Positions 1 to 64,000 of a stretch of 64,000 nucleotides of DNA are shown here, one piece after another. This stretch comes from Branchiostoma floridae. Lineage: Eukaryota > Chordata > Leptocardii > Amphioxiformes > Branchiostomatidae. The position numbers and the translations under genes are program-made. The notes under the pieces are model-generated. The model saw only the letters and a program-made list of their open reading frames with translations, had not been told where the DNA came from and ran no database searches. Numbering within the stretch: position 1 is the stretch's first letter; the number at the start of each line of letters is the position of its first letter. The stretch covers positions 24,268,068 through 24,332,067 of the forward strand of contig NC_049983.1 in the NCBI RefSeq assembly GCF_000003815.2, read 5' to 3'.

Positions 1-568
1 GATTGTCAAGACAATATCTTTTATATTTGGTATAAGAGATTGGTATTGTATAGTGTAAATCGTTACAAACTAAACAAAAAGTCCGCATTTATTTGGCGTT
101 TTAAGTAAAAAAAATCCTAAAAGAAGTTGTTCTTTCACTACTCCAAAATCGCTCTCACATCGACAAAATTTCGCACTCACTCAGACCCAAAAAATCGCTC
201 ACTCCTACAGCCGGGTTGGCAGGGAACCCTCCCGAAGTGAGAGAACTTTTTGTTCTGTGGGTGAGAGAGAATTTCAGCGTTGTGTGTCGGAGAGAGATTG
301 ATTCTCAAGGCAATATCTTTAGTATTGGGTATAAGTGATTGTTATTGTATAGTTGATATCGTTACAAATTAGACAAAATGTCAGTGTTTATTTTGAGTTT
401 TAAGTAAAAAATACTAAAAGAAGTTGTTCTTTCACTACTCCAAAAGCGCTCTCACATCGACAAAAGTTCGCACTCACTCAGACCCCAAAACGCGCTCACT
501 CCTACAGCCGGGTTGGCAAGGAAGCCTCCCGAAGTGAGAGAACATTTTGTTCTGTGGGTGAAAGAGAA

Positions 569-668
569 NNNNNNNNNNNNNNNNNNNNNNNNNNNNNNNN
601 NNNNNNNNNNNNNNNNNNNNNNNNNNNNNNNNNNNNNNNNNNNNNNNNNNNNNNNNNNNNNNNNNNNN
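569..668. other. Assembly gap (100 N)
   Basis: Exactly 100 N inside the satellite. The round number suggests a placeholder, so the true length is unknown. Confidence 0.99.
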
Positions 669-2551
669 GGAAAAAGATTGATTGTCAAGACAATATCTTT
701 AATATTTGGTATAAGTGATTGTTATTGTATGGTGTATATCGTTACAAAGTGAAAAAAATGCCAGTGATTATTTTGCGTTTTTAGTAAAAAATACTTAAAG
801 AAGTTGTTCTTTCACTACTCCAAAATCGCTCTCACATCGACAAAAGTTCGCACTCACTCAGACCCAAAAAATCGCTCACTCCTACAGCCGGGTTGGCAGG
901 GAAGCCTCCCGGAGTGAGAGAACTTTTTGCTCTGTGGGTGAAAGAGAATTTCAGCGTTGTGTGTCGGAATAAGATTGATTATCAAAACAATATCTTTAAT
1001 ATTTGGTATAAGTGATTGTTATTGTATTGTATATATCGTTACAAACTAAACAAAATGTCAGCGTTTATTTTGCGCTTAAAGTGAAAAAATACTAAAAGAA
1101 GTTGTTCTTTCACTACTCCAAAAGCGCTCTCACATCGACAAAAGTTCGCACTCACTCAGACCCCAAAAAGCGCTCACTCCTACAGCCGGGTTGGCAAGGA
1201 AGCCTCCCGAAGTGAGAGAACATTTTGTTCTGTGGGTGAAAGAGAATTTCAGCGTTGTGTGTCGGAAAAAGATTGATTGTCAAGACAATATCTTTAATAT
1301 TTGGTATAAGTGATTGTTATTGTATGGTGTATATCGTTACAAACTGAAAAAAAATGCCAGTGATTATTTTGCGTTTTTAGTAAAAAATACTTAAAGAAGT
1401 TGTTCTTTCACTACTCCAAAATCGCTCTCACATCGAAAAAAGTTCGCACTCACTCAGACCCAAAAAATCGCTCACTCCTACAGCCGCGTTGGCAGGGAAG
1501 CCTCCCGGAGTGAGAGAACTTTTTGTTCTGTGGGTGAAAGAGAATTTCAGCGTTGTGTGTCGGAAAAAGATTGATTATCAAAACAATATCTTTAATATTT
1601 GGTATAAGTGATAGTTATTGTATAGTATATATCGTTACAAACTAAACAAAATGTCTGCGTTTATTTTGCGTTTTAAGTAAAAAAATACTAAAAGAAGTTG
1701 TTCTTTCACTATTCCGAAAGCGCTCTCACATCGACAAAAGTTCGCACTCACTCAGACCAAAAAAATCGCTCACTCCTACAGCCGCGTTGGCAGGGAAGCC
1801 TCCCGGAGTGAGAGAACTTTTTGTTCTGTGGGTGAAAGAGAATTTCAGCGTTGTGTGTCGGAGAAAGATTGATTGTCAAGACAATATCTTTAATATTTGG
1901 TATAAGTGATTGGTATTGTATAGTTTATATCGTTACAAACTAAACAAAATGTCTGCGTTTATTTTGCGTTTTAAGTAAAAAAATACTAAAAGAAGTTGTT
2001 CTTTCACTATTCCGAAAGCGCTCTCACATCGACAAAAGTTCGCACTCACTCAGACCAAAAAAATCGCTCACTCCTACAGCCGCGTTGGCAGGGAAGCCTC
2101 CCGGAGTGAGAGAACTTTTTGTTCTGTGGGTGAAAGAGAATTTCAGCGTTGTGTGTCGGAGAGAGATTGATTGTCCAAGGCAATATCTTTAGTATTTGGT
2201 ATAAGTGATTGTTATTGTATAGTTGATATCGTTACAAATTAGACAAAATGTCAGTGTTTATTTTGAGTTTTAAGTAAAAAATACTAAAAGAAGTTGTTCT
2301 TTCACTACTCCAAAAGCGCTCTCACATCGACAAAAGTTCGCACTCACTCAGACCCCAAAAAGCGCTCACTCCTACAGCCGGGTTGGCAAGGAAGCCTCCC
2401 GGAGTGAGAGAACATTTTGTTCTGTGGGTGAAAGAGAATTTCAGCGTTGTGTGTCGGAGAAAGATTGATGATCAAGACAATATCTTTAATATTTGGTAAA
2501 ATTGATTGTTATTGTATAGTGTATATCGTTACAAACTTCCAAAATGTCAGT

Positions 2552-2767
2552 NNNNNNNNNNNNNNNNNNNNNNNNNNNNNNNNNNNNNNNNNNNNNNNNN
2601 NNNNNNNNNNNNNNNNNNNNNNNNNNNNNNNNNNNNNNNNNNNNNNNNNNNNNNNNNNNNNNNNNNNNNNNNNNNNNNNNNNNNNNNNNNNNNNNNNNNN
2701 NNNNNNNNNNNNNNNNNNNNNNNNNNNNNNNNNNNNNNNNNNNNNNNNNNNNNNNNNNNNNNNNNNN
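2552..2767. other. Assembly gap (216 N)
   Basis: Run of N inside the satellite array. Flanks are ordinary satellite units. Confidence 0.99.
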
Positions 2768-3572
2768 ATCAAAACAATATCTTTAGTATTTGGTATAAGT
2801 GATTGTTATTGTATAGTTGATATCGTTACAAATTAGACAAAATGTCAGTGTTTATTTTGAGTTTTAAGTAAAAAATACTAAAAGAAGTTGTTCTTTCACT
2901 ACTCCAAAAGCGCTCTCACATCGACAAAAGTTCGCACTCACTCAGACCCCAAAAAGCGCTCACTCCTACAGCCGGGTTGGCAAGGAAGCCTCCCGAAGTG
3001 AGAGAACATTTTGTTCTGTGGGTGAAAGAGAATTTCAGCGTTGTGTGTCGGAAAAAGATTGATTGTCAAGACAATATCTTTAATATTTGGTATAAGTGAT
3101 TGTTATTGTATGGTGTATATCGTTACAAACTGAAAAAAAATGCCAGTGATTATTTTGCGTTTTTAGTAAAAAATACTTAAAGAAGTTGTTCTTTCACTAC
3201 TCCAAAATCGCTCTCACATCGAAAAAAGTTCGCACTCACTCAGACCCAAAAAATCGCTCACTCCTACAGCCGCGTTGGCAGGGAAGCCTCCCGGAGTGAG
3301 AGAACTTTTTGTTCTGTGGGTGAAAGAGAATTTCAGCGTTGTGTGTCGGAAAAAGATTGATTATCAAAACAATATCTTTAATATTTGGTATAAGTGATAG
3401 TTATTGTATAGTATATATCGTTACAAACTAAACAAAATGTCTAAGTTTATTTTGGGTTTTAAGTAAAAAATATTAAAAGAAGTTATTCTTTCACTACTCC
3501 AACTGAAAGCGCTCTCACATCGACAAAAGTTCGCACTCACTCAGACCCAAAAAATCGCTCACTCCTACAGCC

Positions 3573-3672
3573 NNNNNNNNNNNNNNNNNNNNNNNNNNNN
3601 NNNNNNNNNNNNNNNNNNNNNNNNNNNNNNNNNNNNNNNNNNNNNNNNNNNNNNNNNNNNNNNNNNNNNNNN
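3573..3672. other. Assembly gap (100 N)
   Basis: Exactly 100 N inside the satellite, probably a placeholder length. Confidence 0.99.
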
Positions 3673-5926
3673 GAATTTAGCGTTGTGTGTCGGAGAAGAT
3701 TGATTGTCAAGACAATATCTTTAGTATTTGGTATAAGTGATTGTTATTGTATGGTGTATATCGTTACAAACTAAACAAAATGTCAGCGTTTATTTTGCGT
3801 TTTAAGTAAAAAAATACTAAAAGAAGTTGTTCTTTCACTATTCCGAAAGCGCTCTCACATCGACAAAAGTTCGCACTCACTCAGACCCAAAAAATCGCTC
3901 ACTCCTACAGCCGCGTTGGCAGGGAAGCCTCCCGGAGTGAGAGAACTTTTTGTTCTGTGGGTGAAAGAGAATTTCAGCGTTGTGTGTCGGAAAACGATTG
4001 ATTATCAAAACAATATCTTTAATATTTGGTATAAGTGATTGTTATTGTATAGTATATATCGTTACAAACTAAACAAAATGTCAGCGTTTATTTTGGGTTT
4101 TAAGTAAAAAATACTAAAAGAAGTTATTCTTTCACTACTCCAAAAGCGCTCTCACATCGACAAAAGTTCGCACTCACTCAGACCCAAAAAAGCGCTCACT
4201 CCTACAGCCGCGTTGGCAGGGAAGCCTCCCGAAGTGAGAGAACTTTTTGTTCTGTGGGTGAGAGAGAATTTCAGCGTTGTGTGTCGGAAAAAGATTGATG
4301 ATCCAGACAATATCTTTAATATTTGGTATAAGTGATTGTTATTGTATAGTGTATATCGTTACAAACTAAACAAAATGTCAGCGTTTATTTTGCGTTTTAA
4401 GTGAAAAAATACTAAAAGAAGTTGTTCTTTCACTACTCCAAAAGCGCTCTTACATCGACAAAAGTTCGCACTCACTCAGACCCAAAAAATCGCTCACTCC
4501 TACAGCCGCGTTGGCAGGGAAGCCTCCCGGAGTGAGAGAACTTTTTGTTCTGTGGGTGAAAGAGAATTTCAGCGTTGTGTGTCGGAAAAAGATTGATTAT
4601 CAAAACAATATCTTTAATATTTGGTATAAGTGATTGTTATTGTATAGTATATATCGTTACAAACTAAACAAAATGTCAGCGTTTATTTTGGGTTTTAAGT
4701 AAAAAATACTAAAAGAAGTTATTCTTTCACTACTCCAAAAGCGCTCTCACATCGACAAAAGTTCGCTCTCACTCAGACCCAAAAAAGCGCTCACTCCTAC
4801 AGCCGCGTTGGCAGGGAAGCCTCCCGAAGTGAGAGAACTTTTTGTTCTGTGTGTGAGAGAGAATTTCAGCGTTGTGTGTCGGAAAAAGATTGATTGTCAA
4901 GACAATATCTTTAATATTTGGTACAAGTGATTGGTATTGTATAGTGTATATCGTTACAAACTAAACAAAATGTCTGCGTTTATTTTGGGTTTTAAGTAAA
5001 AAATACTAAAAGAAGTTGTTCTTTCACTACTCCGAAAGCGCTCTCACATCGACAAAGTGTCGCTCTCACTCAGACCAAAAAATCGCTCACTCCTCCATCC
5101 GGGTTTGCAGGGAAAGCCTCCCGAAGTGAGAGAACTTTTTGTTCTGTGTGTGAGAGAGAATTTTAGCGTTGAGTGTCGGAAAAAGATTGATCGTCAAGAC
5201 AATGTCTTTGGTTTAAGTGATTGTTAGTGTATGATGTATATCGTTTCAAACTATACAAAATGTCAGTGTTTAACATGCGTTTGAAGTAAAGAAATGATGA
5301 AGGAAGTTGTTCTTGCACTATTCCGAAAGCGCTCTCACATCGACCAAATTTCGCTCTCACTCAGACCCAAAAAATCGCTCACTCCTCCGGCCAGGTTGGC
5401 AGGAAAAGCCCTCGAAGTGAGAGAACTTTTTGTTCTGTGTGTGAGACAGAATTTTAGCGTTGAGTGTCGGAAAAAGACTGATCGTCAAGACAATGTCTTT
5501 GGTTTAAGTGATTGTTAGTGTTTGATGTATATCGTTTCAAACTATACAAAATGTCAGTGTTTAACATGCGTTTGAAGTAAAGAAATGATGAAAGAAGTTA
5601 TTCTTCCACTACTCCGAAAGCGCTCTCACATCGACCATATTTCGCTCTCACTCAGACCAAAAAAATCGCTCACTCCTCCAGCCTGATCGGCGGGAAAGCC
5701 TCCGAGGTGAGAGAACTTTTTGTTCCGTGGGTGAGAGAGAATTTCTGCGTTGTGTGTCGGAAATGATATGATTGTCGAGGAAATGTCTATAATATAACAG
5801 AATGTCATTTTTGAAAAGGTTTATTATTGTGAAACTGAAGAAAATGACGCTGTTCATTGTCTTTATGAAGATAAGAAAACTGAACCAAGTTATTCTTCCA
5901 CTACTCCGAAAGCGCTCTCACATCGA

Positions 5927-6109
5927 NNNNNNNNNNNNNNNNNNNNNNNNNNNNNNNNNNNNNNNNNNNNNNNNNNNNNNNNNNNNNNNNNNNNNNNNNN
6001 NNNNNNNNNNNNNNNNNNNNNNNNNNNNNNNNNNNNNNNNNNNNNNNNNNNNNNNNNNNNNNNNNNNNNNNNNNNNNNNNNNNNNNNNNNNNNNNNNNNN
6101 NNNNNNNNN
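5927..6109. other. Assembly gap (183 N)
   Basis: Run of N inside the diverged part of the satellite array. Confidence 0.99.
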
Positions 6110-7230
6110 TGGTTTATTATTGGAAACTGAAGAAAATGACACTGTTCCTTCCCCTTTAGAAGTTAAGAAAACTCAAGAAAGTTATTCTTCCACTACTCCG
6201 AAAGCGCTCTCACATCGACAAAGTTTCGCTCTCACTCAGACCAAAGTAATCGCTCACTCCTCCAGCCGGGTTGGTAGGGGAAGCCTCGCGGAGTGAGAGA
6301 ACTTTTTGTTCTGTGGGTGAGAGAGAATTTCAGCGTTGTGTGTCGGAATAATATGACTGTCGAGGAAATGTCTATAATATAACAGAATGTCATTGTTAAA
6401 AAGGTTTATTAGTGGAAACAAGAAAATGACGCTGTTCATTGCCTTTAAGAAGATAAGAAAACTCAAGCAAGTTATTCTTCCACTACTCCAAAGGCGCTCT
6501 CACATCGACCAAATTTCGCTCTCACTCAGACCAAAAAAATCGCTCACTCCTCCAGCCTGATCGGCGGGGAAAGCTTCCGAGGTGAGAGAACTTTTTGTTC
6601 CGTGGGTGAGAGAGAAATTCTGCGTTGTGTGTCGGAATGATATGATTGTCGAGGAAATGTCTATAATATAACAGAATGTCATTTTTGAAAAGGTTTATTA
6701 TTGGAAACTGAAGAAAATGGCGCTGTTCATTGCCTTTAAGAAGATAAGAAAACTCAAGCAAGTTATTCTTCCACTACTCCAAAGGCGCTCTCACATCGAC
6801 CAAATTTCGCTCTCACTCAGACCAAAATAAATCGCTCACTCCTACAGCCGGGTTGGCGGGGAAAGCCCCCGAGGTGAAAGAACTTTTTGTTCTGTGGGTG
6901 AGAGAGAATTTCTGCGTTGTGTGTCGGAATAAAGTGATTGTCGAGGAAATGTCTATAACATAACATAACAGAATGTCATTGTTAAAATGGTTTATTATTG
7001 GAAACTGAAGAAAATAACACTGTTCATTGCCATTTGGAAGTTCAGAAAACTCAAGCAAGTTATTCTTCCACTACTCCGAAAGCGCTCTCACATCGACCAA
7101 ATTTCGCTCTCACTCAGACGAAAAAATCGCTCACTCCTACAGCCGGGTTGGCAGGGAAAGCCTCGCGAAGTGAGAGAACTTTTTGTGCTGTGTGTGAGAG
7201 AGAATTCTAGTGTTTGTGTGTCGGAATAAA

Positions 7231-7973
7231 AATGTCTGCAGTATCAAAGAATAGTTTGTCTTTGAATGGAATAATTCGATATGTGTTTGAGACAAAAAAT
7301 TGCACATTTGTTGACGCGACATATTCTCGTGGTGTCTGCACTATGTGAAGAATGCAATCAACCCCCAAAACTTTAAAGTCGTCGTACTTATACATCCGAA
7401 CAAGGATCTTTTAAACAGTTCTCTTCAGGGACGGATTTTTTTCCACCTTAAGCTTTCTTACCATGGGTGACTGACTTGCAGAAACTTCTTGCTGTGTATG
7501 TGAAAAAAAATTCAGCCTCAGTTTTTGGATAATATTTGTTTTTACAGATATTATGTATGACTGCACGAACGATCGGAAATCTTAGTATCTTAGAAAGATA
7601 TCGAGCGTGCAAGTTTGAGTCGGTGAAGGACAACTTATATGACATGTGTGCGTACATTCTATGAATCTATGGGACATTCAAGCTACGGTATATTTCAAAT
7701 ACATGTCTCTATGGGAAAAAGGCAAATCATATAAGCTATATAACAGGTCAAAAGTCAAATTCATACTGGCCATTGTATCATTAATGCTGAAATAGAAATG
7801 GATTTGAATACCGGTCACGGTATTCACTAAAACAATATAATAGCCTCTATATTGAAGAATAAAGTACATGTTGAACCGAGAAACCGTCTGTATATGCTTG
7901 CATTTATAACATTTGTGAAGAATGATATAGGACAACACATGGTAAAAAAATCACCTTTTGAAAATCTGTGACT
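7231..7973. other. Unique AT-rich sequence, nothing recognised
   Basis: Between the satellite and the 48-bp repeats. Only short frames without domains are present. No splice-bounded exon, RNA gene or terminal inverted repeat was seen. Confidence 0.5.
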
Positions 7974-8165
7974 GTGTGCGAAGTTTTTCAACTTTGGAGT
8001 GGGAGAGAAAAATCTGTCGATGTGTGCGACCTTTTCTAACGGTTGTGTGAGAGAGAAAAATCTGTCAATGTGTGCGACCTTTTTCCACTGTTGTGTGAGA
8101 GAGAAAAATCTGTCTGTGTGTGAGACCTTTTTCAACCCTTCTGTGTGAGAGAAAATTCGTTCTAT
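7974..8165. repeat. 48-bp minisatellite, four copies
   Basis: The motif GTGTGCGA (GTGTGAGA in the last copy) starts at 7974, 8022, 8070 and 8118, exactly 48 bp apart. Because 48 is a multiple of three, the minus strand stays open across the copies and reads as a 16-residue repeat (HIDRFFSLTQ core). I take that as a by-product of the period rather than a gene. Reverse-complemented, the unit resembles the satellite core (CACATCGACA, CTCTCAC and an A-run before TCGC in the same order). Confidence 0.9.
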
Positions 8166-8667
8166 GTATACGTTTAATTTTGCAACACTTGGCCCCCAAT
8201 ACCCCCCCCCCCCCACAAAGATCCTTATCTGAACCATCGCTGAGGCACTTCTGTTTTGGCCTGGTTTCCATCTCTACATTAGTTCCAGAGACGCGCTAAC
8301 GAGATCCGTGGAGGGGAAGTGACCTTGGAGCGAACTGGACCTTGATTAGGAGTGGATGCCTTGCATTTTGAAAAAAAAAAGGCCACTCGGGGGGGGGGGG
8401 GGGATTGGGCTATTTTCTTTTAATGTTGAGGTCCGTGGGACACCATGAGGCTATCAAGCTATTGTAGACACGAAGCTGGGCCCCTGGAAGCTTTTAAAAC
8501 TCGCAGTTAAAATCAACCGGGGGTCCGGCGACAAATAGACGCTGTGACCTACACTGATGAGTGGTACCTCCGGTATCTCACAGTCCACCTGGAAAAATGC
8601 GTGGCTTCGATGCCCGATCCAGGCATCTGTGTAAATGCGATCGTAGCATAACTGTGGCTACAATCTA
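8166..8667. other. Unique spacer with poly-C and poly-G tracts
   Basis: Contains a C-run near 8205-8216 and a G-run near 8389-8403. I looked here for the missing signal-peptide exon of the LRR gene and found no convincing one. Nothing else recognised. Confidence 0.4.
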
Positions 8668-8783
8668 ATCTCCAAGCAGATCCTACGGTAGCTTAAGATA
8701 GTATTAAAAGCTGAGCACTGGAGGAGAGAAGCCGGCCAGTGAAGTACTATCCTATACCATCGTAGGATCTGCTTGGAGATTAG
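8668..8783. mobile_element. Foldback MITE of the CTCCAAGCAG family
   Basis: Terminal inverted arms CTAATCTCCAAGCAGATCC and GGATCTGCTTGGAGATTAG enclose about 75 bp. The flanks GGCTACAAT and GCTACCATT are a possible imperfect 9-bp target duplication. The same arms recur many times in this window. Confidence 0.8.
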
Positions 8784-8859
8784 CTACCATTGGCAAGTGC
8801 TGACTAGATATTTGCCATGACGAATGTTGAAAGTCACGTGTCACCTTTCGTACACACAG

Positions 8860-11503
8860 ACGGCATTGTGGACTGTAAGGAGCGCCAACTGGCGACCATC
8901 CCGGCCGGGATCGGCGAGGGCGTCCACCGCCTGAACACGGACAAGATCCTGCTTCAAAACAACCAGGTACCGACACGTCTAAAAAATATATTTTTTATAT
9001 CTGTAAGGTTGCTATGCTATCCTGTAAGACGATTGGCCAGTAGAACATAGTGTTTTGAGGAGGATGTTGGTCTTCAAGACCTCTTGTCTGTGATGCGCGA
9101 CAGATGAATTTCATGACGTCACCTGATGGAGGAACTGAACTGAGTGTTGTGGTGATCTCCTAATGGTATAAAAGCACAAATTTCAACAAAATTAATTCCC
9201 AGGAATAGAAGAGAATTTTCATTCTGACGGCATTTTGGCTCATTCCTTCTCGTGTGAAGCGGATATAAGGTCCATTTGGAATTCCCACCCGAATGTGGCA
9301 CGAATTTTGCAAATACTTCATTCCGACTGGTTCTGCTTGATTCCTGCTAACTCGGTTTCAGTGTGAAGCTAAATCCCGAATTGCCCTCTTCTTCAGATTT
9401 TCGATGGCTACCAGTCCATCTTGTTCACGGAATAGACCTAGTACGTGTTTACCTTTAAAACACGTCACTGTTAGAAGAAAAAATCCTAATAAGGTATTCA
9501 GGTTGGCTAAATTGGCCTTTTGACCTACCATTGCTTTCTCATCGATGAATTAAGAAAGAATGGAGCCGTAACGAATACTGATACATGGGCATGGCAGAAT
9601 TCTAAATCTGAATTTTTGGGGCCATATTGATGACGTCATCAGGTTTTATTGCCCCTTGTATTATTTTTTAATGACAAAATACAGGACTTTGGTACATACC
9701 ACTGCAATGAAACTATGTTTTTCATGTGCATAATGATGAAAGCTACATTCATGGTTGCGCAAATTGATATCTACTCACGATCTGTAGTTATTAAAAAATG
9801 ATTTTTTTAATTAGATGAAAACTAATATTGAATCTCTTCAACGAAATTGAATATCGCCCTCTTCTTCAGATCACTGCTGTCCACAGAGACACGTTCGATG
9901 GCATCCTGAACTTGAACGAGCTTCACCTGGAACACAACTTCATCACCACCATCGAGCGGGGCGCGTTCGGAGGGATCATCAACCTGGGAAAACTCTTCCT
10001 GAACGACAACCGCATCGGGAGCCTCGTCCCAGGTATAACAACACAGGTTTCTTGAAAATTTTACTCCATAGGCTGGTTAATCAAATCAGTAAAACTTGAT
10101 GTATCATGTGACGCTGCTGCAGATTTACCTTCCCAATCGATGTGTTTAGCTGCATATAGGCTTATTATAGGCATTATATATGTGCAACCCGTTTATATAC
10201 GGGCTCAGCAGGACAAGGAAGTCCTTAACTATATGTAATCCAGCAGAAATAATTTTCGACCACTAGATTCCGTGTTGTCGGCCTACTGGGTATCTTACTC
10301 AGGTCCCAGGAAACTTCAAATTGCTATGCAAAATGGCACATAATACAACAGATAATTAATTCTACACTTTCTATCCGTTCAACAGGCACCTTCAGCGGCG
10401 TGGTGAACCTGAACTCCCTGTACCTGCAACAGAACGAGCTGCGGAGCTTCACCGTCGACTCTCTGGAGGGCGTGGTGAGTCTTGGGGAGCTGAACCTCGG
10501 CAGTAACCAGCTGTCAAAGGTCCCTTCGTGGGACGGCAAGAACCCCGCACACTCCTGGCTGCCCTGGCAGAGTCTCCGCGCCCTGCACCTCGACAACAAC
10601 CCGCTTGAGGGCATCAGCGACCACGCGCTGGGGCTGAACTTCGGGCTGGAGGAGCTGTACATCCAAAACATGCCGCGTCTGAGGACCGTCGGTCGGTTCG
10701 CCTTCCGCGGGCTTCCCGCCCTGACTGTCCTCCATCTCCATGGCAACCCTTACCTCTCCTCTCTCCCAGAAGACCTGTCCTTGCAGCTGACAGAGCTCCA
10801 TCAGCTCAGCTTGAGAAACAACTCCCTGAGCGCCCTGACGCCAAGCGTCCTCTCTGGGTTAGACACGCTGTCCTATCTCGACGTCTCCCTGAATCCCTGG
10901 CAGTGCGATTGTGGCACGGTCTGGCTACAGACCTGGTCCCAGCCTACTGCCACTGGCCACGGCGGCTCTCTCATTCACTCCGCCGAAACCACGTGTTCCT
11001 CTCCTTCTGGCGCCAACGGCCAGCTGCTGCAAGCTGTCAATCTCGCTCAGTTCAGCCAATCAGGGCAGTGCGGCCCGGCCCAGGCCCCACCCACCCTGCC
11101 GCCGGATTACCAGGCCGCCTGCTCGAACGACGTGTGCCTCAACAACGGTACCTGTCTGACCGACGCCAAGGGGCCGTACTGTCTCTGCAAGGAGAACTTC
11201 TTCGGCGAGTACTGCGAGAAGTGCAACGGGACCACAACCTACAACCAGGGTTTCACCAACATCGTCGGCATCCAAAACACCGGGCTGCAGCTTGTGATGA
11301 AGCCAGTAGAGGGCTCTGCTTGTCTTGCCCAGTCCTTCGTCGGCGGCAACGTCCAGACCTTCACGTCCGCGGCTGGTCCGCTGCCTAACCGGGTCCACGG
11401 AACGGAGGACACGCCGGTGTCTGGCTCGCCGTCTCTGTCCGGCCTTTGGGGAGGCTTTCAGTTTGTCTGTTTGCTGGCTGCATCTGTGGTCATCATGGCC
11501 TGA
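8860..11503 (+). CDS. Secreted or GPI-anchored leucine-rich-repeat protein with an EGF-like domain (5' exon missing)
   Basis: Three exons are visible: 8860-8966, 9870-10032 and 10386-11503 (TGA at 11501-11503). All junctions are AG/GT and phases agree (1, 0, 1). Exon 1 here carries an LRR N-cap (DGIVDCKERQLATIP). Exons 2-3 carry about nine LRRs (LNELHLEHNFI, LNSLYLQQNEL, LRALHLDNNPL), then an LRR C-cap (NPWQCDCG with later cysteines) and an EGF-like domain (CSNDVCLNNGTCL to FGEYCEKC). The C-terminus ends in a hydrophobic stretch (FQFVCLLAASVVIMA) with no cytoplasmic tail, which suggests GPI anchoring. The exon with ATG and signal peptide is not visible; it must join in phase 1 and lies before 8860, off the window or lost in the repeats. 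A cell-surface adhesion or ligand-binding role is inferred from family. The ortholog is not recognised. Confidence 0.85.
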
Positions 11504-11564
11504 GATGAGATGACCATCTGGTCACTCGTCCTACGGAACGACCGACCAAAACGACCAAATACAT

Positions 11565-11625
11565 GTACCGACCGACCGACCGACCGACCCACAGACCGAC
11601 CCACAGACCGACCGACGAACAAACC
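11565..11625. repeat. (ACCG)n-type simple repeat in the LRR gene 3' UTR
   Basis: Tandem ACCGACCG units with some ACAGACCG variants, just after the LRR stop codon. Confidence 0.9.
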
Positions 11626-11937
11626 AACCAACTATCCGACAAATAGCATCAACTGAAATGCACGTCCTTTTCTATCAATCGTTACTGGTTTTCCGATTTG
11701 CTTGAGGTCCTTTTCCTGTTGTAATAATGTTGTAGTATTTTTGCTAAATGTTTCAGACTGGCAGCAGATTCACTAGATTGGATAGAATTTAATTTTCAAT
11801 GACAATTATATCTTTCTTATTTGGCTGCAAAGAAATACCGAATGTTCAAAATTAGCATGTATGATATACTATTTCCACTTGTTGGTGTTTTTCCTGTTAT
11901 TTGCAATTAGCCATCCGGCAAGCTAGACTTCTATCGC

Positions 11938-11943
11938 AATAAA
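11938..11943 (+). terminator. Polyadenylation signal, probably of the LRR gene
   Basis: AATAAA 435 bp after the stop codon, upstream of the zinc-finger cluster homology that begins near 12042. A second AATAAA at 12079-12084 sits inside that cluster homology. Confidence 0.5.
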
Positions 11944-12041
11944 CTTACCATCATGTTTCACGGTGGCGGCGCTGGTTAATACTGTACTCGCATTTCTCTA
12001 CAACTTTTCTCTACTCTCTGTGTAAACCTGTATAGTATTAC

Positions 12042-12300
12042 CTGATCGCCTGTAATGTCCAGCAAAAACAACTTCTTCAATAAAAACTACGCTGAGGAAA
12101 AGTTGTACACGCTGTGTTTTCTTGCAAACACGTATTCACTGTAAGACCCACAGTCTCTTAAATGGCTGCATAAATAGTGTCACTATCACTGATGTAAAAG
12201 GTTAAGTGACAGTGACACGTCGGTGTTTGTAGAACGAGAAATAAACGCTGTATCGGAAGGTAAAATTTATGAAATATAAAGTAAGGTTGGCAGAAAACGA
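12042..12300 (+). other. Left-edge relic of the zinc-finger unit (3' UTR end and poly-A site, no fingers)
   Basis: The block running CTTCTTCAATAAA, ACTACGCTGAGGAAAAG, TTTTCTTGCA, GTTCACTGTAAGACCCACAG matches what follows ZNF2 (28610-28700), ZNF4 (39940-40025), ZNF5 (44200-44280) and, for its first part, ZNF6 (48350-48370). Here no finger exon precedes it; the LRR gene does. It marks the left border of the tandem duplication. Confidence 0.75.
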
Positions 12301-12304
12301 CAGA

Positions 12305-12601
12305 ATATTAATGAATGAATGAAGACCTTTATTGTACAGTTTTGCCCAACCGAGCTAAGTACAGGTCACAACAAGTCAGGATATATACATATAAAAGTAT
12401 CACAAATCTAGTCTACGCAAAAGTTCGGCTTCTTCTCGCTTGTTGGTAATGGTGAAAATGTAGGACTTCATGGGCTATTGTCGGTTTGTCAAAACGCATG
12501 AGAAATATAAACTTGTCAGTGCTACTCATGTGTCTAAAATGAGGGAATCTACTTTGCATATAACTAAATAGAGTAATAAACACGAAGGAACTTTGCCACA
12601 C
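12305..12601 (-). mobile_element. 3' end of a non-LTR retrotransposon (fragment)
   Basis: On the minus strand a short C-terminal frame (FPHFRHMSSTDKFIFLMRFD) ends with a stop, followed by a 3' tail with AATAAAGGTCTTC and ATTC tandem repeats, typical of LINE 3' ends. Cluster paralogs lack this stretch, so it is an insertion in the ZNF upstream block. The clade is uncertain (CR1-like suspected). Confidence 0.6.
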
Positions 12602-13340
12602 AATCCCTCAACAAGATCCCTTCTAAACCGTCCCCAGTATAAGCATGATTCAGAGTAAGAGCTGCAGATTGCGTGGTAAACTTCATGAATGGCTTTAAAA
12701 CTCTAGCATCAGAAGGCCGGATGGGTATAACGTTAGGTGTTTTTTTTTAGCATTTGTGTGTGTCAGATGATCTTTTGACAGTGATCGTATGTCCATAAGT
12801 GATATCCAAAGTTCATATTTATACTCTCCTGAACCAGCACATAGTGCTAGCCTGATTGTTAATACTATATACCATGTGTAAAACAGATTAGTTTCTTAGA
12901 TTTCTAGGTACTAGTAACTCATGTAGTTAAACTGTTCTGTATGTATTGTATGTACAAGTTGCCATACACTATCCTCTACAGTTGTCATGCAATAAAAGTT
13001 CTTCTTCTTCTTCTGTCAGTTGAAGCGGTGAAAGCCGGGAGAGGTGTACTGAGGTGTGTTGATCTACAGAGGAGCATTCATTAGTTGATCTATCTTTTAT
13101 CAGTTTTATGCCATCTTATGATGACAAAGATAACAAGACTGTAAATGTAACAACAAAGGAAACTTTACTGAAAGAGAATATCAACTTACCCAGTGACTGT
13201 TTGCATGTATTATCCAATACTTTCAAATGTTTGGCATTGAATTTTTGGTACCTAGGTGATTTAGTTAGAGACAAAAGACATCACACATTAATTTAGTATC
13301 AAGAACAATGAACACGTACTACCTACCATCCGTTAAAGTT
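12602..13340 (+). other. ZNF1 upstream block shared by the cluster
   Basis: CTRAACCGTCCC, a motif near AAGGCCGGA, and GAGAGGTGTACTGAGGTGTGTTGATCTACAGAGG-like segments recur at 28850-29190, 40085-40440, 44445-44950 and 49325-49580. Part of 12930-13015, ending in a CAATAAAAG and TTC-rich tail, may be a LINE 3' tail. No coding exon seen. Confidence 0.6.
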
Positions 13341-13571
13341 AAACGGAGACTTATGTACATGATTTAGGTAATCAGGTAAAAGAACTTGACTGCCGTCTGG
13401 CATATACTTCCGGGTCAGCGCATTGCGACTTCCTGTCTGCAGAGCTACGGTTCGTTTGGTACCTCGTCAACTTTCCTCGGTGTATCTTGAGTCGTTTTCA
13501 TCTCTGGGAAAGGAGTTCCGCGTTCATTTTGCAGTGATTCAACAGGCGACTGTGTATCGACTAAGTTTCAG
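13341..13571 (+). promoter_or_regulatory. ZNF1 promoter-proximal block and 5' noncoding exon
   Basis: This block is conserved upstream of all six zinc-finger genes. It contains ETS-type motifs ACTTCCGG (13406-13413) and ACTTCCTG (13428-13435), and ends at a splice donor, TTTCAG|GTAAG, after 13571. In the frame that would join the coding exon there is a stop just before the junction, so it is read as 5' UTR. The transcription start is not defined. Confidence 0.7.
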
Positions 13572-13804
13572 GTAAGAAAAGTTTGCTTGTTCCGGTATTC
13601 GAGGGTTTGTTGAGTCGCCAAAACCTCCTTGGCAAAACTCAGCGGGCAAAATATTGAATGTGTGGCGGCGTGGATTTTCGTTTGTAATCTGACCCATGCA
13701 TAAATTATGCACTGCACGGAATTATTCCGGCGACTGTTTATTTCAGTGTAACGGCGTATCGTAGTTTGGATCAAGAAATTATATCAGATGCTGGATCGTA
13801 CTGT

Positions 13805-14031
13805 TGTTACATATCCAGATAATCTCATCAGGCAAGACCCAGCATGCTTTATGGGGCCTTGGACCGAATCACTCTCAGCCAAATCACATGACCTATTTTT
13901 GTATCACTACACCACCACATGTACAGAGCTAGAAGTTTGTAGATTAAATCTTAGTCCGCTCATCAAGTGTCTCCTAGTCGTCCATCGTAGTCAACAGAGC
14001 ATTACAAGGAGTCAGGGAACACAACACAACA
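13805..14031 (+). repeat. 5' LTR
   Basis: 227 bp, TG to CA ends, matching the 3' copy base for base by eye. Confidence 0.95.
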
Positions 14032-14049
14032 TGGTGGCAGCGGTAAACC
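14032..14049 (+). promoter_or_regulatory. Primer-binding-site-like sequence
   Basis: TGGTGGCAGCGG directly after the LTR. The TGG start fits the CCA end of a tRNA. The tRNA was not identified. Confidence 0.6.
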
Positions 14050-14141
14050 AGAAATCCTGAGCTGTGCAGCGGGAGGAAGTCCCCAGAAAGCAGCGGAAAA
14101 ACCAGGAAATAACCCGCTCGACCAAGAACAAAGGATTCAAG

Positions 14142-16169
14142 ATGGCGGCGGCCCAACAAACCATGCTGACGACCTTGATCCCCGAAATGGACTGGAATGC
14201 AGATGACCCTGTCAAAACGTTTAAAAAATTCAAACAAAGGATCGAACTGGCATTCAAGACCTTCCTGAAAGACGCCACCGACGAAGAAAAGGTGAGCTAC
14301 TTACTCTTATTAGCAGGAGACGATGGGCTTGAGATCAGAAATAGCTGGGACCTATCTCCAGAACAGGAAAAAGATCCAAACAAAATCCTAGAGAAGTTCG
14401 AGAAACACTTAGAACCTAAGACAAACCACAGGATTTTCAGATATGAGTTCCAAAGCATGAGGCAAGGGCCCGAAGAATCCATCAGTGATTATATGTCAAG
14501 GCTAAAAAACGTGGCAGACAAATGCAACTTCAAAGACAAGACAGAGAAAGACGGGAGACTGCTAGATCAGATGATCTGGGGATGTGCATACAAAAAGGTA
14601 CAGAAGACCCTCATAGGGAAGCATGAACTGACCCTTGCGGCAGCCGTAAAGGAAGCCGTACAGCATGAGTCTACAGAGAAGTGCATGACAACGTTGACAA
14701 TCTCAACTCAAGCTAAAGAAGCAAAAGTCGATGCCATCTCTAGCAGAAAGCATACTCCAAGCTCAAAACAAAAGGCAAGCTACAGGCCTCCACAGAAACA
14801 GAGTTCAAACATCTGTAGAAATTGTGGTACCGAGCATGAGTTTAATGACAGGAAGAAGTGCCCAGCACATGGTTCCACTTGTAATGGTTGTGGAAAGCCA
14901 AACCACTGGAGGAAAATGTGCAGGTCAAAGGGCAAATCCAAGCCACAAGAATACAGGGGTTACAGAAAGGCTAATCCAAAACATGTGCACTACCAGCAAG
15001 CAGAGCAGTACTCCTCAGGAGAAGAAACACTGTCGGTAGGTGCCATATATGTCCATGAAGTGGAGCATGAGAATAATGTACACAGTAATGAAGCGTACAC
15101 AACTTTCCAACTCAAGAAGAAGATAGGAAAGAAGACAACAAACATCAATCTGCGATTGAAGATAGATACAGGGGCTCAAAGCAATGTCATGCCGGTAGAA
15201 CATTATCAACAGATATTCCCAGAGAACATGACAAAAGGTGGGGAAGTCAAAGCAGGAACCCTCACACCAAGCAGCACTGTATTATCAGCCTATGGTGGAG
15301 ACAAAATCCCACACCTGGGGAAGACAACCATCTCTGGAAAACACAAAGGCCGAGAGGTCAAGTGTACTTTCTTTGTGACCAAATCCAAGGGACCAAGCAT
15401 CCTCGGATTGGCAGCGTGCCAGCAGCTAGGCATCATCACAATCCATGAGATTCAAGCTACCCCAGAGGATGGCAAGATCAAAGAGACGGTGCCGATCAAG
15501 GACCGCCCTGCCATCCACAACAAGGAACAACTAATAAAGATGTACCCGGAATGTTTTGATGACACGGTAGGGTGCTTTGAAGAGGAGTACCACATCACTG
15601 TTGACCCAGACGTAGAACCAGTGATACATCCACCTCGCAGAGTGCCACTAGAGCTGCGAGAGAAGCTGAAGAAACAGCTGGAAGAGATGACGAAGAAAGG
15701 AGTCATCAGCGAGGTCACACAGCCAACAGACTGGGTAAACTCCATAGTAATAAAGGAGAAACCCAATGGCAAACTGCGGATCTGCCTCGATCCCAGAGAC
15801 CTGAACTTGGCACTCAAGAGGAACCACTACCCTACACCCACTCTAGAAGAGATAACACCCTCTCTGGCAGGAGCTAAGGTGTTTAGTAAGCTGGACGCCA
15901 GCAACGGGTATTGGAATATCAAAATAGACGAAGAATCTTCGCTGCTCACGACCTTCAACACGCCCTACGGCAGGTTCAAGTTCAACCGCCTCCCGTTCGG
16001 GCTGAAGGTCTCGCAGGACGTTTTCCAAAGGAAGATAGACGAAACGTACAAAGGGTGCAAAGGAACAATCGGAATTGCTGACGACATCCAGGTGTACGGG
16101 AAGACAGACGACGCTCACGACTTCCATCTGCACGAAGCGATGGAGAAGACCAGGCAAGAAGTCTCCTAG
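14142..16169 (+). pseudogene. Retrotransposon gag-protease-RT frame, cut off in RT
   Basis: The first in-frame ATG is at 14142; the open frame itself starts earlier with GTG at 14064. Gag is followed by a CCHC knuckle (CNGCGKPNHWRKMC), an aspartic protease motif (DTGAQ near 15165) and an RT fingers-palm region (KLRICLDPRDLN; catalytic IADD at about 16074-16085, where the usual first residue Y or F is replaced). About 28 codons after the DD box the frame hits a stop. The following frame resumes in the RT-RNase H connection, so the segment normally lying between is missing and the reading frame is shifted. Probably inactive RT. Confidence 0.9.
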
Positions 16170-16183
16170 GGCTCATTCAATAC

Positions 16184-18100
16184 ATGAGTGCTTTCATCCC
16201 CAAGCTCGCGGACAGAACGACAAACATCCGTGAACTGCTGAAGGAAGATGTTGAATACAAGTGGAGTGCATCACACACTGAAGACCTGAACAAGATAAAG
16301 CAGCTCATCAGTGAAAAGACAACACTGCAGTACTATGACAGGGAGAAACCCGTCATACTACAAGTAGATGCCTCAATCAAAGGAGTAGGTGCAGCACTAA
16401 TACAAGATGGAAAACCCATCGCATTCGCCTCAAAAGCCCTCTCACCGGCTGAAACAAGATACGCCAACATCGAGAGAGAGCTCCTGGCAGTAGTCTATGG
16501 ATGTGAGAAATTCCACACCTACTTGTACGGAAGAAGCTTCGAAGTCGAGTCGGACCACCGACCCTTGGAACAAATCAACAAGAAGAACCTCACAAAGGCA
16601 CCAAACAGGTTACAACGCCTGTTACTGCGACTACAAAGCTATGACATGAGCATCCGGTACAAACCAGGGAAAGAGATGCTACTAGCAGACGCACTCTCCA
16701 GGCTGTCACAGCACGACAAGCAAGAGATGGATGGTCTCAAAGTCCAGATCCATCACCTCGTAAAAGTGACAACTGTGAAACTGGAGCAGATCAAAGAGGA
16801 GACCAGCAAGGATGAAGAGCTCCAACTACTCGCCCAGACAGTGACACAGGGATGGCCAGAGAAAAGAAAAGAGACACAAGCAATAATACACGAATACTGG
16901 ACCATCCGAGACGACATCTCGGTAGAGGATGGAGTCCTCCTGGCTGGGTCCAGGATGATTATACCCAAGTCCATGAGAGCAGAGGTCCTAGAGATGATTC
17001 ATCAAGGACACCTGGGTATCGAGAAATGCATACTCAGAGCAAAATCTGCAGTCTACTGGCCGGGCATGTACAAACAAATCGAGAAAGCAGTTGCAGCATG
17101 CCCCACATGCCAAAAGCACAAGAACTCGCAACAGAAAGAAGAGATGATGCCAACAGAGATACCAAGCAGACCATGGCAAACAGTAGGCATGGATCTGTTT
17201 ACCACCAATGACCAATGGTTTCTACTCCTGGTAGACTACTACTCCAAATTCCCATTTGTGAAGAGTCTCGCCAACCTGAAGGCATCAACAGTAACATCCA
17301 GCATACGAGGTATATTCGCCGAACAAGGGATCCCAACAGAAGTCATATGCGACAATGGGACACAATTCACATCCCAAGAGTTCCGGCAGCTGGCCAACGA
17401 GTACGGATTCAAAATCACAACATCATCACCGCACTACCCAAAGGGGCATGGATTTATAGAAAGACATGTACAGACGGTGAAGAAAACGCTGATCAAATGC
17501 AAAGAATCAAGATCAGACCCAAACCTAGCCATGCTAGCCATCCGCACCACACCGATCAAGCCAGGTATGAAATCGCCAGCGGAGCTGTTAAACGGACGGA
17601 AGTACAAAGACATCTTGCCAACCAAAGTACCTCCACCACTTGACCAGGAAGAAACAAGGGCCAAGCTGGAAAAGGCACAGCAAGCAGCGAAACAGCACTA
17701 CGACACCCAGGCAAAGAGTCTGCCTGAGCTGGCCAAGGGCCAGAGCATCCACGTACAGGATCCTATCCGAAAAACGTGGAGCCCCGGCAAAGTCATCGAT
17801 AAAGCTACAACACCGAGATCATATGTTGTAGAGACCGACGCCGGGAGACAACTGAGAAGAAACAGAGTACACATACGACCAACTCCAGAAGTGAAAGTAC
17901 CTGCAGCTACAACTCCAGAGACAACACCTGCAGCGTCAGCAACGCAGACTACACATGAGTCGACCCTACAACCACCAACTATTGCAGCACCACACGCGAC
18001 GACACCGAGTACGACAAAGCCGACATCCGCGACAACGCCGAGTACGACAAAGTCAACGAGAACGAGGTCGAACATCCAACCACCAGTGCGTTACCGCTGA
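16184..18100 (+). pseudogene. Retrotransposon RNase H-integrase frame, detached from RT
   Basis: 638 codons. It opens in the connection region (related codons are open a little upstream of the ATG). RNase H follows (QVDASIKGVGAAL), then the integrase zinc-binding region (H-x3-H in MIHQGHLG, CPTC), the integrase core (DLFTTND, CDNGTQF, GFIERH) and a basic C-terminus with a threonine/proline-rich tail. Both domains look intact, but the frame is separated from gag-RT by the deletion and has no start context of its own. It is annotated as part of a defective copy. Confidence 0.88.
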
Positions 18101-18309
18101 CGAGAGAAAGAACTGTTCTCAGATAGAAAAGAACTGAGAAAGAGATTAGACTAGAACTGTTCTTAGAAGTTAGATGCAAAGTATAACTGCTGAAAACCAT
18201 TGATATTGTTAAAGTACTAACCAAAAGTTGAAACAAACATAAGAACAAGTGCAAAACAAGAGCTGGACAAGGACTCTAAAAAAAAAACCAGCCAGAGACT
18301 ATTCTACTT

Positions 18310-18322
18310 AAAGAAAGAGGGA
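18310..18322 (+). promoter_or_regulatory. Polypurine tract
   Basis: AAAGAAAGAGGGA immediately before the 3' LTR, the expected plus-strand priming site. Confidence 0.75.
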
Positions 18323-18549
18323 TGTTACATATCCAGATAATCTCATCAGGCAAGACCCAGCATGCTTTATGGGGCCTTGGACCGAATCACTCTCAGCCAA
18401 ATCACATGACCTATTTTTGTATCACTACACCACCACATGTACAGAGCTAGAAGTTTGTAGATTAAATCTTAGTCCGCTCATCAAGTGTCTCCTAGTCGTC
18501 CATCGTAGTCAACAGAGCATTACAAGGAGTCAGGGAACACAACACAACA
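18323..18549 (+). repeat. 3' LTR
   Basis: 227 bp, TGTTACAT to ACACAACA, followed by the target duplication ACTGT. Confidence 0.95.
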
Positions 18550-18921
18550 ACTGTTGTTTGCTTTTCTCTCACAATTTGATGGTCGGAAGCTGACGGAGCG
18601 GAGAAGAAAACGTAAACAGATCGTGAGGGTCGACAGGGGGTTAGTAGATCTTACTGAGTATTTCAATAGTTGGCTTTTTTGTATCACGACGCAGTATTGA
18701 ATTCCTATGTACCGTATATGAAATCCATTGTTATGACGGCCCAATGATTTTGGTATTGGTGGGGGCCTTGTTGATCTGTCTTATGTATCCACATGTATAC
18801 TAAAACCCCTGCGTGCGCCCCGGCACCAGAGTTTCTGCAAATTCTCCACATCTGGATTCCATCCCGCCGTTCGGTCAGACAGGGGTGTGGGAGGCCGAGG
18901 GGCGGTTCACTACTGTCTAGT

Positions 18922-19307
18922 CAGGGTTCTCCCCAGAATTTTTTAGTATAGTGGAGGGGCTGGCAAAAATAACCCGTACCAACGCGCTGCGCTTTCATGA
19001 AAATGGCTTTATTTTGCATTGACAGAGGGTGTCAAATATTAAAGTATAATACATTATTGTGATTCCTTTGTTGTGAAGTGGCAAAATGACTATTGTTTTG
19101 ATCATCCCCCATTCACAAGTATTTACAGACAATGCAGACTGGAAAAGTGATAGAACGACACAAAAATCTGTGACTTTCCTTAATTTTAACAAAACTAACC
19201 GACCAAGAAAATAGGGAAGAAACACACTAAATTTCAAAAGTATAGCGGAGCTGGGCTAGGAGTCTAGTGGAGGCCCTCCGCTATTCCATCCTCCGGGGAA
19301 GACTCTG
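18922..19307. mobile_element. hAT-like MITE (copy A)
   Basis: It starts CAGGGTTCTCCCCAG and ends with an imperfect inverse (CCGGGGAAGACTCTG). It is about 386 bp and AT-rich inside, with no coding capacity. Flanks TGTCTAGT and CTGCTAGT are an imperfect 8-bp duplication. A second copy sits in the ZNF2 intron. Confidence 0.7.
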
Positions 19308-19647
19308 ACTGCTAGTGTTGCTCTCGAAGCACCCTCGTAGCTTAAGAAACCACATACATATACTTTGAAGACGACTGTAGCCTCCACAGACGGGTAGCCG
19401 CCTTCTAGGAGTCTAGCAGGAGCGTTTTTTTTGTGTGCATGTTCGCGATTTTACACTTGTGCAAGGTTCTACAAGGAGGTTAGAAGACAAGTCACTACAT
19501 ACTTGTCTTTGTATGGTTTCCCAGCGTCTGTAACTTGTTCTAATACCGACGTGCATTTATCTGCACACACTATACTTCTCATATTACCAAACATCCTAAA
19601 ATTCGTTGCTTTATTTTTTTATAGAGGGTCATCCAGATATTTTTGAC

Positions 19648-20811
19648 ATGGCGACCACAGACAGCATACAAGGTGTGGATGATGTCAGGAGAGGAGCAGC
19701 AGGGGGTTCTGCCAACAGTGTTCTCACCTGGCAAGGAGAGAAACGTGAGGAGTTCGGGGAAGAGTCCAGCAGGCGAAGCAAAAGTGTGAGGGTCTACAGG
19801 TGTGAGGAGTGCAGCAAGCAGTTCAAGCTGCTGGGTCATCTTAAAGTACACATACGGACTCACACAGGTGAGAAACCCTACAGATGTGAGAAGTGCAACG
19901 GGCAATTCAGATCGCCAGATCATCTGAAGTTGCATCAGCGGACTCACACTGGTGAAAAACCCTATAAGTGTAAGGATTGCGGCAAGCAGTTCAGTCAGAT
20001 AGCTCATTTGAAGACTCACATGCGTACTCATACAGGTGAGAAACCTTACAAGTGTGAGGAGTGCAGCAAGCAGTTCAGTCAGCTGGTTCATCTGAAGACT
20101 CACATACGGACGCACACAGGTGAGAAACCCTACACGTGTGAAGATTGCAGCATGCAGTTCAGTCAGGGGAGTGATCTGAAGAGACATATGCGGACTCACT
20201 CAGGGGAGAAACCTTTTATGTGTGAGGAGTGCAGCTGGCACTTTACTGATCTGAGTAATCTGAAGAAACACATGCGGACTCACACAGGAGAAAAATCGCA
20301 CAGGTGTGAGGAGTGCAGCAGGCAGTTCAGTGCGCTGAGTGATTTGAAGAGACACATGAAGACTCACACGGGGGACAAACCTTACAGGTGTGAGGAGTGT
20401 AGCAAGCAGTTCCGTAGGCGGAGTCATCTGAAAAGCCACATGCTGACTCACACAGGGGAAAAACCGTACAGGTGTGAGGAATGTAGCAAGCAGTTTGGCT
20501 TGCCGGGTCACCTAAAGATACACATGAGGACTCACACAGGTGAGAAACCCTACACCTGTGAGGGGTGCCGCAAGCAGTTCAGTACGCTGAGTGCTCTGAA
20601 GAGCCACATGCGGACTCACACAGGAGATAAACCTTACAAGTGTGAGGAGTGCAGCAAGCAGTTTGGTAGGCCGTGTGACCTGAAGATACACATGCGAACT
20701 CACACGGGGGAGAAACCCTACAGGTGTGAGGAGTGCAGCAGGCAGTTTAGTACGCTAACTGGTCTAAAGGCTCACATGAAAACCCACAGGAGAGAAACCA
20801 AACAGATGTAA
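19648..20811 (+). CDS. ZNF1: C2H2 zinc-finger protein, 12 fingers
   Basis: 387 residues in one coding exon. The ATG (GACATGG context) follows an acceptor (ATAG ending at 19624), and the stop is TAA at 20809-20811. Residues 1-55 form the cluster-specific module ([17 protein letters not shown] and [11 protein letters not shown]), with no KRAB, SCAN or BTB. Twelve tandem C-x2-C-x12-H-x3-H fingers follow, joined by THTGEKPY linkers, with helix cores such as KLLGHL, RSPDHL, SQGSDL, RRRSHL and GRPCDL. Zinc ligands appear complete in all twelve. A nuclear DNA-binding role is inferred from the family; target and effector function are unknown. It is the first of six paralogs; its intron carries the LTR retrotransposon. 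Confidence 0.93.
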   Translation: MATTDSIQGVDDVRRGAAGGSANSVLTWQGEKREEFGEESSRRSKSVRVYRCEECSKQFKLLGHLKVHIRTHTGEKPYRCEKCNGQFRSPDHLKLHQRTHTGEKPYKCKDCGKQFSQIAHLKTHMRTHTGEKPYKCEECSKQFSQLVHLKTHIRTHTGEKPYTCEDCSMQFSQGSDLKRHMRTHSGEKPFMCEECSWHFTDLSNLKKHMRTHTGEKSHRCEECSRQFSALSDLKRHMKTHTGDKPYRCEECSKQFRRRSHLKSHMLTHTGEKPYRCEECSKQFGLPGHLKIHMRTHTGEKPYTCEGCRKQFSTLSALKSHMRTHTGDKPYKCEECSKQFGRPCDLKIHMRTHTGEKPYRCEECSRQFSTLTGLKAHMKTHRRETKQM

Positions 20812-22301
20812 CGCCTCGGCATACTGTTTAACAAGTTTTTTCAAAGAGGGTCTACTGATGTACAATGTGAGAAATGTATTGGTTTAAGGGTGCAAGCACT
20901 GCAGGATATCCTGTGTACGAGAGTTTTACCTGTGTACGAAGGTAACAAGAAGACCATCAAGTGGTAACAAGTTGATAAAGTTGTCTTTTTTTCCTTTTTA
21001 CATTTTAGGAGCTACAACTCCTTAGTTACAAATATGTCACATCTTGACTTTATCTTTATTCATTGTAGATTAAATGCTATAGTTGAAGCATACAGTCTGA
21101 TCTGTATCTCTATTCTTTAACAGAATGAGGAGAGACTTAAGATAGGTTTTAGCATGTTGATAGGTTTTAGCATGTTGATTCCTCATCTTGTAGGTTTATG
21201 TACTTCTGTTGGTTTACAAGATATTTCTGTTAGAAGTTAATAACCAACATATACTGAGGAGTTCACTAACAGGCAGCAATTGATAGCGTCTTTCTTTAGT
21301 TTATTAGTCTTAAGTTTTGGTATCTTCTACAGTACTTCTTTTGTTTTGCATTTCTATTTTACTCTTAATGTGCGTTAACTGTAGTTTGTTGTTATATTGA
21401 CATTTTTTTCTAGCTTACAGTTCCACTGTCACTCTACAACAATGGTTAAAATGACAAGACTGATTGGCCACAAAGATGATGTAAAATTTCACAGGTGAAA
21501 GATGAGAGATCCAGCGACAATGTTCATTTGAAAAGAAGAAGAAAAAAAAAAACTTACAGCATGTTTATTCCTCATCTCGTTTTGTAGGTCAATGTGATAT
21601 AGGTATTTGTTATAGGTAGTAGTTATAGGTTAAATAGTTTTATTAAAGGTTGAATAATTCTATAGGTTATTTTGTTTAGTTCACAAGGTAGTTCTAGTTA
21701 TCATAGGTTAAATCTAAGATAGCTTTATAGCGACGTTTGTGCAGTATAACCTATATTTTAATGAGATCACTAAAGACTGCAGTTGATAACACTTTTTTCC
21801 GTCATGCTTTGATATATTGTACAGCACTTGTTTTCTTGCATATCTATTACATTGTTGTGGGTTGACTTTGTTGTTGTGTTGTTCTCTTAGCTTTAATTCT
21901 ACTAATCGTCGACGCGGCTAAAAACGACTGGATTGATCTGGAAAGGAAAAAAAAGTTTACAGCATGTTGATTCCTTGACTGGTTTTGTAGGCCATTTTGA
22001 TATAGAGTAATGCTATAGATTGACTAGCTTTTGTAGGTTAAACTTAAAGGTTAAGTAGTTTTATATGTTATTTTGTATAGTTCACAATGTAGTTCTAGTT
22101 GTAGGTTGAATGTTAGGTAGATATATAGGTTTGTGAATTTTGCGACTAGTATGTTGTTCATTGAGATATTATAACCTACTTGTATATTTACTGAGGAATT
22201 CACTTGGAAATAGCCATTTTCTGCCATTGGTTTTGATATGTTGTACAGCATTTGTTTTGTTAAGCATTTCTATTACACTGTTGTGTGTCGGTTCGAATAA
22301 A
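20812..22301 (+). other. ZNF1 3' untranslated and flanking region
   Basis: AT-rich sequence with internally repeated segments (GGTTGAATAGTTTTATAGG and GTTCACAAGGTAGTTCTAG-like) that recur after ZNF2, ZNF4, ZNF5 and ZNF6. An AATAAA lies at 22296-22301. No coding exon seen. Confidence 0.6.
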
Positions 22302-22724
22302 GTTCCTAAACGTGGAACATGCGGCTCCAGCGTCTTTTCTGAAGATGTGGCGTAAGTGTGAACGGCTGGCTTGAGGTTGCCCTTCTCCATATACTCTACA
22401 TTTCTACTCTCAACTCAAAATGTAATAGTTTGTCTTTCGCTAGTGCATCCGAGTATAACATTTGCCACGTCGAGGCCAGCTGTTCTGGTACCGTAAAAGG
22501 CGTAAGGATCCACAAATGGGAGCCTTTTACCCCTCCAGTTATAATCAAACTCTGAAGATTATTTCCGAAATTCCGACAGCTCAAATCTAAAACCTAGTAA
22601 TTTACGCTGTGCGTATGTGACATATATCGGCTGAAGTAGGTGCATAATGACATGTAAATATGGGTTGTCTGCAATGAAGCTGGATTGTTGAAGACAAGTG
22701 TTACCGAATCAACCACAGCTCGTC
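22302..22724. other. Spacer between ZNF1 and ZNF2
   Basis: No gene or repeat boundary recognised. Only short unconserved frames occur. Confidence 0.4.
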
Positions 22725-22951
22725 GGAGGCTCATGTACATTTGTTAGGTAATCAGGCAATCAATTTGACCTTTGTCAGTGAAGTATTTCCGGGTCACCAC
22801 ATTGCGACTTCCTGTCTGCAAGGATACGGCTTGTTTAGTATCTCCTCAGCTCGAGTCTTCTTGAGATCTCGAGTCGTTTTTTCGTCTCTAGAAAAGCAGT
22901 TCCGCAGCCATTGTGCAGTGATTCAACAGGCGACTGTGCATCAACTTTCAG
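22725..22951 (+). promoter_or_regulatory. ZNF2 promoter-proximal block and 5' noncoding exon
   Basis: Homologous to 13341-13571. The first ETS-like motif has drifted (ATTTCCGG); the second, ACTTCCTG, is kept at 22807-22814. It ends at TTTCAG|GTAAG after 22951. Confidence 0.7.
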
Positions 22952-23922
22952 GTAAGAAAAGTTTAAGTCGAGGGTTTTGTCGTGTTTGACAGAACAATGA
23001 AATATGTGTGTCGGCGTGAATTTTTCGTTTGGCTGTGATTTTCATTACATTGTAGTCTGGCCCATGCATTCAGGCCAAACTGTTTATTTCAGTGTTGCGG
23101 CGTATCGTAGTTAGGATAACGAAAAATCAGTTGCCTGGATCGTACTGATGCATGTTTTATAATTATATATAGCTCTCAAAAATTGATGGTCGAAGCTGAC
23201 GACGGGGGAGTAGGAAACGTAAACAGATCGTGACGGTCGGCAGGGGGTTATCAGACCATGCCGAGTGTTCTATGCAAACGTTGGCCATTTAATCGCAACA
23301 CAGTGTATGTACCGTATATAAAGTCACTGTTATCAAGGGCAACTGGTCCTGGTATTGACAGGGACCCAGTTGATCTGTTTTCACTCCCCCTATGTATACT
23401 GTAAACCCCTGCGTGCGCCCCGGCATCAGAACTTCCCACGGAGTTTGCCGCATCTGGATTCCATCCCGCCGTGCCGCCAGACAGTGGCGTGTGAAAACCA
23501 CGGGACGGTTTACTAACCTTTGCAGTGTTGTTCTCGAAGAGCCCCCATGACATGAAAAAATCTAGCCTCTATCAAAACATTCTGCATAGAAATCAGCAAG
23601 CATCAGTCCTTTGTCTTGCATTGTAAGTACGTGGATAGGGTGGCGTCTAACGCGCAAACTCACACTCCTTTGTAGTCTTGTTGTTTTGCTTGTGAACAAT
23701 AGATGTCGCGTATGTCCAAGAACGTCCTTGGTATGTCCAAGCAGAGCTTATTTTCCAAGCAGAAGTTGTGTCGCGCAGATAGTAATGGTCGGGATTTGTA
23801 CTGGCTCATTTCACTTTATATCATTTTATCTTTATCTATTTTATTTAGCCAGGAGATACTGTGCTCGCTTCCCCTCTGTTTGGAGAATACATTTTCATAA
23901 ACTTCGGTGCAATGGTGTGAAC

Positions 23923-24432
23923 TACTCTCCAAGCAGAGGTTGAGTCGCTCCCGGTGTAATTTTTCCAACTACTTCTACATTTTGTATATCTATGCAGGGT
24001 TCTCCCCAGAATCTTTTAGTATAGTGGAGGGGCTGGCAAAAATAATCCAAACCAACGCGCTGCGCTTTCATGAAAATTTGTTCATTTTGCAAAATTTGCA
24101 TGACAGATGGTGTCAAATACTACAAGTACAATATAGTGTTGTGACTCCTTTGTTGTGAAGTGTCAAAACCACTATTGTTTTGATCATCGCCCATTCACAA
24201 GTTTTTGCAGACAATGCCAACTGGAAAAGTGATACCACAAAAATCTGTGAATTTTCATTAATATTACCAAAACTAATCAGGAAAATAGGGAAGAAACACA
24301 CTAGATTTCAAAAGTAGTATAGTGGAGCTGGGCTGGAGTATAGTGGAGGGCCTCCCTTATTCCATCATTTGGGGAGGACTCTGCTATGCAAGGACGTCAT
24401 ATCTATGCGACTCAACCTCTGCTTGGAGAGTA
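23923..24432. mobile_element. Foldback element of the CTCCAAGCAG family, with nested MITE
   Basis: It starts TACTCTCCAAGCAGAGGTTG and ends with its inverse. The flanking 9-bp duplication is GGTGTGAAC at 23914-23922 and 24433-24441. The ZNF6 intron shows an unoccupied counterpart near 46262 (GGTGCGAACTGCTCTCGCC). It encloses the MITE at 23995-24383. Confidence 0.88.
23995..24383. mobile_element. hAT-like MITE (copy B), nested
   Basis: Same family as 18922-19307, starting CAGGGTTCTCCCCAG and ending GGGGAGGACTCTG, inserted inside the foldback element. Flanks share CTATG. Confidence 0.7.
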
Positions 24433-24727
24433 GGTGTGAACTGCTCTCGCCAGGGCACAATCTGGCGTCCTCTTCTAGAGGCAGTGGCTGGAAATTTGTT
24501 TGGGGGAGGATGGAAGTAAAAGACGGGGCACTATATCTCCCATTCTTTGTGTGGTTTGTCAGTGGTATCAGTGTTGTGAATTTTTTCACTGAAAATGAAA
24601 AATTCTCGGTGCATGTTGACATGTTGGCGGTTGCTGTGTCAATACTTTACTACACATATTTTTTTCCAGATCTAGAATTTGTTTGAATTGTCTCGTTTTT
24701 ACAGACGTTGATCCAGACATTTGTGAC

Positions 24728-25552
24728 ATGGCGACAACAGAGAGCGAACAAGGTGTGAATGACGTCAGGAGAGGAGCAGCAGGGTGTTCTGCTAACAGTG
24801 TTCTCACCTGGCAAGGAGAAAGATGTGAGGAGTTCGGGGAAGAGTCCAGCGGGCGAGGCAAAGGTGTGAGGGTGTACAGGTGTGAGGAGTGCAGCAGGCA
24901 GTTCAGTCGGCCCAGTAGTCTGAAGAGACACATGCAGACTCATCTAGGGGTAAAACCCTACAGGTGCGAGGAATGCGGCAAGCAGTTCAGTCAGTTGGAT
25001 GATCTGAAGAAGCACAAACGGACGCATACAGGAGAGAAACCCTACAGGTGTGAGGAGTGCTGCAAGCAGTTCAGTCAGTTGTGTGATCTGAAGAGACACA
25101 AACGGACTCACACAGGAGAGAAACCCTACAGATGTGAGGAGTGCAGCATGCAGTTCAGTCAGTTGGGTCATCTGAAGTCTCACATGCGGACTCACACAGG
25201 GGAAAAACCCTACAAGTGTGAGGAGTGCAGCAGGCAGTTCAGTCAGTTGAGTGATCTGAAGAAGCACAAACGGACTCATACAGGAGAAAAACCATACACG
25301 TGTGAGGAGTGCAGCAGGCAGTTCAGTGAGCTGGCTAGTCTGAAGAGACACATGCGGACTCACACAGGAGAGAAACCCTACAGATGTGAGGATTGCAGCA
25401 GGCAGTTCAGTGATCTGCGTAATCTGAAAAGACACATGCGTACTCACACAGGTGAGAAACCTTACGGGTGTGAGGAGTGCAGCAGGCCGTTCAGTCAGTT
25501 GGGTCATTTGAAGACTCACATGAACACCCACATGAGAAAAATCCAACAGTAG
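24728..25552 (+). CDS. ZNF2: C2H2 zinc-finger protein, 8 fingers
   Basis: 274 residues in one coding exon after a TTTTTACAG acceptor; stop TAG at 25550-25552. The N-terminal module is the shared one ([17 protein letters not shown]). There are eight C2H2 fingers with cores SRPSSL, SQLDDL, SQLCDL, SQLGHL, SQLSDL, SELASL, SDLRNL and SQLGHL. The linker after finger 1 is altered (THLGVKPY). Helices rich in SQL-x-D-L suggest local finger duplication. Expected nuclear DNA-binding protein; target unknown. Confidence 0.93.
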
Positions 25553-25597
25553 TAACGCCTTTGGCATACTGTTTAGGACGACAAGTTTTGTTGTTTA

Positions 25598-26487
25598 GGC
25601 CATGTTGATTTGATTATATGGATGACATCCGCGCTCGCACCAATTTTCGGCCGTTTCCAAAAAAAAAAAAAGTTTTCGACCACACATTAAATTGTGCAAA
25701 GCAGCTGTGAAATGAGCACAAATATTCTGTAGATTGAAAAAAAAGTATCAGAAAACTAATCATAGTCTAATGCCATAGAATGCCAAAATAAATCTAAAGT
25801 CAAAGAATAAAATGTGAAAGGACAGAAAGAAAAAAAATCTACTGTTGGTAGGGGGAGGTACCAGTACAGAAAATTCAGGTCCCGTTCTGGTCAAGAGGAT
25901 CATTTTCAGGTCCGGATCTGAACCTGGACCTGATTGTCTGTGGAAACTTGAGAACTGGCAATACTCAAAACAATGGTAATTGGTCAGTTTTGCTACAAAG
26001 GAATCTGTTTGGTGGATTATTGGACTCCCAATGGCATTTAAAAATCCCATCTCCAAGTAATAAAGGCTAACTGTCTATGTACCTTTGACTGTAGAAACTT
26101 GGTACAATTGACTATAAACTCTAATTGACTTCCTCTTGTTGTCTTCTTGGCCCCCGGTAAGACCCCAAATGCCTGCCGACATAGTGTGTCCATTTTGTAA
26201 TTGGCGAAACTTGTTCCTCTGATTTTTTCCAGGTCTGTTTTTTTTTCGGATTGGTCCAAGAAGAAAAAAAAAAATGTCTTGCACCCGTATAATGTACTGG
26301 TCCCTACACCTTACTGTTGGTATACCATACTATGTGTGTTTAGTCCTATGTTAAACCTTCCTGGCCACTTTGATCTCATACTGGAGGCAACTTTTTTTTT
26401 TGGCCAAACTTTTTTTTTTATTCGCTCGCTCGCATCAGTTATGGAGTTCCCAGAGGATGTCATCCATATAATCAAATCAACATGGCC
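25598..26487. mobile_element. Harbinger-like MITE
   Basis: Terminal inverted repeats exceed 30 bp, starting GGCCATGTTGATTTGATT and ending with the inverse. The 3-bp duplication TTA lies at 25595-25597 and 26488-26490, which fits the TWA target of PIF/Harbinger. It is 890 bp with no transposase frame, inserted in the ZNF2 3' region where other paralogs are continuous. Confidence 0.87.
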
Positions 26488-26490
26488 TTA

Positions 26491-27617
26491 TTGCTTTTGA
26501 TGCACAATGTGAGAACTGTATTGATGTTAGGGGAGCAAGCAGGATGATTTGTGCACAAGAGTTTTACCAGTGTAGATAGTGAACCAGAAGACCATCTAGT
26601 GATGACATGTTGACGGAGTTGTGTTCTTTTACATTAATGTTAGTTCACCTTTATCCGTTGTATTTAACACCAGGGTATTGCGGGATGTCAAGTCAACGCA
26701 CAGTGGTCTCAAATTTATGATGAAAAAAATGCAATCCGAAGCCTCCCCACCGTCCATCAATGTGGCATCCCTAAACAGTCTGTTTTTAGGTACAACGGAT
26801 ATAGGTTACCCCACGAATAAAGTTGAACTAGCGTCATTTTGTTTGAGATGACATCGCCTAAGTTGTTTGTGACATCTTAACTATATCTTTAATCATTGTA
26901 GATTGAATGCTTTAGTTGAAGCCAAACATGTGTACGTAGCCTGATCTGTATCCTTATTCTTCAACAGAAAGAGGAGAGAGTTGATTTAGGACAGTCTTAG
27001 TATGTTGATTTCTCATATTGTAGCTCCATATATAGTTTTGTTGGTTAACAAAGTAGTTCTGTCATGTCTGTTGGAAGTAATAACAATTTATTTTTCCTTG
27101 CACACATCTTTTGTATTTCAATTATATTGTTTGCGTTAACTGTTACTAAGTTGTTGTATTGACAATTTTCTATCAGTTTACAATTCCAGTATTAAATCTA
27201 CAAAAATTGAAAAAAGACAGGACGGATACGCCACAAGGATGAGAGATAACGAGACTATGTTGATTTGAAGAGAAAGAAATGTTTTCAGCTTGTTGATTCG
27301 TTAACTGTTACAGGTCATTTCGATATAAGGGGTGAAATAGTCTTATTATAGGTTAAAGATTTAATAGTTTTATGGGATAATTTGTTTAATCACGAGGTAG
27401 TTCTAGTTATCGTTGGTTAAATGTTATGTAGCCCTATATGTTATTTTGTAAAGTTTTCTAGAGGGTTCACTGAGATATTTATAACTTATCTTTTACTAAG
27501 GAGTTCTCGTAAAGACAGCAGTTGATAACACTTTTTTCAGGGTCTGATATATTGTACAGTACATTGTTTTTGTATTTGTTTTGTTACTTTTCTATTACAT
27601 TGTTAACTTTGTTGTTG
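26491..27617 (+). other. ZNF2 3' region
   Basis: Colinear with the downstream regions of ZNF1, ZNF4, ZNF5 and ZNF6, including the GTTCACAAGGTAG-type repeats. No coding exon. Confidence 0.55.
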
Positions 27618-27625
27618 TGTTGTTC

Positions 27626-28473
27626 TAGGGCTGTGTACCTAAACAAATTTTCAGGTACAGGTACACGGGTTTAGGTACAGGTCCGGACCTGCACCTGTAC
27701 CTAAAAAAGTTTAACCAAGTTGTTGGCATCCGTCTGTCTCGGAAGACAATGGTAGGCGGACGGGTTTAAGGCGACCCGTCTGCCTGGCCTGCACTTGGGT
27801 TTTTAAGGTGAAGGAGGGGTGTGCACGTCCTTCTCCACCCTCTCGTCCACTGGCGCACTAGTCCTACAGGGGCAACTGTATGCAACGTGTAAGACGGCCC
27901 CAGCAGATGCAGGTTTGTTGTTTGGAGTTTCCGTCTCCTAGGAGGACTTCCGACCAAGGATGCAAGGGGTTCCTCCTACCCCTGACTCATGTGTCATGGC
28001 GGGTGCGTCATGCCCGAACATGCCCCTATGGCCTGTCACCACCACAAAGGCCTGTCACTGCCACTAGCCGCAGCTATGTACTCATTTACACCTGAGTTAG
28101 CTGAGGAAAGTCGTGTAAAGTGCCTTTCCCAAGGGCACAAGATCGGTGACACGGCAAGCGGATTTGAACCCCGGACCTCTCGGGCCTGAGACCAACGCGC
28201 TCCCGATCGTGCCACGCGGTCCCAAGTATATGTAAGTTAAACATGTAGCTGTCTTTTTTAGTGATAAAGTTTTCTTAAGTTTTAACTGCAAGATTATCAC
28301 CATTGTCATTGTTGATTTGGGATTTACTTCTCCGGTAGTCTTTGATAGTAGTGTTTAATAGTGATTTAGTTTGTTTAGGTACAGGTACAGGTACACAGAT
28401 GTTTAGGTCCGGACCTGTACCTAAACATTTTTTAGGTACGGTACAGGTACGGGTATTTAGGTACACAGCCCTA
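27626..28473. mobile_element. hAT-like nonautonomous element
   Basis: It starts TAGGGCTGTGTACCTAAA and ends with the inverse. The 8-bp duplication TGTTGTTC lies at 27618-27625 and 28474-28481. Subterminal regions carry repeated GGTACAGG and palindromic GGTCCGGACC. It is 848 bp, largely made up of a nested SINE-like insert, with no transposase. Confidence 0.92.
27720..28223 (-). mobile_element. tRNA-derived SINE nested in the hAT-like element
   Basis: Read on the minus strand, the head (28223 downward) has an A-box-like TGGCACGATCGGG (28202-28214) and a B-box-like GGTTCAAATCC (28160-28170), spaced like a tRNA gene. A longer body follows with GGGAAAGGCACTTTACACGA, a phrase seen in several marine-animal SINEs. 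No cloverleaf tRNA gene is intact. The boundary at 27720 is approximate. Confidence 0.75.
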
Positions 28474-28619
28474 TGTTGTTCTATTAGCTGTAATTCTACA
28501 AGTCCTCTATGTGGTTGACACGACGTCACCAATGAGCCACAAAGTTCTAAGAAAAGTGGGACTATCTGTGCAAACGTAGAATTATCTAATTTTCGATTCT
28601 GTCCAGCAGAACATTCTTC

Positions 28620-28625
28620 AATAAA
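28620..28625 (+). terminator. Polyadenylation signal of ZNF2 (conserved position)
   Basis: AATAAA in the conserved TTCTTCAATAAAGCTA context, also present after ZNF4 and, with changes, after ZNF5 and ZNF6. With the two insertions removed it lies about 1.3 kb after the stop. Confidence 0.6.
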
Positions 28626-29174
28626 GCTACGTGGAAGAAAGTTTTAGATTAAGTGTTTTCTTGCAGGTACGTGTTCACTGCAAGGTCCACAGTCGCTTGA
28701 ATGGTTGTGAAATTTTCCCTGATTTAATGGCTAGACAATGTGGGTATAACGGAAATGAAACGTTGTATTGAGGCGTTAGATGTATAAATGGCAGAAAATG
28801 AGAACAGAACAGCTGGAAGATTAACTCGATGGGACTTGGTCACACCCCTCTACAACATCCTTATTGAACCGTCCCTAGTATGAGCATAGAAAGAATAGGT
28901 GTCAGCTTCAAAAGTGGCTTAAAAGCTTTCGTCAGAAGGCCAGAAGAGTTTATGATTTAGTAGCGTCTGTATGTGTTAAATGATCTGCTGACATTGCTTG
29001 TATGTTTGGATGTTATCAAAAGTTAATATTTGAGGTGGTGAGAGAAGGAGAGATGTACTGAAGTATAGTTGATCTACAGAGGATTTACGTCATCATGTAA
29101 TAATGATGAAGATAATTAATAAGAAGGCTATAAGTTCAACAAGAAAGGAAAGATTGGTGAAAGAGAATATCAAA
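28626..29174 (+). other. Upstream block of ZNF3
   Basis: Shared with other cluster members (CACACCCCTCTACAACATCC, GAACCGTCCCTAGTA). No coding exon. Confidence 0.6.
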
Positions 29175-29188
29175 TAATCCAGTGATTT

Positions 29189-29916
29189 GAATGTAAGTTC
29201 ATCTGTGACGGTAGTTAACATAATGATACAAATTTAAGACTTTATCTCCGTACACAAAATAAAGCGCTTACCAACAAGCTTTCGATCAGCTCTCGTTGTG
29301 TCAACAGAGGTTTTGTCATACTCCCGTACGTACAAGACCTCTCAGAGGCCCTCAGGAGAGTTTTTGACACGCGCGGAGTCAAAACGTGCTTTAACCCACA
29401 AAGACCCTGAGACAGTATTTGGTTGCACCTAAGGATAAAACTACAAAGGCTGACAAGTGTGGTGTCATTTACCACATTCCTTGCCAAGGCCAAAACATCC
29501 GTGGCCCTTGTCAGGAATCCTACGTAGGTGAAACTAGCCGCGCTCTCAGAACCAGGTTTCTAGAGCATAGACGGCCCAGCTCAGTCAAAACATCGGAGGT
29601 GTCGCAACACATCCATCTCCGGGACGCTCTGGATTTCGACAAGGTGAAGATACTTGCAATTGATTCCGAACAGGATTACTTTCTCAGGGGAGTGAAAGAG
29701 GCTATTTACATCAGAGCCCATCAACCTTCCCTCAACCGAGACGGGGGCCGATACCGACTGTTAAGCACCTTTGACCCTTTACTGACGCCACACTTCCGTT
29801 CTGACTTAGGTTTTTGGTCATTACAACTTGAGAAGGATCAGAGGACTATCTGGATCATTTTGTTGGTAAGCGCTTTATTTTGTGCACGGATATAAAGTCT
29901 CAAAATTGTATCATTA
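29189..29916 (+). mobile_element. Penelope-like element, 5'-truncated, with inverted terminal copies
   Basis: A terminal segment of about 55 bp (29220-29275) recurs inverted at 29862-29918 (CAAAATAAAGCGCTTACCAA), as in Penelope elements with inverted pLTRs. A 14-bp duplication, TAATCCAGTGATTT / TAATCCAGTAATTT, lies at 29175-29188 and 29917-29930. The coding remnant is described separately. Confidence 0.88.
29419..29895 (+). pseudogene. GIY-YIG endonuclease end of a Penelope-like polyprotein
   Basis: The frame shows GVIYHIPC, then YVGETSRALRTRFLEH, then YIRAHQPSLNRDGGRYRL. This is the GIY-YIG nuclease that follows RT in Penelope-like elements. The RT itself is absent, so the copy is 5'-truncated and inactive. 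The apparent start is not a true gene start. Confidence 0.88.
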
Positions 29917-30072
29917 TAATCCAGTAATTTTTTTGCATATCTTATCCCCTCCTTTTCGTCAATGTTTGGCATTTGACTTTTAGTGCGCCGGTAGCAAATT
30001 TAGTTGGAGACAGAAGTCATCACATATCAATCTAGTAGAACAAACAACACGTACTGCCGTCAACGATCAGTT

Positions 30073-30299
30073 AAACGGAGGCTCGTGTACATTTGTTGGG
30101 CAATCAGGTAAAGTTTGACCTCCACCTAGCATATACTTCCGGGTCAGCGCATTGTGACTTCCTGTCTGCAGGAATACAGTTTGTTTACTGCAGTGTCGAG
30201 TCTTCCTGTGCTCTTGAGCCATTTATCGTCTCTAGAAAAGGAGTTCCGCAGTCATTGTGCAGTGATTCAACGGGCGACTGTGTATCGGCCAAGTTCAAG
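30073..30299 (+). promoter_or_regulatory. ZNF3 promoter-proximal block and 5' noncoding exon
   Basis: Homologous to the other five. ACTTCCGG lies at 30135-30142 and ACTTCCTG at 30157-30164. Splice donor TTCAAG|GTAAG follows 30299. Confidence 0.7.
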
Positions 30300-30978
30300 G
30301 TAAGGGAAGTTGGTATGTATCGGTTTTCGTGTTGTTTTTTAGTTCTCAAAACAAGGTTGATGCTGGTGCGTCTAATCAAGGAGGCCTTGGTCTACATAAT
30401 ACAATGGTCTACATTTGAAGTTAACAGTTTGAACCAAATTTTAGCCCAATTTATTTTAGTGTAGCGGCGTATCGTAGTTTGGATAAGAAAACTGTATCAG
30501 TTTATCGGTGCTGAATCGTACTGTTGTCTTTCTAAAGCTCTCTTTATAAATAAATAAAATTATGAAGGTTAGAAGCTGACGACGGGGGAGTATAAAACGT
30601 AAACAGATCGCGAGGGTCGGCTGGGGTCTATCATTTGAGTGTTCTGTGCCAAAGTTGAACATTTCAGCGCAAAGCACTGTTGAATACCAATGTACCGTTT
30701 GCGAAGTTCACTGATAATCAGTGATATGAAGGGAGTCTGGTACCGACATGGACCTAGTTAATCTGTTTTCGCTGCCCATATGCATACTGTAAACCCCTGC
30801 GTGCGCCACGGCACCAGAACTTCCCGACTTGTTTCCCACATCTGGATTCCATCCCGCCGTGCGGCCAGACAGCGGCGTGGGAGGGCCCAGGGACGGTTCA
30901 CTAACTGTTGCAGGGGTGCTCTCGAAGCACATGAGAAACCGCACACATTATTTTAATGACAGCTACACATTACTTTAA

Positions 30979-31474
30979 AGGGGCATTCCACTCCAGAAGG
31001 AAGTGTTATTTTCCAACAGATAATGTATCAATGAATACATGATCAGTCGACCTTCTGTAAAACAACATGACACTCACTAAACCCATGCAGACCCTACCCA
31101 TGTATTCCCTATACGTGTAGACACTTCATATGTCGTGAATATTTTCGGCATAAATGAGGGGCGCTTAGCACACCAAGAAGGTCAATTGTTCACAAGATAT
31201 CAAAGAACACATATCTAGACGTGTTTTTCTTAGCGCCCCTGAAATTAGCTTTGTATCCTAACTTAAGTCAGGCACATTGTATTCAGCCATAGGCTGAGAT
31301 TGATTTAATTCAATTAGAGGGTACTTGGGGAGTTTTGTAGAGGACTGAATGCTTTTTGATGCGCGTGGGGCTAATGGGTATCTCTTTCGTATAATGGTAC
31401 ATAGCATACATTTGTCACTTCTACAATTAATATCTATCGGAAAATAACAGTCCCATCTGGAGTGGAATGCCCCT
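30979..31474. mobile_element. MITE flanked by TTAA
   Basis: Inverted ends AGGGGCATTCCACTCCAG are flanked by TTAA at 30975-30978 and 31475-31478. TTAA duplications fit piggyBac-type targeting, but the end sequence does not settle the family. 496 bp, noncoding, in the ZNF3 intron. Confidence 0.82.
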
Positions 31475-31773
31475 TTAATGACTTAAAGTAGTGTCAGGAT
31501 TTTATTTATGATTTCCATTTTTAGCCCGATTTCCCGGCATACACGCGTTCTGGGAAGTCTGGAGGAGGCTAGAAGACTGACCACTATTTCCTTTGTATGG
31601 TTTTACGGCGGTTTCAAGTTGTGAATAGGTTTACTGAAAATGACCATTTCTCTACGTACCCGCCCTATACTGTGGTACATTTTGTACCAGCTTATTATTA
31701 CTTAGCATATTTCCCCCACGTTTTGATATTCGCTTGTCTTGTTTTTACAGACGTTTATCCAGATATCTGTGAC

Positions 31774-33111
31774 ATGGCGACAACAGACAGCGTACAATGT
31801 GTGGATGACGTCAGGAGAGGAACAGCAGGGGCTTCTGCCGACAGTGTTCTCACCTGGCAAGGAGAAAGATGTGCACGTGAGGAGTTCAGGGAAGAGTCCA
31901 GCGGGCGAGGCAAAGGTGTGAGGGTGTACAGGTGTGAGGAGTGCAGCAAGCAGTTTAGTCAGCTGGGTCATATGAAGACCCACATGCGTACTCACACAGG
32001 GGAGAAACCTTACATGTGTGAGGAATGTAGCAAGCAGTTCAGGGAGCTGGGTACTCTGAAAAAGCACCTGCGGACTCACACTGGGGAGAAGCCCTACAAG
32101 TGTGAGGAGTGTAGTAAGCAGTTTAGTCGACAAAGTACTCTGAAGAGACATTTGCGGACTCACACAGGAGAGAAACCCTACAAGTGTGAGGAGTGTAGTA
32201 GGCAGTTCAGTCGGCTGGGTCATCTAAAGACTCACATACGGACTCACACAGGGGAGAAACCCTATACGTGTGAGGAGTGTAGCCGGCAATTCAGTCAGCA
32301 GGGTGATCTAAAGACTCACATACGGACTCACACAGGTGAGAAACCTTACAGGTGTGAGGAGTGTAGTGTTCAGTTTAGTCAGCTTAGTCATCTGAAGAGA
32401 CACATGCGGACTCACACAGGGGAGAAACCCTACACGTGTGAGGAGTGTAGCAGGCAGTTTAGTCGGCCGAGTACTCTGAAGACACACATGCGAAGTCACA
32501 CAGGGGAGAAACCCTACACGTGTGAGGAGTGCAGCAGGCAGTTCAGTACACTGACTCATCTGAAGAGTCACATGCGGACTCACACAGGGGAGAAACCCTA
32601 CAACTGTGAGGAGTGCAGCAAGCAGTTCAGTACACTGACTCATCTGAAGAGTCACATGCGGACTCACACAGGAGAGAAGCCTTACAGTTGTGAAGAGTGT
32701 AGCAAGCAGTTCAGTGATCTAGGCAATCTGAAGTCTCACATGCGGACTCACACAGGGGAGAAACCGTACAACTGTGAGGAGTGCAGCAAGCAGTTCAGTA
32801 CACTGACTCATCTGAAGAGTCACATGCGGACTCACACAGGGGAGAAACCCTACAACTGTGAGGAGTGCAGCAGGCAGTTCAGTCACTTAATAGCTCTGAA
32901 GACTCACATACGGACTCACACAGGTGAGAAACCCTACAGGTGTGAGGAGTGCAGCAAGCAGTTCAGTCAGCTGGGGAATCTGAAGTCTCACATGCGGTCT
33001 CATACTGGGGAGAAACCCTACAACTGTGAGGAGTGCAGCAGGCAGTTCAATCAGCAGGGTGATCTAAAGACTCACATACGGACTCACACGGGAGAAACCT
33101 TACCCATGTGA
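31774..33111 (+). CDS. ZNF3: C2H2 zinc-finger protein, 14 fingers, last finger lost by frameshift
   Basis: 445 residues, with the ATG after a TTTTTACAG acceptor. It carries the shared N-terminal module ([17 protein letters not shown]) with two extra residues (RCAREEF), then fourteen fingers. Fingers 8, 9 and 11 have the same core (STLTHLKSH), a sign of recent internal duplication. After finger 14 the linker codon run is GGAGAAACC where other linkers read GGAGAGAAACC. The 2-bp loss shifts the frame and ends the protein at TGA 33109-33111. The original frame continues to 33193 and would have encoded a fifteenth finger plus a tail like the paralogs. The truncation removes one finger only, so the protein is probably still functional. 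Confidence 0.92.
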
Positions 33112-33193
33112 AGAATGTAGCAAGCAGTTTAGTCATTTGAGTAGTCTGAAGAGTCATAGGAAAACCCACAAGAGAGAAACCCACCAGGAGTGA
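33112..33193 (+). pseudogene. Frameshifted last finger and tail of ZNF3
   Basis: Out of frame with ZNF3, this stretch still reads [14 protein letters not shown], then H-x3-H and a short basic tail ending at TGA 33191-33193. It is untranslated if the 2-bp loss is real. Confidence 0.85.
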
Positions 33194-34530
33194 GGACGTT
33201 AGACTGTTATTTAGCAACTTTGTTTGCAAAATCATCTCGGGCACAACTGGAGTAGCTTGTTGTTTGTCACAAGTTATTTACAACCAGCTCATTTGACATA
33301 GCCTAAGTGTTATACTTGTTAGTTAACCGGGCTCCCATATCCCCATGTTGGGGAGGGGGTGGGGTGGGGTGGGAGCTGGTATCGGAACCCCGTTAACTAT
33401 CTAGGAATTACTAGGATTCGACTTTGACAGTATCTGACGCACATTATGAGAGCTATATTGATATAAGGGTGATACAACTAGTGCTAGCAGGGGTAAGTAG
33501 TTAATCAAAAGTTAATCAAAAGGCCTTCATGTGATTGTGAGTTTGTAAAGTTAATTTCTTTTTTTCCTTTTGCCCCTCCATTCAGCTGTAAGAGAAATCT
33601 TCATTGTATCCCTATTCATTGTAGAATGAATGACAGGGTTTAAAAAAGTGCACACAGCCTTATCTGTATCTTTTTTCTTCAACAGAAAGACGGGAGATAT
33701 AGCAAGAATGTTGATTATTTAAAAAGTTTTCTGCTTGTTGAAACATTACTATAGTTTTTATGGGTTATTTTGGTTGGTTTTCAAAGTAGTTCGGTTAGAA
33801 ATAGTAACTTACATGTTTCTGATGAGTTGACTAACAGATAGCAGGTTTTCTTGGTTTGTCTTCCATTACTTTTGATATCTTGTACAGCACCTGTTGTTTT
33901 GTTTTGCCTTTTTTCTATTGTATTGTTTGGGTTAACCATGCTTTGTCGTTGTTTCTATAATGATGCTGACACTTTCACTAATCTCCTAGTTTTGTAGAGT
34001 ATATTGTTGAGTTAACAATGTTATTCTTTGAGAATAACGACTATTTTACTAAGAAGTTCACTAAAACAGTAGTCCTTAACATCTTTTCTACTGTATTAAT
34101 CTGCCGTTAGTTTGTTTACATTGTACAGTACTTGTTTTGTTTTGTATTTGTATTAAATTTGCTTGGTTAATCGTCAATCACCAATTTCTGTTCTATCAGT
34201 ATTAGCTAAGACTAGCTCTACTAATTAATCCACTAAGCGGTTGAAACGACATGACCAATAAGCCCAAAGGTGTAAATTGTCAGGATTTGTATTTCCACCA
34301 GACTGCTTTGAAGTAGGAATTTCAGAAAGCTTATAATTATATTTCCCCTTCGCAAAACACATGCACATAAAAATAATGTTCCATATTATTATGGTCTTTA
34401 TATTATCATATAATCATAGTAAAGCTAGGAGTCTGTGTGTGTTTAAAAAATATAAAACTATAAATAAAAGATATCAACATACTTGTATCTTGCTTTCCTA
34501 AGGCTCCAAGTCAAAATTTAATGATGTCTG
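33194..34530 (+). other. ZNF3 3' region, diverged
   Basis: AT-rich and colinear in part with other ZNF 3' regions. The typical TTCAATAAAGC site is not evident; an AATAAA occurs near 34462. A G-rich stretch (GGGGAGGGGGTGGGGTGGGG) lies at about 33351-33372. Confidence 0.5.
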
Positions 34531-34661
34531 TAATCTGCAAGCAGATGTACCGGGGGTAAAACAGTATCCCAGGCGAGTTTGTCTGTCTGGTGGGTTGGAT
34601 ACTGTTAAGCCACTTGGATACTTTTTACAGCATTTTTTACAATATATCTACTTGGAGATTA
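34531..34661. mobile_element. Foldback element, CTCCAAGCAG family, diverged
   Basis: Arms TAATCTGCAAGCAGATGT and ATATCTACTTGGAGATTA. The inside resembles the copy at 49132-49237. Confidence 0.65.
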
Positions 34662-34924
34662 GGCCTGTGAATTACGTCACTTAGTTCACTTATATGCACC
34701 AGTGGTCGGTACAAGGACGTTATATAAGATATAAAGTCATTGGTCGGTGAGGGTTCATGGATAGGAACACATACCTCTTTACTTTTTAAATAAAAAATGA
34801 GGGTTACGTATTTTCCAAATGCTGTGTCTATATGGCTTGGATGGGATGAGGTATGTAAACACTGAGATGTAAATACATGTACAACATGTGCTGCCTTCAA
34901 TGGAGCTGGACTGCTCGATAAAGT

Positions 34925-35092
34925 TAGTCTCCAAGCAGTGCCTTAGAGATAGTATCAAAGCCGGCAAAGGAATATAGCCGGTGCCCGTTTGACTCCCTTT
35001 GGCCGGTTTGACTCCCTTTGGCCGGCTATACTTTATTCCTTTGGCAGCTTTGATAATATCTCTAAGGTACCGTAGGGTCTACTTGGATACTA
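34925..35092. mobile_element. Foldback element, CTCCAAGCAG family
   Basis: Arms TAGTCTCCAAGCAGTGCC and the inverse ending TACTTGGATACTA. The interior has a tandem TTTGACTCCCTTTGGCCGG. Related to 41714-41855. Confidence 0.75.
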
Positions 35093-35130
35093 CGAGAAAG
35101 TGTTATGGTATCTGATCACTCAGTAATCAT

Positions 35131-35366
35131 CGGAGGCTCATGTACATTTCTGGGGTAATCAGGTAAAAGCAGTTGACCTCTATCTGAGATTTACATCCGG
35201 GTCACCACATTGCGACTTCCTGTCAGCAGGAATACGGTTTGTTTCGTCAAGGACGTTGGTTTCGTGCATCCTCGAGTCTTTTTGTGGTCTTTTCGTCTCT
35301 GGACAAAGAGTTCCGACCTCTTTGTGCAGTGATTCAGCAGGCGACTGTGTATCGACTAAGTTACAG
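35131..35366 (+). promoter_or_regulatory. ZNF4 promoter-proximal block and 5' noncoding exon
   Basis: The first ETS-like site is changed (ACATCCGG); ACTTCCTG is kept at 35215-35222. Donor TTACAG|GTAAG follows 35366. Confidence 0.7.
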
Positions 35367-36308
35367 GTAAGAAACGTTAGTATACATCGGTGTTGGAGAG
35401 TTTGTTGAGTTGACAAAACTAGTTTACGACATTTGTCTGTGATATTCAGCCGATTGTTGTGTGACTTAAATGAGCTTATGCATTCAGGCCCAACTGTTTA
35501 TTTCTGTGTAGCGGCGTATCGGAGTTAGGATATGGTATTATATCAGATGCTGGATCGTACTGCTGTATGTCTAAATCTCTCAAAATTACGAAGGTTATAA
35601 GCTGACGACGGGGAGTAGAAAACGTAAACAAATCGTGAGGGTCGGCAGGGGGTTAGTAGAGTGTGCTGAGTGTTCATGTAAAAGTTGGAGATCTAAACCC
35701 AACGCAGTGTGGAATTCCTATGTACCATATCTGAAGTCAACTGTTACCAAGGAACGCTAATCCTGGTATTGGCATGGAGTTTGTTGATCTTCCAGCTGTC
35801 TATACGTATACTGTAAACCCCTGGATGCGCCCAGGCACCAAAACTTTTCTCCTCATCTGGATTCCATCCCGCCGTGCGGCCAGACAGGGCCGTGTGAAAA
35901 CCACGGGACGGTTCACTAACTGTTGTAGGGTTGCTCTGATGATATGAAAAAGCTGTCGAAGCACCTCACGATGCTAGCCTTCCATTACGGAGTTGCGAAT
36001 TTTTGCACGATTTAATTTCCCGGCATTCGAGAACCTGACCGGCCCATGTTAGAAACTGCAAATCAGCACTCATGAAAAAAATACGCTATCATTTTTGAAG
36101 CCTGTATAGGAGGCTAGGGAGACAGACCACTATTTCTCAGTCTTTTTATGGTTTCACAGCGGTTTCAATGTTGTGAATCGGTTTACTGAAATAGTAATTT
36201 CTCTACACACTCTATACTGGGGTACCAAATTACAACACACGTTTCCCCACGTATTTAATGTTTGTTTTTTTCTTCATTTTTACAGACATTGATCCAGTTA
36301 TATTTGAC

Positions 36309-37469
36309 ATGGCGACAACAGACAGCACACAAGGTGTGGATGACGTCAGGAGAGGAGCAGCAGGGGGTTCTGCCAACAGTGTTCTCACCTGGCAAGGAGA
36401 GAGACGTGAGGAGTTCGGGGAAGAGTCCAGCGGGCGAGACAAAGGTGTGAGGGTTTACAGGTGTGAGGAGTGCAGCAAGCAGTTCAAGCATCTATGTCGT
36501 CTAAAGACTCACATGCGGACTCACACAGGTGAGAAACCCTACAGGTGTGAAGAGTGTAGCAGGCAGTTTAGTCGGCGGGAAAATCTAAAGAAACATATAC
36601 GGACTCACACAGGGGAGAAACCGTACAAGTGTGAGAAGTGCAGCAAGCAGTTCAATGAGCTCGGTCATCTGAAGTCTCACATGCGCACTCACACAGGAGA
36701 AAAACCCTTCACATGTGAGGAGTGCAGCAAGCAGTTCGTCGAGCTTAGTAATCTGAAAACTCACATGCGCACTCACACAGGTGAGAAACCCTACAAGTGT
36801 GAAGAGTGCAGCAGGCAGTTCAATATGCCTAGTCATCTAAAGGAACACATTCGGACCCACACTGGAGAGAAACCCTACAGATGTGAGGAGTGCGGCATGC
36901 AGTTCAGTACGCTGGGTAATCTGAAGAGACACATGCGGACTCACACAGGGGAGAAACCCTACAGATGTGAGGAGTGCAGCAGGCAGTTCAGTCGGCTGGA
37001 TGATCTGAAGACTCACATGCGGACTCACACAGGGGAGAAACTGTACAGGTGTGAGGAGTGTAGCAGGCAGTTCAGTGAGCTGAGTGATCTGCATAGACAC
37101 ATGCGGACTCACACAGGGGAGAAACCCTACAAGTGTGAGGAGTGCAGCAGGCAGTTCCGTACGCTGGGTCATCTTAACGTACATATGCGAACTCACACAG
37201 GTGAAAAACCTTACAGGTGTGAGGAATGCAGCAAGCAGTTCGGGCAGCTTAGTAATCTGAAGTCTCACATGCGGACTCACACAGGGGAGAAACCGTTCAA
37301 GTGTGAGGAGTGCAGCAGGCAGTTCAGTCGGCTGGGCGATCTGAAGTCTCACATGCGCACTCACACAGGTGAGAAACCGTACAGATGTGAGGAGTGCAGC
37401 AGGCAGTTCAGTAAACTGAGTAATCTGAAGGTGCACATGAAAACCCACAGGAAACAAACCAAGCTGTAG
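36309..37469 (+). CDS. ZNF4: C2H2 zinc-finger protein, 12 fingers
   Basis: 386 residues in one coding exon; stop TAG at 37467-37469. The shared N-terminal module ([17 protein letters not shown]) is followed by twelve C2H2 fingers, all with complete zinc ligands: KHLCRL, SRRENL, NELGHL, VELSNL, NMPSHL, STLGNL, SRLDDL, SELSDL, RTLGHL, GQLSNL, SRLGDL and SKLSNL. These cores are the most varied in the cluster, so this gene likely has a distinct DNA target. The acceptor is TTTTTACAG before the conserved GAC-ATGG start. Confidence 0.93.
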   Translation: MATTDSTQGVDDVRRGAAGGSANSVLTWQGERREEFGEESSGRDKGVRVYRCEECSKQFKHLCRLKTHMRTHTGEKPYRCEECSRQFSRRENLKKHIRTHTGEKPYKCEKCSKQFNELGHLKSHMRTHTGEKPFTCEECSKQFVELSNLKTHMRTHTGEKPYKCEECSRQFNMPSHLKEHIRTHTGEKPYRCEECGMQFSTLGNLKRHMRTHTGEKPYRCEECSRQFSRLDDLKTHMRTHTGEKLYRCEECSRQFSELSDLHRHMRTHTGEKPYKCEECSRQFRTLGHLNVHMRTHTGEKPYRCEECSKQFGQLSNLKSHMRTHTGEKPFKCEECSRQFSRLGDLKSHMRTHTGEKPYRCEECSRQFSKLSNLKVHMKTHRKQTKL

Positions 37470-37995
37470 TGATGCCTTCGACAAACTGTTTAGCAAGACC
37501 AGTTTTTTTTTTCTCATAAGGTCCTCTTGTGCAGGAGTTGAATTGATTTAGAGAAGATGCTTTCTCATTTTTTAGCTTTATATACTTTTGGTTGCTTTAG
37601 AATATGTAGTTATGTTTGTAGTAGTAACCAATGTTTTTGAGGAGGTCAATTACAGGCAACAGTTAAGAGCAAATTTCTTTCATTTACTCGCCTTTGTTTT
37701 GCTATATAATACAGCACTTCTTTTGATTTGCATTTCTATTGTATTGTTTGTGTTGACTGTACATTATTGTAGTATTGATGAATTAGATGACCGTTCTTTG
37801 TTAACCTACAAAAACGTTCGACTTAACAAGACTAATTGGCCACAAAAATGATGCAAAGCTTATTTTACCGAGTCAGCTGAAAGATGACAGATCCAGCGAG
37901 AATGTTCATTTGAAAAGAAAAGAAAAAGTCTGCCTCATGTTGATTCACAATTATTGGTTTTGTAGGTCATTTTGATATAGGATATTTCTTATTTT
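37470..37995 (+). other. ZNF4 3' region
   Basis: Colinear with other paralogs up to the insertion at about 37996. No exon seen. Confidence 0.5.
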
Positions 37996-39530
37996 TACTG
38001 CGTCGTCTAGTGTCTGGTAGCTGAAGCGCTCCGCCTAGGCGTAGTCGTTCAGGGCAAAGCCTTCAGGTCGGCTGCAGTCATGGATCAGTCTTATATCGTC
38101 AGAGCCCTTTTTCGGTATGGCGCCGAGAGCACTGACTATGGCTGGTTTTGTTCGACTCAGTTCATAATTCCCTTTCCGCATCTCTTCCTTAAGTTGTGCT
38201 TCCACTTTACCGCGATGAGCTGGGTCTGTAGCAGATTTGTAGTTGTCGCACTCTACTTGGGTGATGTCGCTGGTTGCCGGTAGAATTTTGAAGCCATTTG
38301 ACAGTCCGTCTAAGAGGAAATCTTGGTCCTTGTCGTTTCGCAGTTCTGTTTCCCATGTTGCCAGGTTTAATGGACTGTCCGTGAGTTGCTATTTAGTGGT
38401 CTTCCTGGCGTGTTCGCACTGTGGGTGTGGCTCGCCGCAACCCGGTGTAATGCACACGTGGGCATATTGACATGTGCCTGCCGGTCGCCTGCATCCTCCG
38501 GGGTTCTGAAAGTTCAGGCAGATCTCCTGGCCGTCTGAAGTTTTCGCGCGGGATGTTGTGGTCTTGCGCTGCTGGTCGACGTGGGCACCATCCGGATCCG
38601 CAGAAAGCGGGAGTGTAGGTGCTCGGAATCCCTTCCCCAGCGAAAACCGTTACGGTTCTGTAGGATCCTGTACTGGTTGTCGTACAACATGACAGACGGT
38701 ACGTCGTACACCTCGAACAACTCGGACACTTTCACCGTGTATGCGAGGTAGTCCTCGATGTCCTGCTTGTTGGAGATTTTTCCGGCGCGGATAAGCGCGG
38801 CCATGATCTTAGCATTGGCAGCCGACCACGCGGGGATTTTGATCGACTCCAGCTTTGGGCGGGAGCGGCTGGTCCGCAGTATGATGGACGTCTGACCGTC
38901 GCGTGCAATCTCGTGGTCGTTCTCAGGCTGGGTAAAGGAGTCCACGAACTCCGGTATAAGTAGGGGTTTCTCACCTTGCCTTGGGGCGCTGTTGTGCAGG
39001 TAAAAAGACGCCTGGTCGTCACCGGTCTGCTGAGCTGCCGCTGCGCCGTCCGTCAGGAGACCGTCGATTCCTTCCACCTGGGACAGGAGGTCGGACAGCT
39101 CCTTGTCCGCTTTCAGGTCATCCAGGGTGACCGTCGCCTTGGTCTTGGCGGGCTTCGCTGCCCCGGCCGCCGCTTGCAGTTTAGTGGTTGCCCTGCATAG
39201 CAGGGCGTACTGGCCAACAGAGAGATCCAGTATTTGCAGCATGTCGGTAGTAACACACAGAAGGGCTTCTTTCTCCGCAAGTTCGGCCTTGGCCAAGGCC
39301 TTGACCGTAGCTGGGGTCAGCTTCGCTGCCTGGGACCATTCTGCAAAATCGAAGTCGGCCATCGCGCTTGGAGAGAGAATAGGTTTCGCGTCCGCACGCG
39401 TTGAAGGGCGGTCCGGGAATGAGCCCCGGATTGTCCCGCCTGCCTGTAGCTAATTAAGCTGACCCTGGTGGGTCCGTGTGTGGTCGGATCAGCAACCTTC
39501 TTTGATCAAAACATAAATAAACAATCCTTT
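37996..39530 (-). mobile_element. DIRS-like retrotransposon fragment
   Basis: On the minus strand a gag-like frame is followed by a cysteine/histidine cluster (FQNPGGCRRPAGTCQYAH) and the first part of an RT (SALGAIPKK, IRLIHDCSRP, RFSYQTLDDAV). The copy stops there, inside RT, where ZNF4 3' sequence resumes. That arrangement is typical of DIRS elements of marine invertebrates. The tyrosine recombinase and ends are absent. The right boundary is approximate. Confidence 0.72.
38514..39362 (-). pseudogene. DIRS-like gag-type frame, frameshifted
   Basis: 282 codons from MADFDFAEWSQAAKLTPATV. It includes an alanine/lysine-rich segment and a conserved block (PEFVDSFTQPENDHEI, IPAWSAANAKIMAALI). 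Near 38590 the frame slips: the conserved continuation (a DGQEICLNFQNPGG run) lies in another frame. Further downstream (38014-38511) there are stops before and within the RT start. A dead copy. Confidence 0.75.
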
Positions 39531-40455
39531 ATTATAACCGTTAAATATCAATCTTTATTATAGGTTTAAGGTTGAATTGTTTTAGAGATTATTTTGTTTA
39601 GTTCACAACGTAGTCCTTGTTAGCATAGGTTAAAAGTTTATCTTTATAGGATAGTTTGTGAAGTTTGCATTGTAGTTCACTGAAGAGTTCATTAATAGAT
39701 CTAGACAGCAGTTGATAGTATATTTCATATTATGACATGTTTCACAGTTTTGTATTTTTGTTAATCATTTCTATTACATAATTCATTGCTTTGTTAACTT
39801 TGTTGTTGTTCTATTAGCTATTATTCTACTAGCACAAGTCTAGTTGAAACGAAGTGACCAATAACCCCTAAAGGTCTATCTGTAGTGAATTCCGTGCAAA
39901 CGTAGCATCATGTGATTCCCTGTACACTGCACCCTGCACAATATTCTTCAATAAAGCTATGTTGAAGAAAAGTTTTGTATATTGTGTTTTCTTGCAGGTA
40001 TGTGTTCACTGTAAGACCCACAGCCCCTTATTTAAGTTAAGCTTGAATGGCGATATGGGTAGAACGGAAATGAAATTTTGTCACACCCCTCTACAACATC
40101 CTTTCTGAACCGTCCCTATAAAGCAAAGTTCATATTTGAAGCTGAAGTATATTTGATCTACAGGGGCAAGAATTAGTTGATCCATCATTTATATCACCGT
40201 GTAAAATGACAATGATACGAGGGCTGTTAGAGCAACAACAACGGACACTTCAGCGGGATTGAATATCAAAGAGCTAAATCAAAATATAAACTTATCCAGG
40301 GATTGGTTTCATATCTTATACCTCAGTTTTCGTAACTGATTGGCATTTGTTTTTTGCCATATGTACTTGGTAGATCAATTGGAGACAAAAGTAATCACTA
40401 ATTTAGAATTAAAGAACAATCAACACGTACTTCCTTCAACGAATGAATTAAAGTT
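39531..40455 (+). other. End of ZNF4 3' region and upstream block of ZNF5
   Basis: Cluster-shared sequence. AATAAA lies at 39950-39955 in the conserved TTCTTCAATAAAGCTA context. CACACCCCTCTACAACATCC marks the upstream block at about 40082. Confidence 0.6.
39950..39955 (+). terminator. Polyadenylation signal of ZNF4 (conserved position)
   Basis: AATAAA in the context shared with ZNF2 and ZNF6. Confidence 0.6.
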
Positions 40456-40684
40456 AAACGGAGGCTTATGTACATTTGTTGGATAACCAGGTAAAGGAAT
40501 CTGACCTCCTCCAGCATATACTTCCGGGTCAGCGCATTGCGACTTCCTGTCTGCGGGAGCACGGTTTGTTTACTGTAATCGCGAGTCTTCCTGTGCTCTT
40601 GAACCGTTTTTCGTCTCTGGAAAAGGAGTTCCGCAGTCATTTTGCAGTGATTCAACAGGCGACTTTGAATCGACTAAGTTCCAG
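40456..40684 (+). promoter_or_regulatory. ZNF5 promoter-proximal block and 5' noncoding exon
   Basis: ACTTCCGG lies at 40520-40527 and ACTTCCTG at 40542-40549, 22 bp apart as in ZNF1 and ZNF3. Donor TTCCAG|GTAAG follows 40684. Confidence 0.7.
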
Positions 40685-41713
40685 GTAAGAAAAGATAGCA
40701 TGCATCGGTGTTCGAGGGTTTGTTGACCCTTTGTTGCGTTGAATGTGTGTCGGCGTGGCTTTTTGTTTGGCTGAGATATTCAGCCTAGAATTCGAATTTG
40801 TAGTCTGGCCCATGCATTCAGGCCAAACTGTTTATTTAAGTGTAGCGGCGTATCGTAGTTAGGTTTAGAAAATTATATCAGATGCTGGATCGTGCTGTTG
40901 CATGTTTAGCTCTCAAAGTTTGATGGTGGAAAGTGGATGGTGGAAAGCTTGCGAAGGGGAGTAGAAAACAGATCGTGAGGGTCGGCAGGGGGTTAGTAGA
41001 TCATGCTGAGTATTCTATTCAAAAGTTGGCTATTTTATCGCAACGCCGTGTTGAATTCTAAATACCGTATATCACCATATACTACGGTTATCAAGGGCCA
41101 CTGATTCTAAAATTGGCGGGGACCCAGTTGATCTGTTCTCGCTTTCCCTATGTATACTGTAAACCCCTGCGTGCGCCCCGGCACCAGAACTTCGCGTCGA
41201 AATTTCCACATCTGGATTCTATCCCGCTGTGCGTCCAGACAGGGACGTGTGAAAACCACGGGACGGTTCACTAACTATTGCATAGGTACTGTCGAAGAGC
41301 CCCCATGACACGAAGCTAGCCTCTATCAAAACGTTTTGCAGAGAAATCAGAAAGAATTTTAGAGATTCACCAGTGCACTGTATTAAACTACGAGAATAGG
41401 GTGACGTCTAGTGTCAAAACTCACACTCTTTTGTTGTTGTTTTTGTCTCATTGTTACGCTTTGCAAACAAATGATGTCGCACGCGTTAGTCTCATTTAAA
41501 CAAAACAATTTTCTTTTTAAACACAAGGTTTGAGACCACGAAAACACAATTTAAACTAGTCTCCAAGCAGAGGTTGAATCCAGAGCGCTAACATCTCTGT
41601 AGCTGTGAGATGGTAGCGGTCTAGATCTGGATATTTAATTGCTCGCTTGAAGTCGCTTCCCCTCTTTGGATAAAACATTTTCCCGCAACTCCCGCGCCAT
41701 GGTGTGAATTGCT

Positions 41714-41855
41714 TCGTCTCTAAGCAGACCCTACGGTGCCTTAGAAATAGTATCAAAGCTGGCAGCTGGCAAGGGAGTATAGCCGGCCAAAGGGAGTCAA
41801 ACGGGCACCTGGTGCCGCTATACTAAGTCCCTCCGTAGGGTCTGCTTGGAGACTA
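41714..41855. mobile_element. Foldback element, CTCCAAGCAG family
   Basis: Arms CTCTAAGCAGACCCTACGG and CCGTAGGGTCTGCTTGGAG. The 9-bp duplication TGAATTGCT lies at 41705-41713 and 41856-41864. It sits at nearly the same intron site as the element in ZNF2. Confidence 0.85.
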
Positions 41856-41898
41856 TGAATTGCTCTCGACAGGGCACAATCTTTTTTTCTGGTACTCT

Positions 41899-42026
41899 CC
41901 AAGCAGAGGTTAGACTCCAGCTGTTTTTAAATGTTTGTTAAGCGCTTTTATCAAGCTTTCTATTTTTTACTGTTTTCTTGATGGCTCGAAAGAACCAAAG
42001 CGTAACCTCTGCTTGGCAAATAACCA
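41899..42026. mobile_element. Foldback element, CTCCAAGCAG family (short copy)
   Basis: Arms TACTCTCCAAGCAGAGGTTA and TAACCTCTGCTTGGCAAATA around about 90 bp. Confidence 0.65.
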
Positions 42027-42240
42027 TCTGGCGGCTTCTTTCCCAGGCGGCGGCAGGGAATTTGTTTTCGGGAGGTTTCCCATCGGTACCAGTGTTGTGA
42101 ATTGTTTCACTGAAAATGAGCAAATCTCTATACCGGATACTGACAACTAACAAGTAACAGTCTCAATGCTTCACTTGTTTCCCCACGATCTCAAATCCGT
42201 TTGTCTAATTTTTACAGACATTGCTCCTGATATTTTTGAC

Positions 42241-43068
42241 ATGGCGACAAAAGACAGCGCACAAGGTGTGGATGACGTCATGAGAGGAGCAGCAGGGGGT
42301 TCTGCTAACAGTGTTCTCACCTGCCAAAGGGACAGACGTGAGGAGTTCGGGAAAGGGTCCAGCGAGCGAGGCAAAGGTGTGAGGGTGTACAGGTGTGAGG
42401 AGTGCAGCAGGCAGTTCAGTCAGCTGAGTAATCTGAAGAGACACATGCGGACTCACACAGGGGAGAAACCCTACAAGTGTGAGGAGTGTAGCAGCCAGTT
42501 CAGTCAGCTGGGTCATCTGAAGTCACACATGCGGACTCACACAGGTGAGAAACCCTACAAGTGTGAGGAGTGCAGCAGGCAATTCAATGAGCTTGGCAGT
42601 CTGAATAGACACATGCGGACTCACACAGGGGAGAAGCCTTACAGATGTGAGGAGTGTAGCAGGCGGTTCAGTCAGCTAGGGAATCTGAAGGAGTACAAGC
42701 AGACTCATACAGGGGAGAAACCATACAAGTGTGAGGAGTGCAGCAAGAAGTTTAGTTGGCTAGGTAATTTAAATGAGCACAAGCTGACTCATACAGGGGA
42801 GAAGCCCTACAGGTGTGAAGAATGCAGCAGGCAGTTCAGTCAGCTGAGTAATCTGAAGAGACACATGCGGACTCACACAGGGGAGAAACCCTACAAGTGT
42901 GAGGAGTGTAGTAAGCAGTTCAGTCAGCTGAGTGATCTGAAGACTCATATGCGGACTCATACAGGGGAGAAACCCTACAGGTGTGAGGAGTGCAGCAGGC
43001 AGTTCAGTCAGCTGAGTAATATGAAGGTACACATGAAAGCCCACCGGAAACAAACCCACCAGAAGTGA
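42241..43068 (+). CDS. ZNF5: C2H2 zinc-finger protein, 8 fingers, one degenerate
   Basis: 275 residues in one coding exon; stop TGA at 43066-43068. The shared N-terminal module reads [17 protein letters not shown]. Eight fingers have cores SQLSNL, SQLGHL, NELGSL, SQLGNL, SWLGNL, SQLSNL, SQLSDL and SQLSNM. In finger 4 the first zinc histidine is a tyrosine (LKEYKQTH instead of LKRHMRTH; codon TAC near 42691), so this finger probably does not fold normally. The last finger keeps both histidines (VHMKAH). The other ligands look complete. It is the shortest finger set together with ZNF2. Confidence 0.93.
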
Positions 43069-44439
43069 CCCCTTGGACAAACTGTTTAACACGGCCATTT
43101 TTTATAAAGTTCTCTGGTGCACAAGGTGAAAACTGTATTGATGTAAGTTGAGTAAGCAGGATATCATGTGCGAAGGATTTACCAGTTTATGTAGTAAACC
43201 AGAAGGCAGAAGACCATCAAGTGATGACAAGTTGATCATGCTTTTTTTCTTTTTCTTTGCATTTTTTCATCTCCTCAGTTACAAGTATGTGGCATCCTAG
43301 CTATCTTTGTTCATTGTAGAATGAATGGTATAGTTGAAGAAAAATAGTGCACGCAGCCTGGTATGTATTTTTTTAACAAAAAGCGGAGAGAGTTGATTTA
43401 GAAACATACGGATTAGCATCTTGATTCCTCATATTTTACCTTTATATACTTTTGTTGGTTTACAAAGTAGTTCTGTTAGAAGTAATAATATGTTTCTAAA
43501 AAGTTCACTAACAGGCAGCAGTTGATAACAAATTTTTGCCATTAGCTTTGCTGTCTTGTTCAGCACTGCTTCCGATTTGCATTTCTACTCTATTGAATGC
43601 GTTGACTGTAGTTGTAGTATTGATATTTTTTTAGCTTACACTACACGTTACAGTTCTAGTATTAATGTACAAAACCGTTGGAAAGACAAGAATAAATGGC
43701 CACAAAGGTGGTGTAAATCTCTTACCCAGTCAGCTGAAAGATGAGAAATCCAGCTAGAATGTTGCTGTTTTCAAAGAAAAAAAAGTTTACAGCATGTTGA
43801 TTTCTTAACTGGTTTTGTTACAGATCAAATATTCTTTGATATATGTTAAAGGTTGAATAGTTTTACAGATTATTTTGTTTGGTTCTTAAGGTAGTTCTTG
43901 TTATCATAGGTTATATATTAGACTTTTGAAGTATGCAAGGTAGTTAACTTAGATATTTATAACATCTATTTTACTGAGAAGTTCACCAAAAGAATGCAGT
44001 TGATAACACTTTTTATTTTGTCTTGCATGTTATGATAAGTTGTTCAGCACCTGTTTTGTAATGTGTCATTACATTGTTTGGGGCAATGTTGTTATGTTGT
44101 ATGAAACGACCTGATCAACATGCCGCAAATGTCTAAGAAAAGTGGGATTATTTGTAGTCTTTGTGTATAAGATTTTCTGTACTGTCCAGTAAAACATTCG
44201 TATATAAAGTTATATTGAAGAAACGTTTTAAATATCGTGTTTTCTTGTAGGTACGTGTGCACTGTAAGATCCACAGTCCCTTGAATGGTTGCGTAAATTA
44301 TGCGACTTTCTCTGAATTAAGTAAAGGTAAAATGACGATGTGGGTAGAACGGAACTGAAACGTTGTGTTTGGGTGTAAGATTTATAAATGGCGGAAAATA
44401 AGAACAGAGCAACTGAAACATTAACTCAAAGGGACTTTG
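43069..44439 (+). other. ZNF5 3' region
   Basis: Colinear with other paralogs. The conserved poly-A site has drifted to TATAAAG near 44201 (CATTCGTATATAAAG). No exon seen. Confidence 0.55.
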
Positions 44440-44955
44440 TCACACCCCTCTACAAGATCATTTCTGAACCGTCCCTAGTATAAGCATGATTGAGAAAAGG
44501 CAAAGTAAATTGCCCTGTCAACTTCATAAGTGGATTAAAAGCTGTCGTCAGAAGGCCGGAAGAATTTGGGATTTCATAGCGTCTGTATGTGTTAAATGAT
44601 CTGCTGACATAGCTTGTATGTTTGAATGTTATCAAAAGTTCATATTTGAGACGGTGAAAGCAGGAGAGATATATATTAAACTACAGTTGATCTACAGAGA
44701 ATCATCATTTACGTCATCGTGTTATAATGTTAAAGATAATCGTTAAGAAGTGCAACAATAACGGACAAGTCTGTGGAAGAGAATATCAACTTATCCTTTG
44801 ATTATTTGTATACCTTATACCCCCCTTTTCGTAAATATTTTGGTTTTTGGTACGCCGGTAGTTAAGTTAGTGACAGAAGTCATCACATATCAATTTAGTA
44901 TTAATAACACGTGCTGCAGTCAACACGTGCTGCCGTCAACGAATAAGTTAAAGTT
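44440..44955 (+). other. Upstream block of ZNF6
   Basis: CACACCCCTCTACAAGATC, GAACCGTCCCTAGTATAAGC and GTTGATCTACAGAG match the other upstream blocks. Confidence 0.6.
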
Positions 44956-45181
44956 AAACGGAGGCTCGTGTACATTTGTTGGGCAATCAGGTAAAATTTG
45001 ACCTCCATCTTGCATGTACTTCAGGGTCAGCGCATTGCGACTTCCTGTCTGCAGGTTTACAGGTTTGGTGCCTCGTCAAGTTTCCTTGGTGTATTTTGAG
45101 CCGTTTTTCGTCTCTGGAAAAGGAGTTCCGCCTTCATTTTGCAGGGATTTAACAGGCGACTGTGAATCAACAAAGTTTCAG
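44956..45181 (+). promoter_or_regulatory. ZNF6 promoter-proximal block and 5' noncoding exon
   Basis: The first ETS-like site has changed (ACTTCAGG at 45018); ACTTCCTG is kept at 45040-45047. Donor TTTCAG|GTAAG follows 45181. Confidence 0.7.
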
Positions 45182-46534
45182 GTAAGAAAAGCTAGCATGC
45201 ATCGGTGTTCGAGGGTTTGTTGAGTTGACAAAACAAATTATGATGTGTGTCGGCGTGCCTTTTCGTTTGGCTGGGATATTCAGCCTATTGTAGTCTGGCC
45301 CATGCATTCAGGCCAAACTGTATCAGTGTAACGGCGTGTTGTACATGTAGTTAGGATAATGAAAAAAATCATATCAGTTGCTGGATCGTACTGTTGTATG
45401 CTTAGCTCTCAAAATGTGATGATCGGAAGCTAAAGACGCTCTAGACGTGGAGTAAAGAACATAAACAGATCGTGAGGGTAGGCAGGGGGTTAGTGGATCG
45501 TGATTTGTTTTCTGTGCAGAAGTTGGCCATTTCATCACAACGCAGTGTTGAATTCCTTAGTACCGTATCTGAAATCCACTGGTATGAAGGGACACTGATT
45601 CTGGTATCGGCAGGGACCTAGTTTATCTGTTCTCGCTGTGCCTTTGTATACTGAAACCCCTGTGTGCGCCCCGGCACCAGAACTTCGCGCCTAGATTTTT
45701 TCCACATCTGGATTCCTTCTCCCGGCCGTGCGGCCAGACAGGGGCGTGTGAAAGCAACGGGACGGTTCACTAACCGTAACCATGATAGGGACGGTTCACT
45801 AACCTTTGCAGTGTTGTTCTCGAAGAGTCCCCATGACATGAAAAACTCAAAAAGGCAAAACATTCTGCTTAGAAATCAGCAAGAATTTGAAACATGCACC
45901 AGTCCTTTGTTTTGCATTATAACTACGTGGCATCTAGCGCGCAAACTCACACTCCTTTGTTGTTAGTCTTGTTGTTATGCTTGTGAACAATAGATGTCGC
46001 CTACGTCAAATTCATTCAGAAAACTTTTTTTTCAAGACAAGGTGGGAGAGTCTGCGTAATGTACTTGCTGTTTTTATTAGGTGGAAGACCGCTAAGAGAC
46101 CATTTTTACTATTCTCCAAGCAGAGGTTGTGTCTCGCAGATGATAATGGTCAGGATTTTTACTGGCTCATTTCATTTATCTTTATTTATTTTGATTAGCC
46201 AGGAGATATTGTGCTCGCTTCCCCTCTGCCTGGAGAACACATTTTCACCACCTCCCGCGCCATGGTGCGAACTGCTCTCGCCAGGCACAATCTGGTGGCT
46301 TCCTTCAGAGGCGACGCCAGGGAATTTGTTTTGAGTGGATAGAAGTAAAAGATATTACAGCCTTTGTGTGGTTTCTCTCTCAGTGGTATCAGTGTTGTGA
46401 CTTGTTTTACTGAAAGTGAGCATTTCTCTACAACCAGATTCTGACATGTTAGAGTGTCAATACTTAACGTGTTTCCCCACGATTTAAAATTTGTTTGTCT
46501 CGATTTTGTAGACGGTCATCCAGATATTTGTGAC

Positions 46535-47686
46535 ATGGCGACAACAGACAGCGTACAAAGTGTGGATGACGTCAGGAGAGGAGCAGCAGGGGGTTCTGCC
46601 AACAGTGTTCTCACCTGGCAAGGAGAAAGGTGTGAGGAGTTCAGCGGGCGAGTCAACGGTGTGAGGACGTACAGGTGTGAGGAGTGTAGCAGGAAGTTCA
46701 GTAAGCTAAGTGATCTGAAGAGACACATACGGACTCACACAGGGGAGAAACCTTACAGATGTGAGGAGTGCAGCAGGCAGTTCAGTCAGTTGGGTCATCT
46801 TAAGGCCCACATGCGGACTCACACAGGTGAGAAACCCTACAGGTGTGAGGAGTGCAGCAAGCAGTTTAGTCGTCAGAATACTCTTAAGTCTCACATGCAG
46901 ACTCACACAGGCGAAAAACCTTACAAGTGTGAAAAGTGCAGCAAGCAGTTCGGCATTCTGTGTCACCTGAAGAGACACATGCGGGCTCACACAGGAGAGA
47001 AACCCTACCGATGTGAGGAGTGCAGCAGGCAGTTCAGTACACCACATCATCTTAGAGGACACCGACGGACTCACACCGGTGAGAAACCGTACAAGTGTGA
47101 GGAGTGCAGCAGGCAGTTCAGTACGCTGTATAATCTGCAGAGGCATATGCAGACTCACACAGGTGAGAAACCATACCAGTGTGGAAATTGTGGCAGGCAG
47201 TTCAGCGAGCTTTGCAATTTGAAGAACCACATCTATACTCATACAGGTGAGAAACCCTACAGGTGTGAGGAGTGCAGCAGGCAGTTCAGTGTGCTAGGTA
47301 ATCTGAAGAAACACATTAAGACTCACACAGGAGAAAAACCCTACAGGTGTGAGGAGTGCAGCAAGCAGTTCAGTGAGATAGGCAGTCTGAAGAGACACAT
47401 GCGAACTCACACAGCAGAAAAACCCTACAGGTGTGAGGAGTGCAGCAGGCAGTTTAGTCAGCTGGGCGATCTGAAGAGACACATGCGGACTCACACAAGG
47501 GAGAAACCTTACAAGTGTGAGGAGTGCAGCAGGCAGTTCAGGCGTCTGGATCATCTGAAGCAACATGTGCGGTCTCACACTGGGGAGAAATTTTACACAT
47601 GTGAGGAGTGCAGCAGGCAGTTTAATCAGCTCGGTAATCTGAAGAGGCACATGAAAACCCACAGGAGAGAAATCCAACAAAAGTGA
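46535..47686 (+). CDS. ZNF6: C2H2 zinc-finger protein, 12 fingers
   Basis: 383 residues after a TTTTGTAG acceptor; stop TGA at 47684-47686. The shared N-terminal module reads [17 protein letters not shown], but the spacer to finger 1 is shorter ([16 protein letters not shown]). Twelve fingers have cores SKLSDL, SQLGHL, SRQNTL, GILCHL, STPHHL, STLYNL, SELCNL, SVLGNL, SEIGSL, SQLGDL, RRLDHL and NQLGNL. Finger 7 differs at the knuckle (CGNCGRQF), and one linker reads THTAEKPY. Zinc ligands look complete. Last complete gene of the cluster. Confidence 0.93.
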
Positions 47687-49131
47687 CGCCTTTGGCATAA
47701 CAAGTTATTTCACAAGGTCCTTTGATACACAATGTGAGAACTATCGGTGTAAAGATAGCATGATTAGTGCAGGAGAGTCTCACTAGTGTAGGGATGTAAC
47801 CAAAAGCATCAAGTGACAACAAGTTCATAAACATGTCCTTTTTCTTTGCTTTTCATTTTTTTGACTACATCACCTTTTTTTACAAATATGTGTTATCTTA
47901 GCTATATCTGTATTCATTGTAGACTGAATGCTATTGTAGTTGACGCAAACATTGCACAATGTATCTCAATTCTTGAACAGAAAAAGGAGGGAGAGTTGAT
48001 CTAGAAAAGTTTTAACATTTCAAATATATTTTAGCGTTATATATTTTGGGTTGGTTTCTTTAAAGTAGTTCTGTTAGAAGTAATAAGCAATATGTTTCTG
48101 AGTCCACTAGCATGCAGCAGTAACCAAGTTGCATTTTTGATAGCAACTTTATTTTGTTTATATGTTATTAGTTTTGGTATCTTTTATTTTACAGCATGTT
48201 GATTTGTAGGTCATTTTTATAAAGCGTATTTGTTATATGTTAGACAGTATTATTATAATAGTTAGAGGTTGAATAGCTTTATATCTTTTTTGGTTAGATC
48301 ACAAGGAAGTTCTAGTAGCATCAATTGATTTCCTGTACTGTCTAGCGAACATTCGTCAATAAAGCTACGCCGAAGCATGTTGATTCCTGGTTTTGTAGGT
48401 CATTTTGATGTAGGTATTTGTTCTAGTTTAAATAGTTCTGTTATAGGTTAAAGGTTGAATAGTTTTATAGGTAATATTTTTTAGCTATCGTAGGTCAAAT
48501 GTTAGATAGCTTTAAAGGTTAGTTGTGAAGTTTGCTAGGTAGTTCATTGAGATGTTATGACCTATATTTACTGAGGAGTTCAGTTAAAAGATAGCACCTT
48601 TGTTTTTTCTGCCATTAGTTTTGATATGTTGTACAGCACTTGTTAAGCATTTCTATTACATTATTCGGATTAACAATACTTTGTCTTTGTGTTATTATAT
48701 TAGCTTATAGTTCTACTAGTCTTGAACCGATATCACCTATAAGCTGCAAAGGTCTATGAATAGTGGGAGTACATACATACATACATAACGATTATTTTGA
48801 CTGTATTTGTGCTTTTATTAGACAAATGCTTTGAATTAGGAATTTCATTGAGGATGACAAGTAGTAGTATATTTCCTCCTAGCAACCGTCATCATTCACT
48901 CTATTCTTCATCCACAGTTTGTGTTTAAGGTTTCCTCCTAGCAACACATATGCACATATTTTTACTTTCCATATTATAATAGTTATTTTTTCATTATTAA
49001 GTAAGTATTGGCAAATTTGTGAAGATTGTATGTAAAACAAAGAACAAACACATAGGACAAAAGTTCTCACGATTTACTAGATCGAACCCATTGCTTTCCT
49101 CACGCTCTTAGTCGAAAATAGATGGCCCGTG
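47687..49131 (+). other. ZNF6 3' region and spacer
   Basis: Colinear with other ZNF 3' regions, with GGTTGAATAG repeats. Beyond about 48770 (CATACATACATACATA microsatellite) I recognise nothing. Confidence 0.55.
48358..48363 (+). terminator. Polyadenylation signal of ZNF6 (conserved position)
   Basis: AATAAA in the context TTCGTCAATAAAGCTACG, as after ZNF2 and ZNF4. Confidence 0.6.
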
Positions 49132-49237
49132 TAATCTCCAAGTAGATGTGCCGGGGATAAGATAGTATCCATGACGACTTGGGTAGTGTTTAGCCGTTTG
49201 GATACTGTCTTGCATTTGGTAGATCTGCTTGGATATT
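49132..49237. mobile_element. Foldback element, CTCCAAGCAG family, diverged
   Basis: Arms TAATCTCCAAGTAGATGTG and AGATCTGCTTGGATATT. The interior is similar to 34531-34661. Confidence 0.65.
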
Positions 49238-49324
49238 GGGCTTGCGCACTTTATCACTTGTTGAGCCTTTAGGTAACGTTGGAGCAGAGGGACTAACTCG
49301 AAGGGAGTTTATCAAGATTTTTTG

Positions 49325-49600
49325 TTCTGAACCGTCCCTAGAATATGCATGATTGAGAGTAGGCGCAGCAGATTGCCTGGTAAACTTCATAAGTGGCTTA
49401 AAAGCTCTAACGTCAGAAGGCCGGATGGGTATGGGCTTTAATAGCATTTGTACGTGCTAAATCTGTTGACACGGCTCGTATGTCCATGAGTGTTATCCAA
49501 AGTTCACATTTGGAGCGGAAAGCTGGAGAGAGATGTACTGAACTATAGCTGATGTACAGAGGAGCGTCCATTAGGATGATTGCCACATGAGGTACCCTTG
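49325..49600 (+). other. Right-edge relic of the zinc-finger unit (upstream block only)
   Basis: GAACCGTCCCTAGAATATGC, AAGGCCGGATGGGTATG and AGAGATGTACTGAACTATAG match the upstream blocks of ZNF1-ZNF6, but no promoter exon or finger exon follows. The TRPC-like gene starts instead. This marks the right border of the duplication. Confidence 0.75.
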
Positions 49601-49939
49601 GTGTAATGTTACGTATAGTTCGGTGTGTGTGCGAAGGATAGGCAACAGCAAAAGACGGAGAAATCTGGAAAAGAAGAACGTATTTTTGGAGGCAAAGCCC
49701 CGCGTCTAGCTGAAGCTGTGCTATTCTCACTTTGGCTCAGCTCCTACTAGTTGAAACTACATGTAGTCTCTGACCAGACCTTTCTACGAGGAATACGGAT
49801 CGTCGAATACGGCACAAATAATTGGCCAGATGAGAGAGTCCATACCATTTCCGCCTGCGCGGCAATTCAAATTCTTAGGGAGCAAAAATCACCTGGCAAA
49901 TTCCAAGCTTGGCGAGTCTGAGGCTAAGTAGAAACTACC

Positions 49940-52900
49940 ATGGAGCAGCGCCTGTTTGAGGCCGCCGAGAAAGATGACGTTATCCAGCTGTTGGACATCC
50001 TGCAATCGGGGTCACGGGAGGGGTCATCGCTGGACATCGACTGCCGTAACGACTTCGGCCAGTCGGCGCTGGACGTGGCCGTGGACGCCGGAAGCCTGTC
50101 GGCGGCCGGGGCCCTGCTGGACAACGGGGCCAGGGTGGGAGGCGCCATCTTGTACGCCGTGGACAGGCAGCACCTGGCGGCCGTCCGGCTGATCCTGGAC
50201 AAGAGGACGGCGGAGGATGTGATGGATAGTTTGGAGAATGAGAAGGAGGTAGGCTGATGATTTCTAGATATAGAAGACGAAGTTGAATTTAGTGATATAT
50301 GCACGCACGCACGGTCCCTTGACCAGTGGTGGTCGTGGGGGCACTTTGCAGCTGAGCACACCTCCCTCCATAAGATAGAGCATTAGTGCTTCTAATATAG
50401 GGAACCTATATGACAAAAGGGCGGCAGAAGATGTGATGGGCAGATTGGAGAAGGAGAAGGAGAAGGAGGTAGGTTGATGATGTCTTAATTTTAGACATGG
50501 AAGGCGGAAGCTGAATTTCACACACAAAAGCAACAAGTGATATAATGTATTAATGCTCCTAATATATGTCCAGAAATCATCATGACTTGGGCTTGAAAGC
50601 TATTGACAAGAGAACGACGACGGAGGATGTTATGGGCAGTTTGGCGAAGGAGAAGGAGGACAGCTGATCATTTCTAGATCAGAAGCTGAATTTTACACAC
50701 GCAAAATTTGGGACCAGGCAAGAACAATGATAGACAATCATAGAATGATAGAATGAGATCCTCTTGATAATGAAAGATAGAACATTATTGCTGGGACCAT
50801 ATATCTGGTTATTATCACACGTCTTGAGCTTACAAAGCAAAGCTGAAAGGTTACGACTTTATTAGAATTATACGATACAATAGTAATGACTGTACTGATC
50901 TCTAAGGTGATGAGTACTTTGTTTACTGATACAATAATAGCTGTACATGTCTTCAGTCAATTCATCAAACACGAAAAGGTCTTTGATAACATACTCCAGG
51001 GTAATCTTAGGGTTATTACTAAGTGCATCGAATTAGGACTTACAGGATTCATAAATTATTTACAGGATGAAAATTTGATCCGTTTAGGGAATTAGTATGG
51101 CAATCAGATGCCAAGTAAACGATTCTATTTTAGATTGATTGCCAATACAATTGCAATGGACAGCAAAGGCAGCAGCACTCATTTAGGGAACCATATAAAA
51201 CATACATCAGTTCAACATTAACTTAAGTTGTACTTAAAATCTGCATATTCGGGTGGAGGTCGAATTTTACATGGCCAATATATGTTTAGTTTACATTACG
51301 ATTAGTCAATGTCATGGCATAGATACCCTGGGAGCCAGACAGGACCGGTAGCTAGCGATATAGCTAGCGACTTTTGTTCGGGGAGCCAAGGCAGCCAGCC
51401 CGCCGACCTCACATTAGCGCTCCGGGGGAGTTTAAGCCCGAAGGAGTTATCGCTACCCTTTTTAGGGCAGGTGGACCTAATCGGGCTTAAACTCCCCGGG
51501 GCGCTAATAGGAGCTCGGCGGGCCTGACTGTCTTGGGCTACCGAATATACTGTCCAAGCTGCCCGACCTCGGATGGCCCCCAGGGTATAGCACAGATTGA
51601 GTGAGCCTTGAAATAAATCAGATCATTTCCGCTTTCACAGTGCGATCACAGCTGCATGTTTTCTCCCGACATGACGCCCCTTGTGCTGGCGGCCCACCAC
51701 AACAACTACCGGCTCCTGAAGCTCCTGCTGGGCGGGGGCTTCACCCTGCCGGCCCCGAGCACCTTCTCCTGGGCGTCCGGCGTCAGGTGAGGCTGAGAGA
51801 TTGTGTCCTGCGTACCCGGTAAGCCTCGTCGCGTAACATACCAAGTTTGTACTGAAGAGTGTTCTTGTTTGGAATAAGGATGATTTCTTTAACCAGCTGC
51901 ATATCATTACGGATTCTAATGTATTGATCCTCACACACACACCAGGAAGGACCCCAACTCTTTTGAATACGTGTTCAGTTCTTTTACGTGCTTAAAGTGT
52001 CGGTTTCCTTCAACGCAGGACTTGCTTGCATCTAACTTACTATAGGAGGGAAGTTCCTGGCCGAATCTGGGTGCTCGTTTTTACCTGAGTGAAGTGAGAA
52101 TGGTCTCTATTACACTGAATGGCCTATCGCACCTGACCATTGCACATCTATCTGCAAGTTTTCTTTCAAACTATCCAACGAAGATGCCCCCTACTGTTTC
52201 TGGACTAACTATTATTCATGGTTAGCATGAAAGCTCATCTGTGTTGATATAATTCATATTGAAGTTTTTCAATTGTCATACAACACAAAAATTTGCTCAC
52301 CTCGAATTTTCGGTCGCACCAACGTCGACCTTCTTCAGGACTGATGATTCAATTACTCTGAGCACGTGACTTGGATTACTTCGGATTACTTCGCTAGGGG
52401 GGTAAAGGAGGCCATCTACATAAGAGCACACCAGCCAACACTTAACAGAGACGGGGGCCGATACCGCCTGCCAGGCATCTATGGTTCGTTACTTGAGTCA
52501 CGTGTCTGAAGAAGTTCGACGTGAGGTGCGACCGAAAATTCGAGGTGAGCAAATTTTTGTGTTGTATGACAGTTCACTTCAATATTATTCGCGGTGTATA
52601 ACAATCATTTCTGTGGCTGACAGGCAGTCTAGCGCCTGGCTCAGCACGTACCAAGCGATGTGCAGCCCCTATTACATCCTCCTCACGTCGGACGACCCGT
52701 TCTCTGCCGCCTTCACCACGGCCAGGACGCTGCGAGACGTCTGCTGGAAGCGGGAGAACTACCGGGGCCTGCTGGAGGAGATGGCGGGCCGATGTGAGAC
52801 CTTCGCCGCCGAGCTGCTGGATGAGGTACGGGACTCCGAAGAGCTGGAGGCTGTGCTGGGGTACAGCAGAGGTGATCAGCAACCCCCATACACAACCTTG

Positions 52901-55900
52901 GAGATGGCAGTGGACTTTAAGCAGAAGAAGGTAGTAAATGAAAAAGCTTGGCTTCGGCTGTTCTGACGTGTCTTTAGGCGTTTTTGTTTGGCCTTCTATG
53001 TCTCACCGTTCTCAACTAGAGGACCTTACTAAAGTCCTTGTACTATTTTGGTCAATCAAGATTACACGTAAAGTGCTCTCACTGCACTTGCGTCGCTCTT
53101 GCGTCATTGCGGTTACTTGTTGGTTGGTTTCTGTGCCTTTTGCAGTTCGTGTCGCACCACCTGTGTCAGGAGTACGGCCTGCTGCTAGACTTGCCCGCCG
53201 CGGAGTGGGAGTCCTGGTCCCGGATGTACGTCATCATCTTCAACCTGACGCTGTGTCTGTTCTGCCCCCTGCTGTGCCTTATACACGTCATCGCACCCAA
53301 GACTACGGTAATGCCTACCCTACTTAGCCTACTTAATCTCCAAGCAGGTTTCTCCGGTGGCATAAAACAGTAACATAAGCTGGGGAAGGACTTCAGCCGG
53401 CAGTGGCCAATTTTACCCCTTCCCCAGCTTATGTTACTGTTTTATGCCACCGGAGGAATCTGCTTGGAGATTAAGCCTACTTCACGTCGAGCGGGACTGG
53501 CTCTTATTTTCGTGTAGAGGGAGAGGGCATCGGTTGGCTACGTTCAAAGTTGGCTATGCTTCTCTAAGGAACGTGTGTAATTGCTATTTGACGTATAATG
53601 AATGACTAATATTCAGCGTAAGAGAGAATACGTCTAGTTTTCTCACATCTGTGAACTGTTCTGGTCAGATGAACAAAGTTAAAAGAAAATACGCCTTGCA
53701 ATGTTTGCCAACTTTGTCGACAGGCAGGGAAGCTGGCCTCCATCCCGTACATCCGTGACCTGTTCTGGTCGGTGTCTGAGGTGCTGATGCTGGTTGTAGT
53801 GCGGTGGGAGGCGGAGTACCAGGTGGGACTGGAGGACATCAGCAGGATCGCGCGCGGGGACCCCACCCCTGCCGTCATCGTCTCCACTCCGCAGATCCTC
53901 ATCATGGTCTGGGTGCTAGGTAACATTAACCCTATTCAGACGGGTGTGTGTGTGTGTGTTGGGGGTGGGTGAGATCAGCAGGATCGCGCGCGGGGACCCC
54001 ACCCCTGCCGTCATCGTGTCTACACCGCAGGTTCTCATCATGGTCTGGGTGCTAGGTAACATTAACCCTATTCAGACTGGTGTGTGTGTGTGGTGTGTGG
54101 GGGTGGGGGTGAGATCAGCAGGATCGCGCGCGGGGACCCCACCCCTGCCGTCATCGTGTCCACACCACAGATCCTCATCATGGTCTGGGTGCTAGGTAAC
54201 ATTAACCAAGCAATTTCTGTGAGTTGCTTCTTAAGTATTGCTATAACCTTCGCCAAGAAGGTTATATCTTGGGTAGCGTATGTGTGTTTGTGTGTAGAAG
54301 ACTAGCATAACTCAGGACCAGAATTGGTTAACATGTGTGACCGACTTTTTTCGACCTCAACACTACCGCCTGACACACACCAGCTCTTTATATTATCACA
54401 CCACAACATTCGTCATTCACCTAAACCATTTACATTCAACTCTAACACTATAACAGAGTAATAACTCTAAGTCTATTTCATTCGTTATGTCAAGCTATTA
54501 GGTATACACACTAATGAAGGATTCCCAGTCGCATTTGAACGCTATCACAGTTCAGTTTAGGAGCCTTGCTAAGTACTAACGACTGCCGGGTACCGGGGTG
54601 TTCCCTGCGGCGTACGTTTAATTGTAACCGGGCCCCGGATTCATTTTAAGTCCAACCTATGCCACAGTGGTTCCCCAGGGCCACGTAGGGTCACGACCGA
54701 AAGTGACAACAAAACAGCCACGAACTGCCCGGCAGACCCCCTTTTCCAATCGGGACCTTAGCCTAAACATATATTGATGATGATGATGATCTTTACTTGC
54801 ATGTTCCTGCCCACATGAGCTAAATGCAGGAATTCGAATAGTATTACATATTGTTAACCTGCTCATGCCGCCACAGGTCTGCTGATAGAGGAACTGCAGG
54901 AGATCTGGTACCAGGGGCTCCGGTATCACCTCACCCGGCTGTGGAACCTGCTGGACTTCGCCATCCTCGCCACCTACATCACACAGCTGGTGCTGAGGGC
55001 CACCTCTTTTACTTGGGTAAGGCCTATCATGCTTCTGTCCAAGCAGAGGCTTGGCTCCAGCAGTATTTGACGTGATTTTAGACGTCTTGTCGGGCTCTCT
55101 TTGTTGTACCGCGTTTTCTTTATGCCCATTTGGCCAGTGGGTATGAAAAATGTAGCAGATGTAGGTGGCGCTTTTGAGGGAAGACCACAAGCCCAAACGT
55201 GGCTAAGTGTGTCCCCCCCCCCCCCATCCCGGTTTATCACTAGCTGTATTGGAGTTGACTTTCTTATTCAGACCGTGTAAAAGAATCCCCCTACCTCCTA
55301 TATCCCACAGTGGGACCGTTACGTCACAGAGAATATGGCGGATGACTGGGTGGTCCAGACGAACCCGTACACCTTCCAGCCCGTGATGATCGCGGAGGGG
55401 CTGTTCGCCGTCTTCACCGTTCTGGTGGTGCTCCGGGCCATGGGCATCTGCAGCTTGAGCAGGTTGGTATTCGACCGTTTGTAAAATTATCATGTAAGCT
55501 GGTCTGTACTGGTAGTAATTATAGTGCCTACCTTTTTTTTTCCAACATAAAGGTACATACACGGCTTGCTTTTTTTAATGACCACTCGTCTTCTTTAGGA
55601 TCAATACTGATGTCCATTTTAGAACGTTAACTCGCAAGAGTTATAAATACGTGCCAGGACGCTATAATCCAGCATGGCTTAGATGACGACAAATGAAAAG
55701 CCTGTGATTTGTTAATTGTTAATTGATTTGACTTTATTCAGATTGTGACAGTACATTGTGGACACTAGGTAGCAAGGCTGATATCGTGACCACAGACAAA
55801 CTGTCAATTGATCAACCTGATGATGAAATCATTAACCCTATCGCGTGTGATGACCAGGTCCCACCACATATGGGGGTCCTGGCCCATCTGGTTTATGTTA

Positions 55901-58900
55901 GCTCGAAATGACAATAAAGTTGGCCGGCCCTCGGCCTCGTGGTCCTGTCAGTTCTGGAGTGTAAATAAATGCTTCTCTACCTTCTCTCTGAGTTACCCTA
56001 GCTCTGCCACTCTGCGGCATGAGTTACCCTAGAGATTGGCTACTCACTACATTTGGTGGCAGCGCTGAGATGAGTCACTCTAACTTGGCCACTCGCTTCA
56101 TTGGGTGTTAGCGAGCGGTAGGATGGAACTATTTACGGAAACCATTTTCTTCTACAGGAACCTGGGCACCCTACAGATCTCCTTCGGGCGAATGATGTTC
56201 GACATCCTGAAGTTCATCACGATCCTAGCGCTGGTGATGTTCGCGTTCAGCTGCGGGTTCCACCGGCTGTACCGCTTCTACGGCTCCGTGCACGGCTACA
56301 TGTGCGACACGTACGGAGAGAGCAGCCTCAAAATCGTCAGCTGTGCCAGGCCGCATGGATATGCCACGTCAGTTCCCCCTTTGTGATTGTTTAGACCTCA
56401 CAATCAATGTTAAAATCCTGACAGGATCATCCGTTTAAAAGGTCTGGAGTGATTTTATCAATAGTAAGTTAGAATATGGGTACGTCATTAGTTAGACCTT
56501 GAAATTATTATTTATGTGGCCACCTAGAGACTTGTTATGGCACTGCAGTGAAAATTCCACCTTTCACTCTTTGGAGGCTAGACTTAGGAGACATACTACT
56601 ATATGTACCCGGCTGTTACCGTGTCTTGTGGGCGATTTTGATTGTGCTTTTTCTGGCACAGGAAAGAGTTGGATGACAGAAATGTAATTTTTATAGACTA
56701 CTCGCTACTGCGGAGTCGCTGTTCTGGGCCCTGTTCGGCATGGGGGACCTGAACATGCTTGAGCTGACGCCGCGTGCCAGTCCGGAGGGGGTGCTCCACA
56801 TCATGGGAAAGCCGGTCTTCACGGAAACCCTGGGCAAGATCATGTTCGTCATGTATCACGTGATCGCCGTCTTGGTGCTGCTGAACCTGCTCATCGCCAT
56901 CATGAGCGCCTCCTACCAGATCACGGAGGTACTGTATTAACTACCAGATTACAGAGGTACTGTAAACTATGCCAAGGTCGTATCAGCTAAAACGTAAAGC
57001 ACATGTATAGTAAAGTGTATTCATGACACGACGAAGAAGAAGCACATATATAGTAGACAGTGTGCTCTTGACCTTATACCATGGTTGGGAGAAGGTCGTG
57101 AACAGAGTCATTTGAAGTTGGGATATGCTCGGCGGGGTTACCTTCTTGGCAAAGTTGTCGGAGAGTTAGTCTGTGTAACACAAACTCCGCTGTCCAGGGC
57201 TGTAACTGGCCCCTCCCCGCGGAGTTTGTGCTCCAACAGCTATAAGCTGGGGGAACTGTTGTAGAAAATAACAACACCAATGGCAGGCCAGGATTTTGGT
57301 CAAGCCCCCATTACCGTGGAAACCGGTTAATTAGCATGTCTCCAAAGCCCAGACGGTGGGCGGGCAAGATGCCTCTCCATTGTCTGTGCAGGCTATGGTT
57401 CTCTGTGTGAAGGTCCCATGGGAGCAGAAGCATGGTTGTGTTGGAAAAACAACATCTTGTGTGTGGGGGGTGGGGGTGGTGCGGGGGGGGGGGGGGTCAA
57501 GAAACTTGAAGGAGTTTTGAAGCGCAGACGCTGCTTCCTGGAACTATTATTTTGCCTGGTTGTGAGATTATTATATTGTCCCATCAAAAGTTCTGCCACA
57601 GGCACATTTATCTAAAAGAATGCCATTCTATGTAGAGCACTTTTCACATTCCTTCTTCGGTGTAACCAAGGAGGTTATATTCAGCTTGGTGTAACGGTTA
57701 GTTAACAATCAGAAAGACAATAGAACTGTGTATACATAGTTGGCTGTTCCCACCATCAGCACTGGTGGCACAGAAGATCAAGAGATCAACAACATGTGTA
57801 CAGATAAGAGGTGTGATGCTGTCAATCACCACATAGCAACCCAACCCAGTCCCTAGCAACCAAAAGCCAGGCTGTGGTGGGCTGTGATGACAATTACATA
57901 CATTATCCAAATATGGAAAACCCAGTTCCCCTGGCTTGTGGCCATTCTCCATCAAGCTAATACTTGGCCGGCGGATGTTGGGCGGGCTGCTATAAGCGAG
58001 ATTTAATCAGGCTATCGGAGAGTCCGTCTGTTATGACGTTAGGCTGTAATCCACTGTTCATTGTGCGTGGCAAAAAAGAGCAAGGGGAATTTCGCCTGGT
58101 ACAAAGAACCTGTAAATACTGTACATAGCTAATCTCCAAGCAGATCCTATGGTAGCAAAATATAGTATCAAAAGCTGCCAGAAGAGTGAAGCCGATTGAT
58201 CGCAGATCTCCTTTAACCAAAAACACTCCTGGGCCTAACTCTGGTAGGTTTTGATACTATCTTAGGCTACCGTAGCATCTGCTTGAAAATATTCAGGTGG
58301 CTGCGTAACAAGAAAATAGACATCGCCTTTTTACAAGAGACATTCTCAACAAAAGAAAGCGAAAAACAATGGACCTCAGATTGGGATGGGGAAATTCTCT
58401 TCAGCCACGGAACAGCACATGGCAAAGGTGTGATGATATTATATAGTCCAAAAGCTGATATTTATTTCAAAGATATATTGACAGACAAGGATGGTAGATA
58501 CATCATTACTAATTGTAGCTTAAATGGTACTGACATAAGTTTGATAAACATATACTCACCTAACAAAGTATCAGAGCAAGTGACTTTTTTTAGTACAATA
58601 CAGGCAGTAATACAGCAACAAGCTGACGGGACAATAATTATGGGTGGAGATTGCAATCTTTCCCTCACAGAGTTAGATAAGATAGGGGGGAGACCTATAG
58701 CTTTTAAGGATGGAGCAATTAAGGGACTGACATCTATACTTAATACCTTTAACTTAAGTGATGTTTGGAGATACAAAAACCCAAACAATAGACAGTATAC
58801 ATGGCAGAATAAGAACATAAAATGCAGATTGGACTATTGGTTTATACCTTGTAATATGCTACAACTTAGTGAATGTAACATTAAAGTTGCACCGGTGCCA

Positions 58901-61900
58901 GATCATATGGCAGTGTCATTGTCAATTACGTCTAGCAATTATAAAAAAAGGGGACCAGGGTTTTGGATATTTAACATTTCGCTACTACTGGACCAAAATT
59001 TTGTAAATGAAATGAATATTCTGTTGAACGACGGTCTACCGAAAGACACACTAGATGATATTGAAGATCCGGGTCTAAGATGGGAAATGACTAAAATGGA
59101 AATCAGATCTTTCAGTATTAAGTACTCTAAGAAAAAAGCACGTGAACGTAGGAATAAAGAGAGTGAATTAGAAGAAGAATTGAATAACTTGATAAGTGAA
59201 AATGATGAATCAAACGATACCGAGAAACAATCGCTAATCTATGAGTTAAGGGAACAGTTAGATAACTTACAGAACTACAAAGCGAAAGGTGCAATAATTA
59301 GAAGTAGAAGTAACTGGTATGAGTATGGAGAAAAGAGCACAAAGTACTTTTTTTAACTTAGAAAAAAGAAGGTACCAGGAGAAGGTCATTTCTTCATTAA
59401 CTCTGGAAGATGGAACTATGACTACTGATCCCAATAGGATTCTAATGGAAGAAGCTAGCTACTACAAAAAGCTCTATACTTCAAACAATTGTAACCCTGA
59501 GAAAAATGAATTTAAATTCTTCTTTAAAAACCCAGAGATAAAGAAGCTAAATGACCATGAAAAAGATAAATGTGAGGGAGAGATCAAAGAAACCGAACTG
59601 AAAAAAGCCCTACAATCATTAGCTAAAAATAAAAATAAAGCTCCCGGTTGTGACGGCATTACAGTGGAGTTCTATGTAAAATTTTGGGATATGTTAAAGA
59701 AATACTTTGTAGACGCCATTGACCATGCATATAAAACAAATCTCTTACCTTCTTCTTTAAGAAGGGGAATAATAAGATTACTTCCCAAGAAAGGTTTAGA
59801 TGGGACCACGCTAGATGATTGGCGCCCTATAAGCCTACTCAACGTGGACTACAAAATTCTTAGTAAGGCATTGACATTGCGGTTAGAACCATTACTTCCT
59901 CATATTATACACGAAGATCAAACAGGTTTCATCAAAGGCCGGTATATTGGGGAAAACATCAGACGTATTTGGGACAGTATAGAAGAGTGTGAAGAAAACA
60001 ATAAACCAGGATTGCTAATGTTTCTAGACTTTAAAAAAGCATTTGATAGTATTGAAATAGCCTTCATTATTAAAGCACTTAAGACAGTAAATATTGGAGA
60101 CGACTTTATTAGATGGATTACGTTATTATACAATGATATACAAAGTTGCGTTATAAATAATGGCTATACTTCAACATGGTTCACAGTGCAGAGGGGAGTA
60201 AGACAGGGAGACCCTTTGTCCCCTACCTTATTTATCATTGGGATAGAAATGCTAGCTGCAACAGTCAGGGCTGATACGAACATTAGAGGTATTGAAATAC
60301 ACAATACAACACATAAACTATCAATGTACGCTGACGATATAACGTCATTGCTCGCAGATACAATATCTGCACAAAATCTGTTAGACACATTAAATGTATT
60401 TAAAAGATGTAGCGGCCTCGAATTAAATAAAAAAAAACGGAGGCCCTTTGGGTAGGAAATGATAGTAATAGAGAGGATCATCCGTTACCAGTTAAGTGGC
60501 CTGAGTGCCCCATCAAGGCTCTTGGCGCTCACTTCGGATCCGACCGAGATAAGTGTTACAAATAAGACTTTGAAAACAATTATACGAAAATGGTGAAGGC
60601 TTGTAATATATGGAAACTGAGAAACCTAACTTTAATAGGACGGATTTTGATTGTAAAGACTATTGGTATCTCAAAGTTAATATACATATGCTCAATCTTG
60701 CACGCTCCTCCCCATTTCTTAAAACAAGTAAATGACTATATTTTCAGATACATATGGCGAGAGAAACCACCAAAAGTAAAAATGAAAACTTTGATTGGCG
60801 ATCTGAATGACTTGCTGTATGACGATGGAACATTTATTACTAATGAAGATTTACACAATCTGTATGGTTTGGATATGGACTCGTATCAAATATTGAAATA
60901 CAACTGCCTTAAAGTAGCCATACCACGGAAATGGAAAAGTATTATAAGAAATAAAAGAAAATGTGATCGTTGCGAAATCATCATGTATACTGAATTCATA
61001 CATCCTCATACAGCAACGTGTAAACAAATATATAAAATTTTAGTAAAAAAGAAATTTGTACCCCCAAGTAGAGAGATCAATATTGTTAATGACATCGGTG
61101 AAGATAATGTTAAAAAAGCTTATAGTGTTATATTCACAACAACCAAAGAAACTAAATTGCAATACTTTCAATATAAGATTGTACACCATTTCTTGCCGAC
61201 TAACAGTTGGTTAAGTAAGGTAAACCTGGTAGAGAAAGACAGTTGTAACAATTGCGATGAAAAGCATACCATAGAACATTTGTTTATTCATTGTGGATAT
61301 ACTATAGAATTTTGGCAACAATTTAGATATTGGTGGAAAACCGTGACAAAGCAAGATATACGTTTAAGCAAGAATACGATAATATATTGTGTAATAGAAC
61401 CAGCATACCTTGAGTTTTGTATAATGATAGCTAAATATAGCCTATACATCTGCTTTGTTAATGACATCAAACCCAGTATCCGACATTTCCTTTTACAACT
61501 AAAATTCCGAACATACAACATGTAAGATGAAAGGTCCTTCTCTGTCTGTATCCATCCAAGTTGTGGCACTTGTCCTTTGTATGTCTTTGTAATGTTTATT
61601 GAAATAAAAAAAATAAAAATAAAAAAAGATCTGCTTGGAGCAGGAAAAACATAGCATCCCTCTACTTTGTCACGACGTCCAGTATACGAAATGCTCTTCC
61701 GTGAGCTAAACTATTTCTAGATCATTTTCACTTATTTTTTCACTTCCCTTATCTATCGCGGCGTCAATCCATTCTGTAGGATAACAAGGAGGTGGAGTGG
61801 ACGTACCGGCGGCTGCAGGACGTGATGTTCCACCGGCGGGTGGGCCTGACCCTCCCGCCGCCCTACAACCTGCTGGTGCTGGTGAAGGACGTGACGGGGT

Positions 61901-62711
61901 GGGCGTGGCGTCGGGCTTCACCATGGCAACGGCGCCGAGATGTCGGTTCCCATGGCAACGAGGAGGTAAAACTTAACATTTTTTTACCTCAAACGCACAG
62001 TTTTAATTGGGGCCTCCATTCCTTATAATAAAAGAATTAAAAAAAAGAATGACCTAAGAGTAAGACGCCTGACGCTATAAACACGTACGTGTAGAATGTA
62101 GATGTCATGTGGATGAATCCTTATGCAGGTCGACGCCATGTTTAATTCTGACATAACGGAGTATTATAAAAAGTGATTGTCAACTTTTGCATGTATGTCA
62201 ATCCTCCACAAATGTGGTAAATCTCAATAAATGAGGTTGATTCTGACTTCATCTTTTGCAGGAGGAAGCACGGATAGCGAAGACCTCAGAGGAAACGTAC
62301 AAGGTGCGTTTTCGAACTTGAAGACTTTAGGTATTCAGTTAAGTGTGAGGGAAGCTTTACTAAATCCACTAGCGCACACTTCATTGTCGGCTCGCATTCA
62401 TGTTAAGTTATAGTCCTTTTGGTGTATGGCGTTCGGTACTCATCTAAGGTTTCCTTCAAGTGCTGTACAAGTTCTACAGCACGGCGCTAGCCACTAGTTC
62501 TCAGTAACAAGTAGCGTATGCAGTACTTGTATGTACCACAATTTGAAAAGTATTTTCAATACTTTGACTATTGCACTGGTACATTGGTACATAAGAACTT
62601 TGGGGTTTTCGTTTATTCATTTTCTCCCCAAAAAACTTGCAGATGGTGGTAGAGCGGTTGGCAAAGCGGTACATTCTTCGCCGGGAAAGAGCGACCAACG
62701 GAACTGGGTAG
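49940..62711 (+). CDS. TRPC-type cation channel, 12 exons
   Basis: Exons: 49940-50248, 51641-51786, 52624-52930, 53146-53307, 53724-53919, 54877-55016, 55311-55462, 56158-56367, 56697-56928, 61780-61965, 62262-62303, 62643-62711. All are bounded by AG/GT and all phases join (717 codons with stop). The start is ACCATGG. N-terminal ankyrin repeats (QRLFEAAEKDDVIQLL, FGQSALDVAVDAG, MTPLVLAAHHNNYRLLKLLL) lead to six membrane helices: S1 in exon 4 (MYVIIFNLTLCLFCP), S2-S3 in exon 5, S4 in exon 6 (LWNLLDFAILATYI), S5 in exons 7-8. The pore is SLFWALFGMGDLNMLEL, S6 is LLNLLIAIMSASYQIT, and the TRP box EWTYRR (exon 10) is followed by LPPPYNLL. The family gates Ca2+/Na2+-type cation entry at the plasma membrane after phospholipase C signalling. 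The last exon is uncertain: the frame stops at TAG 62709-62711, but GGGTAGAA there could be a donor (GT at 62708) to an exon beyond the window. The family is clear; the subtype is not. Confidence 0.92.
50194..50780 (+). repeat. Three decayed copies of the TRPC exon 1 end and donor
   Basis: The exon end (GACAAGAGGACGGCGGAGGA to GAGAAGGAG|GTAGGCTGATGA) recurs at 50411 (AAAAGGGCGGCAGAAGATG, with its own GAG|GTAGGTTGATGA donor) and at 50602 (GACAAGAGAACGACGACGG, donor lost). Flanking intron (TAGATATAGAAG and GCTGAATTT) is copied too. Unit about 190-215 bp. Confidence 0.85.
50781..51323 (+). other. TRPC intron 1, AT-rich
   Basis: No exon or repeat boundary recognised; one short frame at 50886-51095 has no domain. 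Confidence 0.4.
51324..51587. mobile_element. Foldback MITE with CCCTGGG ends
   Basis: Ends TACCCTGGGAGCCA and TGGCCCCCAGGGTA. Inner arms GCGCTCCGGGGGAGTTTAAG and CTTAAACTCCCCGGGGCGCT are also inverted. 264 bp, noncoding, different from the CTCCAAGCAG family. Confidence 0.8.
52251..52590 (+). mobile_element. Penelope-like remnant with inverted ends and a hammerhead-like core
   Basis: A terminal segment (ATATTGAAGT, TCATACAACACAAAAATTTG, CTCACCTCGAATTTTCGGTC) lies at 52251-52338 and again inverted at 52506-52590. Between them is only the last piece of the GIY-YIG-side coding region (KEAIYIRAHQPTLNRDGGRY at about 52395-52456), as in the copy at 29189-29916. It sits in TRPC intron 2 and ends about 34 bp before exon 3. 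Confidence 0.85.
52308..52338 (-). ncRNA. Hammerhead-ribozyme-like core in the Penelope end
   Basis: On the minus strand: CTGAAGA (52338-52332), A, stem II GGTCG (52330-52326), a 9-nt loop, CGACC (52316-52312), then GAAA (52311-52308). This is the hammerhead order CUGANGA, stem II, GAAA. Hammerhead motifs are known from Penelope-like elements. A short stem III (ATT with AAT) followed by a U-run is possible; stem I is not clear. The inverted copy (52506-52537, plus strand) has one mismatch in stem II. Activity is not shown. Confidence 0.55.
53335..53473. mobile_element. Foldback element, CTCCAAGCAG family, near-perfect hairpin
   Basis: Arms of nearly 60 bp (from AATCTCCAAGCAG through CCGGTGGCATAAAACAGTAA to CTGGGGAAGG) are inverted around a 26-bp loop, with small differences. 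The 9-bp duplication AGCCTACTT lies at 53326-53334 and 53474-53482. It is just past the exon 4 donor. Confidence 0.9.
53838..54209 (+). repeat. Triplicated end of TRPC exon 5 with donor
   Basis: The segment ATCAGCAGGATCGCG to TGGGTGCTAG|GTAACATTAA occurs at 53838, 53974 and 54114 (units 136 and 140 bp), separated by GT-rich runs. All three keep the frame coding SRIARGDPTPAVIVSTPQ and IMVWVLG (part of S3) with few differences. Copies 2 and 3 have no clear acceptor at the copy edge, though CCGCAG or CCACAG inside them could serve. Confidence 0.9.
54210..54876 (+). other. TRPC intron 5, probable LINE tail
   Basis: A GATGATGATGAT run at 54774-54790 next to CTTTACTTGCATGTTCCTGC looks like the 3' end of a minus-strand non-LTR element. 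The rest is unassigned. Confidence 0.4.
55463..56157 (+). other. TRPC intron 7
   Basis: No exon. A short direct duplication (GAGTTACCCTAG) near 55990-56035 and a possible reversed LINE tail at about 55720-55760 are all I see. Confidence 0.4.
56929..57165 (+). other. TRPC intron 9 start, with duplicated donor
   Basis: The exon 9 end and donor (CTACCAGATCACGGAGGTAC) are followed 31 bp later by a near copy (CTACCAGATTACAGAGGTAC), a small tandem duplication that offers a second donor after an in-frame TAA. Confidence 0.7.
57166..58014. mobile_element. hAT-like MITE, long form
   Basis: It starts TTAGTCTGTGTAAC and ends AATCAGGCTA, with an exact 8-bp duplication TCGGAGAG at 57158-57165 and 58015-58022. 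The terminal match is short (TAGYCTG). It contains a near-polyG run at about 57480-57495. No transposase. The 105-bp element at 63819-63923 consists of its two ends. Confidence 0.8.
58131..58285. mobile_element. Foldback element, CTCCAAGCAG family, split by a LINE
   Basis: The left arm CTAATCTCCAAGCAGATCCT pairs with CTACCGTAGCATCTGCTTG, whose last bases resume at 61629-61641 (ATCTGCTTGGAG) after the LINE. Confidence 0.8.
58286..59356 (+). pseudogene. LINE ORF2, endonuclease part
   Basis: The frame shows FLQETFSTKESE, GGDCNLSLTELDKIGGRP, CRLDYWFIP and VPDHMAVSLS, motifs of an APE-type endonuclease lacking its first residues. It stops in a T-run (near 59347) where a one-base change separates it from the RT frame. 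Confidence 0.9.
59319..60455 (+). pseudogene. LINE ORF2, reverse transcriptase part
   Basis: RT motifs in order: KAPGCDGITVEFY, RPISLLNVDYKILSKAL, DQTGFIKGR, FLDFKKAFDSI, GVRQGDPLSP and the catalytic YADD (LSMYADDIT). The frame ends after a nine-A run (about 60429-60437) that looks one base short. The catalytic aspartates are present, but the protein is cut. Confidence 0.92.
60456..61525 (+). pseudogene. LINE ORF2, C-terminal part
   Basis: The frame resumes with ALGAHFGSDRDK, has a stop near 60563, then continues from 60590 (LTLIGRILIVKT) to a cysteine/histidine motif (CNNCDEKHTIEHLFIHC) and a stop at 61523-61525. A stretch between REKPPKVK and MKTLIGDL seems shorter than usual for the family, so an internal deletion is likely. 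Confidence 0.85.
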
Positions 62712-62715
62712 AAAC

Positions 62716-62890
62716 CTACTCTCCAAGCAGAGGTTAGGCTCCGGCTGTTTTTAGTCGTTTTCTATCGGGATTTCTATTTTGCCATTTTGGGGTACTTCAA
62801 GAGAAATGACAAAAGAGAAATCCCGATAAAAACGACTTTAAGTTAAAAAAACGTTAAAAAACAGCCGGAGCCTAACCTCTGTTTGGAGAG
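62716..62890. mobile_element. Foldback element, CTCCAAGCAG family
   Basis: Arms CTCTCCAAGCAGAGGTTAGG and CCTAACCTCTGTTTGGAGAG, with a further inner hairpin (TCGGGATTTCT / AGAAATCCCGA). The 9-bp duplication GGTAGAAAC lies at 62707-62715 and 62891-62899, overlapping the TRPC last-exon stop or donor. Confidence 0.87.
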
Positions 62891-63277
62891 GGTAGAAACT
62901 TACCAGAACCGAGGCCAACCAGTTACAAGGCGTGAACATTTATTTCCGTTTGTACAAACAAAAAACGTAATGTTGTATTTACTTGTGGGTGTAGAGATGT
63001 AATACATGTATGATGTTCTGCATGTTCGCGGTGTTGAAAACAGCGCAAGCTGGTTTTATTTCGACAACGTAGACGTATTTTCCCGATAAGTTACACAAAA
63101 GCTCTGATCGTTGAACATCACATAAAAGGCCCCAGGTAACCTTACTGTTTCGAAATCACATGAATGATATGAGTCGGGCTCTGCACTGTACTACACAGAT
63201 CCTTCGAGTACAAATTAATGATGTAGCAGAATGTTCCAACTGCGCTTCTGTCTTGCTTGTAATCCTTTTCTTTACTA
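62891..63277. other. Sequence downstream of the last visible TRPC exon
   Basis: No exon or repeat recognised. Confidence 0.4.
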
Positions 63278-63385
63278 GCTTTAGCCTCCGTTGCAGACTT
63301 TCGAGCGGGGCTAGCTTTTAATTTAGGGCGGGGATGGGGGCGCCTCGAAGCGGGGCAAATTCCTTTCCACGGAAAATTCCCTTTT

Positions 63386-63757
63386 GCGGCATAAGAGAGC
63401 CTAGCCAATCCTTTTTTACGGCATAATAGAGCCTAGCCAATCCTTTTTGCGGCATAAGACAGCCTAGCCAATCCTTTTTGCGGCATAAGAGAGCCTAGCC
63501 AATCCTTTTTTGCGGCATAAGACAGCCTAGCCAATCCTTTTTGCGGCATAAGACAGCCTAGCCAATCCTTTTTGCGGCATAAGAGAGCCTAGCCAATCCT
63601 TTTTTGCGGCATAAGACAGCCTAGCCAATCCTTTTTGCGGCATAAGAGAGCCTAGCCAATCCTTTTTTTGCGGCATAAGACAGCCTAGCCAATCCTTTTT
63701 GCGGCATAAGAGAGCCTAACCAATCCTTTTTTGCGACATAAGAGAACCTAGCCAACG
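63386..63757. repeat. 31-bp minisatellite, about 12 copies
   Basis: Units read TTTTGCGGCATAAGAGAGCC then TAGCCAATCC, with GAGAG or GACAG variants and T-runs of 4 to 7. There are no unique spacers. The variants partly alternate, which suggests multi-unit duplication. Confidence 0.93.
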
Positions 63758-63818
63758 TTAAAAATCGCGAACCAGCGGCCGTCTCCCACTCCCCTAAAAA
63801 ACGAGTCCCGCTCGAAGA

Positions 63819-63923
63819 TAGTCTGTGTAACTCAAACTCCACTGTCAAGGGCTGTAACTGGCCCCTCCCTAGCGGGCCGGCGGATGTTTGGCGGGCTGCT
63901 ATAAGCGAGATTTAATCAGGCTA
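63819..63923. mobile_element. hAT-like MITE, 105-bp deletion derivative, nested
   Basis: It starts TAGTCTGTGTAACTC and ends AATCAGGCTA. The flanks GCTCGAAGA at 63810-63818 and 63924-63932 are an 8-9 bp duplication. It matches only the two ends of the 849-bp element at 57166-58014. Confidence 0.8.
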
Positions 63924-64000
63924 GCTCGAAGACTGCAACGGAGGTTAGCTAATCCTGCTCTAAAACAATATTGCCTTGTCAAAATTACTTGTAGTTCAAA

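Follow-up and report, generated by a model that had tools for sequence, protein, structure and literature searches.

KRAB zinc-finger genes form tandem clusters, encode the whole finger array on one exon, change their DNA-contact residues rapidly and are subject to birth and death. The ZAD genes of insects are likewise a lineage-specific expansion with an N-terminal element before a C2H2 array, the ZAD itself being zinc-coordinating. A third system, FiNZ of cyprinid fish, is described as a clustered, lineage-specific expansion whose N-terminal sequence resembles no known domain, consists of 28 Glu-rich residues and occupies its own exon upstream of the finger exon; dN/dS values above 1 at contact residues were enriched in 2 of the 7 clades tested, and knockdown evidence supports a role in repeat control (PMC10547256). 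C2H2 expansions have already been published for the lancelet Branchiostoma floridae, in a study that, in its relevant parts, treats single fingers by pedigree and describes no leader (PMC5588721). Among the titles and opening lines of abstracts of papers on lancelet zinc fingers, leaders and repeat control (few of them subscription papers), we found no description of the leader reported here, and two letter strings from it matched nothing in searchable papers.

Our analysis of a 64,000-nucleotide stretch of the B. floridae genome (the window) identified six poly-C2H2 genes with a common leader, all on the forward strand, which probably belong to the expansions described earlier (PMC5588721). 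Their arrays contain 12, 8, 14, 12, 8 and 12 fingers, in line with the range of 8-14 given in the initial annotation; the total is 66 if the Tyr that replaces the first His in finger 4 of gene 5 is accepted, and 65 in frame under the strict rule. All six arrays are of the poly-C2H2 (Krueppel-type) class, with tandem C-x2-C-x12-H-x3-H fingers and TGEKP-like linkers, and all six proteins match the Pfam families zf-C2H2 and zf-H2C2_2. On balance we favour the view that they are members of a lineage-specific, fast-diversifying poly-C2H2 family, similar to KRAB and FiNZ genes in its working but lacking KRAB. The anatomy and the mode of evolution that we propose for this family are, judged from the sequence, highly probable. 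It shares with the tetrapod KRAB-ZNF genes the tandem clusters, one-exon arrays, fast-changing contacts and birth and death, and differs from them in that the Pfam scan of its leaders revealed no KRAB. With FiNZ it has in common the clustered, lineage-specific C2H2 expansion, a short N-terminus without a recognisable domain and fast contacts (PMC10547256). The description of FiNZ sets the lancelet leader apart, since the latter has 47-53 residues, is near neutral and lies in the same exon as the fingers; moreover, FiNZ comes with knockdown evidence, whereas the lancelet family is known here from its sequence.

Each unit consists of a promoter-like block, a probable non-coding exon 1, an intron, and a single coding exon containing the leader and 8-14 fingers. 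In gene 1, the promoter-like block and exon 1 span 13332..13571 (donor after 13571, from the alignment of all six), the leader of 51 residues 19648..19800, and the coding sequence of leader plus 12 fingers 19648..20811. The corresponding block, leader and coding sequence, also on the + strand, are at 22712..22951, 24728..24880 (51 residues) and 24728..25552 (8 fingers) in gene 2; at 35127..35366, 36309..36461 (51 residues) and 36309..37469 (12 fingers) in gene 4; at 40445..40684, 42241..42393 (51 residues) and 42241..43068 (8 fingers) in gene 5; and at 44942..45181, 46535..46675 (47 residues) and 46535..47686 (12 fingers) in gene 6. Gene 3, with its block at 30060..30299, leader at 31774..31932 (53 residues) and coding sequence at 31774..33111 (14 fingers), contains a frameshift followed by the end of the frame at 33111, and a fifteenth finger lies out of frame beyond it (33107..33169, + strand). 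The promoter/exon-1 block is kept in all six units, with an ETS-like, TTCCGGGTCAGCGCATTGCGACTTCCTGTC core and a CAG|GTAAG donor. Transposons are present inside some units, and the intron of gene 1 holds a young 4.7 kb element. The initial annotation had proposed a tandem expansion, and the sequence indeed supports an origin of the units through tandem duplication of the whole unit. The flanking DNA, 100 kb on each side, yielded no further copy of the leader, the best match in these 200 kb reaching only E 0.36.

Leader and finger 1 are continuous in one open frame within the same exon 2 in all six genes, in contrast to the separate exon of FiNZ. An upstream coding exon was suggested by a conserved D-x-x-P-D-I-x-D before the ATG and a phase 1 acceptor, but was rejected: the frame leading from exon 1 into the leader is interrupted by stops in five of the six units, and in the remaining one it lacks a Met (240 bases each, with the acceptor of gene 1 taken two bases further on than in the other five). 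Even so, the stretch preceding the leader Met is oddly similar in the C4 and C13 copies. The leader is therefore the probable N-terminus. Long frames antisense to the arrays were dismissed as a side effect of the repetition of finger codons.

The shared N-terminal module announced in the initial annotation is present in all six genes, but its length had been given as roughly 60 residues rather than the actual 47-53. In the alignment of the six copies, 28 of the 53 columns do not vary, and identity to the leader of gene 1 is 82, 78, 90, 76 and 81% for copies 2-6. This alignment excludes chance as the source of the similarity, as do comparisons of the six with three leaders from other parts of the genome, where all 18 pairs match at E 2.9e-14 to 7.6e-28. 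When searched alone, the leader hit no Pfam family at E up to 10, either in the six members from the window or in ten members of the wider family, and the statement that it is not KRAB, SCAN, BTB or ZAD was thereby borne out; the genes fall outside the SCAN-, BTB- and ZAD-ZNF classes on the leaders, and outside KRAB-ZNF within the scope of the leaders (6 + 10) and of exon 1, stopped in 5/6 units. Although the lancelet genes resemble those of the insect ZAD expansion in placing an N-terminal element before the C2H2 array, their leader has neither a Pfam match nor conserved cysteines. Profile searches of the PDB produced nothing convincing, the best match being twice a ribosome-biogenesis factor (E 0.13 and 0.77), which we take as chance; a match to a known domain, which would have spoken against a novel module, was thus seen in neither resource.

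None of the six leaders contains a CtBP, Groucho, EH1, HP1 or SNAG corepressor motif pattern. Charge and hydropathy predict disorder for five of the six, and in an AlphaFold model built on the six-sequence alignment, in which the fingers were likewise poorly modelled, pLDDT is under 50 over residues 1-49. On these predictions the leader looks disordered. With 0/5 motifs, predicted disorder and a dN/dS near 1 within the cluster, the designation 'effector module' was not upheld.

Nor is the module the cluster's own, as had been supposed: three other chromosome-sized contigs also carry the long leader, and five further contigs a shorter relative, so it is not private to this locus. Among 46 zinc-finger loci elsewhere in the genome, 6 have the long leader, 11 the shorter relative and 2 a leader of intermediate look, these being spread over ten contigs; 14 start with a sequence like MATxxxSHLKQ...RTHK and 13 with others or with no readable start. 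These fractions are not genome frequencies, because 38 of the 46 loci were hand-picked (5 of them on contig 8) and 8 tool-given; at three (L057, L059 and L065) the leader was located by tblastn rather than read in one frame with the array. A profile of 10 long leaders aligns with one of 8 short leaders along 21 columns (E 1.6e-8), and both types, on nine contigs, have in common a core of about Q-x-[VL]-D-D-V-x-R-x-A. Two of its residues are nearly fixed despite codon changes, residue 8 being Gln in 20/21 and residue 12 Asp in 19/21 sequences, in counts that omit L041 (same core as L040), L043 (without the DVRR part), L063 and L064.

Protein-level constraint on the leader is weak and uneven, since dN/dS is near 1 or above in several comparisons and single values scatter widely. 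Within the cluster, where constraint was expected, none was found (dN/dS 1.06, with dS only 0.09), and the value was 1.05 against two other chromosome-5 copies. At greater distance it was 0.52 versus C4 and 0.32 versus C13, with 3.06 for the single C4-C4 pair and 0.96 for C4-C13 (in this cross-contig set the L039 leader is 7 residues short and L032 is left out). For codons 2-18, 45 pairs of clusters gave a mean pN of 0.295 and a mean pS of 0.416, a ratio of 0.71, with single dN/dS values between 0.22 and 5.12. At invariant residues, degenerate codons vary in 3/28 cases in the leader, 4/10 in finger 1, 10/11 in finger 2 and 2/11 in the last finger (five genes), the last of these counts showing no clear difference from the leader; the mean pairwise codon differences are 0.043, 0.133, 0.370 and 0.136, respectively. 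The low dS of the leader may reflect nucleotide constraint or gene conversion.

The near-neutral rate and low dS within the cluster are what would be seen if the leader were an inert start peptide, alike in its copies through recency or gene conversion, with the fingers alone acting. We take this seriously but incline somewhat against it. It accords with the predicted disorder, with the quite different leaders of other zinc-finger genes, and with the leader identity among eight chromosome-5 genes, which stays at 88-95% both where neighbouring introns are 50% alike and where they are 94% alike, a plateau expected from homogenisation. It fits poorly, however, with the lower dN/dS towards C4 and C13 and with a core found on nine contigs whose residues 8 and 12 persist over varied codons. 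In addition, nucleotide identity climbs exactly at the splice acceptor, a boundary to which conversion should be indifferent. A functional docking peptide is a possibility on which belief and doubt are nearly balanced, with doubt slightly ahead. The leader would most likely be a short unstructured peptide, with the core acting as a weakly constrained docking motif.

In the fingers, contact positions -1, 2, 3 and 6 have a tree-based nonsynonymous/synonymous ratio of 1.16 versus 0.22 for the scaffold (Fisher p 3e-12, by parsimony on a short-sequence tree), so that, relative to synonymous change, contacts change ~5x faster. The four highest nonsynonymous counts among the 21 finger positions are those of the four contacts, while the scaffold is strongly constrained and its Cys, Phe and His are nearly fixed. 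The differences in helix contacts between genes noted in the initial annotation are borne out by 59 distinct contact quartets among the 66 fingers, 3 quartets being common to different genes. The result that would have told against the proposal, contacts evolving no faster than the rest, is not what we observe, and the mode of evolution resembles that of KRAB and FiNZ genes.

A relative at C5:24.79 Mb, 0.49 Mb from the cluster, has a gene-2-like promoter, intron and leader before a different array. Its intron is 94% identical to that of gene 2, its 3' flank is 80% identical to that of gene 3 and 39% to that of gene 2, and a frameshift lies inside its array. At least this one relative is thus a recombinant in which a gene-2-like 5' cassette precedes another array, which shows that a single 5' cassette can acquire different arrays by exchange.

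We propose that these proteins act in the nucleus as sequence-specific DNA-binding regulators and that each recognises a long target site of its own. New specificities would arise from point changes at the contacts and from recombination within arrays, with one type of promoter and start peptide serving them all. The targets are most likely repeats, because KRAB-ZNF and FiNZ-ZNF genes, with their like mode of evolution, act on repeats. By this analogy transposon control by the six genes is plausible; that repeat control is the main job of the family we suggest only tentatively. The family might instead regulate targets other than repeats, such as developmental or immune genes, with contacts diversifying after duplication. 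Fast contact evolution means a change of specificity and is silent on the target, and the ETS-like promoter block conserved in all six units would suit broad expression. In cephalopods, C2H2 expansions have been linked, in discussion, to nervous-system evolution (PMC12513265). This alternative is possible but rather doubtful, as the diversity of quartets and one wholly exchanged array are more in keeping with targets that keep changing than with stable gene networks. It is very unlikely that the cluster is a leftover expansion largely decaying into pseudogenes, for although the last finger of gene 3 is out of frame, finger 4 of gene 5 lacks one zinc ligand, the C5:24.79 Mb relative is frameshifted and gene 1 has a young element in its intron, all six genes keep long open frames, promoter and splice sites, and the finger scaffold remains constrained.

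The genes scanned here lack KRAB, and the lancelet family that they form is of a known style, with a start peptide of its own. Lancelets are an early branch of the chordates, and the family bears on the wider question of whether KRAB-like systems recur under repeat pressure. Because the leader is shared and its core can be defined, members should be simple to recognise, count and test in the various lancelet species; the recombinant, in turn, illustrates a concrete way for new DNA specificities to be placed behind a promoter and start peptide that already exist. A bolder and, in our judgement, unlikely extension of the favoured reading is that lancelets evolved an effector peptide of their own, separately from KRAB, ZAD and FiNZ: a short unstructured leader that, with its core, would dock a silencing factor. 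Present in many zinc-finger genes, here on ten contigs, it would form part of a promoter-linked 5' cassette under which arrays are swapped, through recombination at the leader-finger boundary, as they follow changing repeats.

Our analysis showed that the N-terminal leader shared by the six zinc-finger genes is not the property of one cluster, as the initial annotation had it, but one form of a wider leader, since 19 of the 46 zinc-finger loci whose N-termini were sampled outside the window carry some form of it. In the genome holding the window (513,431,437 bases, 431 contigs; window at G000:C5:24268068-24332067), the long leader occurs at six of these loci, on contigs C5 (24.78 and 24.79 Mb), C4 (4.81 and 4.92 Mb), C13 (1.59 Mb, shortened) and C14 (0.85 Mb). 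A shorter relative, approximately M[AS][ST]TS..Q[SG]LxDVRR.A, is found at 11 loci on C7, C12, C16, C17 and C144 (least complete at L043, L062 and L065), and two C2 loci look intermediate, though tblastn scores them weakly (E 0.009 and 0.023). The long and short profiles match over 21 columns (E 1.6e-8 in one comparison). In an alignment of 21 leaders, all have Met 1, 20 have Gln 8 and 20 have Val 13, while Asp 12, Arg 15 and Ala 17 each occur in 19. An unrelated-looking type, MATxxxSHLKQ...RTHK with variants, occurs at 14 of the 46 loci (C8, C10, C12 and C18), and the other 13 have another leader or an unreadable start; each zinc-finger cluster seems to have its own leader style. The MATxxxSHLKQ...RTHK type precedes finger 1 at L001, L002, L004-L006, L008, L033 and others, its remaining loci being L037, L049, L050, L052-L054 and L059, and at L003 the leader is a different one that ends similarly.

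In the window, the same start peptide followed by a C2H2 array was found in six plus-strand open frames, bearing out the description of six proteins with one N-terminal module and 8-14 fingers. Genes 1 to 6 have 12, 8, 14, 12, 8 and 12 fingers under a relaxed rule (65 in-frame fingers under a strict one), gene 3 containing an out-of-frame fifteenth, and leaders of 51, 51, 53, 51, 51 and 47 residues (consensus 51). A further leader copy was not found within 100 kb on either side, searched as twenty 10-kb pieces (best E 0.36). No known domain was found in the module, in line with the earlier view that it is not KRAB, SCAN, BTB or ZAD: Pfam returned 0 families for the six window leaders and 0 for ten leaders of the wider family, and PDB profile searches with the leader gave no match below E 0.13. 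The leader may be disordered: the charge-hydropathy rule classes five of the six leaders so, and in an AlphaFold model of the leader plus two fingers residues 1-49 have pLDDT under 50 and lack secondary structure, a weak indication because the alignment comprised six sequences and the finger part too averaged only 50-70 per block. Pieces of host genes flank the cluster: 10253-11503 has leucine-rich repeats with an EGF domain, and 52424-52966 matches TRP_2 (transient receptor ion channel).

Long blocks are common to the upstream regions of all six genes by blastn. Alignment of the six units revealed a promoter-like block containing TTCCGGGTCA...GACTTCCTGTC, similar to two ETS sites, the first deviating in genes 4 and 6. 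The donor AG|GTAAG is conserved in every unit (plus strand; 13571, 22951, 30299, 35366, 40684 and 45181 in genes 1 to 6), and an AG with a pyrimidine-rich tract lies 21-23 bases upstream of each ATG. The leader is probably the true N-terminus and exon 1 a 5' untranslated exon, because the leader's reading frame, continued across the splice into the 240 bases taken from each unit, meets stops in genes 1, 3, 4, 5 and 6, and that of gene 2 has no Met there.

Within the cluster, leader dN is 0.095 and dS 0.089 (ratio 1.06); dN/dS is 1.05 against the two other chromosome-5 copies, 0.52 against C4 (dS 0.31), 0.32 against C13 (dS 0.52), 0.96 between C4 and C13, and 3.06 for one C4 pair. Over codons 2-18, mean pN/pS is 0.71 in 45 pairs of clusters, with pN of 0.02 at position 8 and 0.09 at position 12, where synonymous sites vary freely. 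The dN/dS values and the low pN at these two positions indicate that constraint on the leader protein is weak and mainly at a few residues. At the DNA level, the leader is far more similar between genes than the sequence around it: it is 88-95% identical among eight chromosome-5 genes, and the adjoining intron 50 to 94%. Leader dS is 0.09, compared with pS values, over scaffold and linker, of 0.35 in finger 1 and 0.59 in finger 2, and of 0.29 in the scaffold of the last finger. This likeness could stem from constraint on the nucleotides themselves, favoured by the sharp exon edge of identity, which rises at the splice acceptor before the leader; it could also be the work of gene conversion, favoured by both the flat leader identity irrespective of age and the freer synonymous change between chromosomes.

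A relative, L047 (G000:C5:24778400-24783900), lies on the opposite strand about 0.49 Mb from gene 2. In 75-base bins, L047 and gene 2 are 0.87-1.00 identical over most of the promoter and intron, indels and a handful of poorly aligned bins (0.46-0.72) aside, and 0.91 and 0.95 identical in the two leader bins; identity is down to 0.69-0.87 in the array from +150 and 0.32-0.56 beyond it. The 3' flank of L047 is 80% identical to its gene 3 counterpart versus 39% to that of gene 2, and none of its seven contact quartets is among the eight of gene 2. The simplest account is that recombination near the leader-finger boundary joined a gene-2-type 5' cassette to another array. Together with frameshifts inside the array of its neighbour L048 (C5:24.79 Mb) and in gene 3, this recombinant, a single case that gives no rate, points to birth and death with cassette exchange.

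The contact positions (-1, 2, 3 and 6) evolve faster than the rest, the contrary of what would have refuted the initial annotation. Pooled over all finger pairs, pN is 0.503 and pS 0.420 at contact codons, versus 0.098 and 0.435 at the other 17. Parsimony on a tree built from scaffold codons only assigned the contacts 194.5 nonsynonymous and 43.5 synonymous changes and the scaffold 103.7 and 102.3, a site-corrected ratio of 1.16 versus 0.22 (Fisher p 3e-12). By position, the ratio is 1.28 (-1), 1.66 (2), 0.86 (6) and, on 2 synonymous changes, 3.00 (3). One position of the scaffold, two residues ahead of the conserved Phe, likewise has a high ratio, 2.67, from 1.3 synonymous changes. The 66 fingers have 59 distinct contact quartets, 3 of them common to different genes. 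These data support diversified DNA specificity; counts made by parsimony on sequences this short do not, taken alone, prove positive selection. Fingers 8, 9 and 11 of gene 3 are near-identical to one another, as are fingers 1 and 6 of gene 5, which indicates internal duplication in both genes.

The observation is sound and of a known gene-family style, that of lineage-specific poly-C2H2 genes with fast-changing contacts. The accessible parts of two studies report that B. floridae has many C2H2 expansions that are recent and species-specific (PMC5588721) and list it among species with expansions (PMC12513265). The FiNZ peptide is described in the accessible part of PMC10547256, whose main text lacks 'Branchiostoma', 'lancelet' and 'cephalochordate'; those of PMC2604467, on selection in zinc fingers, and PMC5041008 contain no lancelet term and nothing on the cluster's leader, respectively, and that of PMC7806126 concerns a different, four-finger lancelet protein that represses in zebrafish. 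Searches on lancelet zinc fingers, leaders and repeat control, and by leader strings, found no description of the leader among the papers listed; as far as they reach, what is new is the leader with its spread and core, together with one clear instance of 5' cassette exchange. The leader may be an effector peptide of independent origin, directed at repeats.

The gene 1 intron contains a 4.7 kb LTR element (13805-18549), presumably Ty3-like, in which gag and reverse transcriptase share a frame, and RNase H and integrase occupy the next, overlapping one. It is young, since its 227-base LTRs are mutually identical and ACTGT flanks both sides. Breaks in the unit alignments place insertions in the units of gene 3 (29188-29928) and gene 5 (about 37993-39542); we infer that they postdate the duplications, as the other units lack them. 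Such insertions are no evidence that the zinc-finger genes control transposons. The gene 3 insertion is bounded at 29220-29917 by 58-base inverted repeats (93%) and holds a 166-aa frame that has no Pfam match and resembles a Penelope-type GIY-YIG endonuclease, and the roughly 1.5 kb private to the gene 5 unit holds a 311-aa minus-strand frame (38514-39449), also without a Pfam match. The introns of genes 1 (18916-19307) and 2 (23989-24383) share 0.4 kb at 84% similarity, unmatched in the other units in the unit-comparison search and probably a dispersed repeat. Palindromic elements with CTCCAAGCAGA lie at 62719-62890 and 58132-58290, and genes 2, 5 and 6 have similar, MITE-like intronic stretches. 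A LINE-like element (58217-61525) matches endonuclease, reverse transcriptase and zf-RVT across three frames, and tandem repeats spaced 31-32 bases apart occupy 63378-63794.
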